Assembly (NCBI GenBank): GCA_032433765.1
Contig: JAVIAB010000124.1
Coordinates: 71,783,746 to 71,847,745, forward strand
From: Megaustenia siamemsis
Lineage: Eukaryota > Mollusca > Gastropoda > Stylommatophora > Ariophantidae
Direction: 5' to 3'
Length of the DNA: 64,000 bases
In this document: positions 1 to 64,000 of the stretch, one piece after another
How positions within the stretch are numbered: position 1 is the first letter of the stretch
Layout: every line of letters begins with the position of its first letter
Position numbers and translations under genes: made by a program
The notes under the pieces: model-generated
Databases searched by the model: none
Told to the model about the DNA's origin: nothing
Seen by the model: the letters and a program-made list of their open reading frames with translations, nothing else

Positions 1-1251
1 GCAACAAAAGGTGATGCTAAAGGCCGAAAGGCACAGATATCTGGGCTTTCCTTATACTATCGACACACCGCATCCACGACAACTAAGCGGATGAAAGCTA
101 GAGAAGAAAACAATAGTTGTTGCACATGTTTATACAAATTCTAACTTTGATGGACAACAGTTGAGGTCTTTACTATAGGTCACACTGATTAAAGTAGCAC
201 CAAAAACATTAACTGCTTACTATTCATCAATCGCTGTACATTTAAATGTTTTGGCTGACACAACTGACACCAGGCTACACTGACCATAGCTTGATTGTGG
301 TTACTGCTATTAGGGTTAATCCAGAACCTTGGTTTAGTTTCTCCTGCAGATTAGTATGTACATTGCTAGCATTATGAATGTAAACAATGCACCTTCAATG
401 ACTGACCAAGAATTTTATTTGTAAAGAAGATATGGACAGTACAACTGTAAAAGGTTAAGAATAGAAAAAGGGAAAAATTAGAGTGTTTGCAGTAAGTATA
501 AAATAGAGTAAAGGATAAAGAACGCTAAAAATAGATAAATAAGAATACGTCAAGTAAACAGGATTTTTGAAGAGTGAAACAGAAGGGTCGTACAACTAGA
601 CAATTGTTAGACCATTGGATGAATACAAGGGTAGTCATGATGTTTAAAGGTTAAGCTCATGTGATATTGTCAAAAAATAAAACACGAATTCACTTTTAGG
701 TCCATGTGAGCAGGCATTTTGACGATATGACAACACACCTTAAGTTATGAGAATGTATAGAGCTAACGCAAGACCGCTGGATAGAACAATAGAGCCTGAC
801 TAGAGATGCTGTAGTTAGCAATAAGGTTGATTAGATAATTGTGCAGTAAATTTAGTCTCAGAACTATGATAGAAGATATTAACTGAGAATTTATATTCGA
901 GACCTAAAGCGGAAAAAAAGAAAGTGAATAATGTAACATTTGTAAGAAGTGGAATAAAGGATAGCTCAATAAACCGAGCAATTCATACTACTGGAATATG
1001 ACGATTAACCAGGTGAAGAAATAAATTTAAATTTGGAGATTCGTTCTTCTTTTCATTATTGGAATTATTATGTGTATGTTATTATGTGTTGTTATTCTGA
1101 ATAGCCAGGATTGGAGACATTTGGTATTCAATGGTGTAGTTATATGATAAAGATTGCATAGCGTCAGCATGTAAAAGGTATATGTTAAGAGCATTTAACT
1201 CTATAAGAATATCATGCATTAACGAGAGAAAAAAAATTTTTATGACAGTAA
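1..1251. other. AT-rich stretch, nothing recognised
   Basis: No convincing coding frame, RNA gene or repeat was recognised on either strand. The base composition resembles the surrounding intergenic DNA. Confidence 0.4.
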
Positions 1252-1880
1252 CCATCATCATCATCATGTGCCATACCAGTTGGCCTAGGCATTCATTTCC
1301 TTCCACAATCTTCTATCTATAGTGCATCTTATCAGTTCTGTTGTTGATTTTTACTATTATGTCTATATTTTCTTGTAGTTCATTCTCTGTCTATGCTATT
1401 AAGACTGTCATCCGCATATCGCAAATTGTTTATGTTGTGACCGTTGACTTTAATTCCTTTCTTGACTACTATTGATCTCATAATATTTTCGCTGTAAAGT
1501 GAAAACAAATTCGGCGACAGAACACAGCCTTGTCTGACTCCTTGTTTTATATATTGAAATTGTCCTGTTTGGTTGCTAATTTGTATAGCTGTTGTTTGTT
1601 GCCAGTACATGTTTTTTTATGATTCGCAGATCCTTGCCATCAATGTTTAATTTCTCCAGCATATTGGTTATTTCCGCATGCTTCACTTTGTCAAATGCTT
1701 TTGTGTATTCTATAAAGCACATATGTAGATCTTTCTTTACCTCTGTAGATCTTTCTATCAATGCTCTTAAGATATATATTGCATTATTGGTTGCCTTTCC
1801 TTCCACAAATCCACATTGTTCCACACTTATTTCTGGTTTTATTGTGGGAGTTCCCATTAACGTCGTTAGCTGTAGATATT
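1252..1880 (-). mobile_element. LINE-G fragment, reverse transcriptase, internally deleted
   Basis: Minus-strand remnant of a non-LTR retrotransposon. The part at 1857-1600 reads the RT finger/palm start, with a FIEYTKAFDKVKH motif containing the first catalytic aspartate region. After a frameshift near 1600, 1610-1380 gives GVRQGCVLSP and RYADD. Just after YADD the sequence jumps to the 3' end of the element (1340-1252, a CAT-rich tail read on plus). Comparison with the copy at 51240-52020 shows that about 600 bp between these points are missing. The element is dead through the frameshift and the deletion. The clade is not certain (RTE/CR1-like, APE-endonuclease type). Confidence 0.75.
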
Positions 1881-1884
1881 AAGT

Positions 1885-2616
1885 AGTGTTTTGACATAAT
1901 TATTCTAGGCAATATAAGTAGGTAGTTTACCATTCCTTTCCTTCTTGACATTGACTGTACTGGTCGGAGATCGCAGCCATTGTCTCTTTACATGAGATCA
2001 TCTGCCTGCTATCACGCAGTGGGGACCATAACCGGCACTACTTGCCGGCTGCTCCCACAACACTATCCACCACCTGCTCCAATGGCTTCACACAACCATG
2101 ATAGGTGGGCTAAACGGGAACTCCACCTTGCCCAAGAATGTCCCCAAGACTAGCGGGGGAAAGGAGACGTCTTTCTCCTCCTTTGGTAGGGAAGAACTCT
2201 ACCCCGCTAACCCAATACTTCAGGGTACTAATCATTAATTGCAATTATTTTGGCCTAGTTTCCTTCTTTAAACATACCTGAGTCAACATACCTGGAGACA
2301 ATCTCTCGTTAAGGTAAGGGGGACGGTAGACAACATTGTAGGTGTGGCAGCTGAATGAATTTTCGGGGTAAACGTACAAGCTGTGATGACCCTGGCTAGA
2401 CATCAACTGAGCCTGACGCCTTCCTATGTGCAATATAAATATATGATAATCGTTTTGATAGATTCAAATACAGCAACAATAACCAGGTAATAATTAAAAG
2501 AGACGTATAAATAAAAGGCACTAAAATTACAAAAACAAAAAAAAATAACCAAAACGTCTAAAAATATGAATCACAGACAAAAAACACGCAAGAAAATTGC
2601 CTTGAAAATTTGAAAG
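1885..2616. other. no gene recognised; GC-richer block then A-rich tract
   Basis: Positions about 1950-2220 are richer in G and C than the flanks and look like part of an old repeat (possibly a LINE 5' region), but no motif confirms this. Positions 2515-2570 are A-rich. Confidence 0.3.
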
Positions 2617-2805
2617 AAAGACCTACGAACAAGAAAGATGAAGGTGCCAAAGATGAACGACAGACATCCAATCAAGCAAGGAGAGGATGTCAAAAAGATA
2701 AATTATCTGTCGACGAATAAGAGAGGAAAAGGTGGCAAAAATATTCATGATAGTTCTAGAAGAAGAAAGCAGAGGGTGACAAAAAAGATGAATAATAGAT
2801 CTGTT
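2617..2805. repeat. diverged 45-bp tandem repeat, block 1
   Basis: About four imperfect units of roughly 45 bp, each carrying a CTACGAACAAGAAAG-like core followed by AAAAAGATGAATGATAG. The same unit recurs at 3966-4105. A short open frame across the block is a by-product of the repeat. Confidence 0.6.
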
Positions 2806-3013
2806 TTTAGTTTAGTTAATCACCAACAATCACAATTAATTTTATCCTCATCGCACATCGAACAACAAGCACTTAAGTGCTCAGATGATCCCCTCAGCAA
2901 AATCCCGCAGTGTTAAATTACTGAGCAATATAATTCCTCTTCCGTTCCTGCTGCATATTTCTTGAATTTAATCAATATTCATCTTGGCTAGAAGATATAG
3001 CACGCGCACCATG

Positions 3014-3275
3014 TAAAGTAAACAAAGTAAAGTGCCCCCATCACGCCAAGTGGCGTATAGGGAATATGGTGTTAGTGACCATAAATTTTACAGTCCTTCA
3101 GCACATGGTTTTTGGTGTAATGTGGTCAGTATTACGCCCGTGCCGATTTACTTTCCCAGAAAAAAAATCCGGTACCCATTTAAGGCTGGGTGAACCCGGA
3201 AGCCGTCGGTTGGGATCGAACCCTACCCCTTGTCCTTTGTAGTCCAGTTCACTAACCACTGAGCTATCGCGGCTA
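3014..3275 (-). mobile_element. tRNA-headed SINE, copy 1
   Basis: Read on minus, the head shows a pol III A-box-like TAGCTCAGTGGTTAG and a B-box GGTTCGATCCC (complement of 3212-3222), then a conserved body and a short CTTTACTTT-type tail. The same body occurs at 31600-31835 and 60367-60615. It is a tRNA-derived retroposon and not a functional tRNA gene, because no acceptor stem can be closed. Confidence 0.8.
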
Positions 3276-3448
3276 TGCGCAACATGGCTGCAGAGTAATC
3301 ATGAACATGATCGGAATCTTCATCTCAACGTAACCCTTTATCTTAGTGCGTCGAGTATAAAACGATTCGTCCTTCCGTCCAGGAACATATTCCACCATGA
3401 CGTAGTATGCACAACGTATGTCAACATTAGATGTACCTACAACAATAT

Positions 3449-3770
3449 TGATTCACTGAAAAGACCGCGTCTAGGTGCACGAGCACCGTAGAGCCGGCAC
3501 AGAATCCTTAAAGTGGAATCTTTCGTTGACTTAGCACAGCGTTCCACGTGAATGAGAGATGAAAGTATAAATCATCAGACGAAAATAAGTCTTATAGCGG
3601 TTATAGAACTTCCAAAGCCTTGATGCAGAGCGCACAACAAACTTGACAACAAGAAACGTTGTATTCATACCGCCTGATTCACTGAAAAGGCCGCAGCCAG
3701 GTACACTAAGTCCGTAGCATCGGCGCGAATCTGCAAAGTGCAGCCTTCGGTTTATTTCACAGCAATCTAC
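3449..3770. repeat. two direct repeats of about 95 bp (3449-3545, 3672-3770)
   Basis: Both copies begin GATTCACTGAAAAG and share ccgtagc and aaagtg blocks. They lie about 223 bp apart in the same orientation. No coding sense is seen. They may be two units of an old satellite or a segmental duplication. Confidence 0.5.
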
Positions 3771-3965
3771 AATACAGAGCTAAAATTATTCAATTTCCAA
3801 ATGCAAATTCTGTAGCGGTGGATTGAACACAAAGTATATTGCACTACCTTGGAACCGGAAGTTCAGTAGATCACAAATTCAAGTCTAAAGAAAAAAGTAA
3901 TATAATTTCAGAGTTAATTAATTAATTTGGGACTGCTTCCATAAAGTATGACAAATTTTAAATGA

Positions 3966-4105
3966 CAAATCTATGAACAAGAAAGAATAGAATTTCAAAA
4001 AGATGAATGATAGGCCTACGAACAAGAAAGTGTAGGATGTGAAAAAGAGGAATTAAAGATCTACGAATAAGAAAGTAGAGGGCACAAAAAGATGTCTAGA
4101 AATAT
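3966..4105. repeat. diverged 45-bp tandem repeat, block 2
   Basis: Three units of the same 45-bp repeat as 2617-2805, with cores CTATGAACAAGAAAG, CTACGAACAAGAAAG and CTACGAATAAGAAAG. Confidence 0.6.
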
Positions 4106-4809
4106 TAACGGAGAAAATAGTACTAATAAAAGTGGCAAGTATTTGAGGTGCCTACTTTTCTCTTTAATTTCAGATTTCACTAGTCGGAATTGATGTACGC
4201 AGTGGTTGTTAAGCTCAATTTATATGCCAGTTACTGTGAATGCTGTAATTATTTTGCGAGCCACATATATTGCGTATCTATAGAGCTGCTTGTGTCATTT
4301 CATGCCGCTACAAATATAAGAGTTCGTCAAGGTGAAGGATGTCAAGTCCCATATTATGTAGTAAAGAGGTGAAGTATTCAACTTCACCATACTTAAATAC
4401 TTAAGCTCCATCATTCGAGTGTGATTGCATCTCCTCATTGTCATTAACTTCTCCAACACATTACCATGCTTTCTCAACTAAATCGGCTAGAGAGCGTGAG
4501 GGTGGAATTGAATCCACGTTCATTTTATCTACAAGTCTGCTCGCTAATGACCCCTTTGATGAAGTTCCTCACAAGAATCTGTGCATATAATACGTAAGAT
4601 ATATAATGAATTAACAGCCACAAAATAATTTGTTTGAAATATATTGTTCATTGAAACAAAATTATGTGGAAAGAGGGGATTGGAAATGTAGTTTAGTGAT
4701 GAGAAAAGCATTAATTTTTTTCTCCACAAGTTATTCAAATTTTAGTGAGTAACTTGCTATTCTATTTGAATTTAGTTATCTGTGGGTCTGGTTTTTTTTT
4801 TTTAAATAG
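4106..4809. other. no gene recognised
   Basis: AT-rich. Short open frames exist on both strands but show no recognisable motif or codon structure. Confidence 0.35.
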
Positions 4810-5010
4810 TTAAAAAACAGTGTTAGTCTACTTAATTCATCGACTATTGTGTTGACATCTCTGTATTCAGACATTTATGGTTAGTATATTGATGTGATGT
4901 TGATACATTTTCCAATTTACATTTGTGTAATTATATTGAGAGAGTGCTGCTCTCACTGACAACTGTATTTTTTACCACTAAAACCACAACTGGTCTTCGT
5001 CCAATATAGA
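4810..5010 (-). mobile_element. LINE-C group fragment (endonuclease/RT linker)
   Basis: Nucleotide similarity to 29920-30080, including the shared GAGAGTGCTGCTCTC block. That second region encodes the end of the endonuclease and the linker of an RNase H-bearing LINE on minus. Only about 200 bp remain here. Confidence 0.55.
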
Positions 5011-5221
5011 GGATTGTTATTCGTCATCTTGCTATGGGTGGTTTATCGGTGGCCTAACAAGCCGCCATCGTGAAATATCCATTGTTCTTGAAACAGAAAT
5101 GTAAACTCTTAAATAGAAATGACGAATTCGAACTAGGCTTTAGTAATGTTTTCAACTTTTGGCCCTAAAATCAAATGCCTCAGGAAATTATTTAGTATAC
5201 CAATGAATTAATTTAATACTA

Positions 5222-7337
5222 TAGCTTGTTTCATAAGTCGTGCCCAACTTTAAAAATCAATATCTTTTAAACCGCTTTTTGTAATTTTTTTCAAAATTTG
5301 CATGTATAGTTATAATGATTAGAACCCAACAGGGAATTAATTTCATTAAAAACAAACATTTGGTTATTATTATTGCTTATTTGATTTATATAAATTTATA
5401 ACGACCCATTGATGTAGTCAAAACTTCGTGTTTACAGTATTTAAGTTAAAAATAGCGATTACAAATCCATACACGCTCAAATTTACGATTTTGCACGCTT
5501 TCCGCGTGAGTTATCTGACACAATTAGACACTTGTAGTAAACACGAGACATTGTGTGTTCCATTTCCGTTAATTCAGCGGCGTAACGTGGAACAATAACA
5601 TTTATCATGAGTCTTAAAATGAAATTCTGCAGTTTACAAAACATCGCAATAAAAATGTATGACTATTTTTGCAAAGAGGCTAAACGAGGAAGATTATTTC
5701 ATTCTTTAGAAAACCCTGAGAATAGGACAAGACACATTTGGATTTATCTAAACGGTCATTTAATCGCTGGATTCAAGCACGTGACCGTCAATGTTCAAAA
5801 TATACAAAATCACAAGGAAGAGCAAAAATGTTGGATAGTTTCGACAGTGAACTTATTAGAAGTGAAATTCGCAAAATGTTGGGTATGAATGAAACTGTTA
5901 CAATAAGAAAATTAAAAGTATCGCTGAAAAAGAACAACAGTATTGAAATATCAAAGTCTACATTATGGAGGAATGTGAGAGCTGCAGGCTTTACATTCAG
6001 AAAGTATTCCAATGGACGAAACATCATCTGTGAGAAGCCACATATAGTAGTCATGAGAAGCAAGTACTTACGTGAAGTAAAAGAGGTGCGCAAGCAAGGT
6101 TATGATATTGTGTACTTGGATGAAACATGGATCAATGCTCACCACACTAACCAAAGGGAATGGCAGTCATCAGATGGAAAGATTAAGAGATTAATACCTA
6201 GCAGCAAAGGGCAGCGCTTGATAATTGCTCATGCAGGTAGTCGACAACATGGACTAATACAGAATGCAGAGCTCATTTTTCTTTCAAAATCCATAGACAA
6301 TCGGGATTATCACTCTGAGATGAATGGTCACATATTTAGACATTGGATTGAAAATTCTGTTCTCCCAGCACTAGATCGACCATCTTGCCTAATAATGGAC
6401 AATGCAGCGTACCACAACATTGTTGCACTTGAAGATAAAGTCCCGACGTCATCCAGTACAAAAGATGCTATTAAGATATGGCTCACAAAGGAGCACATAC
6501 AATTTAATAACATGTACTTAAAACCTGAATTACTATCTCTAGTAAAGCAAAAACAGAGGACAAAGATTTTTCAAATAGATAAGATTATCCAAGAGCACGG
6601 TCATATAAGTTTGAGGCTGCCACCTTACCATGCTCATTTAAATCCAATAGAACTAATCTGGGCAAAATTAAATGGACAAGTGGCAGATGAAAATACAACA
6701 TTCAAAATATGCGATGTAAAGACTCTTGCTAATCTCGCTTTATTAAATATAGACAAAGATTATTGGGCTAAATGTGAAGACCACGTCTTAAAACAGGAAG
6801 AGGAATATTGGAAAAATGATTGTTTGTGGAATGTTCAACCCCAAACAGTTATTAATCTTTTAGACTCGTCTGATTCAGAATGAAAGTATATAGCCCCCAC
6901 AATGTTGGCCCCTATATTACCTTAAATTATTTCAACAAACGGTCCTTTTCAGGACCACACAACTATGAAAATTGGACATACAGGTATACCTTGATATTAT
7001 TATCGTCCGTCCTCGAACTGAGCAGACAATAATTCTCCTGGTGTTTTGTTTTATCCAGTTATTTCCCCATTACGGCCACGCCTTTACCTAGTGAAAATTA
7101 ATCGTAGACCAGCAACTACGGTAATTTCTCATCTTTAGGGCTTCACAATTTACAATTTTGACAAACATCAAAGAAATATCGTCGCTTTAAGAAAACTGCA
7201 GCTGCAAGATATTTGTTAAATATACATTTAAAGGGTCTTTTGCATTCTAATAACATTTGGAAAATTTCAAAAGTATTTAACAAACGGTTAGAGAGTAATA
7301 GCGTTTTGAAGTTGGGCATATGTTTTGAAACGAGCTA
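5222..7337 (+). mobile_element. Sailor-like (wide-spaced IS630-Tc1-mariner) transposon, copy 1
   Basis: Terminal inverted repeats are visible: the left end reads TAGCTTGTTTCATAA and the right end, complemented, reads TAGCTCGTTTCAAAA, followed on both sides by TGCCCAACTT-type sequence. TA duplicates flank it (5220-5221, 7338-7339). The flanks join to match an uninterrupted LINE-I sequence at 12350-12385, which serves as an empty site. The element is 2.1 kb and carries one transposase gene (5607-6883), disabled by a frameshift. It is the same family as 33207-35651. Confidence 0.85.
5607..6883 (+). pseudogene. DDE transposase, Sailor-like, frameshifted
   Basis: A cut-and-paste transposase that would bind its inverted repeats and integrate at TA. 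It begins MSLKMKFCSLQNIAIKMYDY, like the intact copy at 33633, but a one-base indel near 5735-5740 moves the frame. The remaining 380 codons run open from 5738. The DDE catalytic triad is intact: YLDETW, IMDNAAYH and LNPIELIWAK. By my count 83 residues separate the second D and the E, against about 34 in classical Tc1. This spacing is close to the published DD82E Sailor group. It ends at the conserved LLDSSDSE. Non-functional in this copy. Confidence 0.85.
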
Positions 7338-7339
7338 TA

Positions 7340-7670
7340 GAACAGAAATAAGAGAAATGACAAAGCATCCAAAAATATCACCTATAATCAAGAGAAGAAA
7401 GTAATCGTTTCATATATAAGATAAGTGACAACAAGCAAGCCATCAAATGAGAATAGTAAGGAAAAGAAAAAAGAGGCTAACAAAGAGAAGCACTAAAAAG
7501 AAAACTGCGAGAGGCAACAACAGCAGGCATCAGCTCCGAAGCCGAAATTGAGCTACTGGACCAGAATAGGGGCTTATGACGAGATGCAAAACGAGCCCTG
7601 TGCAAGGTCTGACACTTATTCACAAAGATCATCGAGCCAATTAAGTCTAGAATGTATGCCCTAGATAGAC
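7340..7670 (+). mobile_element. LINE-I 3' fragment
   Basis: Matches 12375-12740: the shared blocks AGAAATAAGAGAAATGAC, GTGCAAGGTCTGACACTT and TCTAGA run in the same order. It holds the degraded RT C-terminus and 3' end. The Sailor-like element at 5222-7337 was inserted into this LINE. The 3' tail runs straight into the GATG array at 7676. Confidence 0.65.
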
Positions 7671-7675
7671 AGACA

Positions 7676-9167
7676 GATGGATGGATGGATGGATGGATGG
7701 ATGGATGGATGGATGGATGGATGGATGGATGGATGGATGGATGGATGGGTAGGTAGGTGGATTGGGTAGACGGACGGACGGATTTTCGGACAGACGTACT
7801 ACGGACGGATGGACGAATGGATACATATATATACATAAATATGGATGAATACACAGAGATGGATATATGGATAGATATAGATGGATGGATACAAAGATAT
7901 GGATACCTGAATGGATGGATGCATATATATGGATGGATTCATATATTCTTTTTCAAAGAAGAAGCAGAAGCAGACAGATTCATAGAGAAAGAGATTACAC
8001 GACGAAAGAAAAGAAAGGAAAAAATAACATTTCTAGGGGCGTTGAAAAATCCATAGTCAACTATGACTGACGGAGGCTACTATATACTACTATACATATA
8101 TATGGAGACATAGATATGAATACATGGATGTATATATACATAGATATGGATACATGGATTGAGGGATACATAGATATAGATACATGGATAAATGCATAGA
8201 TATGGATAAATGGATGAATACATAGATATGGATATATGGACGGATAAGTACATAGATATGGATTAATAGAAATTGATATAGGGATGGCTGGATGAATAGA
8301 TATAGATGCATGGGTGGACTGATACATAGATGTGGATACATTAATGGATTGGTACATAGTCATGGATGACATATGCAGACATAGATATTGGTACATGGAT
8401 AGATGGATACATAGATATGGATACATAGATATGAATATACAGACATGGATACATAAATATGGATACATGGATAAATGGATGAATGGATACATAGATATGT
8501 ATACATGGTTTGTTGAATACATAGATGTGGACACATGGATAGATCGATATATGGGGATACATGGATAGATACATAGATATGGATACAAGGATTAATACAT
8601 AGATATGATTACATGGAAGAATTAATATATATCATACATCAATGGATGTATGCATATATATGGATGCATGAATGGATGGATACATAGCTATGGATATATG
8701 GATACATTTATATGAATACACGGATGAATAAATAATAGATATGGATACATAGATGAACTTGATACTTACATGAGACTTAGACATTGATGAATTGATACTT
8801 AGATATGGATGGATACATACTTATGGATGGATGAATGCATACACAGATATGGATACATGGATAAATTTACACATATATGGATACATATATATGGATACAT
8901 GGATGAATATATAGCTATGGATACATGGATGGATACATAGATATGGATGATGAACGGATAAAAGGATATTCATACATGAATGGATGTATACATAGATATG
9001 ATTACATTAATGAGTGGATATATATATATATGTGGACACATGAATGAATTGATACATAGATATGGATACATGGATGGTTGGATACATAGATATGGATTCA
9101 TGGAGAGATGGATACATTGCTATGGATACATGGATGGATGGATTAATATACAGATATAGATGCATGG
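7676..9167. repeat. GATG/GGATACAT satellite, degenerate part
   Basis: It starts with a pure GGAT run (7676-7748) and continues as diverged 8- to 14-bp units such as GGATACATAGATAT. Open frames on both strands (Tyr/Ile/Met/Asp-rich on plus, Tyr/Pro/Ser-rich on minus) are by-products of the repeat. Confidence 0.95.
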
Positions 9168-10160
9168 ATGGATGGTACCATTTCTGGATTCATGAATGGA
9201 TGCATCGAACGATACATGAATTTATGCATTGATGGATACATGCATGGATGTATTTATGGATACATTGATGGATGCATTGATGGATACATTAATAGATACA
9301 TTGATGGATATATTGGTGGTTGCATTGATGGATATATTGATGGATACATTGGTGGATGCATTGGTGGATGCATTGATGGATATATTGATGGATACATTGA
9401 TGGATACATTGGCGGATACATCGGTGGATGCATTGATGGATATATTGATGGATACATTGATGGATACATTGGTGGATGCATTGATGGATATATTGACGGA
9501 TACATTGATGGATACATTGGCGGATGCATTGGTGGATATATTGATGAATACATTGATGATGCATTGATGGATATATTGATGGATACATTGATGGATACAT
9601 TGGTGGATGCATTGATGGATATATTGATGGATACATTGGTGGATGCATTGATGGATACATTGGTGGATGCATTGATGGATACATTGATGGATACATTGGT
9701 GGATGCATTGATGGATACATTGGTGGATGCATTGATGGATACATTGATGGATGCATTGATGGATATATTGATGGATACATTGGTGGATGCATTAATGGAT
9801 ATATTGATGGATACATTGGTGGATGCATTGATGGATACATTGGTGGATGCATTGATGGATATATTGATGGATACATTGATGGATACATTGATGGATACAT
9901 TGATGGATGCATTGATGGATACATTGGTGGATGCATTGATGGATACATTGATGGATGCATTGATGGATATATTGATGGATACATTAGTGGATGCATTAAT
10001 GGATATATTGATGGATACATTGATGGATACATTGGTGGATGCATCGATGGATATATTGATGGATACATTGATGGATACATTGATGGATACATTGGTGGAT
10101 GCATTGATGGATACATTGATGGATACATTGGTGGATGCATTGATGGATATATTTATGGAT
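9168..10160. repeat. 12-bp satellite with higher-order pattern
   Basis: Nearly perfect 12-bp units of three main types: ATTGATGGATAC, ATTGATGGATAT and ATTGGTGGATGC. They alternate in semi-regular blocks, which suggests homogenisation by unequal exchange. Since 12 is a multiple of three, the array is open in several frames on both strands. The 354-codon frame is not taken as a gene. Confidence 0.95.
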
Positions 10161-10242
10161 ACATTGAGGGAGAATTTGATGAAAACATGTGTCCTTTTAA
10201 ACCCTACTCTAATTAACCAAACTCCCCTCTAACCGAGGTTGT

Positions 10243-10924
10243 CTTCGCAGAATATTATACTTTAAATGGCAGGACAAACTAACCAACTTAACAGTATTGC
10301 AACGTGCTAAGACCCTAACAATCATGTCAATGCTTAGAAGCTGAAGGTTAAGATGGCTCTGGTACGTCCAGCATATGAAAGAAAACCGCATTATTAAGCA
10401 AATACTATATGGTGAACTAACATAATATGGTGAACGGAAGACACATCGGCAGACCAAAACTACGATATAGAGATATTTGTAAATCAACTGAACGACTTCT
10501 CCATCTGTGAAAATAATTGACAACATCTGGCAAAAGATCGCACTTCATGGAGAACCTGTATTTTAAAAATGGCATAACATAATTTAAGGCTGTACTATGG
10601 CAAAACTTGGAAGAGAAAAGACTCATGAAAACAAAAGATGGAAAACCCTGTGGATCAGTGGGCCTGACTTGTTAATTCTATGGCCAAGTGTGTTTGTCAA
10701 AGAGCAAATAATTGCAGTGGTGCGGTAAAGCTGGTAGCAAGGAGCTAGTAGTGGAGTGTGACGTACACTCCTACATGACTGCTTTACACAAAGGGAACAC
10801 AACAAGTGTGTTTGTCTAACATTGTTAGAATCAGCCACGAGGGAAGCTGTTCGACAAAAACACCTCCAAAAAAAATACACAATAGCCTCCACCAAACCGT
10901 ATGACAAGACGAAAATGGCCATAC
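10243..10924 (+). mobile_element. LINE-A 3' fragment, decayed
   Basis: Nucleotide match to 28040-28594, covering the RT C-terminal WLGHV region, ILYGEL and the terminal block GACAAGACGAAAATGGCCAT. Multiple frameshifts are present. 5'-truncated. Confidence 0.7.
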
Positions 10925-11090
10925 ATAACCAACCATAACATATAAGTTCAATTAGATTCCACTCTAACCAACCATAACATATATGTTCCTATTAAACTCC
11001 TCTATACCAAGCTAAACATCCCAGCTCAATTAAACTCATTTCTAATGAACCAGACAATTATTTCCCATTAAAATCCTCTCCCATCATTCT

Positions 11091-11524
11091 CATTATCATG
11101 CGCCATACCGCTTGGCGTAGACGATCATATTCTTCCATAATTTTCTATCCACAGTGCATAGTATCAATTTTGCTGTTGACTCTTTTCTGTGTCACGACAC
11201 CAAGCTATCTAGCATCTTCTTTCTTTGTCGTCCGCGATCTTTCTTTCCCTGTACTTTGAAAGTTGTAACCAGATATTCCAACTTTCTTCTTCTCATGATG
11301 TGCCCAAAAAATGTTGATTGTTTCTTTCTGATGTTTTTTAAGAGCTCCTTTTTTGTGTTGGCCTCTTTGAGAATGTCCTCTTTGGTCTTTGTAGCTGTCC
11401 AGGGAACTTTCAACATTCTTCTGAGAAATCACATCTCTGTGGCTTCTAATCGTCTTTTCATTTGTGTGTCTACTGTCCGCGATTCGCTTCCTTACATCAA
11501 AGTTGCTTCTATATAGCACCGATG
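11091..11524 (-). mobile_element. LINE-G 3' fragment (RT C-terminus)
   Basis: On minus, two overlapping frames encode RRMLKV, KELLKNIRKKQSTFFGHIMR and GKKDRGRQRKK, the C-terminal region found intact at 51616-51300. A frameshift separates the two. The 3' end (left) carries the family's CATNNGCCATACC sequence. Confidence 0.75.
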
Positions 11525-11849
11525 AACTCATGTCCCATTAAACTCTACTCTAACAAGCCAAATGTGTCTGGTCAATTACATTTCAAGAAAACATTTAAAC
11601 ATCATTGTAATTTATATTATATGTGGAAAATTTTTTAATAATATTATTTATATCTTGAAATTCGGGAAAATATTATATTGATTAGAAGGGTCACTTTCTC
11701 CAAACGATTTGATACAACCCTAAGCTTCAGTCGGAATAAACATTGACAGGCGAAGAGAGTGAAGAAAGAAAATTATTATTGTATAATATAGTCAAATAAC
11801 ACAAATAGTCAAAACAACACTTAATTCCTTACTAATTTAAATATTCCCT

Positions 11850-12070
11850 ATACTTTAAATCTTAATTACATTTCTGCTACTATATCTCTAATAAATGAAT
11901 TTTAAATCTTAATTATATTACTATCACTATATCCTTACATTTCTGCTACTATATTCCAACTTGCGACAGCTAAATATCAATAATGTTTCTCCTACTATAT
12001 CCCCAAAAATGACTTATAAATCTTAATTCAACTCCTGCTACTTTATGACTGCTAAATCTAAATTACATAT
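11850..12070. repeat. AT-rich tandem repeat of about 45 bp
   Basis: Repeated blocks such as TTTCTGCTACTATAT and AAATCTTAATTA recur four to five times in one orientation. The rest of 11581-12329 is AT-rich, with nothing recognised. Confidence 0.5.
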
Positions 12071-12329
12071 ACACATTTACACTCTTTTAAGACTAAATAC
12101 ATTAAACTGCAAATAATACATGTTGTAAATTAATTATGTGTATTAATATTATTGTTATGAAATTTACGGGAATTATTTTTAAATATTATTTATGCATTGA
12201 GGAATGTATAATTTATTATTTTTTTAACAAGAAAAATGGTCAGCCTAACACAAGCATTAATGTTAATTAATCCACCATTACTTATGCATGCTAGAGCTGG
12301 AAAACAACTAAAGAAATATAAGATAAACT

Positions 12330-12775
12330 GGGTGTATATGAAAACGAATTTATCATGAAAATACGTTGCATACCATTGAATGAAATCAAGACTAGTGCAG
12401 AAATAAAAGAAATGACAAAACAACCAATAATTTCATCTCCAATCAAAAGAAGAGTGTGGTCATATGTTGGCCATGTGATTAAAAGAGACAACAAGAGAAT
12501 CTCAAAGCAAACCCTCAAATGAGAACCAGAGGGTAAAAGAAAATGGGGCCGACCTAGAGAAGTACTAAAAACTGAAAACTGAAAGAAGCAACAACAGCAG
12601 GCGTATAAATCCCTTACTGAGATTGAGCGAATCGTCCAGAACAGAACACTGTGACGAGATGCGGGTCCTGTGCAAGGTCTGACACTTGATAACAAAGATC
12701 GTAAACACAAGAGTCTAGATTTCTGCCCTATATGCCGCCTTCGGCTCGAAAGCTCAATAAATCGATTGATAGAAC
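12330..12775 (+). mobile_element. LINE-I 3' fragment
   Basis: Encodes a decayed RT C-terminal region (RRVWSYVGHVIKRDNK and GKRKWGRPRE) and ends with a GCCGCCTTCGGCTCGAAAG hairpin-like block followed by an AATCGATTGATAG tail. A matching end lies at 52085-52137. Several stops are present. Confidence 0.7.
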
Positions 12776-13070
12776 ACCGGCATTGAACAACAAAGAATTA
12801 AATAACGTGAAACTCTATTCAAAATTATTGGTATTTGTTATTATATTTTTTCGTCTCTGGCTTGACCCCAGGGTAAACATGTACTAAACAAAACAAAACA
12901 TTTAGTCCTGATTGAACCTTCAAATAACGATAATGACATCGTGACCAAGTGACATCGTTTTGTAATATTTTGTTGCGACGCCACCTACAAAATTTACGGT
13001 CAAACCGAGAAAAACTGATCTTTCTAATATATATTTTGGAGAACAAGGAATCAAAAAGTGTAAATCTTTA
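12776..13070. other. no gene recognised
   Basis: Short AT-rich interval between LINE-I and the hAT element; no motif seen. Confidence 0.35.
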
Positions 13071-13780
13071 TTTAAATGCAGGGATGGCCAATAAGGTGCC
13101 CACGGGCTCCTTTTTTTGGCCCGCAGCAGATAAAAAATAAAATCAGGTTGCATTGTACAAAATGTCCTGGGTAAAATTGATTAAAAATTTATTACATTAA
13201 CTTCTACCGTGGAGAAAGCACGGATATTCTATAAACTCAGATATTCCCTAGTAGTTTGTTTAAAATAAAGTATAATTATTGTTGGAAACATCCGAGGTAA
13301 ATCAAAGAAGAATAATAGTACAAGTAGACCTATGTTTAACACTCGAAACACTCTAGTAGTTAGTTTAACGTTGCGTTCCCGTCATTCCCGACCCATCCTT
13401 TTTTCCGTTTGATCATCCTGCCATCGACTGAAACAAAGGAAGAAGCCGACGAATGGTTCTAGAACCGACTCTTGGTTCGGCGAGTTCAAACAGTTTTCAC
13501 CAAGAAATACTGTCAGTCACCCACCTCCTCCTCCCCAACACAGTCACCCCACAATTATATTACTTTCAGTTTCTTTCTCTCCAATCCTCTTTTCATCAGT
13601 CAAAATTATATATCCAATATCCGATCTGATCATTCTGATTTTGTCGAGTTACAGTGAACAGTTCCATTTTTAACAGGAAACAGTGCTATTGTTGTAATCT
13701 GTGTTTTCATTGTCTGTTGCTTCGGTCGTGGTATAATATGAGCAATAATCTCAATTAAATGAAAAAAATCAGATTTTTTC

Positions 13781-15540
13781 ATGAGAAATCGGAATATGAT
13801 TTTTTTTTATTTATTGAACAATAAGGATAGCAAACCGCAGTGCCTTGTGTGTTTGCAAGTGTTGTCTGTAGATAAAGAGTATAATCTTAAACAGCATTAC
13901 ACACAGCATCACGCCGCTAAATACATGGACTACATTGGTACAATACGTTCTACACGTGTGCGATTTGAAGAAAAAGGTTAGTGCTCAGAAATATGTTTTC
14001 ACTACATTAACAACACAACAAACAAGTTCCATAATGGCATCGTTTGTTGTAAGCATAGATAGCGAAATAAAAAGAAATCATTATGTGACGGTGACTTCTT
14101 AACGCGTTGTTCTTTTAAAATGGCGCGTGCATTTGGGGAAGAAAAAATTGCCAGTCATTTTGAGGGCGTTCCACTGTCAAAACAGACAGTCACTAGAAGG
14201 GGTGAGGAAATAAGTTCTCATATATCTAGTAAATTTAAGAGTATCGTTACAAATTTCGATTACTTTTCTCTGGCTTTGGATGAATCTACTGTCATATCAG
14301 ACATAGCACAACTTTTAATTTTCATAAGAACTGTTTCAAAAGATTTTATTATCAATGAAGAGCTACTAGCTTTAGATTCATTGCATAATACGACCAAAGG
14401 TCAAGACATTTATGACTCAGTTATTAAAGTTGTTAACGGTATCGGTGACATAAACATACTTTCAGCAATAGTGACAGATGGCGCTAAGTCAATGTGTGGT
14501 ACTCAAACAGGTTTAGTTGGATTATTAAGGAAGGCTGGAATCCATTGCCCAGCATTACACTGCATTATACACCAGGAGGCGCTGTGTGACAAGATTCTAG
14601 ATGTGGAGGATGTTATGAAAACTGTAATAAAGTGTGTGAATTTAATAAAAGGCGGGAATCGGGCTTTGACACACCGACAGTTTATACATTTTCTATCAGA
14701 AGTTGAGGCGGAATATGGCGATTTAGTGCTCTACACACAAGTACGCTGGCTAAGCAGAGGGAGTTGTTTAAGGCGGTTTTTTTGCTTTGAGAAACTAGTT
14801 AAAGCAGTTTTTAGAGAAACATGGCACCAACAAAGAACTGATCAGAAAAATGTCTGATCCACATTTTAACAGCGTATTGGCCTTTTTAACTGATATCACC
14901 TAGCACATGAATGAACTCAATGTGAAGCTACAGGGACGTTCCCAAACAGTCTCAGATTTGGTAGGACACCTAAATGGATTTATAAGTCAACTAAATGTTT
15001 TAGATTTACCCTGGCCAAAGAAAACTTCATTCATTTTCCTTCGTGAAAAGAATTGATTGAGGAGCGCAGTGACACTGATTACAAATTTTCTGTATTAATG
15101 TTAGACAAACTATTGGAGCAATTCAATGAACAATTTTCTGACTTCAGTGGTATACGACCAGAACTGGCATTGTTTAACAACCATATGAAGTGTGACATTT
15201 TCCAACAACATGATACTTTTCAGTTGAAGTTATGTAACTTCCAAAGTGTCCCCTTTTTATAATCAAGGATGGAGATAGGAGTTGACTTTTGGAAACTTGT
15301 GTCACGGGAGAAATATCCCGCATTGAGTGATTTCAGTTTGAAAATTACTTCTATGTTCGGAAGCACATATATATGTGAATGCGCTTTTTTCAACAATGAA
15401 GGCGATTAAATCGTCACAAAGAAACTCCATCACTCACTGATGGCCACCTTCAGGATTTATTACGAATATCATGATCATCTTTACACATTGACTTTGATGA
15501 ACTTATTGCTGCACATGAACGTCCACATTGTTCTCATTAA
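13781..15540 (+). pseudogene. hAT transposase (GTF2IRD2/Charlie-like), broken
   Basis: Pieces in order: an N-terminal finger (13781-13981, CX2CX14HX3H around CLVCLQVL), a catalytic core (14120-14857), and a C-terminal dimerisation region (15053-15540). The core shows ALDEST, TDGAKSM, HCIIHQEALC and RWLSRG, which are hallmarks of this hAT branch. The C-terminal region includes FWKLVSREKYP and a STYICECAF version of the conserved motif. At least three frameshifts plus stops separate the pieces, so no transposase can be made. Similar proteins have been domesticated in vertebrates, but nothing here suggests that. Confidence 0.85.
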
Positions 15541-15590
15541 GGTTTGTTACATGTCAACTATAAAATGACCTAACTAAAACATGTTTGTTA

Positions 15591-16080
15591 TTCTTAAGCT
15601 TATTCTTCTTCTTTTCTCTTTTCACTGATACCTAAAAGGTGTCGTGGTTTATATCATTTGTCGTTCTTGAGCTGCTCGAACTGTCTGAATTAGTGACTTT
15701 CCTTTGTTGTTACATGTCTCTGTCACTGCATCTATCCATCTTTTTCTGGGTCTTCCTCTTGGTCTTTTTCCATGCATTCTCGAGAAGAACGCCCATGATG
15801 GTGATTGGTAAGGATTCATTCTGACCAGGTGGCCAAACCATTTAAGTTGTTGTTGTTCTATATATTCTTGGCAGGGTTTTGTTCCTACCATTTTTCTTAT
15901 GGTTTCATTTGGTATTCTATCTCTTCTTGTGTTGTTTGTTACTTTTCTCAACCATCGCATCTCACATGTATTGATCTTTCTTAAATGTGATTTAGAAAGG
16001 GTCCATGTTTGACTTTCAAAGCACAAAGTTGGTATGAAAATGCTATTTATCATTTGGTGTTTAGCTGGCATAGAAATATT
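15591..16080 (-). mobile_element. LINE-H 3' fragment nested in hAT
   Basis: Minus-strand RT C-terminus of 140 codons (16071-15652) with WLRKV, QQQLKWFGHLVRM and GKRPRGRPRKRWIDAV. The 12-bp direct repeat ACATGTTTGTTA flanks it (15579-15590, 16081-16092), so this is a retroposition into the hAT element. The same family is at 61570-62125. Confidence 0.85.
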
Positions 16081-16364
16081 ACATGTTTGTTAAACAATAT
16101 AAATAGCAACTTTTATTCATTTTAATAAATTAACTATGCATTTTAACTCTGTTGCAACAAAATGATTTATGTAAGCAAATAATGCCGATAAATAACAAAA
16201 ATATTACCTTGAAACAAATGCCAAGTTTATTTGTATTAATATTGTTATGTGTGTGGCCCGCCACAAAAAAAATATTAAAAAGTGGCCCGCCATTTGAAAG
16301 AAATTGGCCATCCCTGTTTAAATGTAATAATCTAAAGGTTTAATTTTACCAAGACGATATATAC

Positions 16365-16650
16365 AGCGCCAACCCACGGGCAAAAGCTTTAGCAGCCGGC
16401 TAAACTACGAAGAACGAATTTAGGAAGAATGTTCCACTTCTATAGTATACACACCTGCTGACAGAAAAGACTGAGAATCGACTCAGTCAACAACAGTCTC
16501 AAAGGCAAGAGCTGGAACAGTTGGTATCAGACTCGGGGCACAAAGGAACCTAATGTGTTTTGTGACGAAACCAATTGAAAAGCAACGGAAAATCATTGAT
16601 TGCCGATTGCCGAGAAATCATGACATCCAAAATGATAGAATTGAATACAT
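16365..16650 (+). repeat. dispersed repeat R1, copy 1
   Basis: Shares a block of about 250 bp with 21388-21632, including CAACAGTCTCAAAGGCA and GAGCTNGAACAG. Function and class are unknown. Confidence 0.55.
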
Positions 16651-16759
16651 GCTTCATAGATTCCGGCAAGGTCTTTAACTGCGTTAATTTAAAAAAGAAA
16701 TGAAAAATCATGAAATGTATGCACTTTCTAACACACCAAATACAGCGTTAAAGCATCAC

Positions 16760-18750
16760 TATATTTGTAACAGCACGCAGATATCAGAATAGTGGCGAAA
16801 CATCAAATTTATTTGAAGTAAAAAAAAAGGGGTGAGGAAGGGATGCATCCTCTCTCCATACTTGTTCAACATCTCAATTTTTTTCAAATCATAAGAAATG
16901 TCAGAAACGGTTACGAATTTATAAAGTCCCTCCCTTAAACAAGAAATGTCTATATAATTCCAGAACTCAGATATGCTGATGACATAATCCTCCTCTCAAA
17001 CAGTGCAGGACGATTAAAAGAGATAACTGTGTGTATTAAGACAATACAATGAAGAACAAAACCAGTTATGAGTTATAGTCATCATCATTGCAAACATGTC
17101 CATAGGTGCTCAGATCCTCCTCAGCAATCATCCAGCGACTGACGACTCCACAGCACAACCAAGTTTGAGTGCAATGAAAAACGACAGCGCAAAAATTTCC
17201 AGGGACATAGACAAAGGTGACCTTAAAAACGAACCCATTGCAAGAGACCATCCATCATCCCATAGAACAAAAAAATTACTTCAAGAGACCATATCATCCT
17301 GCCTTCAGACAAAATGCACATGTATTAAAACCAAGAAAAGATATGTGCGAAGCCCACGCAGCACTCGAACCATGGCCCAACTGTAGAAACAAATCGAAAA
17401 TAATCCTAGATGTTAGAGGAATAGTCTCCTAAAGCGCGCAACCCCAGACAGAAATGAGAACACTATCACTTATCATGCTCCAGGAAAAATACCACAGATA
17501 TACATGGACACGGATTTTCAATAATGGATCCGCAACTGAAGCCTCAAAGAAGGAAAACAATAGCATCTATTTAACCTGCCCAAGTTTTTTTTTAGTAACG
17601 CCTATACAGTGTTGGTGTAATTAAACTAATTGCAAAAGCATTGTTTTTAAATAGCTGAAGCTCGTTACCAACAGAACAGCACATTCCCATTGGCAAGGAA
17701 AAAGAAGTCTACTACAAACAGTTGTATTAGGTTTATAGTTCACATGACGCCCCCCATTATAGTGCCTTTTGCGAGTTAAGCAGTTTCATGACAGAACCAC
17801 ACTTTCTTCCAGCCAGAGAAAAGTGCACACATTTTAGAACAGAGGCAATGGCAACATGTGACTGCGACATCCATACACATTCCACATCACATACTACAGG
17901 ACAGCATCACTATCAACATCATAAGAAGACATATATGGCGCACAGAAACAACCCTGCATGATAAATTATGGGGAACAAGTGAAAACAAATTCACTGTCTT
18001 GTTCCTAGCCCAGGCTGTTGTAAATGTCTATATGCATAGCAATAGCTGATCGCTGAAGGAGAAAACAAAATGCCAGTTCAAAATCATAATCCACAGAGAA
18101 ACCAAAATCAGCCTCAACAGTGACGAACTTGAAATTGTAATAAATTAAGACCATATGGGATCTGTAGTAACTAACAATGAAGAAGTTCAGAAAGAGATTA
18201 AAAGAATATTATCAACTGCAACACAAAAATTAAAAGTCATCAAGAACATATGGCACAATACCCCAGCAAGGCAGTAACATTTAAATTACTAAGGAAAAGT
18301 ATCTTCTCGATAGCAAAATATGTTTGTGAATTTATGAACAATCTCGCAAACAGCAAGCAAGAAATTCGATTCATTTGAAACAAAATATTGCAGAAAAATT
18401 CTTAAGATGCCTTGGATAATGTGAAATATCAATGAAGACATGCTCGCAGACTTAAACATTAAAAAGAGCCGGTTTATAAACACCATTCTATGGAGGAAAT
18501 TAAAATACTATGACTACGACAAAAGACACAGCGGACTAGAAAGAACAATAATGGAAAACATGGTTCATGGGTAACTCATCATGGGCAGACCAGGGAAAAA
18601 CTGATTTCAAGACATCAACGAGACCTTGAACATGACAACAGAAGAAGTAGCAGATCTGGCTAGAGACATTTTTTTTTTCAGACGGACACGTTCTACAAAG
18701 AACATGCGACTTGATTATGGAATATTCTCATCGACATGATGAAGTAAAAG
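16760..18750 (+). mobile_element. LINE-J, heavily decayed
   Basis: RT remnants on plus: KGCILSPYLFNI near 16845-16880, ADDIILLSNSAGRL near 16977-17010, and a C-terminal region at 18270-18720 (KLLRKSIFSIAKYVCE, then a GRPGKN motif). Frameshifts and stops are frequent. A 200-bp repeat (17591-17790) lies inside it, possibly inserted later. Confidence 0.6.
17591..17790. repeat. repeat R2, copy 1 (200 bp)
   Basis: Closely similar to 19063-19260 (only a few differences in about 200 bp by eye), same orientation. It begins TTTAGTAACNCNTATACAGT and ends GCGAGTTAARCAGTTTCATG. It could be a non-autonomous element or a recent segmental duplication. Confidence 0.75.
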
Positions 18751-18943
18751 TAAACCTTTCTAAATTTTGTTGAAGTTTTTTTTTCCTTCACCATGTGTGG
18801 CAAGCACCAAGTTGGACCTTTCTGATTCTTTGTGACAATTTTAAGAATTCTTCTGATGCTATTTGACAACTTTGTAAGTCCTATACTTCATATCTGATCC
18901 ATGCAAGACACTGTCAGTTGACATTGTCAATAAATAAAATTAT

Positions 18944-18944
18944 C

Positions 18945-19000
<56 letters not shown>

Positions 19001-19003
19001 TTA
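18944..19003. repeat. (AT)n microsatellite
   Basis: About 25 to 30 AT dinucleotides, ending in TTTATTTATTTATG. Confidence 0.95.
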
Positions 19004-19062
19004 TTTATGTATATATAATACAAATGTATCAGTGAAACAAAGGTTGAATATGTTAGAAAGAT

Positions 19063-19260
19063 TTTAGTAACACTTATACAGTGTTGGTGTAATTAAACTA
19101 ATTGCAAAAGCAAAGTTTTTAAATAACTGAAGCTCGTTACCAACAGAACAGCACATTCCCATTGGCAAGGAAAAGAAGTCTACTCCAAACAGTTGTATTA
19201 GGTTTATAGTTCACATGACGCCCCCCATTATAGTGCCTTTTGCGAGTTAAACAGTTTCAT
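19063..19260. repeat. repeat R2, copy 2 (198 bp)
   Basis: Second copy of the 17591-17790 repeat. The stretch 19261-19835 that follows has no recognisable gene. Confidence 0.75.
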
Positions 19261-19835
19261 GGCATAATCAAAAGTAAGCATCCTATTAAAACTGTTTGGA
19301 GTACAAAATAAAATAAAAAACTATTTCCTTATCTTCCTTATGAAACTTCCGGCTTCGTGAAAAGTTATTGCTGCTTTAGCTTCGAGAGTAAAATTAAGAA
19401 TGTCACATTGCAGACACAGAGCAAAAATTTAACAGTAGAGGTTGTTAAAATCATTAAAGCATCGGCATTAAAAATATTTATGAATATCATTTATTGAGCA
19501 CGTTTCTTTCTGAACAGTTCGTTCTATCTTTGATATTATTGTCGTATTCAAGCTGAAGTGGAGTTATTCTTCTCCTTCAATTCAGCATATCAAACAGAAA
19601 GACGAGTTGCATCTATGAATTTAGTCTTGGCAGGAAGTCTACATAAATACCCGATTGTTTGTCCATTAATTGTTTATCCTGGAGCTGTTAGATTGTTAGA
19701 ATTATGTGCAGTTTAAATGTTTAAATGACATATTCGGCAGTCTATGGACCCGCTTGACGTGTACACAATGTGAATGTAATAATTTTCATACTATATTGGT
19801 GGTCGTTTGGTCTGCAGTGTCATGATTGATCCGTC

Positions 19836-20243
19836 TCCAAGATGGCGGATCAAGTCCACGTCCTCTCGATCGCTGCAGAAAGTGCACCCAGGGTCTGATT
19901 AATGTCGGATCTCCGTTGCACTTTTCTGCGTTAAAGTCATAATGATGATATATTTAATACATCTGTGTCGCTAAAGCGAGGTCGTAGGCCGACAACAGTC
20001 CGTTTTTGACAAATCAAGTGTTGTGAATGAGACCTTCCACCGTCTAGACTTAATCTGCGCTTTACGTCACATTGGTGCTGTTCATGACCGTTGTTGGAAT
20101 TCTTTGACGCAAGTTATTTCCATGTTACACATTAATGTAAACTACTTCGTCAGCCGCAGTTTTGTCTCTTTGGGGAATTTGCTTCGTGTTTTGTTCGTTG
20201 GCTGCTTACACTAGAGTAATCAGACAGAAATCTAAAGGGAGTG
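19836..20243 (+). repeat. dispersed repeat R3, copy 1, with terminal hairpin
   Basis: Matched in reverse complement by 49978-50375 over about 400 bp. Near its start is an inverted pair, GCAGAAAGTGCA and TGCACTTTTCTGC, able to form a hairpin. No long coding frame is shared by both copies. The class is unknown; it could be a structured 5' region of a retrotransposon. Confidence 0.65.
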
Positions 20244-20785
20244 CGATTGTGTGTTCGGCGACATTGTTGTGTGCTACGTCATCGTAATGGTTCCCTAAAC
20301 CGGCCGTGCGCAAACCTTACGGTCTGCTGTCTGATGTGCGACGGGGATGATTTGACGACTAACTGTGTGTCTATATGTTCGGAATTGGAGTCAGCAACGA
20401 TGGCCTAACACCATCAAGTGCTACGACGATCATCATTTTCAAGAGGACGTGACTTACTGGTATATGGGGATAGGCGGCGGGAACAGTTGGAGGCTGTGCA
20501 TGAAAAGTGTTCCTTGTTGCAGTTTCCTGATATTACAAGTCGCATGACTGCAATAGTCACCTCTAGTGACTCGGGCAGATGGTGCTTGTAAACCTGGGAG
20601 GGCCGACCATCTAAGGGCAGAATCCCCCTACAGAAAAGATCATCTGCTGCCTTGCAGGAAGATTGGGGGCAATCAAAGGCTAAGCAAAGCAAACCTGAAC
20701 AAAATAATGGCTGAAATCGGATGCACTGGGCCACTGGCGCAGAACACAGTGCGACGTTTTAACAGGTATTAAAACGGAGTGGAAC
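20244..20785. other. no gene recognised
   Basis: Less AT-rich than its surroundings, with short open frames lacking motifs. It may belong to the same unknown element as R3 or to the LINE-C fragment that follows. Confidence 0.3.
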
Positions 20786-20880
20786 TAACAGGCTTAAACA
20801 GACAGCTGTCTTCGTGTGAGAGTCTGGAGTCCTACACTGATTGAGTCCTGATCGCAGAGAGAGAGAGATTAGAGTCGGAA
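20786..20880 (+). mobile_element. LINE-C group 3' end
   Basis: Shares CTTAAACAGACAGCTG and GAGTCTKGARTCCTAC with 51032-51100, the 3' end of an RNase H-bearing LINE, and ends in a GAGA tract where that copy ends in a TA tract. Confidence 0.6.
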
Positions 20881-21159
20881 GATTGTGCTCTTTGGTTTCT
20901 ATTGGAGTTAAACGTGGAACACACATCCACAGACAAATGAACATTGTAAACGACTGAAAAAACACGTCCTCTCTCTGGAAACCATAAGAAAAATGTATGG
21001 AAAAGGTAAATATTGATGATAACATATGCGAATACTTAAATAGCACTCGAAAATATGTATTAAATAAGAAAGAAAACTACTGTATAGATAACGTATACAG
21101 TCCAACGTCAGCCCAACAGCCATCACTTTTATGTTCAATTCAAACAAATGCGCGCGCGT

Positions 21160-21200
21160 GTATGTGTGTGTGTGTGTGTGGGGGGGGGGAGGTTGGGGGA
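21160..21200. repeat. GT run and G-rich tract
   Basis: A (TG)n stretch is followed by ten G and GGTTGGGGG. Flanking DNA (20881-21385) shows no gene. Confidence 0.85.
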
Positions 21201-21387
21201 TAAAATGGTTTCTTTTGGGGGGAGTATCAGTGGCATTTTTTATTACAATTTCCGCACATTCATTTGGACATGATGAGCAAATCTTGATTACGAATTAAAT
21301 CTTGATTAGGAAATTAGTTGAGAGACACAATTTTCATCTTTGTAATTATTCACCAATAGCCATGTCACATGTACATGGTTATAATGT

Positions 21388-21632
21388 TACCCCCTGGGCA
21401 AGGGCTTTGGCTGGACGGCTAAACAACGCATGACAGTTTAAGGATGGAAATTCCCTTTTATTGTTATACACAGCTGCTAGCAGAAAGGTTGAAGGATCCA
21501 CTCAGTCGACAACAGTCTCAAAGGCAGGAGCTAGAACAGCCTAGTTTCGGCTCAGGGACAAAGTGGCCAGAACCAATGAGAAAGCAACGGCAAACTATTG
21601 TGTGCAGACTGTTGAGAAATCGTGACAATAGT
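21388..21632 (+). repeat. dispersed repeat R1, copy 2
   Basis: Second copy of 16365-16650, slightly less decayed. An 81-codon frame crosses it without a known motif. The region 21633-22140 after it has nothing recognised. Confidence 0.55.
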
Positions 21633-22140
21633 TCTATCATTAAGGGAGAGTCAGATACATGTTCAAAGAAACAGAATCGGTTGAAGTAATTAAATGCCTG
21701 CAGTGCAGTGGCAATGCACTAACCGATAAATTGAAATGATGGAGCGATTACTGCACAACAATGTATGATAAGGTTACCAGATGTTTTCCATAATTTCCGA
21801 AGACACGTATAAACATAAACAAAATTACTTTTGAAATATACCTTATGTTAGTTTGCCATTTGGTTATATAGTTTTAGACACGTTTTATTGAATTTAAATA
21901 CACATATTATTTACAATATAAAGATTGAATTCTACATACAGTGCTTACACACTACTTACCTCTAAATTCTACGGGTACTTTTCTGAAGAGTGGATTTTCT
22001 TCCAATATTGTTGCAAATTCTTGACATGTCATATTAAAGTTTGCCAAGATGGAATGCATTGTTCGGGCAGTTCCTAAATTAATGTTGAACTTTTCGAGAT
22101 GTCCACTTCATGTTTATTGAAGAGAAAACTCTTCACCAAA

Positions 22141-22633
22141 GCAGACAGTCAATCTATCTATCTTTCGTTAACCTGAAGTATTGTCTATATCTGCAATGTC
22201 GTTTCCTGTATAAATTTTACCGTCTTTTGTAATTATTGCATTGGCCCATATAGTTTTGTCTGTAGTGTTGTATCTATGGGCCAATGCATTTTCCTCAGTC
22301 TACTATATTCAGTGCAGTCTTGAAGTATGTGTTCAGCAGTCTAGAGCGCCTGCCCACATGTATATGTAGATGAGGTGCCCATCTTGAATTTTGTATACAT
22401 GTGACTGTGGAGTCGATTGTGTCCTGTTAAAACAGGCATATAATGATAACTAGTTCACATCTACTCATATTATGAAAGACATCCTGATTTGGGGCTTGTG
22501 GTCCTCTGATTGATTTGATTATCTGTTTCTTATGATGGTGCATCTGGTTATGAGTCTATTGAACCTTCCTTTGCCAACTGATCCGCTTTCTCGTTTCCTG
22601 GTATTCCACAGTGAGCTGGGATCCACTGCAGGT
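22141..22633 (-). mobile_element. LINE-C 3' part (after RNase H), split from 23577-24403
   Basis: On minus it encodes a cysteine/histidine-rich C-terminus after the RNase H domain (CGQALQTAEHILQDC and similar), typical of jockey/I-like LINEs. Its upstream end (22536-22633) is repeated at 23577-23675, on the far side of the LINE-A/LINE-B nest. Confidence 0.6.
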
Positions 22634-22636
22634 TTT

Positions 22637-23572
22637 GTCAAAGACTAAGATGGCTGGGGCACGTCCAGCGAATGGAAGAAAAACGCATCCCCAGACAAAT
22701 ACTATATGGTGAACTAACACACGGAAAAAAGACAAATCGGCAGACCTAACACCTAACACAGATTTTAACATCAAAACAAATAACACCAGAGCTAAAACTA
22801 AGATTAGCAAAATGTTACATCTTCTCAATATTCCTATATGGTGCTGAAACATGGACATTAGACAAGAAAACAGAATAGAGAATTGAAGCCTTTGAAATGT
22901 GGATATATAGAAGAATAGGTAGCATTGGATGGAAGGAAAAGAAAACAAACGACGAAGTCTTAAAACAACTAAATATGAAAAGAGAACTTCTGAACACAAT
23001 TAGAACAAGACAAATGCGATTCTTAGGCCATGTTAAGACACAACAGCCTACTGAAAGTGATCCTGGAGGGGAAAATACAAGGTAAAAGAGGCAGAGGCAG
23101 ACCAAGATTAACAAGGACGAGTAACATCAAAAGATGGACAAATCAACCGATGACAACCTGCACCATCAAAGCAAGAGATAGAGCAAAATGGCGCTCCATG
23201 GTAGCCAACCTTCGTTGCGGAGACGGCACTCAATGATGATGATGTAAATCATCTCTGAATGACTTCTCCATCTGTGAAAATGACTGGGAACATCTGGCAA
23301 GTGATCGCACATCATGGAGAGCATGTAAAAGGAATGGTATAATATCATTTGAGACTGTGCTAAGGCTAAACATAGAGAAAAGACTCGTGAAAAAGGACGG
23401 AAAACCCTGTGGATCAGTTGGCCTGACTTGTTCATTATTTTGCCGTGTGTGTTTGTCAAATATTGGTAGAATTAGCCACGAGAGAAGCTGTTCAACAAAA
23501 ACAAAACCTCAAAAAAATACACAAAAACCTCCACTAGACCGTCTGACCAGACGAAAAGGGCCATATATAACG
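22637..23572 (+). mobile_element. LINE-A fragment, interrupted by LINE-B
   Basis: 22637-22748 matches 28145-28250 (RT C-terminus, GRPK/ILYGEL region) and 23241-23572 matches 28270-28594 (C2HC finger and 3' end). Between them lies a LINE-B copy. The whole sits between two halves of LINE-C, giving a three-level nest. Confidence 0.75.
22752..23240 (+). mobile_element. LINE-B 3' fragment nested in LINE-A
   Basis: About 490 bp nearly identical to 39387-39870: AKCYIFSIFLYGAETWTLDK, a stop (TAG) where the other copy has CAG, and then MRFLGHVK. A small deletion shifts the frame near 23036. It ends in the family's ATGATGATG tail. Confidence 0.85.
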
Positions 23573-23576
23573 TGAC

Positions 23577-24015
23577 CGGTGCATCTGGTTGTGTGCCTGT
23601 TGCACCTTCCTTTGCCAACTGATCCGCTTTCTCGTTTCCTGGTATTCCACAGGGAGATAGGATCAACTGCAGGGCAACCTTGTGGTGCTTGCAGAGTTTA
23701 GTCAATAAGCTCTGCAGATGACGCAATTTTCTGGATTGTAGTGCCTGAAGTAATGATCTTGCATCTGTCAAAAACACTACAGGCTGTGCGATAAGATTAC
23801 TGTTCAGCAGTTTTTCTATTGCCAACTTTATTGCTTGAATTTCTGTATCGTAAATGTGACAATATTTCCCTGTTGCTGTTTTATTCATATCCTTTGTGTT
23901 ATTTGGGTACTCTATGTATGCACCTGCTCCCCCATTCTTTACTGCATTTTGTGCTGATCCATCTGTGTACACACGAGTCCATAGGTCTTGTGGGTATTCT
24001 TCATCCGAGAAACTG
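23577..24015 (-). mobile_element. LINE-C RNase H domain fragment
   Basis: Minus-strand RNase HI domain: MYTDGSA (first Asp), DTEIQAIKLAIEKL (Glu), FLTDARSLLQAL (Asp) and GIPGNEKADQLAKEG (final Asp). It would remove RNA from the retrotransposon hybrid. The frame is open for about 130 codons, then runs into LINE-A sequence, so it is not a full gene. The expected His before CGIPG is absent. Confidence 0.8.
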
Positions 24016-24290
24016 AGAGAAGTAAAAAAAAAAAGTTTTTTTTTTTAGTTCATTTTTAGCTCAACCACGCTTTGGACCACAGGGAAGTTACCTTTTTTTA
24101 TTTCCTTTATTGAGTATCTAGCATATTATCGCAGTGTAGTTAGATTTGTGTACATATCCTTATATGTATTTTGTGTTGTTGTTGTTTGTTCTTCCAGCTG
24201 AAGACCTAATTGGCCGAAACGTCGACTTTTGTTTTTTTTAAATACCACGTAAAGCTGTTACTTTACCACTTTTTTTTTATCGTCACTTTT
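24016..24290. other. repeat-derived stretch, possible ribozyme-like motif
   Basis: Contains A and T runs and CTGAAGA...CCGAAACGTCGAC at 24198-24225, which resembles a hammerhead-type core with one core base changed. It separates two LINE-C pieces, so it probably comes from another inserted retroelement. Confidence 0.3.
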
Positions 24291-24403
24291 ATACCATGTG
24301 GTAGTTCAGTAACTAGGTCATTGATGTAGACTAGTAAAAGTGTTGGAGATAGTACCCCTCCCTGTGGGACGCCCTGGCGCAGTAAGAACTTCTTACTCTT
24401 AAG
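24291..24403 (-). mobile_element. LINE-C reverse transcriptase fragment
   Basis: On minus it reads KFLLRQGVPQGGVLSPTLLL then VYINDLV, the RT motif preceding YADD in jockey/I-like LINEs. About 110 bp only. Confidence 0.75.
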
Positions 24404-25010
24404 GGGGTGTTGACAGACATTCTTATCTTTTTTAATTAAATGACTTTAACTAAGTTATTTTATATGATATAATAGCACAATGTATTGTAAGTAAAAAAAT
24501 ACTATTTATTACTACTAACATCATTTCGTTGCTATAGAAACCAGAATAAACAGCCGCCATATTGGAATATTTAGATTTCAGTTTTCTGTCTTAGTATACA
24601 CAACAGCAACACAATCTTTTGCACAAATGTACATTCTGTATGTAATGAGGGAACTATAATGTTAGTTTTTTGTTAATGTGTCAGGTTTTTTTAAAAATAT
24701 TTTTTTCCTTGTTGTAAAAAGTTAGGGGGGGGGGGGGGTGTGACATGGTAATTGATCATTGAACAGGAGAATCTTATGTACTCTAAACAAAATCTCTTTA
24801 TTAGTCCATTCATAGCATATCATTATGCAACTGTACAAAGTTTCATGAGATTTGAACAGGTAGTTCCTGAGATATCTCAAATCATGTGAAGTATATATGG
24901 CAAAAATAGAAAACAGAGAAAAACAAGAAAAAATGATAACAAACATACTTAAAGATTGAAAACGTACAGCTAAAGTAATTTAATTTTCTAAAATAACACA
25001 TTTGACAACA
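24404..25010. other. no gene recognised
   Basis: AT-rich, with a G run at 24725-24738. It probably includes the 3' flank of the Mutator-like element, but no terminal inverted repeat could be fixed. Confidence 0.35.
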
Positions 25011-25020
25011 TACTTTATAA

Positions 25021-27420
25021 TTAAAAGTGGCCTGCAGCATATGCTGGGCCACCTTCTAGTCTGGCAAGCTCCTCATGAAGCTTCATTCGAGCTGCTCTCA
25101 CAATTTGTCGGCGTTTGTTGGCCAGGTCCCTTTTCTGGTTTTCACTATTTATCTCCCTCTTTTGCTGCTTGCTCGCCCCTAGCCTCTTCATATTTGAGCC
25201 CTTAGCAAATAAAAAAAAACTGGCTGTGTCTTGAGCTGCTATTGCATCAAAATTAAACTCTCTGATGGATGTCAGGACAGCAAATTCCACTCTGCGGCGT
25301 GCAGCAAACTTTGATTTTGTGCACTGACTCCATATGTGGCTATGCAGCGACTCATTGGCATTTTGTGTCTTGCGAGACACACACCTGCTGAGTAATTCAT
25401 CATCAGTCAGCCTGTCATAAATTGGTTTCAGGTGCACATCCAGTTTTTCTCGGTTAAGAGGGGTGTGCACCAGCTCGGCATGTGGACCAGGTTCCTGATG
25501 CCGAGCTATAGCCTGCTGGGAAAAACACCAGGACTCTTCACCCTGAGGACAATATTGATGTGAGGGCTGCGTATCAGTTGAATACCCATGGTAGAGAGAA
25601 GCAAGCACAGCTTTCCTCATCTCCCCTACTGTCTCGTGGCCCCTTATCGCCCGGTAGTAATATATGGTCAGCTTATTGATAGTGTTTGCGTAAGCTGACC
25701 ATGGCCACGTCCTCCCAGGGTGATTCCTCTTTTCCTGCAGTCAGACACCAATTTTCTTAGAGCTGTCCCAAGCCTTTTACTGACATGATTGATACACTCT
25801 TCTTTTTTTATTTTGATCTCTTCTCCATAAGGCTTCAGGTTGAGTAGCGCGCTGAAGGTTTTGGAGTCCCCATCAGATAATAATGTAGTGTAGCGCAGTT
25901 TGTGCAGCTCTTCACTCCTGCTCCAAAGTAGTCGTGCAGCTTCAACCTCCATCATGCCAGGAGTTCCTGTTAGAAATACAATTTGACAAACTATTACACA
26001 TTTATTGTTAAGAAAAAAATATATAATTACAGCTATCTTATTTATTGAGTGTGCCAGAAGTTTTCTATGGAGTATATACTGAATGTATGCCATTTTCTGG
26101 AGATAAACATATTTATGATTGACTCTCCTATTATAATTCAATGACTTATACATTTTTAAAGTAATAGTGTTCATTATACACAATTTATCCTACCAGTAAA
26201 GTTATGCATATTATCCCAAAATGGATGTTTGCTGTTCTATTCATTTGACAGTTATAATAAATGCAGAATTCTTTTATTCTAACCATTTGCCTGTAAAATA
26301 TGTTCAAGAACATGTAAATAATATAATTAAGTGTACAAACATAAGACAACAAAAATGTATAACTCAAAAAGCAAATATAGCTCACTTGTATGATTCTTGC
26401 TACACTAATGATTCTGCAACCAGGCTGCATATTCCAGGGGTTTTCTTTCTTTATCTTTTTGCCAATGGTCTCACACTTGTGGCAGTAGATGCTCATCACA
26501 TGAGCATCAAGGCATATTCCTGTCACTGTATCGATGACACATCCGACACCGATGTTAGAGGTGTGGCCCCTTTTCATCCAAGTGCCATCATAGCTGACAG
26601 TTATATCCATGACTGCCTCACTGTTAGGCAAAATGCCAGAACGCAAAGCATGTACGTGTCGAACATGAGTTGCAGCTTCTGTGAAAATGTGACTCATGAA
26701 GTCTTGCAGCCTATTGTACAGATGCTGTGCTTTCCTCTGGAATGTTTTATGGTGCATACCTTGCAAATTTAACATTTCGTTAAAATTGTTGAAGGAATTT
26801 GCACCCTGTCCACCTATCAATGCTGCAACACAGCTTGCCTGTTCAATTCATAGTCTTTCTCTCCTTCGTTCTTGTCGGCTAGGAAACCATCTGTCCCTTC
26901 CATTGTCTCCTCACATATGCTACAAAATACATAGCCATGCACTGCTAGTCCTTTAGGTTTCTTTATGTCACTTTTGAAAGACAAGGACTTTTGTTGGCAT
27001 TGAGGACAAAGAAGTCTTTCAATCATTTTGTTCAATGCACTGAAATCTACAATGACTCTTTGTTCACCGGATTGAACTATCGATGCCTGCTCTGTGCTTG
27101 AAGAAGCATCCATCTTTACTGCTTCATACGCTTCTCGTTTCATCTGAGTACGTGTCTTAATCAGATCAGCTGCTGCTGCAGTCTGATTCTCAGGAATAAA
27201 CACATTCGTGCGTGACATTCGAAGCGTCCTCCATCATGGGCAAAGTGGGTTGCGCTGAAGTGCTTGGCGACGTCAAAATGCTGTCATCTCTAGAGCTATT
27301 TCTTACTCTAGCTTGCTTTCCTCTACATTCTCGAGCATATTTAAGGTGTTTATTTCTCCTTAACTTTCCTTTAAGAGCCGACCTAAGAGTAGATTTTTTA
27401 GAACGAGTCATTTTTTTCAA
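25021..27420 (-). pseudogene. Mutator-like transposase with one likely intron, frameshifted
   Basis: Pieces on minus in order: basic N-terminus (27420-27190, RNKHLKYARECRGKQAR), a CPQC/CSIC zinc-binding region (27218-26817), the start of the transposase core (26820-26406, ITVSYDGTWMKRGHTSNIG), then its continuation (25966-25668, LSDGDSKTF and KKEECINHVSKRLGTALRKL) and a C-terminal part (25620-25021, CPQGEESWC and TQNANESLHSHIW). These match the animal Mutator-like transposase domain family. Between the two core pieces is a plausible GT-AG intron, 26405-25967. Small frameshifts near 27212, 26825 and 25675 break the frame. Confidence 0.75.
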
Positions 27421-27587
27421 GACAACTTCTTATTCACAAAACGATATCAACAACAGCCATCTTGGAAAATGTGTATCACGTGATCGGTTTCGACCAATGG
27501 TCTAATCAATTTTGCGGACTTGCGCATGCTCTGTCAGAGGGTATCCCGGAATTTTTTGTTCTAGCAAATCATTTCTAAATATAGAAG

Positions 27588-28594
27588 CAATGTTTATTTG
27601 CTGACGATGCAGCCCTAGTCGCTCATAGTGAGGCCACCTTACAGTCGCTGCGGCTGATCAACAACCTGGATAAAGCATGCGACCTTTTTTCACTGTCAAT
27701 TAATGTTCAGAAGACAGTAATACTAAATCAAGGTGACTTCAAACCTCTATCTATTACTCTAAAAGACTGCCCACTAGAATCAGTACAGAAATTTACATAT
27801 CTTGGATCCACAGTTACGCAAACCATCTCTCTTGATGAAGAAATAAACTGTCGAATTGGTAAGGCAGCTACGACCTTCGGCAAACTCACAAAAAGGACAT
27901 GGAACAACACGAAACTAACTCGAAAGACTAAACTCCTAATATATCAAACATGTGTGATTAGCACACTACTATATGGATCCGAAACCTGGACAACATACTC
28001 AAACCAGGAAAAAAGACTAAATGTCTTCCACATGCGATGTCCCCGCAAAATAATGCACATCAAATGGCAAGACAAAATAACCAACTTAACTGTCCTGCAA
28101 CGTGCTAAGACCCTAACAATCATGTCGATGCTCAGAAGTCGAAGGCTAAGATGGCTGGGGCATGTCCAACGGATGGAAGAAAAACGCATTCCTAGGCAAA
28201 TACTATATGGTGAGCTAAAACACGGAAAAAGACAAATAGGCAGACCTAAACTACAATATAGAGATATCTGCAAATCATCTCTGAAAGACTTCTCCATCTG
28301 TGAAAACGACTGGCAACATCTGGCAAGTGATCGCACATCATGGAGAGCATGTATAAGGAACGGTATAACAACATTTGAGACTGTGCTAAGACAGGACTTA
28401 GAAGAGAAGAGACTCATGAAAAAGGATGGTAAACCCTGTGGATCAGCGAGCCTGACCTGTTCATTATGCGACCGCGTGTGTTTGTCAAACATTGGTAGAA
28501 TTAGCCACGAGAGAAGCTGTTCGGCAAAAACAATACCTCAAAAAAATACGCAATAGCCTCCACTAGACCGTCTGACAAGACGAAAAGGGCCATA
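27588..28594 (+). mobile_element. LINE-A, best-preserved copy (RT from YADD motif to 3' end)
   Basis: 5'-truncated retrotransposon. The frame is open from FADDAALVAHSEATLQ (27588) to the stop at 28554-28556, about 320 codons. It covers the RT catalytic motif, the thumb (YLGSTV, LLYGSETW), RRLRWLGHVQRM, GRPKLQYRD and a C-terminal CX2CX12HX4C finger (CSLCDRVCLSNIGRISHERS). The 3' end is GACAAGACGAAAAGGGCCAT followed by a short TA tail. Other copies are at 10243 and 22637. Confidence 0.85.
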
Positions 28595-28870
28595 TATATA
28601 TAGAAGCAATGTAAGCCGGTCAAAATGTCGGGCAATGAATTCCCTATCAATAGGTACCAAACATGTCGGTGTTCGAGTACAAAAAAGATATGGTTGCTAA
28701 GGTTTCAACAGTAGCATTTTTCGCTTTTGTTCGATCAAAAACCAAAAAACAGACTTTGGTGGGTGTAGAAAATCTTTTTTTTCAAAAATATAAATGATAC
28801 ATCTTCTGTGGAAAAAAGTTAAAAATATGAAAGTAGACATGTTAATGTATGCAAAACACCAAAAAGGCTC
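28595..28870. other. no gene recognised
   Basis: Short AT-rich interval between LINE-A and LINE-C. Confidence 0.35.
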
Positions 28871-30840
28871 TCCTGTTATGCAGGTATGCCTTTGACCCAC
28901 TTGTACATTCTGCCATTTACTCCGTAATTTCTCAGTTTCTTCAAAAGCTCTTCCTTCCATACCTTATCCAATGCTTTCTTTAGGTCTATTCATGCTGCTA
29001 ATACCAGTTTATTTTCTTGAAATGCATCCTCAATTTGCTGGGAAAGATAGGTTGCCTGATCTGCGGTATAGTAACACTGTCTAAAGCCTGCTTACTGTGG
29101 GGCAAGGGGATTTTTTATTTTCCATGTACCACTGCAGTCTGAGATTGATTATACGTTCCATTGTTTTACACAAACAGCTTGTAAGGCTGATTGGTCTGTA
29201 GCTGGATGTCGTTGAACCATCTTTTCCTGGCTTTAGTAATGGTATAATAATTGCTTCTCTCAATGATTGTGGCACTCTACATGTGATCCAGCAAATATTG
29301 TAGACTTGCAGTAGTTTTGCTTTAGCTGCAGTTCCCAAGTTCTTAATTATTTCATAGGACACTCCATCACTGCCTGGTGACTTTTTCATTTTTAATTTGG
29401 ATATTGCCAGTTCTAGCGCTCTTTGTGTATGGGGTATTTCCATGACTTCATGTGTGATCTCTTCTTGTCTTGCATTCTGTTGCTTTAAACGGGTTTCTTG
29501 TCGTTTTTCTAGGCTAATTTCAATATTATTGTCATTTGCAAAGGAGTCTGCAAAGTCATTTGCTGCATGCTTACCTGTTAGGATGTTTCCATCATTCTTC
29601 AGTGTAATTGTGATGTTCCTTTCTGTATCCTCATCATGCAGCTGTTTTACAAGCTTCCACACTTTTCTTGTGTCTCATTCACGATTCAACGACTCTGTTT
29701 TCTCTTTCCAGCTTCTTCGTCTGACTTGTAGTTTAGCCCATTGAAATTTGGCTTTATCATGCTGATAGTTATCGTGGTGTTCCTGGCAAGGGTTATTTTC
29801 TGCTTGCTTTCGATATATGTACATGTCATTGTACAGTTGCTCTATTTCACTACTCCAATATGGTTTGTAGTGTTTCCGTTCCTCTCAAGGTATTGTTTCT
29901 CTGGCAGCTTGTATTATTAGTCTACTGAATTCATCAACTATTTTGTTGATGTATGTGTCTGTTTTTAGATCTTTAGTTAGTACACTGGTGTATTGTTGAT
30001 ACATTTTTCAGTCTGCCTTTTTGTAATTCCATCTAAAGAGAGTGCTGCTCTCCCTGACGGCCTCATTTTGCACCACTAAAAAGACTGCTCGGTGGTCGCT
30101 GCCTCCAAGTTGTTTCCCAACAATACGTGTGATATTCCGAGGCAGGTCTGATGAATGGAAAGTAAAGTCTGGTGTAGATGTGGTACGCCATGATCTGGAA
30201 AAGAATGTTGGCGAACCTGTTGTCTAGTTTAGCAGTATAAGCCCATTGTCGCCCTGCCAATTTTCAAATTCTTCACCTCTCTTGTCCATATGCTCATAGC
30301 CCCAGCTCTGTGAATGGATGTTAAAATCTTAACATACAATTATTCTTTCTTTTAATGAAATTGTTTCTAGTGCTAGTGGGTGGTCGCTCGAACAGTAGTA
30401 GTTAAGTAGATGGAAGTCTGTATTTTCTGACCTGAGGTGCAATATCTGATATTCAGCCACATCCATATACACTTCAAGCTGACATACTTTGATGTTGTTC
30501 TTTACAAGTGTCATTATTCCGCCCTTTTGTCTATTTTTTTTCTGTCAGATTGGTAACACTGTTATTCTCTAATCTTCAAGGCTATGTCGTTCTTTAGATA
30601 GGTTTCCTGCAAACAGCATATGCTTACTTGCTCTTCATGCAGGGTATTTTCTAACTATATCTTTTTACTGTACCCATCTCTTTTGCTGTTGATGCCTTCA
30701 GCATTCCAGTGCATTATTTTAAGTGGACTTAGTTTGGATTGGCCAATAGCTCTATGCTCTCGCCCCCTGATTCCATGGGGCGGTTGAGAAGAACATCCAG
30801 TAATAGTGGTTGGGTCCTTTCGAGTGCGTGTCATTCTGAT
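28871..30840 (-). mobile_element. LINE-C 5' half: endonuclease and start of RT
   Basis: On minus, from 30760 downwards, there are fragments of an APE-type endonuclease (HWNAEGI, CCLQETYLK, GSDHRAVFLV). A 193-codon frame (29662-29081) follows, with MKKSPGSDGVSYEIIKNLG and YRPISLTSCLCKTMERII, the classic start of a jockey/I-like RT. A frameshift at about 29090 precedes WIDLKKALDKVWKE (RT motif A), and the element stops at about 28871. It is probably the same family as the RNase H pieces at 22.1-24.4 kb. Confidence 0.8.
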
Positions 30841-31599
30841 TGTTGTAGTGCGCCTTTTGGCTGGTTGCCCCCCGTCTTCAGCAATTATACTTGCTAGAGC
30901 AGGCTATGGTCTTGCTCGGGTGTAGGAAGGCCTGGCCAGTCTTGGTTTTCAGTCCCAGGTGACTATTAAGCCCTATTCCCACGACAAGGAGCTGGCCTTG
31001 ATGAGGAAGCAGTGAAAAGACACAGGGACAGTTTAGTGAGCTTCTGAAGTTTGCATGTGGAATATTTTTTTTAAGAGAAGAATTAAAAAACTTCACCCCA
31101 TTTTGAATAAAATGTGGCATTTTCTTCATTCCACTTTGCTATTTTTCTGACGTCACATACTGCTTAAAGAAAAAAAATTCGCCAAATAAATTATCAAAGA
31201 GAACTAATGGGCATTTTTTTTTAATTTGTCCCTTTTCGAAGGCAATCCCATAGTACATATTACATGGCTTTATTATCTTGTAAATAAACTACCAAGGCAC
31301 TGAGAAATTGAACGTGCTTTTTATAGCATTCGCAAAGAAACACGGAGAAATTCGATTGCCTTTAAATATGCCAGAAGTTCCTTTCTATGATGAAATACAT
31401 TTTTTCCCCCTACAGTTCAATTTTTTTCAATTAAACTTGATTACACTACACTATGGAAGACATCCTCGCCTTCAAATTGTATTATCACGTCATGAATAAG
31501 TGACAAAGCTGCATGAGCAAAACTCATCCACAGAGAGGTACAAGGATCACTAAACACCTTATTTAACACCACTGGACACTTTTCGTCAGAGAAGAAGAA
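30841..31599. other. no gene recognised
   Basis: Mixed composition; short frames on both strands without motifs. Confidence 0.35.
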
Positions 31600-31835
31600 C
31601 TATCTAAGTGCGGGGTACATTTCACAGCTGGACTACAAAGGACAAGAGGTCAGGATTCGATCTTGATCGACGGCTTCCGGGTTCACCCAGCCCTAAATGT
31701 GTACTGGATTTTTTTTATTTGAAAGTATAGCAGCACGGCCGTAATACCAACCACATTACCCCAAAAATCATGTGCGAAGTCTGTAAAAATTATGGTCACT
31801 AATACCCTATAGGCCACTTGGCGTGAGTAGTGTTA
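31600..31835 (+). mobile_element. tRNA-headed SINE, copy 2 (degraded head)
   Basis: Same body as 3014-3275: GACGGCTTCCGGGTTCACCC, then CCACATTACCCCAAAAATCA and GGCCACTTGGCGTGA. The B-box is weakened (GGATTCGATCTT) and the A-box region is lost. Confidence 0.75.
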
Positions 31836-32372
31836 GGCTGTGTTTTGTGTCGGACTTGGATACAAAGGGATATATAATTACTCCAAGGTGGAGTAACATG
31901 CTCCAGGCATCAGCTGATAATAATGGTTATATAGAGGAACTGCTCCACCCTGGATGATGTAGATAGTGTATATGAGAAGAGGTTGTCAATTGGTAGGTGG
32001 AAAGTTAATAATGAGGGTATAGATTAGGGTGTGAGCTGACCTATCTGAATCGACAGTGTATTGTATAGAGGTTATGATGGGAGATATTATAGGGTATTAG
32101 AGGTGGTGTGTTAGTGTAACAAACACCATAATAACGATATGAACACAATTAGTACATCAAACGTTACAACGAGTAGAAAAAGAAAACATAAGACCATCAG
32201 CCATAATAATCTGTTTAATCATACTATGTAGTACGAAACAATGTGTAAAGGAAAGGGAAGGTGTCGACATATACGAGGTTCTCCATGTATATAATTACAT
32301 ATCAAGTGCAGTATGTGTAATGAAAGGACATGTATCACATGTAGGTTATAAGTAAGTTTAATACTTTATACA
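31836..32372. other. non-coding flank of polymerase copy 1
   Basis: No coding frame. The last part (about 32230-32372), reverse-complemented, resembles 63870-64000 beyond polymerase copy 2 (shared TATCTAGTGTATA and CCTTTCATTAC blocks), so the duplicated virus-like unit extends past the polymerase gene on both sides. Confidence 0.5.
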
Positions 32373-33204
32373 CTAGATACCTAACGATAAAGTCGTCACA
32401 TTGTCGTTGTGCACACGGCGTTTGATGTAGAAATAAGAGAGAGAATTTCTGTGCTGTGTATATGTATAGACACTCGATTTATATCGCTTAAACCCCACAT
32501 TTGTCCCTCCCTGCGCCTGTTGTGTCTTGAGAACCTTCATAAATATATCTTTGTCTAGTTTATTGTGATGTTTGCTAAGCCCTTTAGTACTAGTTTTTGA
32601 GTAATCTCCAAAACAGTGGTATGTTTTACTACATAACGATACCATCCCATTCCCTTCGTACTCTAACTTAAATAAACTCGGGGTACGTTTATGGTACAAT
32701 TTTGTTTTTTTCACAGTCTCGACAATCTACCTTAACTTTACCTTTACTCCTAACAAACACCTCCCGATGAAAGCTACAGGTCTCTGAAGGAACCACTGAT
32801 TGTACTCTTTATAAAAAAGTGTCGAGTAAAAGTGGTCTAACGGCGTCAGCTAAACTAGGTTTACTTAACGCTAAATACAGACTGTCGGTGTCCATTTCAC
32901 ACAGTTGAAAGTACGATCTCTCCACGAACCGGTCTAAAAAATCGTAATAAAATTGTAACATCCGTAGCTTGGCGTATATCAAGTAGCCGATTTGTAACGG
33001 AAGGTCCCACCTCGTCGTCTTTTTTAACGTTTCCACCTCGAATATATTTCCTACTCCTAAATCTGTCATATGTTTAAATAGAGGGTCGTTAACGAGCATG
33101 GAAACGGTCTAACCCTCGCAGTACGCTACGTTCGCGTGTTTCGCTTTATCGGTGAGAGTTTTTTTTTCCGTACGCCGAATTTCCTAACAACTTCATGGTC
33201 TCAC
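32373..33204 (-). pseudogene. polymerase copy 1, motifs B and C and C-terminus
   Basis: Reading on minus from the Sailor junction: MKLLGNSAYGK (motif B, template and nucleotide binding), then after an A-run frameshift a thumb-side segment with WDLPLQIGYLIYAKLRML, and YFQLCEMDTDSLYLALSKP (motif C, both aspartates present). A final open segment (32714-32373) holds LFKLEYEG, SLCSKTYHCFGD and a VYTYTQHRNSLSYFYIKRR end. Breaks lie near 33160 and 32800. This is the catalytic and C-terminal part of the gene described at 32373-40928. Confidence 0.8.
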
Positions 33205-33206
33205 TA

Positions 33207-35651
33207 TTGGTCGTTTCAAAATATTTTGAAGGTGTTTAAAATTCCATATCTCTGCAACCAATTGATTGATAATGCTGAAATTTTGCATATGGTCTTGTGA
33301 TTTTTTGGTCCCAAGAAGTACATTCATTTCCTCACCAACAAACGTATAGTTTTAAATATTCTTTATTTGAAGTATACAAATTTAAGGCATTTTGGTCAAA
33401 CCATATATTTGGAGGAATTACCGCTTCATATGAGTGAGCACCCACGGACTTGTCATCTTGAACGTAATGCGCGCCAATTTCCCTGTTTTAAGCACTAAAA
33501 AACACATAAAACGCGTCATAGTTATAATTTTATATCCCGTGCATCCCATTTCCTGTCGTTTTGTTGTGATTTATGTGCAACGGCGTATCCTAATTATTGG
33601 GTAATTTCGTTAAATTTGTGATCTGTTAGTCAATGGGTATAAAAGTAAAGTTCCTTACATTGCAATCAGTGGCAATAAAGGTGTATAAATATTTTTGCAT
33701 AGAAGCTAAGCGTGGAAAACTGTATCGAAGCATCTCAAAGCCAGAAAAGAGAACTATTCACGCATTGGGTATTAGCAAACGCTTTTTCAAACAAGTGCTT
33801 AAAGCTAACGGAGTGTCCAGTTCAATCAAGACTAGGACGCTAGGAAGAAAGAAAGTAGTAGATAGTTTTGACAAGGAAGTGATTAGAAGAGCAATTTGTA
33901 AAATGTTCGATTCCAAAGAAACTGTGACTTTAAGAAAACTGAAAATTCGACTGAGAGCAGAAAATGACATTGTTGTGTCGAAAACAACATTATGGAGAAC
34001 TGTTAGAAGCATCGGTTTTACGTTTAGAAAGTACGATAGTGGTAGAAATGTCATCTGCGAGAAGCCGCACTTAGTTTCTATGAGGAGTAAATATTTACGT
34101 GAAGTACGGGAAATGCGTAACCAAGGTTATGATATTGTATTTCTAGATGAATCTTGGATAAATTCTCACCACACAAGTGCAAAGGAATGGCAGTTATCAG
34201 ATGGAAGTATTAAAAGATGTGTAAAAGGACAGCGTATTATAATGGCACATGCAGGCAGCCGAAAAGAAGGGTTGGTGAAAAATGCAGAACTTATATTCAC
34301 CTCTAATTATACTGACAACAGGGACTATCACACCGAGATGAATGGCCATATATTTAGAGAGTGGATTGAAAATACTCTTCTTCCAATTCTAGACAGACCA
34401 TCCTGTCTGGTAATGGACAACGCGTCGTACCACAACGCTGTGGCAGAAGAAGACAAAATTCCTACATCTACCAGTACAAAAGATGTTATAAAGATTTGGC
34501 TAAGAAAGGAAGGAATTCCATTTAACGAGGGATTTTTGAAACCTGAATTACTGTCACTTGTTAAGAAATCGCAAAAGACCAAAGTATTCCAAATAGACAA
34601 AATCATTCAACAGCATGGTCATACGTGCTTGAGACTGCCCCCTTATCATCCACAATTAAACCCCATTGAACTCGTTTGGGCAAAAATTAAAGGGCAGGTG
34701 GCAGCTGAGAATACAAGTTTTAAACTATGCGATATAAAAGGACTGACATATGCTGCTCTATCACAGATTGACAAAGATTTTTGGTGCAAATGTGAAGATC
34801 ATGTCTTAAAAGAAGAAAATGACTATTGGAAAAAAGATGGACTATCGTTCGTTCAGCCCAGATTAGTAATCAATATGTTAGACTCCTCTGATTCAGAATA
34901 AATAAAATAATAATGGACGTTTTTATATGTTCGCATGATCAATCTTTAGCTAAAGTTGATAACGTTTTGAAAATGTAAAGATTCTTGATATGTGTACTGC
35001 AGGCATGCAAAGAAACTAAATCACTTTCATATGTCTTGTTTACGTAAAATAATGAAAGTCACATGGAAAGACATAAAACGAACAATGTAGCTCTTTACAG
35101 TGAAGAGGATCCCGTGCTTACATCGGACTCTTTAGTCACATGCGTACCCATAAACAATAACTTTGCTTGATATGTCATGCTCGTTATCGCTCGCAACGGA
35201 TAATTAATTTTTTTAAATGTATTCTTTGTTGTATATTGTTTAAATAGTTTTCATTAATGGAACTGTTTATACGCTGATTTGTTTTAGACCGTCTGTAAAG
35301 GCTATATAACATTGACATTCTCATAGTATTTTAAAGAAAGTAAACAATAGAAAGTAAACAGTTGATAAACGCCTCCAACTTTCAAGTTGTGTAGAGACGC
35401 CTATGTCGAGAAGCTGATTTCCATTAATGTACGGTAAATTATTTTCTCCAGGAGCAAAAAGATCCGTAAATTCACTGAGATCAAAGGAAAGTGCTGCTTC
35501 ATGATGAAGCATACTTCCTACATCATTAAATTTTGTGAAATCGGTGGGACCTTGGAAAAACAAGGCCAGATGCAAAAAATCAAGTTTGTAAGTGCAGGGA
35601 AAGAGGAGATATTTCATGTTAATCGTGAACATTTAAATTTGAAACGACCAA
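33207..35651 (+). mobile_element. Sailor-like transposon copy 2, inserted in polymerase copy 1
   Basis: The ends read TTGGTCGTTTCAAAATA (left) and GAAACGACCAA (right), inverted. TA duplicates lie at 33205-33206 and 35652-35653. Removing the element and one TA gives sequence that lines up with uninterrupted polymerase copy 2 near 63085-63100, an excellent empty-site control. It is 2.45 kb and carries an intact 422-codon transposase, so it is younger than copy 1 (5222-7337), or at least better preserved. Confidence 0.92.
33633..34901 (+). CDS. intact Sailor-like DDE transposase
   Basis: 422 codons from ATG at 33633 to TAA, no break. The N-terminal 130 residues are a helix-turn-helix-type DNA-binding region that would recognise the inverted repeats. 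The catalytic domain carries D172 (VFLDESWINSHH), D262 (LVMDNASYHN) and E346 (LNPIELVWAK). I count 83 residues between D262 and E346. IS630-Tc1-mariner families are named by this spacing, and the published Sailor group is DD82E, common in molluscs and other invertebrates, so this is that group or a close sister. The gap contains a conserved KPELLSLVK segment and HGHTCLRLPPYHPQLNP before the Glu. It ends LLDSSDSE. It may still encode active enzyme; the ends are also present. Confidence 0.9.
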   Translation: MGIKVKFLTLQSVAIKVYKYFCIEAKRGKLYRSISKPEKRTIHALGISKRFFKQVLKANGVSSSIKTRTLGRKKVVDSFDKEVIRRAICKMFDSKETVTLRKLKIRLRAENDIVVSKTTLWRTVRSIGFTFRKYDSGRNVICEKPHLVSMRSKYLREVREMRNQGYDIVFLDESWINSHHTSAKEWQLSDGSIKRCVKGQRIIMAHAGSRKEGLVKNAELIFTSNYTDNRDYHTEMNGHIFREWIENTLLPILDRPSCLVMDNASYHNAVAEEDKIPTSTSTKDVIKIWLRKEGIPFNEGFLKPELLSLVKKSQKTKVFQIDKIIQQHGHTCLRLPPYHPQLNPIELVWAKIKGQVAAENTSFKLCDIKGLTYAALSQIDKDFWCKCEDHVLKEENDYWKKDGLSFVQPRLVINMLDSSDSE

Positions 35652-35653
35652 TA

Positions 35654-36362
35654 GTAATAGACTGCGTCTCATCTACATCCCCTTTTCGTCTGGCGTCGGA
35701 TACGGTGTCCCCAAATTGCTTGAAACAACTAACAGGGTGGTATTCGATAACCTGGTAGATGTTGGTTATCTCCAGACCGTGATCTAAATACCATTTTAAA
35801 AAGGGGGTGGCCAAAAGAATTTTCTTCCCGATATAACTACCTATCAGGGTACGTCTAGGGGTCGTCAATAATTTCTTTTTCACGGCGTGATCCTTCATAA
35901 GCTCTCCTATATCGTCTCTACACACGTCTACGTTTGGGTGTCATTTCGCTAAAATATTCCTTGAGCTAGTCGGGGACATGAATATCGCATTCTACCAGGC
36001 CAAACAGCGTTTCGTCTTTAACAGATTTCAAAATCTGCTCGACAGTTAGGGGTAATTTTTCCCTGGCATACGATGGTTTTGATCTGGGGAGGGCTTGTTT
36101 AAGAAATAGAATAATTGTGGTATCGGTTTTCTTTAGCTCTTGCCATTGACATTCCCACATCTCAACCACTTCAACTCCAACGTCATTGGTTAAATATTCG
36201 CGAATTTCCCGGGTCTTGTCGTATAACTCGGACAAGGGTTTTTTTGTTTATAGGGTTAACACCTTTGTAATTTTAGTGAGGTGACAGTTATCTCCATGAC
36301 TGAGAAAGCCCATAAACTGAAAGACCTTATTACTCTCTTGACAGAAGCCATCCACTCTAATC
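35654..36362 (-). pseudogene. polymerase copy 1, segment between motifs A and B
   Basis: On minus: GPRRIRVDGFCQESNKVFQF, then SELYDKTREIREYL and VVEMWECQWQELKK (an endonuclease-like segment common in this polymerase family), TVEQILKSVKDETLFGLVEC, a stop at 35966-35968, a frameshift near 35930, and LIGSYIGKKILLATPFLKWYL to the Sailor junction at 35653. Homologous to 62300-63090 in copy 2. Confidence 0.75.
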
Positions 36363-37211
36363 CTACGAGGTCCTAAAGGTACCCCCGTTGTATTGAGTTC
36401 GCAACTCAATGTTATGTTTGTGAGCTACCCACGTCAACCACTCTCTACTCTGATGATCGTAATAATTAACTTTACGTTGTCTAAACCCGTCCTCAACTTT
36501 TCGAATAATTGGAAAGTCAGTAGGCATTTTCTGCATCAACGCCCAGAGATAGAGAGCGTTTGCGTCGTAGCCTTTAAAACTCTCTACTACATTTTCAGAT
36601 TTACCTCTGATTCGAGTCTCACTCTTCTCGTGGTGGCGATGAAAGATTATGCTCGGGCCACCCACTATATTATCTCTAAGTGTTTTATGAAGCTCTGCCT
36701 CGCGTTTACCACATAAAGAAAAGATTACGTTTTTAGGTATGGTGTTGAAAAGGTATCTTAACGTTATACCGGGGACTGAAATGGCGTCCTTAAACATATC
36801 TACACCTAAACCTGCGTAAAAATCGATTTGTTTCTCTAATGCGAGTAGGAAGGGTCCGACATCCTTATTATTATACCAAACAAGAAAATCTCTGAGAGTG
36901 GACATGTTATTGTCCACCCATATCTTGTTAGAATACTCGTACTCTTCGTTCGAAATATTGCAGTTTTTAAGCGTCGAAAAGAAGGCCTCATGCGGGGGAA
37001 GAGAGGTTTCGTCTAACTTGTTTAGGTTCGTAATATACTCGTAACAAAATACTCCTTTAGTCTCTTTAATCTTGTACGCCGCCAAGTATTTACTATAAGA
37101 GAACCCCGGGGCGAGATAATTTATAATATCTAAGAACTTTAGTCGACTGGTGGAAATGCACATACAATTATTATTACGCTTAACGATAAACTTGAAGGGC
37201 GAGGTCACCAC
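36363..37211 (-). pseudogene. polymerase copy 1, exonuclease III motif and polymerase motif A
   Basis: An open 282-codon segment. It runs FKFIVKRNNNCMC, KFLDIINYLAPGFSYSKYL, SLPPHEAFFSTLKN, FLVWYNNKDVGPFL (Exo III, YxxxD), MFKDAISVPGITLRYLF, DNIVGGPSIIFHRHHE and GYDANALYLWALMQKMP (motif A, catalytic Asp). It ends by frameshift at about 36385. This order is diagnostic for the Polinton/adintovirus-like polymerase group found in cnidarian, mollusc and fish genomes. Confidence 0.85.
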
Positions 37212-37227
37212 TGTTTTAGTTTTGTTT

Positions 37228-37460
37228 TGTTTCGGCTCTTCTTCTTCTTCTTCTACTTCTTCTACTTCTTCATCGTCATCTTCATCTTCATCTTCTTCTT
37301 CTTCTTCATCTTCTTCTTCTTCATCTTCTTCTTCTTCATCTTCTTCATCTTCATCTTCATCTTCTTCTTCTTCTTCTTCTTCTTCTTCTTCTTCTTCATT
37401 TCATCATCTTCTTCATCGTCATCTTCTTCATCGTCATCTTCTTCATCGTCATTTTCTTCA
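37228..37460. repeat. GAA/GAT (CTT on plus) expansion inside polymerase copy 1
   Basis: About 230 bp of nearly pure CTT and CAT triplets on plus (GAA and GAT on minus). In polymerase copy 2 the same place (61340-61440) is a normal acidic linker with mixed Glu, Asp and Lys codons. So the coding linker has turned into a microsatellite here. The Ser-only and Phe-only frames across it are by-products. Confidence 0.95.
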
Positions 37461-38618
37461 ATGTCATCTTCTTCTTCTTCGTTCGATTTTTCTACTTTGT
37501 TCGCCGCAGCTACGAAATGCCTTATTAAATATGGTTTGATAACGTTTACGTCATACTTTCAAGAGTTGAACCCTATAACGGGGAGCTCTCTCAAGTATGA
37601 CTCGAATTTCCCTATGAGGTCACTACAGTCACCGCTGTCTTTTAAACTGTCAAAAACCTGTTTGAAACTGCCACGTAAGATTATATATGCCCGTTTCGCT
37701 AATGTCTCAAGATAATCTATAATTTTACTCACTAATTTTTGAGAATCACCTTCGCTCACAAAACATACCGGTTTCTCATAACCGGAATATTACTGGCTAC
37801 GGCACACGACATTGGTATAGGCCTGGCTACATATTCGGTTACATTACTAGTGTCTCCATTTATCGTTGGTACATTACTAAAGTAACATTCATAATCGCAC
37901 GTCGCTCTGTAGGGATACACGTAGTTATTAGGAACTTCTATACCCCGATTAGCTATCGTTTTGAGTATACCCTCCTGTGATCTATAGATCCCTCCCACAT
38001 ACTAGTCTTTTCGCTTATCCTCGGTACATGTCTTCTTGTGTCTATCCATACGCCAACATTCTATCCATAATTTCCCACATTTAGGACAAGAAAAAGCACG
38101 GGCCGCCTTATCTATATCCTCTATATACATAAAATGTTCCTCGTAAAATAGAACTCGTAAGGTGTCGCTATAATTCGTACTACCTCTTAGCATTGGGGAC
38201 AGTGCTTGTTCATTGTCAAAAGCGAAGACATCCACGTTAATACCGAAACACTTTTCTAGAGAGGGAATCTGCGCTAGCGTTACACCGGGGAACTCGGTGT
38301 CTATATCTAACCCCTGATTTTCTTGCCACTGTTTCAGGAGATCGCGAGTGGGTCTGTGTAAATTACTGAGATTAGCACCCCTAAATAACGCCACGCATCT
38401 AACAAAAACAGAGATTATCAGTATAGGCTGGCCCGTTTATGTTATTTTTGTAATGTATAAATGAAATTATTTTTTGTAATGTGCAGTGGGAGCTCGGTTG
38501 TTAGACAGCCGATAGGATATTCTACGAAATGAAAAAGAAAGTAAGTTGTAGCTGAAACACTTTCAATTGTATACTAGCTGCTAGGTCTGTTATGATTTGC
38601 GTGGTTTAAGGGGTCACT
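37461..38618 (-). pseudogene. polymerase copy 1, N-terminal block and exonuclease I/II motifs
   Basis: On minus: DNLCF-type block with a one-base loss, then ALFRGANLSNLHRPTRDLL, GVTLAQIPSLEKCFGI, a CPKCGKLWIECWRMDRHKKTC finger, a stop (38002-38004), YVYPYRATCDYECYF (Exo I, DxE), a frameshift near 37775, GDCSDLIGKFESYLRELP, and GFNS followed by a stop (37559-37561) at the Exo II motif, then KYDVNVIKPYL. The DNLCFFR-like start resembles the catalytic Cys box of OTU proteases, but that is only a resemblance. Confidence 0.7.
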
Positions 38619-38629
38619 ATCTTGTAGTT

Positions 38630-39874
38630 ATACCGGTGTATACAAGGAAGGATTCAGAATAAAATCAATACTGAATTAGATTAGCAGCAATTTGGATTTA
38701 GGAAAAATAGCGGGACAAAAGAAGCCATATTCTGCATGAGAACATTAATCGAAAAATACACAGAAGTAAACAAACCAATATATGCCTGCTTCATAGACTA
38801 CACCAAAGCTTTTGATAGAGTACACCACAAACAACTTATAGAATGCCTAAAAGAGATACATCTAGATGACATGGATATACGACTAATATGCAATCTATAC
38901 TGGGAGCAAACAGCAATAATAAAATATAACAAAGAGTTCTCTACACCCATTGATATAAAAAGAGGAGTAAGACAAGGATGCATCCTATCACCAAGCTTGT
39001 TCAATCTATACACTGAGCAAATCTTTAAAAACATCATAGAGATGCCAGGCCTACAAATTAATGGAAAGATAATCAATAACCTAAGATATGCTGACGATAC
39101 TGTACTACTAGCAGAAAATCCTAAAGACCTACAACAATTACTTAATGAAATAAACACGACAAGCAAAAAATATGGACTAGATATGAATATCAAAAAGACT
39201 AAAACTATGATCATAAACAAAGAAAATACTCAAAACCCACAAGTGGATATCAAAATTGAAGGAATAGACCTTGAGACAGTTCAGAACTATAGCTACCTTG
39301 GACATACTATAACCAGTGATGGAAAATGTACAACTGAAATAAACAAAAGAATAGGAATGGCAAAAAGTAATTTTAATGTCATGAAGGACATACTAACATC
39401 AAAACAAATAACACCAGAGCTAAAACTAAGAATAGCAAAATGTTACATCTTCTCAATATTCCTATATGGTGCTGAAACATGGACATTAGACAAGAAAACA
39501 GAACAGAGAATTGAAGCCTTTGAAATGTGGATATATAGAAGAATAGGTAGAATTGGATGGAAGGAAAAGAAAACAAACGACAAAGTCTTAAAACAACTAA
39601 AAATGAAAAGAGAACTTCTGAACACAATTAGAACAAGACAAATGCGATTCTTAGGCCATGTTAAAAGACACAACAGCCTACTGAAAGTGATCCTGGAGGG
39701 GAAAATACAAGGTAAAAGAGGCAGAGGCAGACCAAGATTAACATGGACGAGTAACATCAAAAGATGGACAAATCAACCGATGACAGCCTGCACCATCAAA
39801 GCAAGAGATAGAGCAAAATGGCGCTCCATGGTAGCCAACCTTCGTTGCGGAGACGGCACTCAATGATGATGATG
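38630..39874 (+). mobile_element. LINE-B, 5'-truncated, inserted in polymerase copy 1
   Basis: Flanked by the 11-bp direct repeat ATCTTGTAGTT (38619-38629 and 39875-39885). The intact 376-codon frame 38736-39866 (open upstream from about 38681) holds FIDYTKAFDRVHH, GVRQGCILSPSLFNLY, NLRYADDTVLL, YLGHTITSDG, FLGHVKRH and GKRGRGRPRL. It ends in an ATGATGATG tail. A young insertion: the RT part has no break. Without it, the finger region and the polymerase part read on in one frame. Confidence 0.92.
38736..39866 (+). CDS. LINE-B reverse transcriptase (partial)
   Basis: 376 codons of a non-LTR retrotransposon RT, lacking the endonuclease because the copy is 5'-truncated. RT motifs: CFIDYTKAFDRVHHKQ (motif A), RRGVRQGC-type motif (here KRGVRQGCILSPSL), RYADDTVLLAE (catalytic YADD), then the thumb and a connection region with LLYG-like FLYGAETWTLDKK. 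The C-terminus MRFLGHVKRHNSLLKV to GKRGRGRPRLTW is shared with LINE-G and other RTE/CR1-like families. In life it copies its own RNA at nicked DNA. This copy cannot move alone. Confidence 0.85.
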   Translation: MRTLIEKYTEVNKPIYACFIDYTKAFDRVHHKQLIECLKEIHLDDMDIRLICNLYWEQTAIIKYNKEFSTPIDIKRGVRQGCILSPSLFNLYTEQIFKNIIEMPGLQINGKIINNLRYADDTVLLAENPKDLQQLLNEINTTSKKYGLDMNIKKTKTMIINKENTQNPQVDIKIEGIDLETVQNYSYLGHTITSDGKCTTEINKRIGMAKSNFNVMKDILTSKQITPELKLRIAKCYIFSIFLYGAETWTLDKKTEQRIEAFEMWIYRRIGRIGWKEKKTNDKVLKQLKMKRELLNTIRTRQMRFLGHVKRHNSLLKVILEGKIQGKRGRGRPRLTWTSNIKRWTNQPMTACTIKARDRAKWRSMVANLRCGDGTQ

Positions 39875-39885
39875 ATCTTGTAGTT

Positions 39886-40928
39886 GTGTAAGGAACCTAT
39901 CAAAATCTGCTCTGTTATTTATAACCATCGGAGTTGAAAGAATTAAACTATTATTGAAACTACTATGGAACAACCGAAGGCCATTGTTCTCTTTATTCCT
40001 CAGGATGAAATTGTGAGAATAATTTATTTTAAATCTGCGACTTTGGTTATTAAAGATGGGATTGAGAATGCTTGGCCAGTTCGGAGTTAGCGCTGAATTT
40101 GGTCTGTGAATCACCGTGTGCGTTGACAGATGTCTGTTATAATTACTATGTGACCTTATTGCCGGCCAGTTGTCGACATAGACTTGTCTAACATCTGTCG
40201 GTAAACTAGCTAAACTGTATATTTTGAGATCCGTTCGCGCCTTCTTTGTGTGTTGACGCTCTGTCGATTGTACATTATTCCGCTTCCTCTTATTTGTTGG
40301 TTCAGCTATGGACTTTGAACAGGTCGTCGGTATCGAAACTGATGAGGAGGAGGGGGTTGATGCTGCTGTTGTGGAGGTGGTTGGCGGGTGTGTCGAGGAC
40401 ACAATCGATGATGATCCATGGTTAGTAGTAATATGTTTATTCAAACTGACACGTCTGGAATAGGTACACATACACAGCCGACACGGGTATCGGTGAGCGG
40501 AATGTGCACCATAAATATGTCTATCTCTACTGCTGCGATTAGTGAATTGACGACCACCCTCGTTGCAAAAATGATCTACTTTAGAAGAACTGTTACTGGT
40601 ATTAAAGGAGGTGTCCTCTAATCGGGGTAACACGGTAGCATTATCTACCATTAGAGGTAACTATTATAGAGTCTGTGTACGGTGATAGTTTGTGAACTCT
40701 CGAGGCTGTATCCGATGAGTGTGAGTGTTTACTGGCAACATGTCTTGTCAAGTTGAGTGACCTTATATAGACACACCCACAGATATGGCATTTATAACGT
40801 TGCCTCCCGTGTGCTGTATTTACATGACGTTGTAAATTGTACTGTCTTGAAAAATCTCTGTCACAGGTGTCACACTTATAATATATTCGATCTCCCAACT
40901 CAGCTGACGCTTGGGTACCCGACGACAT
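39886..40928 (-). pseudogene. C2H2 zinc-finger N-terminus of polymerase copy 1
   Basis: Begins at ATG 40928. Finger 1 (YKCDTCDRDFSRQYNLQRH) and finger 2 (YKCHICGCVYIRSLNLTRH) are good C2H2 units. After a one-base frameshift near 40650 come a degenerate finger (FCNEGGRQFTNRSSRDRH) and a fourth (YPCRLCMCTYSRRVSLNKH). A Ser/Thr-rich linker with a basic NKRKR stretch follows, then LASLPTDVRQVYVDNWPAIR. The end, FDRFLTQL, runs into LINE-B. Beyond the LINE the same frame continues towards the polymerase, so this is its N-terminal domain and not a separate regulator. A copy is at 53985-54662. Confidence 0.8.
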
Positions 40929-41441
40929 CTATCGGAAGAAATAAACAAATAATAAACTCTACGTTTAGGATACATATAATAAAATGTATAATATAGTAAC
41001 AAACAACTAGCTATGTTTCTAATATATAAACAGAACTAATACCATACAATAATACCTATATGAGACGTTTGAAAAAAAAACTATACCTCTGTCGAAGAGA
41101 GGAAAGTTGACGGGGAATCAGACGTCCCTGGTAGTGACTGAGACCAGTCTACAGTAGAATACTTAGAATAATAATAATAAATAGAGTAGAACTAATATCT
41201 CTGCTAACAGTCACATCACGCCTCTCTGTGAGGTTAGAATGAGCCAGAGTATTCATAAATCGGGTGATAATGAAATAGAAACATCTTTTGCTACAAGTTA
41301 AAATCGATTGCATAAAGGCTGGTATAGGGCTGGTGTGTACTTATAATTCCACAGACAGATTGAGTGAATATACAAAAAAAAACTACGAGCAAATTAACAA
41401 ACAAACAAAAATTTAAAAAAATAAAAAAAACGGTGTTGTAG

Positions 41442-41729
41442 AAACACAAGGTATTATTTTCTGTACTACTAAATAACTTCGAGGAGAGTGGTATACCATT
41501 TAGCGAGCTCGTGGATCAAATATTCTTGGATAATCACATCAACCAGGGTCGGATTTTTATAATTTACGCGCTCGGTCAGTGTTTAGTTCAGAAACGTGTA
41601 AGTACATTGTACAATTCTGATATCAACGTTATCGACTATGAAGAAATGTTAGCTAGCTCGATATCGGAGTGCATTGCTGAAAAAAATATGCTCCTGGGTC
41701 CAGAGTCAGGGCGGTTGGCTACAGTTTGA
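41442..41729 (+). pseudogene. Bcl-2-like fragment (BH1-type motif), copy 1
   Basis: An open frame of 95 codons, with no ATG. The position that aligns with the ATG in copy 2 is ACG, followed by a TAG at 41439-41441. The segment IPFSELVDQIFLDNHINQGR followed by IFIIYALGQCLV resembles the BH1 region of Bcl-2 proteins, where NWGRI lies between two helices. A BH2-like end is not clear. It stops at RLATV, shorter than typical Bcl-2 proteins (about 150-240 residues). Viral Bcl-2 homologues block apoptosis. The assignment is a motif-level inference; alternatives include an unrelated helical protein. The sequence upstream (41010-41441) is shared, inverted, with 53465-53960. Confidence 0.45.
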
Positions 41730-41877
41730 AGGTACCTACAATCAGAACACATCAGTGTGCGAAATAATTCGCCAAATGCTGACAGCATTGGTCTGATAAC
41801 ACAGATGAGACGCATCAGCTTACACTATGTGTCAATGTGAGCCAGTGGACTGAGAACTACAATTAGTCATGCCTATA

Positions 41878-41931
<54 letters not shown>

Positions 41932-42840
41932 ATTATCTAGTAAAGAAGTTATATAAAATTATATAATGTAAATCTGTGTTCATTTATTGTTACTATGGAT
42001 TACCTTTGACCGGTTAATGCTTGATAAAAAATGACTGTATATGTATGTCTCCGTGTGTGGCCAGGTGTGGCACCATCGCTTCGTGAGTAGACAACTAGAT
42101 AATTGGCTTGCTTTATGCACAGCTGTAGATGGAGCTGTATCGAGGTTATCAGCGCCGAATGCCGATATGTGACGATGTCTGATATTATATCTCTGGTGTC
42201 TGGTCCTCAGACTCGGCCCACTAATGAATCGATAAATTAACTAGAAGGCTCCGACAGATACACTTAGATGACTCATAACTGTAGGTAAGTTATGATGTTA
42301 AGTTTGCCGCGATATCGATTGTCCAAAATAATTGCAGCTATGAAAACATAAGTATGAATTTGGATAATCTCAGACTCTTCAGTGTCACTAGGAGGAAATG
42401 GGAACTAGATTGCGGGAAACGTAATTATTTGGAACAATTTTTTCTTGTTCGGAGAGGTTAATTTCTTACTTCAGGGTAGACAAATGACGGATATTTGGTT
42501 TATATCTCTTCAAATAACAATTTCCTTATCTTACTCCATAATTGTGAGGTAGTAAGAGCCACGGTCTGTCGTGTCATTTATTCAACGACCTAGTAGACAT
42601 ACAATCTTTATAATGACCTTGCACGTGACAGCACCGCGAACATTCGTATTTGTGTTTAATAAGGGTTAATAAAATAATTGATGTGGCATCTTGAGAAAAA
42701 TATAGAAAGTGTTACAAAGTAATCTTGTCTAATAATTGATAATGTAGCGTCGGTAATTTACGGGGAATCTCTGAGGAAAATGTATGTCCAGAGGAACAGT
42801 AATTACACTGTTAAGAGATTACAGGAATCTCTCTCAGATA
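41730..42840. other. no gene recognised; contains (AT)n at 41878-41926
   Basis: An AT dinucleotide run at 41878-41926 is the only structure seen. No coding frame longer than noise. Confidence 0.4.
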
Positions 42841-42852
42841 AGATAGAAAGTG

Positions 42853-42860
42853 TATAAATA
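42853..42860 (+). promoter_or_regulatory. TATA box for the cyclin, with downstream GC box
   Basis: TATAAATA at 42853-42860, with GGGCGGGGC (Sp1-type) at 42869-42877, lies about 165 bp before the cyclin ATG. Position and form fit a core promoter, but this rests on motif only. Confidence 0.5.
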
Positions 42861-43023
42861 TTTGGCATGGGCGGGGCTATCTTAAACAACGAATCGTCTA
42901 TATCTTTGACTAAGAAGCGTTGAGGACAGTACTGAATTCTATTGGTGACGATTGCTTAGATCTGTCAGTCACAGAGACACATAGATCAGTGGGTATCTAC
43001 TTTCTAATGCATCATTCTACATT

Positions 43024-46000
43024 ATGGGTAGTAATGTTTCGTGTAAGTCTATGATAGACGACGCAGACAATACGAACAACTCCATTAAATTTAGTTCAGA
43101 CCTGAAAGACATAACCGAAACGGTGCATCAAAGAGATGTATTATATATCAGACCAAATACTCTATATGCCCACCAGCAGTCTGTATCTAAGAAAAACAGG
43201 GCCCTTTTGTTGGAATGGCTGGCGGAGGCGTGCAACTGTTATGACTTTCACATACCTACATATCATCTAAGTGTTGACATATTCGACAACTATGTTAGAC
43301 GAGAACATAGGATGATCCCTTCCACTGATATTCAACTCATAGGTCTCACGTGTTTGTGGATAGCTAGTAAAGTTGAAGAAATATGGCCTTTAAGAATGAG
43401 ACATTTGCTAGACTTAACGATGTCGATATATAACACAAAATCATTTCTAGATTCAGAGAGACACATTTTAAAGACGATTAATTTTAAACTAACAACTCCA
43501 ACTACGGTGTTTTATATAAGTATGTACACTGAGGTATTAAGGACGGCCCAACCAGCAATACTTTTTACAAATCAGTTGAGAGTGGAGATGACTAGTCTTG
43601 CAGACTTAATTCTTCTTAGTAGTGATGGATTAAAATTTAGTTACAGAGTTATCGCCACGTCAATACTATATATGTATTACCCAAACAAGGATGTTCGCCC
43701 GTGCGCTGCCGGGGCCCGAAAGGGGAGTAAAGAATAGCGGCGCTGTACCCTACCAGGCATGTTCGTAAGAGGCGAGAAAGGAGGGTTAGGCATGGGACTG
43801 GCTATCCCATACTGTAAAAAAATAAGCCGAAAAAACTTCACAAACATGAACAAGTCAAAGAAAGATAAAGTTAATCCGTCAACCAGGAAAGAGAAGGGCT
43901 CTCTGTCTAAGAGACGTATGACGCAATCCGGAGAAAGCCATAAGGAGTCCGGGTTGCCGACTCACCCTTTGTCTACCAGGAAATCCTCCAGAATTGGCAC
44001 ATGGAATGTTCGTACCCTTAACGAACAGGGAAAAGCGGCACAAGTGGCAGCAGAAATGACCAACTACAAGATAGATATTCTGGGAATGTCTGAAACAAGA
44101 TGGCTGGGAGCGGAGAGAATAAAATTGAATACAGGGGAGATGCTTTTATCATCAGGACACCAGGAACCAGGAGCACAACATAGCGAAGGGGTAGTTATAA
44201 TGCTATCAAAGAATGCACAGAAGACACTAATAGAATGGGAGGCAGTGGGACCAAGACTGGTGAGAGCAACATTTAGAACAACCAAAAACAAAAAAAAATT
44301 ACACATTATACAATGCTATGCACCAACCAACGATAAAGATGACTCAGTTAAAGATGATTTTTTATAAACAGCTACAATGTCAGATGGATGCAAGACGAGC
44401 CAAGGATATTATAATCTTGATGGGAGACCTAAATGCTAAGGTAGGATCAGACAACAGAGGCTTCGAAGAGATTATGGGAAAACATAGACTTGGAGATATA
44501 AACGAGAATGGAGAGATATTTGTGAATTTCTGCGCCCTTAATCAAGTGAGCCTAGGAGGAACAATATTCCAACATAAAAGAATACACAAAGCTACATGGT
44601 TGTCACCAGATCATAGAACGGAAAATCAAATTGATCACATATGTATTAATAATAAGTTTAAGTCATCCTTACAGGATGTAAAAGTATATAGAGGGGCAGA
44701 TATAGCTTCTGATCATCATCTTCTGTTAGCCAAACTTAACAATAAATTAAAAAGGTATACTACAACGAATAAGGGTAGAAAGTATTTCAATTTAGGGTTT
44801 CTTAAAGAACAAGGAATTAAAGATAAATTCGCAGTCACAATATCAAACAAATACCAAGTCCTCCAACAACTAGAAAATACAATAAATATAGAAGATCATT
44901 GGAAACAGGTAAAAAATATATGGAAAGAGACATGCGAAGAAACACTGGAGAAAAGAGAACGCCAGGATAAGGCATGGATGACAGCAGAGACCCTGGATAA
45001 AATTAAAGAAAGAAAGCACAAGAAAGCAGACATAAATAAAAGCAAAACAAGAAGTAATAAAGCCAAGACACAGGAAGCTTACACAGAGGTGAACAAAGAA
45101 GTGAGAAGATGCATTAAAAGGGATAAGAGAAAATATATAGATGAACTAGCTAAAGAGGCAGAAGAAGCAGCAAATAAAGGGAATATGAAAGAACTGTACA
45201 ACAGCACAAAGAAATTAGGTGGAAAATACAAACAGATCAACGCCTTTATCAAAGATAAGAAAGGAAATCTGCTTAGTAATATAAGGGAACAAATGAAGAG
45301 ATGAAAAGAGCATTTTGAAGAACTTTTGAACAGACCCGGCTCAAATAATCCTCCAGATATACTACCAGCAGAAGAAGAGCTACACGTTAACTGCGGAAAA
45401 CCAAGCAAAGAAGAAATAATGAAAGCCATCAAACTATTAAAAGATGGTAAAGCCACAGGACCAGATGAAATTCCTTCGGAAGCCATCAAAGCAGATATTA
45501 ACACCTCTACCAAGATGTTACATAATCTATTAGATAAAATTTGGAAGAGGGAAGAAATACCTAAAGACTGGAAATAAGGTTATCAAACTACCAAAGAAAT
45601 GAAGTTTACAGGAGTGCACAAATTATAAGGGAATTATGCTACTATCAGTGCCAGGAAAAATATTAGGCAGAATCATTCTGGAGAGACTAAAAGAGGCTAT
45701 AGAGAAACACTTGAGAGATGAACAAGCAGGTTTTAGGAAGAACAGATCATGTGCTGATCAAATAACTACTCTACGTATAATAGTTGAACAAAGTTTAGAA
45801 CTAAAATCCCCACTTTATATTGGATTCATAGATTACGAAAAGGCATTTGATAGTTTAGACAGAAGAATGCTTTGGAAGTTGCTGAGTCATTACGGAATCC
45901 CCATAAAGTTTATTAACCTGATAAAAACAATGTATGAAGGAACAAAATGTAGTGTGGTGCGTGAAGGACAGCTTACAGAAGCATTTGAAATAAGAACAGG

Positions 46001-47110
46001 AGTAAGGCAAGGATGCCTTCTGTCCCCATTTCTCTTTCTACTGGCCATAGATTGGATTATGAAAATAACTCAAAACAACAGAAATGGGATCCAGTGGTCA
46101 CTGACCAAACAACTTGATGATTTAGACTTTGCTGATGACATAGCTCTCCTATCACACAGCCATCAACAGATGCAGGATAAAATGAGTATATTAGATGAGA
46201 GATCACAACAGCTAGGACTAAAGATTAATAGAGATAAGACCAACATTATGAGAATTAATGCAGTTGGCAATTACTAAATAAAACTAGGAGAAATACCTCT
46301 ACTAGACGTACAATCTTATATATATCTGGGCAGTAATATAGATAAAGAGGGAGGAACAGAAAATGATACCAAAATAAGGATATCAAAAGCAAGAGGAGCT
46401 TTCATTGCACTGGGAAACATATGGAAATCCAAAGAAATTAGGCTAAATACAAAAATAAAAATTTTCAACTCAAATGTTAAGTCGGTCCTATTATATGGCT
46501 GTGAAACATGGAGAATAACAAAATTGACAATTACGAAGGTACATACTTTCATTAATGGATGCTTGCGCAGAATAAAGGGATGGAAATGGCAGGACAAAGT
46601 CACTAAGGTGGAATTATGGAAATGTACCTGTCAAATACCAGTGGATAAAGAGATACAGCGAAGACGATGGCGATGGATAGGACACACACTACGGAAGCCA
46701 ACTGAGAGTATTACACAACAGGTCCTTTTTTGGAATCCCCAGGGGAAAAGACAAAGAGGAAGACCAAGGAATTCTTGGAGAAGACAGATCGAAGCAGAGA
46801 TGAAGATGATGGGGAAGACATGGAATGATCTTAAAAGAATTGCAAAAAACAGAACGACTTGGAAAGTGTTTGTTGAAGACCTATGCTCTACTGGGAGCTA
46901 AAAGGTAGAAGAAACAAGGATGTTATTAATGAGGTAATAGGTCTTGGTTGGAACGAGATCGAGGGGTGTTGTTCTGATCTTAAAAAGTACTATAACTTTG
47001 TAAAGTCAGACCTTGGACAAATATCTCTTCCACTGCCCACAGATGAGGCGCTATTACTCCAGAGACATCAACCAAACACGACAATCCTTAGAGAGCTCGG
47101 ATTGATATGA
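43024..47110 (+). pseudogene. cyclin, single-exon, split by LINE-E
   Basis: First part 43024-43695 (224 codons), second part 46925-47110 (61 codons and stop), with a LINE between and no other break. The cyclin box spans residues about 55-155: NRALLLEWLAEACN, PTYHLSVDIFDNYV, DIQLIGLTCLWIASKVEEIW and SERHILKTINFKL. The Lys-Glu pair that holds CDKs in known cyclins is present as K116 and E145, spaced 29 as in cyclin A. A second cyclin fold follows (TPTTVFYISMY onwards). The N-terminus MGSNVSCKS fits an N-myristoylation signal with a following Cys, as in cyclin Y, and carries no destruction box. It has no introns, unlike host cyclins. It lies between virus-like genes, so a viral cyclin is likely. 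Confidence 0.85.
43696..46911 (+). mobile_element. LINE-E, full length, inserted in the cyclin
   Basis: Flanked by the 13-bp direct repeat AAACAAGGATGTT (43683-43695, 46912-46924). The 5' end begins CGCCCGTGCGCTGCC, also the start of the copy at 54995-56934. One long reading frame: an APE-type endonuclease (IGTWNVRTL, METRW-like MSETRWLG, HIIQCYAPT, LMGDLNAKVGS, NQIDHI, SDHHLL), a basic linker, RT (QAGFRKNRSC, GFIDYEKAFDSLDR, GVRQGCLLSPFL, LDFADDIALL) and a C-terminal WRWIGHTLR / GRPRNSWRR region. Lesions: an extra T in a T run near 44360, TGA at 45302, a frameshift near 45575, and TAA at 46275. Recent but inactive. Confidence 0.95.
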
Positions 47111-47142
47111 TAGTTACACACAGACACTCAATATTAAATAAC

Positions 47143-47148
47143 AATAAA
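47143..47148 (+). terminator. AATAAA polyadenylation signal after the cyclin
   Basis: AATAAA lies about 33 bp past the cyclin stop. A signal for the opposite gene (47187-47192, minus) lies just beyond, a tight tail-to-tail arrangement. Confidence 0.5.
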
Positions 47149-47186
47149 TAATCACGAGGCATGTTTTGTAACTTATATATATATAT

Positions 47187-47192
47187 TTTATT
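47187..47192 (-). terminator. AATAAA polyadenylation signal for the PC4-like gene
   Basis: TTTATT on plus at 47187-47192, about 64 bp past the PC4-like stop on minus. Confidence 0.5.
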
Positions 47193-47255
47193 GCTACAAC
47201 ACAACACCAATTCCGCGTATGCAGTACATCTAGACACGACATTAAAACACAACTT

Positions 47256-48011
47256 CTAAATGTTCAGCCTTAGCCTCTTTCTTCTTCTAAGATGATCAGG
47301 GGCAAGCGTTGTTATTGGTTGATTCTTTTCAATGTTGTCAGTATTGTATACTGGAGTCCTGTAAGAACCATTATTTATCGAATAAGGCTCGTTGCATGCT
47401 GACTTAGATACTGGAAGTCTATGATCTGCCGTGGTCGATGGCTCGTTCGAGGGAAGAGGGTGTAGCGTTGCGTTAGCCTCGAGACGAGCACACTCGACCA
47501 ATAACTCGTCCTGCATCGCAACGAGCTGTTTGTTTCTTCTAAGAAGACCAGGAGATAGTTCTGGTATTGGCTGAATACTTTCGAAGTTGTCAGTATCGTA
47601 GAAAGGAGCCATGTAAAAACCAGTATGTATCGAATAAGGCTCGTTACTCGGCGACGTAGATACTGGAAGTATGTGATCTAGGCTGATGTCGGGTTCGTTC
47701 ACTGTATGAGTCTCGAGTGTTGTTGCAATGGTTTCGAGACGATCATACTCGGCCAATAACACGCCCTGCATAGACACGAGCTGTTCAAATTCTGAACGAT
47801 TCAACGTGATCCCAAACTTGGTGGGATATTTTAAATTCGATGGCCCGACAAATTTTCGAATATGGATCATAGTCGACCCTTTGTATGAAGACACAGACGC
47901 TACTTTCAGGCCTGCAGCCAATGGCAACCATTTCACGATCTGCTGTAACGTAGACCCAGCTAGTGGGTACATCGACAACTGGTGCAGCCAGATCAGCCAG
48001 TTTATCAGCAT
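47256..48011 (-). CDS. PC4-like single-stranded-DNA-binding protein with internal repeats
   Basis: 251 codons from ATG 48011, intact. Residues about 35-85 contain YKGSTMIHIRKFVGPSNLKY, then PTKFGITLNRSEFEQLVSM. This has the pattern of the PC4/Sub1 fold (beta-strand, HIRK, PTKKGI-like turn, final helix). Such proteins bind single-stranded DNA and act in transcription or replication. After it come two similar segments of about 75 residues, each with a LLVE.ARLE-type helix, a LPVS...SNEPYSI motif and a P.YDTDN.E..QPI block, ending in a basic RRRKRLRLNI. A TATA box lies 53 bp upstream. The protease gene precedes it on the same strand. The PC4 call rests on pattern only. Confidence 0.5.
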   Translation of the reverse strand: MLINWLIWLHQLSMYPLAGSTLQQIVKWLPLAAGLKVASVSSYKGSTMIHIRKFVGPSNLKYPTKFGITLNRSEFEQLVSMQGVLLAEYDRLETIATTLETHTVNEPDISLDHILPVSTSPSNEPYSIHTGFYMAPFYDTDNFESIQPIPELSPGLLRRNKQLVAMQDELLVECARLEANATLHPLPSNEPSTTADHRLPVSKSACNEPYSINNGSYRTPVYNTDNIEKNQPITTLAPDHLRRRKRLRLNI

Positions 48012-48063
48012 CTTCTGTATCTCAGCACTGAACGATGTGTGACTGGAGCTTTTTCACCCGCGA

Positions 48064-48071
48064 CTTTTATA
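48064..48071 (-). promoter_or_regulatory. TATA box for the PC4-like gene
   Basis: TATAAAAG on minus (complement of 48064-48071), 53 bp before the ATG at 48011 and downstream of the protease stop. A textbook TATA form and place. Confidence 0.55.
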
Positions 48072-48162
48072 GGATAGGTCAGATTATAGATCCGGTTTAG
48101 TCCGGTTTTTAAAAACTAAAATTCGTGTCCAGACTTGTCTGCAATATTTTTAGCTACTGACG

Positions 48163-48590
48163 TCATTGTACTAGAAATTTTAAATTTTGCGCCAAAAGTT
48201 TTGGTGCGAGTAGTCGATACACAATTCGATCGTTTATGTGTTGTCTGGTGGATGAGGTAAACGGCATTAAGACCCTTTGCATTGATCCTCCTCGTGTTTT
48301 AATCAGTAGAAAATACACAGAGTACAGTCCACACGCGTTACTAACAAGATCTTGTAACTGTCGCGAGTTGTAGATGAGAGGTCTGATAGAATTCCTCTCG
48401 ATAAAATAGATGATCTCGGTATGTCTGGGAGAAAACCCGAAACTGTCGAAATACTCAAACTTCCCCATAACGTTGTAGTAGAGGGCTACCCAGTGAGAGC
48501 CCGGTCTCCAAATCGGGTCGGTATTGATCACGAAGGCTGCGGATTTAGTGGGATCGATATAGCGAGGTAACCGATTGCCACTACGCTAAC
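48163..48590 (-). pseudogene. adenain-type cysteine protease, N-terminally truncated
   Basis: Open from about 48587 to the stop at 48163. It reads NRLPRYIDPTKSAAFVINTD, then PGSHWVALYYN, KFEYFDSFGFSP, SRQLQDLVSNACGLYSVYFL and INDRIVYRLL. The catalytic His (HWVA), Asp (YFDS), oxyanion Gln (LQD) and Cys (ACGLY) are all present. Gln to Cys is 7 residues, as in adenovirus protease (Gln115, Cys122). Such proteases mature capsids in adenoviruses and are encoded by Polintons and adintoviruses. There is no ATG and a TAG lies just upstream. A LINE-E copy starts about 40 bp further up, so the start was probably lost. Not a host SUMO protease by size. Confidence 0.75.
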
Positions 48591-48629
48591 AATGGAACAC
48601 CGTCTCACAAAAATGTCAGACATAAGTCT

Positions 48630-49985
48630 TCTTCTTCTACCTTTTAGCTCCCAGTGGAGCATAGGTCTTCAACAAACACTTTCCAAGTCGTTCTGTTTTT
48701 TGCAATTCTTTTAAGATCATTTCTTCCCCATCATCTTCATCTCTGCTTCGATCTGTCTTCTCCAAGAATTCCTTGGTCTTCCTCTTTGTCTTTTCCCCTG
48801 GGGATTCCAAAAAAGGGCTTGTTGTGTAATACTCTCAGTTGGCTTCCGTAGTGTGTATCCTATCCATCGCCATCGTCTACGCTGTATCTCTGTATCCACT
48901 GGTATTTGACAGGTATATTTCCATAATTCCACCTTAGTGACTTTGTCCTGCCATTTCCATCCCTTTATTCTGCGTAAGCATCCATTAATGAAAGTCTGTA
49001 CCTTCGTGATTGTCAATTTTATTATTATCCATGTTTCACAGCCATATAATAGGACCGACTTAACATTTGAGTTGAAAATTTTTATTTTTGTATTTAGCCT
49101 AATTTCTTTGGATTTCCATATGTTTCCCAGTGCAATGAAAGCTCCTCTTGCTTTTGATATCCTTATTTTGGTATCATTTTCTGTTCCTCCCTCTTTATCT
49201 ATATTACAGCCCAGATATATGCAAGATTGTGCGTCTAGTAGAGGTATTTCTCCTAGTTTTATTTAGTAATTGCCAACTGCATTAATTCTCATAATGTTGG
49301 TCTTATCTCTATTAATCTTTAGTCCTAGCTGTTGTGATTTCTCATCTAATATACTCATTTTATCCTGCATCTGTTGATGGCTGTGTGATAGGAGAGCTAT
49401 GTCATCAGCAAAGTCTAAATCATCAAGTTGTTTGGTCAGTGACCACTGGATCCCATTTCTGTTGTTTTGAGTTATTTTCATAATCCAATCTATGGCCAGT
49501 AGAAAGAGAAATGGGGACAGAAGGCATCCTTGCCTTACTCCTGTTCTTATTTCAAATGCTTCTGTAAGCTGTCCTTCATGCACCACTCTACATTTTGTTC
49601 CTTCATACATTGTTTTTATCAGGTTAATAAACTTTATGGGGATTGCGTAATGACTCAGCAACTTCCAAAGCATTCTTCTGTCTAAACTATCAAATGCCTT
49701 TTCGTAATCTATGAATCCAATAAAAAGTGGGGATTTTAGTTCTAAACTTTGTTCAACTATTATACGTAGAGTAGTTATTTGATCAGCACATGATCTGTTC
49801 TTCCTAAAACCTGCTTGTTCATCTCTCAAGTGTTTCTCTATAGCCTCCTTTAGTCTCTCCAGAATGATTCTGCCTAATATTTTTCCTGGCACTGATAGTA
49901 GCATAATTCCCTTATAATTTGTGCACTCCTGTAAACTTCCTTTCTTTGGTAGTTTGATCATATAACCTTCTTTCCAGTCTTCCCT
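48630..49985 (-). mobile_element. LINE-E, 3' half (RT to 3' end)
   Basis: On minus: IIKLPKKGSLQECTNYKGIM, the full RT region (49961-49263, with GFIDYEKAFDSLDR and LDFADDIALL), a TAA at the same codon as in the copy at 43696, and the C-terminus (49016-48717). Its 3' end lies next to the truncated protease gene. Confidence 0.9.
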
Positions 49986-50375
49986 TTAGATTCCTGATTA
50001 CTCTACTGAATGCAGCCTACGACGAACAAAACACGGTGAAAATTCCCCAAAGAAATAAAACTGCGACTGACGAAGCAGTTCACATAAATGAGTAACATGT
50101 AAATAACTTGCGTCAAACAATTCCAACAACGGTCATGAACAGAACTAATGTGTCGTAAAACGTAGGTCAACCCTACCCGGTGGAAGGTCGCCTTCACAAC
50201 ACTTGATTTGTCAAAAAGGCACTGTTGCCGACGTACGACTCCGCTTTATCGGCGCAGATGTAATAAGTAGATCATCATTTTGACTTTAACGCAGAAAAGT
50301 GCAATGGAGAACCGAAATTAATCAGACCCTGAATGCACTTTCTGCAGCGATCGAGAGAACGTGACCACCATTTTG
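49978..50375 (-). repeat. dispersed repeat R3, copy 2
   Basis: Reverse complement of 19836-20243, with the same hairpin-forming pair near its start. It abuts the broken end of LINE-E at about 49985. Confidence 0.65.
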
Positions 50376-50389
50376 GGAAACGTTGGTGT

Positions 50390-51098
50390 ATATTATTATG
50401 TAGTCGATCTGATTACGTGAGATGGCTCTTGGGCTTTTCCACGTCCACATATTTCTTGGATGTTGCTTGTACCAGGTGTTTATTATTATCATGTTGTGTG
50501 TTCTTGCCCAGTCAATAAACTTGTTACCTCTTTCATTTCTGTCATTTAAGCCATAATAACCAACTACTTCTTCGACGCTTTCCTTTTGTACTTTTGCATT
50601 GAGATCCCCTAGAACTATGATGTTTTCATGTGTTTTGAATTGACAAAGTGCTGTCTTAAGCTCGTGGTAAAATTTAACAACTGTTTCCTCTAGAATGTCC
50701 GCCTTTGGTGCATAAACGTGTATGATATAATATCGAATGACTTACCATTCAATTTCACTAATAGGAATCAGTCATACTTTGCCCACAGGATACCATCAAC
50801 TATCAAGGAGGGATCAAGTCATCATACTTCGCCTACGCACTGGCCACAATAAAATGAGGAATCACATGTTCACCAAATTCAAAATAGGCACAACCAGCCT
50901 ATGCCACTGTACACTGGACAAAATGACTACAAAACATGTTCTACAGGATTGCCCCCAGTACGCAGACCCGAGAAGAGCAATGTGGTGTTCACCCACCTCC
51001 TTGTAAGAGAAACTATATGGGGCAATCGAATCGCTTAAACAGACAGCTGACTTCATGAGAGAGTCTGGAATCCTACTCTGACTGAGTCTTGATCGCAG

Positions 51099-51163
<65 letters not shown>

Positions 51164-51239
51164 TTTGCCCAAAAGCCATTCACTGTTCTTGCTCTTTCTG
51201 CATCGAAGATGATACCTACTCCTCTTTGGTTTTCTAAAA
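50390..51239 (-). mobile_element. LINE endonuclease fragment (probably LINE-G), split by a LINE-C insertion
   Basis: Minus-strand APE endonuclease: GVGIIFDAERARTVNGFW (51230-51172), then beyond the insertion LVKLNGKSFDI, HVYAPKADILEETVV, IIVLGDLNAKVQKE and RNQIDYIII. The two parts flank 50786-51159. A stop and a small frameshift lie near 50750. It sits next to LINE-G RT sequence on the same strand, but the two may not be one copy. Confidence 0.7.
50786..51159 (+). mobile_element. LINE-C group 3' end with (TA)n tail, inserted in LINE endonuclease
   Basis: Flanked by the 12-bp direct repeat ATACTTTGCCCA (50774-50785, 51160-51171). It encodes the C-terminal IILRLRTGHNKMRNHMFTKF, then CHCTLDKMTTKHVLQDCPQY, typical of jockey/I-like LINEs after RNase H. 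It ends in a TA dinucleotide run (about 51100-51159) that serves as the 3' tail. Confidence 0.85.
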
Positions 51240-52020
51240 TTTAATATAATATCTTTCATTACCGGTTGGCGTAGGCGATCATGTCCTTTCACAATCTTCT
51301 ATCTACAGTGCATAGTATCAGTTCTGTTTTTCACTGTTTTCCATGCCATGACACCAAAGCTATCCATTATTTTCTCTCTTTGTCGTCCGCGATCTCTCTT
51401 TCCTTTTATTTTGCCAGTTGTAACCAAGTATTCCAACTTTCCTCTTCTCATGATATGCCCAAAAAATGTTGATTGTTTCTTTCTAATGTTTTTTAGGAGC
51501 TGCCTTTTTGTGTTTGCCTCTTTGAGAACTTCCTCATAGGTCTTTTTAGCTGTCCAGAGAACTTTCAACATTCTTCTCAGAAATCCCATTTCTGTGGCCT
51601 CTAATCGTCTTTTCATATGTTTGTCTACTGTCCATCATTCGCTTCCATAGGTCAGAATTGGTTCTACATAGCACCGATGAACTCTCTTTCTCATTTCTAT
51701 TGACATAGATTTGTTGCATAAGATATTTTTCATTTTCTGAAGTGCTATTTTGGCCTGAGCTATTCTGCTTTTTATTTCTGTGGTGCATCTTCCACCTGAT
51801 GTTATTATTGTGCCCAAGTATTTCACGCGTTGCACTTGTTTCAGATTTGATCCTGTTTATTTTTATGCTGCATGCTGGTGATGATTGTTTCTTACTATTC
51901 AGATTGAGACCTTTCTTGTTGCTTTCTTTTACTATTATGTCTATCATTTCTTGTAGTTCATTCTCTGCCTATGCTATTAAGACTGTGTCATCCGCATATC
52001 GCAAATTATTTACGTTAAAA
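51240..52020 (-). mobile_element. LINE-G, RT YADD-proximal part to 3' end
   Basis: On minus: the region after YADD (52020-51940), then VKYLGTIITSGGRCTTEIKS, RVHRCYVEPILTYGSE, and MGFLRRMLKVLWTAKKTYEE to QSTFFGHIMRRGKLEYLVTT and GKRDRGRQREKI. Two or more frameshifts. Best template for the LINE-G copies at 1252, 11091 and 54800. Confidence 0.8.
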
Positions 52021-52024
52021 TATC

Positions 52025-52137
52025 TTTAGAAGGATTGAAAACAGCTAGAATAAAAATTTATATTAGAGAAAGAGTATCTGGGTCTATGTCTGGTCTGGGC
52101 CGCCTACGGCTCGAAAGGTCAATAGATAGATAGATCC
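52025..52137 (+). mobile_element. LINE-I 3' end
   Basis: Contains GCCGCCTACGGCTCGAAAG followed by GTCAATAGATAGATAGATCC, matching the 3' end at 12730-12775. Confidence 0.55.
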
Positions 52138-52373
52138 AGTGTATCTCATTTCACACAGTCCCAATAAATGTAAACTTATCCTTTTGCTTTTCTGTTTGAT
52201 GATTTCTCTTTCGCATAATGTCTCCATACATAATAATAAATTGTTTACAAAGTCATCAGTTGTAGCTGTTTTGCAACCATAAGTAATTTAAATATGAAAA
52301 TACGTGTCTAAAAGACAAGAATAGAACACATTTAAATGTCTATAGACCATCATGTGAACAGAATGCTATCATT

Positions 52374-53325
52374 TTATTGACGGCTACTCCTTTCATCGCT
52401 GTGAGATGGTTGATCCTTTCTTATGCAGAAAAGAAGACTCCCAAAGATTCCTACAGCGAGGGTTGCCACTGCTAGAAAATACGGCCAAGGGTTTGTACTG
52501 GCTGATGACATTCTGTATTCCGCTATATCTGTACATTGTGGCCCGCTATAGTTATCCTCGCAGGAACAGTCCCCTGTCGCGTTATCACACACATTGCAGC
52601 AGTGACTCAGAGCAGGTAGTAATACAACCTGGCTAATAAAATCCTTCTGCACAACCTGTGCAGTGTGACCCGTTATAATTGTCATTACATGGACAGTTCC
52701 TGGACACGTGATCGCACACGTTTGAGCAGTGCACAGGGCAGATATCATTACATCCTGGTCCATAGAATCCAGGGTACAAATAATAATACATAAATATTAT
52801 TATATGGGGAACTTCCGAGGCGATAATAGGGAATAATAGAACAAAGAAGTATGTGTTAGCACTCGGAAAAATTGACAGACAAACAACAATAGAAAAAAAC
52901 GAAGAACAATATATGGTCCGAAGTGGGATCGAACCCGTACTCAGTGGCACCGCGCCTTGCCACGAGAAGCCGAACGCTTGGTACACTGCCACGCAGCCAA
53001 CTAAAAAATTGGCTATTGCAGTAGTGTCTTCCACGAAAGGCGATCTCAATGACTATAGCATAGGGTAACGATCACAGACCGGAAAACCAATTTTTTAGTT
53101 GGCTGCGTGGCAGTGTACCAAGCGTTCGGCTTCTCGTGGCAAGGCGCGGTGCCACTGAGTACGGGTTCGATCCCACTTCGGACCATATATTGTTCTTCGT
53201 TTTTTTCTATTGTTGTTTGTCTGTCAATTTTTCCGAGTGCTAACACATACTTCTTTGTTCTATTATTCTCCATAGAATCCATCAGCACAAGCTGTGCAGT
53301 CTGAACCGCCTCAATGTGGCTCAAG
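52374..53325 (-). pseudogene. multi-EGF-like type I membrane receptor fragment
   Basis: Minus-strand coding in two parts, 53325-53281 and 52770-52374, separated by an inserted SINE dimer. It encodes laminin-type EGF repeats (GFYGPGCNDICPVHC, NCPCNDNYNGSHCTGC, GDCSCEDNYSGPQC), a short stem, one membrane span (PYFLAVATLAVGIFGSLLFC) and a short basic/Ser-rich tail ending ERSSRQ. This layout matches MEGF/SREC-like scavenger receptors. A TAG replaces the Gly codon after GFY near 52635, so the copy looks dead even without the insertion. AATAAA overlaps the stop. The upstream exons are not in view. It may be a host gene piece joined to the viral locus. Confidence 0.7.
52771..53269. mobile_element. 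head-to-head inverted SINE dimer in the EGF exon
   Basis: Arms 52831-53012 and 53087-53269 are inverted copies of about 182 bp with a 74-bp loop. Each arm has a tRNA-like head with a B-box GGGTTCGATCCC (52924-52935 on minus, 53163-53174 on plus). The whole block is flanked by the 11-bp direct repeat CCATAGAATCC (52760-52770, 53270-53280), and removing it restores the EGF reading frame. The SINE family differs from that at 3014. Confidence 0.85.
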
Positions 53326-53465
53326 ATGCACTAGCTAGTAAGAATGTGGGAGAGTCTTTTAATAAACACGCCAGGGACTCTGGTCAGCGACTATTATCTC
53401 AAGGCGTAAACACTCTTACTCCGCGCAAAAGAAGACGACGACGAAGACTTCCAAGATATAAAGAA
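53322..53465 (+). pseudogene. basic virion-core-like protein, C-terminal fragment
   Basis: Plus frame reading AQDALASKNVGESFNKHARD, SGQRLLSQGV, then NTLTPRKRRRRRRLPRYKEY and a stop. The pattern, a repeated helix of the kind V..DvL.G.s...s...R...aG..LL followed by an Arg-rich tail, resembles the basic minor virion proteins I associate with adintovirus/Polinton-like elements and adenovirus core proteins. Only the last 50 codons remain. The left edge meets the EGF fragment and the right edge meets the Bcl-2-like copy. The identification is tentative. Confidence 0.35.
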
Positions 53466-53960
53466 TATTTGATCTACTAGAACGCTAAATGGTATAGCAC
53501 CTTCCTCGGCGTTATTTAGTAGTCAAGAAAATAAAACCCTGTGTTTCTGCAACACCATTTTTATTAATTTGCCCATAGTTTTTGTTTATTTAGTAAATCT
53601 GTCTGTTCTATTATAAGTACACCGTAGACTCATACCAACATTTCTGCAATAGATTTTAACTTGTAGCAAAGATGGTTCTATTTCAATATCGTCCGATTTA
53701 TGAATACTGTGGTTCATTCTAGCCCAACAGAGAGTCGCGCTGTGACTGGTATCAGAGACGATACTTTTACTCTTTTATTACTGTTCTAAGCATTTCACTG
53801 TAGACATCTCTCACTCAATAACAGGGGATTAGTTCTGATACCTCGTGTCATGTCCATAGTTTAATGTTAGTATTATGGTTTAATTTAGGCAATATTGTAT
53901 GGTATTAGCTCAGTTTAAATTGGAAACATAGCTAGTCTTTTGTTATTAAATTATACTATT
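53465..53960 (-). repeat. inverted copy of the 41010-41500 region, with start of Bcl-2-like gene copy 2
   Basis: Reverse complement aligns with 41010-41500 through blocks such as CTACAAGTTAAAATC and CTACTAAATAAC. On minus an ATG is present here, followed by VLQKHRVLFS, a stop, and LLNNAEEGAIPFSVLVDQIF. The match ends at about 53465 inside a shared AAGAATATTTGATC, so the right copy was probably joined to the core-like gene by a deletion at that microhomology. Confidence 0.65.
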
Positions 53961-53984
53961 TTATTATATGTACCCTAGAAGAAG

Positions 53985-54662
53985 GGTTTATTATTTGTTT
54001 ATATCTTCCAGTAGATGTCGTTAATAACCCCACCATCGGCTGGGTTGAGAGACCGAGCCCGTTATAAGTCTGTGACAGAGATTTATGAGACAGTACACCT
54101 TTCAAGGGCATGTAAATACAGCATATGAGTGGCAACGTTATAATTGTCTTATCTGTGGGTGTCTATATAAAAGCGATCAAATTGACAAGACATGTTGCCA
54201 GTAAACACTCAACTTCCATCGTTTACAGCATCGACAGATCACACACTATCACCATCTACAGACACTATAAGAGATCCATCTCTTATGGTAGATAACACTG
54301 TTGTACGACCCTGACTGGAAGACATATCCGTTAATGTCAGTTATAGTTCTTCTTATATATAGTTTCAATGTCACTTACATCAGCATCATTCTCCTCAGCG
54401 GTATCGCCAGCATCAGCTTCGTCAGTGCGTTCTTATTCAACGTCATCAGCTGCACCGACAAATGAAAGGAAGAATACAGTCGAAAGAAAGGGAACATAAC
54501 AAGAAAGAACACACAGAAACAGAATTGGATAGTATAACTACAAGGTTGGTAACAACAGATGTTAGACAAATTTATTAAGATCACTGGCCCGTCATAACAA
54601 GGCACAGTAGCGCTAACAAACATCTCTCAGTGCACACTGTTTCACAGACCTAATACACCGCT
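53985..54662 (+). pseudogene. C2H2 N-terminus of polymerase copy 2, decayed
   Basis: Inverted homologue of 40928-40110. Finger 1 is frameshifted. Finger 2 is partly legible (NCLICGCLYKSD). The Ser-rich linker survives (SPASASSVRSYSTSSAAPTN), and TTDVRQIY lines up with TDVRQVY of copy 1. It breaks off at a (CT)n run (54662-54700) and LINE insertions, and the gene resumes at about 60138. Confidence 0.7.
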
Positions 54663-54990
54663 CTCTCTGTCTCTCTCTCTCCCTCTCTCTCTCTCTTAAC
54701 TGATCCAATCTTCTCACTTCTCTCCTTAATACCCAAACACGACGCTTTAAAATATATTTTTTGCACAACTTCGTCTTGAGAAATAAAGAGACTAACAAAG
54801 TTCGCCTGTTTCATCATCACTATCATCATAGTACCATGCTTATTGGCGTTGGTAATCATGTCTTTCCACAACTTTCGAACTAAACAGTTATTTATCATTC
54901 CTGTTGTTGACCTTCTGCTAAGCCATTCTCTTATGTTGTCTGATATTTTCTCTTTGCTTTTCTCTATATCTTCGTAATATTTGTAATTCT
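54662..54990 (-). mobile_element. (CT)n run and LINE-G 3' end
   Basis: A CTCTCTC tract (54662-54700) is followed by a LINE-G-like 3' end on minus (54805-54990) with CATNATCATCATAGTACCATGC, compare 1252-1340 and 11091-11180. Confidence 0.5.
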
Positions 54991-54994
54991 CTTA

Positions 54995-56934
54995 ATATTT
55001 TTCCTGGCACTGATAGTAGCACAATTCCCCTATAATTTGTGCACTCCTGTAAACTTCATTTCTTTGGTAGTTTGATAACCTTATTTCCAGTCTTTAGGTA
55101 TTTCTTCCCTCTTCCAAATTTTATCTAATAGATTATGTAGCATCTTGGTAGAGGTGTTAATATCTGCTTTGATGGCTTCCGAAGGAATTTCATCTGGTCC
55201 TGTGGCTTTACCATTTTTTAATAGTTTGATGGCTTTCATTATTTCTTCTATGCTTAGTTTTCCACAGTTAACGTGTAACTCTTCTTCTGCTGGTAATATA
55301 TCTAGAGGATTATTTGAGCCGGGTATATTCAAAAGTTCTTCAAAGTGCTCTTTCCATCTCTTCATTTGTTCCCTTATATTACTAAGCAGATTTCCTTTCT
55401 TATCTTTAATAAAGGCATTGATCCGTTTGTATTTTCCACTTAATTTCTTTGTGCTATTGTACAGTTCTTTCATATTCCCTTTATTTGCTGCTTCTTCTTC
55501 CTCCAGCAAGTTCATCTATATATTTCCTCTTATCCCTTTTAATGCATCTTCTCACTTCTTTGTTCAACTCTGTGTAAGCTTCCTGTGTCTTGGCTTTATT
55601 ACTTCTCGTTTTGCTTTTATTTCTGTCTGCTTTCTTGTTCTTTCTTTCTTTAATTTTATCCAGGGTCTCTGCTGTCATCCATGCCTTATTCTGGCGTTCT
55701 CTTTTCCCTAGTGTTTCTTCGCATGTCTCTTTCCATATATCTTTTACCTGTTTCCAATGATCTGATATAGTTATTGTACTTTCTAGTTGTTGGAGAACTT
55801 GGTATTTGTTTGATATTGTGACTGCGAATTTATCGTTAATTCCTTGTTCTTTAAGGAACCCTACATTGAAATACTTTCTACCCTTATCTGTTGTAGTATA
55901 CCTTTTTAGTTTAATTTTAAGTTTAGCTATCAGAAGATGATGATCAGAAGCTATATCTGCCTCTCTATATACTTTTACATCCTGTAAGGATGACTTAAAC
56001 TTATTATTAATACATATGTGATCAATTTGATTTCCGTTCTATGATCTGGTAACACCCATGTAGTTTTGTGTATTCTTTTATGTTGGAATATCGTTCCTCC
56101 TAGGCTCACTTGATTAAGGGCGCAGAAATTCACAAATATCTCTCCATTCTCGTTTATATCTCCAAGTCCATGTTTTCACAAAATCTCTTGGAAGCCATTT
56201 AGGTCTCCCATCAAGATTATAATATCCTTGGCTCGTCTTGCATCCATCTGACATTGTAGCTGTTTATAGAAATCACCTTTAACTAAATCATCTTTATCAT
56301 TGGTTGGTGCATAGCATTGTATAATGTGTAATTTTATTTTGTTTTTGGTTGTTTTAAATGTTGCTCTTATTAGTCTCGGTCCTACTGCTTCCCATTCTAT
56401 TAGTGTCTTCTGTGCATTCCTTGATAGCATTATAGCTACCCCTTCACTATGTTGTGCTCCAGGTTCCTGGTGTCCTGATGATAAAATCATCTCTCCTGTA
56501 TTTAGTTTTATTTTACCCGTTCCTAGCCATCTTGTTACACACATTCCCAAATTATATATCTTGTAGTTTGACATTTCTGCAGCTACCTGTGCAGCTTTTT
56601 CTTGTTCATTTAGAGTACGGACATTCCATGTGCCAATTCTGGAGGATTTCCTGGTAGACAAAGGGTGAGTCGGCAACCCGGACTCCTTGCGGCTTTCTCC
56701 GGCTTGCGTCATATGTCTCTTAGACAGAAAGCCCTTCTCTTTCCTGGATAGCGGATTAACTTTTTCTTTCTTTCACTTGTCCATGTTTGTAAAGTTTTTT
56801 CGGCTTATTATTTTACAGTATGGGATATCTAGTTCCATACCCAACCCTCCTTTCTCGCCTCTTACGAACATGCCTGGTAGGGTACAGCGCCACTATTCTT
56901 TACTCCCCTTTCGCGCCCCGGTAGCGCACGGGCG
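54995..56934 (-). mobile_element. LINE-E, 5' half (5' end, endonuclease, linker, RT start)
   Basis: The 5' end CGCCCGTGCGCTACC is at 56934 on minus. It encodes the endonuclease (56712-56176; IGTWNVRTL, HIIQCYAPT, DIIILMGDLN), with the T-run frameshift of the 43696 copy absent (GDFYKQLQ intact). A basic linker and the segment 55515-55081 follow, with KRWKEHFEEL, where the 43696 copy has a stop, and KNGKATGPDEIPSEAIK. It ends just inside the RT. 3'-truncated, so it was cut by a later event. Confidence 0.85.
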
Positions 56935-56935
56935 A

Positions 56936-59900
56936 AGCTACTGTGCGGCGCCGATATAATGCTGTTGCAAGAAACTCTTCTTGGTGACAGGACAGCAAGT
57001 ACTCCTGGATGTCATTGTATCTACAATAGACGACACCTTGGGCAGACCATCGTTATGCGCAACAATGTGGTGGCAGCTGAGGTTGATATGTCTGCGTGGG
57101 ACAATACAGAATTGCAGGTACATGCGGTTAGGGTGCAGACCCCAGTTCATTTCGTAATTGTAAATGTATACGCCTGTAATGGGAAGGTGGACACACAACA
57201 ATGGCAGAATCTCTTCGAGCTCGATGAAGAGAACGTCATTTTCTGAGGAGACTTTAATGCTAGAGGAAACCAGTGGGGTAGCGTCATAACCAACAAGCAG
57301 GGAGAAGACCAAGAGAACGCACTAGTGTCAGTCGATTTAGTGTGCTTAAATGATGGAAGGGCAACAAGAATGGCCATTCGAACAGGTGACTCTGATAGTG
57401 TCATAGACCTGGCACTGGTGTCTTCCACCATCCCATCGGTTTACAGGTGGAGTGCACTGTGGTTCCACGGAAGTGATCACTATCCATGTGTCCTCCTCAT
57501 TGAGAAAAGCAGAAATAGAAGCCAGAAAAGAAAGCTCCACACATTCCACTACCAGAAAACAGACCAGGGCGTCATTAGCAAAATCAGACAAAGGAAACTG
57601 AGCGCCCCTCGTAGGTAGCAGGAGAGATGGACGCAGCCACCCTTGTGGAACGTAGAAGTCGATGAATCTTTGCGGTACAAGAGACAAACGGCCAAGACAT
57701 GGCAGAAAGCCAGAAAGAATGGAAAAAACAAACTTGAGCTATTTAAGCGTCTGAAAGAAGAGGTCGACCAAAAAATGATGTACTTTAAACTGTGTGCTAA
57801 GCAGGCTAAGGATGCCAAATGGAATGACTTCTGTAAAATCGCTAGCCACATACTGGCGCCTTCATCAGTGCACGAATGGCACAACACGACATAGAGGCAT
57901 ACCAGACTTTAAGAGCACAGGCCGGATATGACACAAATCTGATGAGAGCAAAGGGAAGGCCCTGCTTGCCCACTACATTGAGCACACGGACCGAAGAAAT
58001 GAGGCTGTACGAATGAGGATACGGAGATCGCTGTCCAAACTGTGTAAGGATATAGTGCTGGAAGAAGATCGCACAATCACAACCGATACCATTCGCACAA
58101 CACTTAAAAGGTCACACAACACTGCTCCTGGTCCAGATGGTGTTCGGTACGATGACATAGGCGATTTAGCTGACGACGACTTGACAAAACTAGTCAATGA
58201 GTTTAATGCCAGCATCCGGAGTGGCCAGATTAAGGAGGAGTGGCTACACATCTACTTATTACCGCTACCGAAGCTAAACAAGGACCATTCTCAGATCAGT
58301 GCCTACAGAATCATTACAATGCAGAACTCTGCGGGGAAGCTGCTGAAGAAAATAGTTGCCCGTGTCCTCAACTGCCACCTTGAACAGAAACGCGCATTCT
58401 CACCAACACTCGGAGGTTATAGATATAACAAAGAGACATGGCTCAATGCGGCAGTCTTTGCCTATGACGTCTTCGAAGGCTTCTACAGACAAGAGGAGAC
58501 ATGTGCTGCTGCTATAGATCTGGAGGATGCATACAACAGGGTACCATTTTAATACCTCATGTATATGCACCTCAAACTGCCGGCTTTTTGCTGATGATGT
58601 TCTGGTATATCGACAGGGAAGAGACAGACGGGGAATCGCCTCCACAATGCAAGACCAACTCGATCGAATGTATTCCTGGTGTGGGGTTTCAGGTGCCCTG
58701 TTAATCCTAATAAAGCATCAGTTGCATGGTTCTCCCTAAACAATCATATCGTTAATACGACCACACTGGTAGTACGAATGAGAGCTGATGAGGTGACCAG
58801 GGACAAGTTGATGACATACCGCGGTGTTACGTTTGATCGCAGCCTGTGTTTTCGGGACCACGTCAATCAATGTAATAACAAAATCCCGCAAAGGATTAGC
58901 CGCCTTGAAGGTCATGGTAGTAGCCAACATCGAGCAGAGGCTACTTACTCTTCTGTTCCAGGGATTAGTCCTCGCACCTATCGAATATGCCCTGGCAATT
59001 CTTACTGTCAGTACGACTCAAATTGATAGGCTGGAGAAAATACAAAATGAAATCATGCGCATTATTTTGGGATGTACAAGGAACACTCTCTGTGTAGCAA
59101 TGATGTATCTTCTTGACTTTCAACCATGGGTGACAGAATCAAGATCTGGAGAGCACGAGCATACCTGAAGATTAGTACAGATACAAAGCATCCATTGCAC
59201 CACGTGCTCAACACAGGGAAAGGTGCCAAGATTTAAAAAAAAGGCAAATCATGGGTGGGCCAAGCAGAAGATGTCATCAAACAGGCCTGTGGGTTTACCA
59301 ATATCAACGTTAGTGAGGAGTGGATACCGGTGCATACGTCATTCAAGGGGACTTTCTCGTGTATTGTCACACTCGACAGGAAAAGTAAGGAACAGAACTC
59401 GGTCGTGGTTAATGCTGAGGTCAACGGTCTCATCTGCGTTAACACCGATAAGAAAGATGCAGTCATCTATACAGACGGATCTGTAAGACGACACCAAAGA
59501 AGTGCATGGGCATTTACAGCACGCTCGGCAGGCAGAATAGTTAAAGAAGACAGTGGTGCATACGTCATGACTACGAGTAGCAAGACAATGGAGGTGATGG
59601 CAGTGACCAAGGCATTCAAATGGTTAGAGTCACAAGACTACACCCACGCATGTATACTGAGTGATACAATGAGCATGATAAAAAAAAAGTGGAGGCAGGC
59701 TCTGTACACATACATTGGGTAGAGTCATTGCAGAGGTCAAAAATACGTAGGGTCACCTTTGTCTTTGTCCCTGGACACGCGGGAATACGGGGAAATGAAA
59801 GAGCGGACAGGTTGGCTAGCTGCACTGCCGTTGAGGACGGGCAACCAACGGATCGAGCGGACATCATCAATGCCCTCCGAGATGTGGGAAGAGCACAGGA

Positions 59901-60137
59901 CTTCGACAAACACAGATCCACGTCACTTCTTCGGATGATGGAAATGGGAGTAATGATGGGTAGAGCCAGAAATGAAAAACTTATTGGCCGTGTAAGTAGA
60001 CTTATCAACCAACATAGAACTGGAGTCATCAGTCGCTGGACACTGCGGGACTTGTTGAGCAGAGGATCTGAGCACCTATGGACATGTTCGGAGTGCAATG
60101 ATGATGATCCGCAAATAACTCAATAACTCAATACGTT
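56936..60137 (+). mobile_element. LINE-F with endonuclease, RT and RNase H
   Basis: A long plus-strand element in four or more frame pieces. Endonuclease: LLQETLLGDRTAS, VNVYACNG, GDFNARGNQWG, SDHYPCVLL. RT: APGPDGVRYDDIGDLADDDL, LPLPKLNKD, AIDLEDAYNRVPF (motif A), then, after a deletion near 58550 that removes the GxPQG motif, FADDVLVYRQG. RNase H (59460-59850): VIYTDGSVRR, TMEVMAVTKAF, ACILSDTMSM, GHAGIRGNERADRLAS, so D, E, D and the final D are all present. C-terminal LINQHRTGVISRW and a CSEC end. The tail is (ATAACTCA)n. Its 5' start abuts LINE-E. An I/jockey-like RNase H LINE; dead. Confidence 0.85.
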
Positions 60138-60366
60138 ACAGAATAACATAAATGGTCCAGTCTATTCTGATAATCTGCGTTTTTAGGTTCATAGCTCTAC
60201 TCAGGGTATCTGACCTTGATACGTTACACAGACCACCACGTACTCTCTTGAAGTGGGGGATAAAGTATACATCTTTTCGTTATTTGGAGACTTCTCGGGT
60301 GTAATTTTAGCAGAGATTCCTTCACTCGAGGAGAGTTTTAAGATTAAGATAAAAGTTTATCGATTC

Positions 60367-60615
60367 CTCAGTGGTTAGTGAACTGGACTGCAAAGGACAA
60401 GAGGTAGGGTTCGTTTCCAACCGACGGCTTCCGGGTTCACCCAGCCTTTAATGGGTACTGCATTTTTTCTGGGAAAGTAAAGCGGCACGGGCGTAATACC
60501 GACCACATTACCCCAAAAATCATGTGCCGAAAGTCTGTAAAATGTATGGTCACTAACACCATATTCCCTATACGCCACTTGGCGTGACGGGGGTACTTTA
60601 CTTTTCTTTGCTCTA
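60367..60615 (+). mobile_element. tRNA-headed SINE, copy 3, in polymerase copy 2
   Basis: Same family as 3014-3275. Head CTCAGTGGTTAGTGAACTGG, body CCACATTACCCCAAAAATCA, tail ACTTTACTTTTCTTT. Direct repeat TATCGATT flanks it (60359-60366, 60616-60623). It splits the polymerase frame right after IKIKVY. Confidence 0.88.
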
Positions 60616-61569
60616 TCGATTTGATGAGGAGGAGAAACGTGTTCCACTGTTGGGAAGTGTGGCTATTTATGAGGACACATCGTATATTATGAAAACCATG
60701 TTATGTATATAGCGGATATAAATAGGGCGGCCTGTACATTTTCTTGTCGTAAGTGTGGCAATTGTTGAAAAACAATTGGAATATGGATAGGCACGAGAAT
60801 ATTTATGCACTGGGGACAAGCAAAAAGATAAGTATGCAGGCGGTATCTACAAATCTCATGAAACTATTTGGGAGGTAACAGTCATTGTGTAGAGGTTCTT
60901 AATAATTATGTGCATCCCTACAGAGCAACCTACGATTACGAGTGTTACTTTTGTAATCTGCAGCCGACAAAAGGATCGAGTAGTGTAACCAACTATGTAG
61001 AAAAGCATATATTACTGTCGTGTTTCATAGCCAGCAATATTCCTGGGTATAAAAACCCAGTATGTTTTGTAAGCGATGTTGACCTTAGCAATTAGTCAGC
61101 AGAACTATAGATTATCTAGATACCTGAGCAAAAAGGGCATATAGAATCGTACGTGACCGTTTTAATAGTGTATTTGACAGTCTGAAAAACATGGGTGACT
61201 GTAGTAATCTTATAGGAAAATTCAAAACATACCTAAGAGAGCTGCCCGTATTATGATTCAACTATGGGAAGTATGACTTCAACGTAATTAAACCATATTT
61301 AAATAAGACACTTCGTAGCTGTGGCGAATAAAGTAGAGAAAAAAATGAACGAAGAAGATGAAGTGAGCGACGAGGACTCGAACGAGGCAATGAAAGAAGA
61401 AGAACCGAAACAAGACAAAGCTAAAGAAGACGAGGCCTCGTCCTTCAAGTTTATCGTTAAAGATAACAATAATTTATGTGCATCTCCACCAGACGTCTAA
61501 AGTTCTTTGACATAAATTATCTCGCCCCGAGGTTCTCTTATAGTAAATACTTAGAGGCGGACAAGGTTC

Positions 61570-62125
61570 TTCCTCTTTTTTCTTTTCTCTTTTCACTGAT
61601 ACCTGAAAGGTGTCGTGGTTTATATCATTTGTCGTTTTTGAGCTGATCGAACTGTCTGAATTAGTGATTTTCCTCTGTTGTTACATGTCACTGTCACAGC
61701 ATCTATCCATCTTCTTCTGGTTCTTCCTCTTTGTCTTTTTCCATGCATTTTGGAGAAGAACGCACTTGATGGTGATTGGTGGGGATTCATTCTGACCAAG
61801 TGGCCAAACCATTTAAGTTGTTGTTGTTCTATATATTCTTGGCAGGGTTTTGTTCCTACCATTTTTCTTAATGGTCATTTGGTATTCTATCTCTTCTTGT
61901 GTTGTTTGTTACTTTTCTCAAGCATCGCATCTCACATGTATTGATCTTTCTTAATTGTGATTTAGAAAGGGTCCATGTTTGACTTTCATAGCACAAAGTT
62001 GGTATGAAAATGTTATTTGTATTCTCATGTCAATTTCTCTGTCTAGTTTTCCATCTTCTGTGAACATTGTACCCAAATACTTGAATTCTTCTACTTGTTT
62101 TATTTCTTTATCTTTGATCTTAATG
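61570..62125 (-). mobile_element. LINE-H 3' fragment in polymerase copy 2
   Basis: Same family as 15591-16080, with QQQLKWFGHLVRM and GKRQRGRTRRRW on minus. Imperfect 11-bp direct repeats CGGACAAGGTT (61559-61569) and CGGACTAGGTT (62126-62136) flank it, marking retroposition into the polymerase gene. Confidence 0.85.
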
Positions 62126-63870
62126 ACGGACTAGGTTAGTGAGACAAAATGGGCAACTTTTACGAGTACATCACCGACCTTAAAAAATTAGACGAAACAT
62201 CTCTTCCCCCCTTCCCCCCATCCGCACTCTGCTTTCTTTTCATCCCTCAGAAATGTAAGACTTTCCAATTATACCAAAAAAAGAGGTCGGTTTAGACAGC
62301 GTGAGGTTAAATTATTACGATCATCAGAGAAGAGAGTGGTTGACGTCGGTATCTCGCCTTTTAAAATTGAGTTTCTAACTCAATTCAACGAGAGCAAGGT
62401 GCCTTTGGTACCTCACAGGATTAAAGTAGACGTCTTCAGTGAAAAGCATAAATTAGTTCTAAGCTTTCACATATGTGTTTTTTATGGACATAAAGACTGC
62501 GTGCTTACTCGAGGTCTCACTAATAACCCCATAAATAAAAAAAAACCGTTATCCGTGTTATACGACAAGACCCGCGAAATTCGTGATAATTTAGCCAATG
62601 ACATTGGAATTGAAGTAGTTGAGATGTGGGAGTATGAGTGGCAGAGGCTGAAGAAAGCAGACAGCACCATTAATTCTTTTCTTTGACAGGCCCTTCCCAG
62701 GTCAAAACCCTCTAATGCCATGGAAAAATTACCCCTAACCGACACTTCTGAAATTTCTTTTAGACGAAACGTTTTTTGGTCTGGTAGAAAGCGATATTCA
62801 TGTCCTAGAACACTTGAGAGAACATTTTAGCGAAATAACACGCATATTAAAAATATCGATGTGTCTAGAGACGATATATGAAGGAGCACGCCGTAACAAA
62901 TAAATTATTGACGACTACGTAGGTAGTAAACTATTTCTGGCCACTCCGTTATTGCGCTGGTATCTCACACACGGCCTACAGATGACTAACAAACACCAGG
63001 TGATCGGCCTGTTAGTTGTTTCAAGCAATTTGAGGACACCGTATCTGTCGAGAGACAAAAAGGGGATGTAGATGAGACGCAGTCAATTACTAGTGAGACC
63101 GTGAAATTGTTAGAAAATGTAGCATACGGGAAAACTCTTACTAAAAAAAACGAAATACACGAACGTCGCGTACTACATGGGTGAGGACTCGTCAAAATTA
63201 GTCAAATCTCCCCTTTTTAAACATATGACAGATTTAGGAGTATGAAATATATTCGAGATGTTTTAAAAAACGACTTAGGACCTTCCGTTACAAATCAACT
63301 AATTTGTGCATCAGTACGCCAAGCTGCGGATGTTAGTTTTATTACAATTTTTTAGACAGATTTGTAGACAGATCAGACTTTGAACTGTGTAAAATGGACA
63401 CTGAGAATCTTTATTTGGCGTTAAGTAAACCTAGTTTAGCTGACGCCGTTAGATCAGAGATGTTAGATGACTTATACAAAAAGTATGATCGCTGGTTCTC
63501 CACAGAGGCTTGCAGCGTTCAACGGGTGGAATTTTTTAGGAGTAGAGGTAGAGCTACAGTCGAGAATGTGAGACGGTAAAATTGTACCATAAACTTGTCT
63601 ATTCAAGCTATAGGGCGATGGAGATGGGATCGTTATGTAACAAAACGTACCACTGTTTTGGGAAGTATTACTAATCTAGTGGTAAAGAGCTTAACAAACA
63701 CCACAATAAATTAGACAAAGATACTTTTATGAAGGTCCTCAATGCACAAAAGCACAGGGATGGGAAATGTGTGGTTTAAAATATATAATTCAAGCGTCTA
63801 CGCCTATACACAATGTGGAAATTACCTGTCTTATCTTTATATAAAACGCAGTGTGCAAGAAGACAAGACA

Positions 63871-64000
63871 TTTCACCTTTAGCTATCTAGTGTATATTGT
63901 ATTAACATTGATTATAACCAAGCTGTGATAAGTTTTCTTTCATTACCACTACTATACATGTTATTACTTATATACCTGTAATACCCCATATATCTTGACG
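63871..64000. other. 3' flank of polymerase copy 2, shared with copy 1 flank
   Basis: Aligns with the reverse complement of about 32230-32372, so the duplicated virus-like unit continues beyond the window edge. Confidence 0.5.

What the first reader, a model, noticed from the sequence alone, without database searches (positions are those of the whole stretch)
32373..63870. Endogenous virus-like locus combining a Polinton/adintovirus-type polymerase and protease with a cyclin and a Bcl-2-like gene
Seen: a family B polymerase with C2H2 N-terminus (two copies), an adenain-type protease with all catalytic residues, a PC4-like protein, a single-exon cyclin and a BH1-like fragment, all within 31 kb. 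Known: Polintons and adintoviruses carry the polymerase and adenain-like protease; herpesviruses and others have captured cyclins and Bcl-2 proteins. Inferred: these belonged to one mid-size DNA virus lineage with both cell-cycle and survival genes. No integrase, ATPase or capsid gene was recognised, so this is partial.
Basis: partly seen in the sequence, partly recalled or inferred. Interest (0 to 1): 0.92.

Follow-up and report, generated by a model that had tools for sequence, protein, structure and literature searches.

The report
Polinton virus carrying cyclin and Bcl-2
This stretch of an animal genome holds broken remains of a virus-like mobile element; better-preserved relatives elsewhere in the same genome carry capsid genes plus two captured host-type genes, one that looks like a driver of cell division and one like a blocker of cell death.

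Summary
The window has a cyclin-E-like gene, a Bcl-2-like fragment, a PC4-like gene, an adenain-type protease and polymerase pieces. It is two Polinton remnants facing each other: element A (31826-48627) with all five genes, cut by nested transposons, and element B (53461 to past the window end), an older relative, 73-76% identical. Two cyclin-bearing elements read elsewhere (16-18 kb) have terminal inverted repeats, polymerase, integrase, ATPase, capsid gene, protease, PC4-like and Bcl-2-like genes; one has a 6-bp target duplication. All 28 distinct cyclin places with a fetched locus have another Polinton gene within 1.5 kb, against 0 of 18 control stretches. Cyclin is minority cargo: 24 places with a near-whole cyclin domain, against 225 sites of one protease word. 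A Bcl-2-like gene is commoner: beside 116 of 150 protease copies scored. The viral cyclins lack introns and group apart from host cyclins, suggesting one old capture. New cargo variant of a known class.

The parts
31826..32214 (.). Terminal inverted repeat at the polymerase end of element A, starting AGTAGT
   Evidence: 31850-32214 is 93.8% identical to the repeat of the C51 element; AGTAGT at 31826
32373..40928 (-). Element A polymerase gene with N-terminal C2H2 fingers, in pieces; cut by a Tc1-like transposon (33203-35653) and a LINE-like insert (38629-39875)
   Evidence: tblastn with the C51 and C8 polymerases; 88-93% DNA identity to the C51 element; DDE_3 2.2e-16 in the Tc1-like insert; the LINE-like insert is named by eye
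41433..41790 (+). Element A Bcl-2-like gene, in two frames
   Evidence: 84-85% identical to the C51 protein; PF00452 3.5e-5, below cut-off
43024..43695 (+). Element A cyclin-E-like gene, first part, ended by a LINE-like insert
   Evidence: Cyclin_N 3.3e-28; cyclin E1 5e-26; insert with about 12-base duplication
43738..46912 (+). LINE (endonuclease and reverse transcriptase) inserted in the cyclin gene; not part of the element
   Evidence: Further copies at 54986-56936 and 48632-49981; weak endonuclease match 0.0016
46913..47107 (+). Element A cyclin gene, last part
   Evidence: 87.7% identical to residues 221-285 of the 285-aa cyclin
47256..48053 (-). Element A PC4-like gene
   Evidence: PF02229 7.9e-9
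48163..48627 (-). Element A adenain-type protease, N-terminus missing; element A is lost beyond this point, where another LINE copy starts (48632)
   Evidence: Peptidase_C5 3.1e-9; 93% identical to the C51 protease; LINE copy
50788..51099 (.). Uninterrupted copy of the repeat in which the C51 element sits: the empty site with a single CATGTT
   Evidence: 50788-50940 = left flank and 50935-51099 = right flank of the C51 element; bases printed
53310..53411 (+). 34-residue fragment of a small virion-like gene, next to element B
   Evidence: 56-62% identical, best E 1e-9
53460..53558 (-). Element B Bcl-2-like gene, first 33 residues only
   Evidence: 76% identical to the C51 protein
54082..63864 (+). 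Element B polymerase gene, in pieces, with LINE insertions (54986-60131)
   Evidence: tblastn with the C51 and C8 polymerases; 73-76% DNA identity to the C51 element
63865..64000 (.). Element B outer end, running into L039:1-373 beyond the window
   Evidence: L039:1-373 is 71% identical to the terminal region of the C51 element

Best explanation
The window holds two degraded Polinton/Maverick elements of a large family that has multiplied recently in this animal genome. Shown: relatives of element A encode integrase, an ATPase, a double-jelly-roll-type capsid protein, protease, PC4-like protein and (by motif) a family B polymerase; the three elements read carry a Bcl-2-like gene, and two sublineages carry a cyclin-E-like gene beside it. 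Inferred: the polymerase copies the linear element with a protein primer, the virion genes package it and the integrase inserts it. The cyclin binds a host CDK, most likely CDK2, and pushes a resting cell into S phase, where nucleotides and replication factors are at hand; the Bcl-2-like protein holds back the apoptosis that such forced entry provokes. Together they would act like the viral cyclin and viral Bcl-2 of rhadinoviruses (recalled), reached independently. The cyclin was probably captured once, as a processed copy, before the two sublineages split.
For: Elements with terminal repeats and the full gene set; AGTAGT ends and 6-bp CATGTT duplication with an empty site; capsid model matching double-jelly-roll capsid proteins; 28 of 28 distinct cyclin places with another Polinton gene within 1.5 kb against 0 of 18 controls; cyclins open over both cyclin boxes and closest to cyclin E1, 7.3e-31 and 6.8e-22; Bcl-2 matches 1.2e-14, 1.1e-8 and 2.8e-8, with BH1 and BH2 aligned to Bcl-xL; near-identical copies.
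Against: No function, expression or particle was tested. The polymerase is named by motif only. None of the three elements read is unbroken in every gene. The Bcl-2-like protein of the cyclin-1 elements is short (121 aa) with an altered BH1 motif. In family 2, five of ten cyclin copies have no ATG before the cyclin box in the open frame. Most elements lack the cyclin, so it is not essential. dN/dS of 0.44 and 0.51 rests on few, non-independent changes.
Confidence: 0.8

Rival explanations
1. The cyclin and Bcl-2-like genes are passenger cargo: picked up by chance and copied along with the element, with no role in its life cycle.
For: Most elements lack the cyclin; dN/dS is only moderately below 1 and rests on few changes; the cyclin-1 Bcl-2-like protein is short and altered.
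Against: Two cyclin versions only about 37-40% identical both keep open frames over both boxes; Bcl-2-like genes recur beside 116 of 150 protease copies, about 125 of the 150 Bcl-2-like matches having no stop by my count.
Confidence: 0.17
2. The cyclin is an ordinary host gene or retrocopy that lies beside a Polinton remnant by chance.
For: It lacks introns, as retrocopies do.
Against: The same association recurs at 28 distinct places, in a constant arrangement among the well-preserved copies; the window's version shares only 24-30% with the host cyclins compared and pairs with the second viral version at 95% support.
Confidence: 0.01
3. The window locus is one element with very long inverted arms that duplicate the polymerase.
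For: Long inverted arms are there, 31918-41527 against 53461-64373.
Against: The left part is 88-93% identical to the C51 element and the right arm only 73-76%, so the arms are two elements of different age; the relatives have terminal repeats of about 200 to 610 bp with a single polymerase.
Confidence: 0.03

Closest known systems
Polintons/Mavericks of animals (vertebrate Mavericks, PMC8097293, passages read)
   Same: Size, terminal repeats, AGT-AGT ends, polymerase, integrase, ATPase, capsid and protease genes, accessory regions, and variable orientation of gene modules.
   Different: Cyclin and Bcl-2 do not occur in that paper's text; here cyclin and Bcl-2-like genes sit between the core modules.
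Adintoviruses (PMC11071296, passages read; founding paper not held)
   Same: Integrase-bearing animal DNA viruses; one passage says most mammal-associated species appear to encode anti-apoptotic homologues or candidate oncogenes.
   Different: The word cyclin is absent from that paper's text. Membership by polymerase or capsid tree was not tested.
Viral cyclin plus viral Bcl-2 of rhadinoviruses (recalled)
   Same: Pairing of a cyclin with a Bcl-2 relative in one DNA virus.
   Different: Different virus class. The cyclin is closer to cellular cyclin E1 (5e-26) than to the solved viral cyclins (4.4e-11 and 3e-10).
Cyclin beside capsid and ATPase genes in Klebsormidium giant-virus-like regions (PMC5294986, passages read)
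   Same: A captured cyclin next to capsid and packaging-ATPase genes in a host genome.
   Different: Plant-type U cyclin, giant-virus context, no Bcl-2-like gene mentioned in the passages seen.

Membership tests
Polinton/Maverick | Terminal inverted repeats with AGT-type ends and a 6-bp target duplication | tested here: met
   C51 element: about 405-bp repeats at 97.8%; AGTAGT ends, CATGTT duplication and empty site. In window element A only one end is present; the duplication was not tested for C8 or C105.
Polinton/Maverick | Retrovirus-type integrase | tested here: met
   C8 element: rve 4.4e-11 plus Chromo 3.6e-9. Absent from the window itself.
[quoted passage not shown]
   Open 1540-aa frame with recalled motifs; no profile or PDB match as a polymerase; protein priming not testable here.
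Polinton/Maverick | Adenain-type cysteine protease | tested here: met
   Peptidase_C5 3.1e-9 in the window, 6.3e-6 in C8.
Polinton/Maverick | FtsK/A32-type packaging ATPase | tested here: inconclusive
   C8 protein: P-loop with weak matches only, AAA 3.9e-4, Pox_A32 4.2e-4, Adeno_IVa2 0.003.
Polinton/Maverick | Double-jelly-roll major capsid protein | tested here: met
   Model of a homologue, P0001, 69% identical to the C51 protein, pLDDT 78; Foldseek 2.6e-16 to an iridovirus, 1.6e-15 to Sputnik, 8.7e-13 to mavirus capsid proteins. The C51 protein itself was not modelled.
Adintoviridae | Placement of polymerase and capsid proteins inside the adintovirus clade | not tested
   No reference set was at hand; the founding paper is not held. 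One adintovirus protein is among many fold matches.
Cyclin (E-like) | Both cyclin boxes, best match cyclin E | tested here: met
   285-aa cyclin matched over residues 34-244, 7.3e-31; second version 6.8e-22; CDK binding not testable here.
Bcl-2 family | BH1 and BH2 motifs in a Bcl-2 domain | tested here: met
   C8 1.2e-14, C51 1.1e-8, C105 2.8e-8, all over the cut-off; BH1 and BH2 align with Bcl-xL in C8; BH1 altered in C51. The window fragment alone is below the cut-off.

The most novel reading that the evidence does not exclude
Polintons of this animal have built, independently of herpesviruses, a v-cyclin plus v-Bcl-2 pair through one ancient cyclin capture. The family, with hundreds of inherited copies and near-identical recent ones, still mobilises or infects by forcing cells into S phase while blocking their death, so the host germline carries a large reservoir of growth-promoting viral genes.
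Probability: 0.35. Interest if true: 0.85.

Novelty: new variant of a known kind. Interest (0 to 1): 0.7.

Why it matters
If right, Polintons do not only copy and package themselves; some also carry genes for taking over the host cell cycle and survival, as tumour-associated DNA viruses do. That supports the view that they are viruses rather than plain transposons, gives a new case of convergent capture of the cyclin and Bcl-2 pair, and makes the question testable within one genome that holds cyclin-bearing and cyclin-free sister elements. It also means that annotation of such genomes may list viral cyclins and Bcl-2 proteins as host genes.

Tried and rejected
Single element with long arms: rejected. 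Host gene or retrocopy for the cyclin: rejected. Relatives in IMG/VR by cyclin, capsid alignment, polymerase and ATPase: none confirmed, so there is no contig context outside this genome. Protein database: no relative of the C8 Bcl-2-like protein (50 candidates) or of the 285-aa cyclin (428 candidates) at E <= 0.001; that tool needs shared five-residue words, so ordinary cyclins were missed too. The five organism-named capsid homologues among the 120 listed of 1259 are all gastropods (Pomacea, Littorina twice, Elysia, Nucella), so a mollusc host is likely but not shown; a hemocyanin search did not complete. Cyclin single-sequence fold: useless, pLDDT 31. A polymerase match to a solved structure: none; the genome search with the polymerase family PF03175 did not complete. 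Genome-wide search with PC4 and with the C8-type Bcl-2-like protein: not completed.

Literature, in an open-licence library only. Polinton with cyclin: 43 papers by word start, which also matches 'cycling' (in PMC10120064, opened for it, the one match is 'cycling'); with whole words, 2 papers, of which PMC5294986 was seen in passages and PMC2826372 only in the listing. Polinton with Bcl-2: 3 papers, PMC6431247 seen in passages, two only in the listing. Adintovirus: 29 papers, 28 listed, of which PMC11071296, PMC10812802, PMC11071308 and PMC10120064 were seen in passages. Listings only: except papers named above and PMC8097293 (passages). None of what I saw reports a cyclin in a Polinton.

Full report
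What is in the window. Stop-to-stop frames and Pfam confirm a cyclin (Cyclin_N 3.3e-28), an adenain-type protease (Peptidase_C5 3.1e-9), a PC4-like protein (7.9e-9) and a weak Bcl-2 fragment (3.5e-5, below cut-off). The cyclin's best solved-structure match is cyclin E1, 5e-26. The polymerase pieces tested match no polymerase profile; they show motifs I recognise from memory and align with a 1540-aa open frame in another element.

Two elements, not one. Repeat analysis showed long diverged inverted arms, 31918-41527 against 53461-64373, the right arm running 373 bases past the window. Against the better-preserved element on contig C51, the left part (31824-33202, 35654-38629, 39875-43695, 46928-48627) is 88-93% identical, the right arm only 73-76%. 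So element A, with the cargo, and element B, an older relative, lie in opposite orientation. Element A begins AGTAGT at 31826. It is cut by a Tc1-like transposon (33203-35653), a LINE-like insert (38629-39875) and a LINE inside the cyclin flanked by a duplication of about 12 bases, and is lost beyond 48627, where another copy of that LINE starts. No integrase, ATPase or capsid match was found by tblastn (E <= 1e-3) in the window or the next 30 kb; only a 34-residue fragment of a small virion-like gene lies at 53310-53411.

Better-preserved relatives. The window lies in a 2.59-Gb genome of 155 contigs. The cyclin search gave 53 matches: 14 places at 93-100% identity, the window's own included; 10 places at 40-41%; the rest are older broken copies, fragments and weak matches. 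Two cyclin-bearing elements were read. C51 runs from L042:1867 to L043:8027, 16.2 kb, with terminal repeats of about 405 bp at 97.8% and a CATGTT duplication; the window holds an uninterrupted copy of the same target repeat with one CATGTT. C8 is about 17.7 kb between repeats of 200 bp at 92.5%. Both hold polymerase, Bcl-2-like gene, cyclin, ATPase, integrase, small virion-like genes, capsid gene, protease, PC4-like gene and a 173-175-aa Cys-containing protein; rve and Chromo domains, the weak ATPase matches and PC4 were tested on the C8 proteins. A cyclin-free element, C105, shares the virion-gene block at 97.6-97.8% and most of the polymerase at 97.3% with C51, but has another polymerase N-terminus and another Bcl-2-like gene, so the elements are mosaics. 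None of the three is unbroken in every gene: C51 has its polymerase in two frames, C8 a shorter capsid frame (327 against 436 aa), C105 a polymerase and integrase in pieces.

Capsid. The C51 capsid protein has no Pfam match but 1259 database relatives. A model of one of them (P0001, 69% identical; 19 sequences; mean pLDDT 78) matches double-jelly-roll capsid proteins of an iridovirus (2.6e-16), Sputnik (1.6e-15), PBCV-1 and mavirus.

Association. Loci of 1.5 kb on each side exist for 30 of the 53 cyclin matches (the best 30), at 28 distinct places. All 30 carry at least one other Polinton gene: Bcl-2-like 22, PC4-like 16, protease 12, ATPase 10, polymerase 3. None of 18 control stretches does (8 LINE loci, 8 host cyclin loci, and 2 of the 3 flanking 10-kb stretches; the third was left out because it holds the end of element B). 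The other 23 matches had no locus and were not tested so. Protease search: 150 scored of 2978 candidates, all at 91% or more, 141 without a stop by my count of the table. One 30-base protease word occurs 225 times with up to 2 mismatches, against 0 for the control. The C105-type Bcl-2-like search scored 150 of 1771 candidates, at 78-100%, about 125 of them without a stop by my count. Of the 150 protease copies, 116 have such a gene on the same strand within 12 kb, median 7.5 kb; 7 have a cyclin within 5 kb and the window's own lies at 5.2 kb because of the LINE; 26 show neither in these capped lists, which does not prove absence. None of the 28 cyclin places lies within 12 kb of a listed C105-type Bcl-2-like gene.

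Age and selection. The 8 full-length family-1 cyclins fall in three subgroups (5, 2 and 1 copies). Copies differ by 1-4 bases within a subgroup, and dS is 0.033-0.039 between subgroups. Pooled dN/dS is 0.44 (8 of the 9 family-1 loci taken; one dropped for a shorter frame) and 0.51 for 10 family-2 copies over the last 681 bases, with few changes. Pairs are not independent, so this is weak support for selection. Recent spread is clear; present activity is not shown.

Origin of the cyclin. Cyclin_N gave 49 matches in the genome: 24 cover at least 123 of 127 positions in one stretch (two with stops inside), all at places of the viral cyclins, while seven host genes show the domain split over two pieces. 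Two of these host genes look like cyclin E, others like A, B and B3 (types assigned from memory). Over at most 83 aligned residues the two viral cyclins are 37% identical to each other and 21-33% to host cyclins, and separate from them with 95% support. This fits one old capture, but the stretch is short and only this genome's cyclins were in the tree. Against solved structures both match cyclin E1 best (7.3e-31 and 6.8e-22) and herpesvirus cyclins less well (4.4e-11 and 3e-10 for the window's frame).

Function. Shown: homology and kept reading frames. Inferred: CDK binding with S-phase entry, and anti-apoptotic action. Cautions: the Bcl-2-like protein of the C51 element is short (121 aa) with an altered BH1 motif, and five of ten family-2 cyclin copies lack an ATG before the cyclin box in the open frame.

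Comparison. The ends, size and gene set fit Polintons as described in passages of PMC8097293. A passage of PMC11071296 says that most mammal-associated adintoviruses appear to encode anti-apoptotic homologues or candidate oncogenes. A cyclin beside capsid and ATPase genes is reported in giant-virus-like regions of Klebsormidium (PMC5294986, passages). The searches named in Tried and rejected met no Polinton with a cyclin. The founding adintovirus paper was not held, so its accessory genes are unchecked. I file this as a new variant of a known kind.

Noticed in passing
L042/L043, L044/L045, L047/L048: Three gene orders in one genome: the polymerase, Bcl-2-like and cyclin block sits in a different position or orientation relative to the ATPase-to-PC4 block in each of the three elements read.
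   Followed up: partly
L011:1540-2397 and 7 further family-1 copies: The cyclin starts MGSNVSCKS in 7 of the 8 full-length copies and MGSNVSYKS in one, which looks like an N-myristoylation signal (recalled, not tested); the second cyclin version lacks it.
   Followed up: no
G000:C91:95202670-95207163: Four protease copies spaced exactly 1360 bases apart on one strand, so a piece of the element seems to have become a tandem array.
   Followed up: no
G000:C51:100635979 and 100753779: Two almost identical cyclin copies 118 kb apart, one base different in the cyclin; segmental duplication or two insertions.
   Followed up: no
window 52374-53052: Minus-strand ORFs with a weak laminin-EGF match (0.0011, below cut-off) between the two elements, beside a 187-base inverted repeat at 99% (52826-53012 and 53087-53273).
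   Followed up: no
window 7676-10188: Large tandem array of 12- to 60-base units related to GATGGATACATT, preceded by a GATG run.
   Followed up: no
window 26185-26847 and 5726-6883: Mutator-like transposase fragment (3.4e-18) and a second Tc1-like DDE_3 element related to the one inside the polymerase gene; a 95% relative of the second lies at L039:7257-9362.
   Followed up: no
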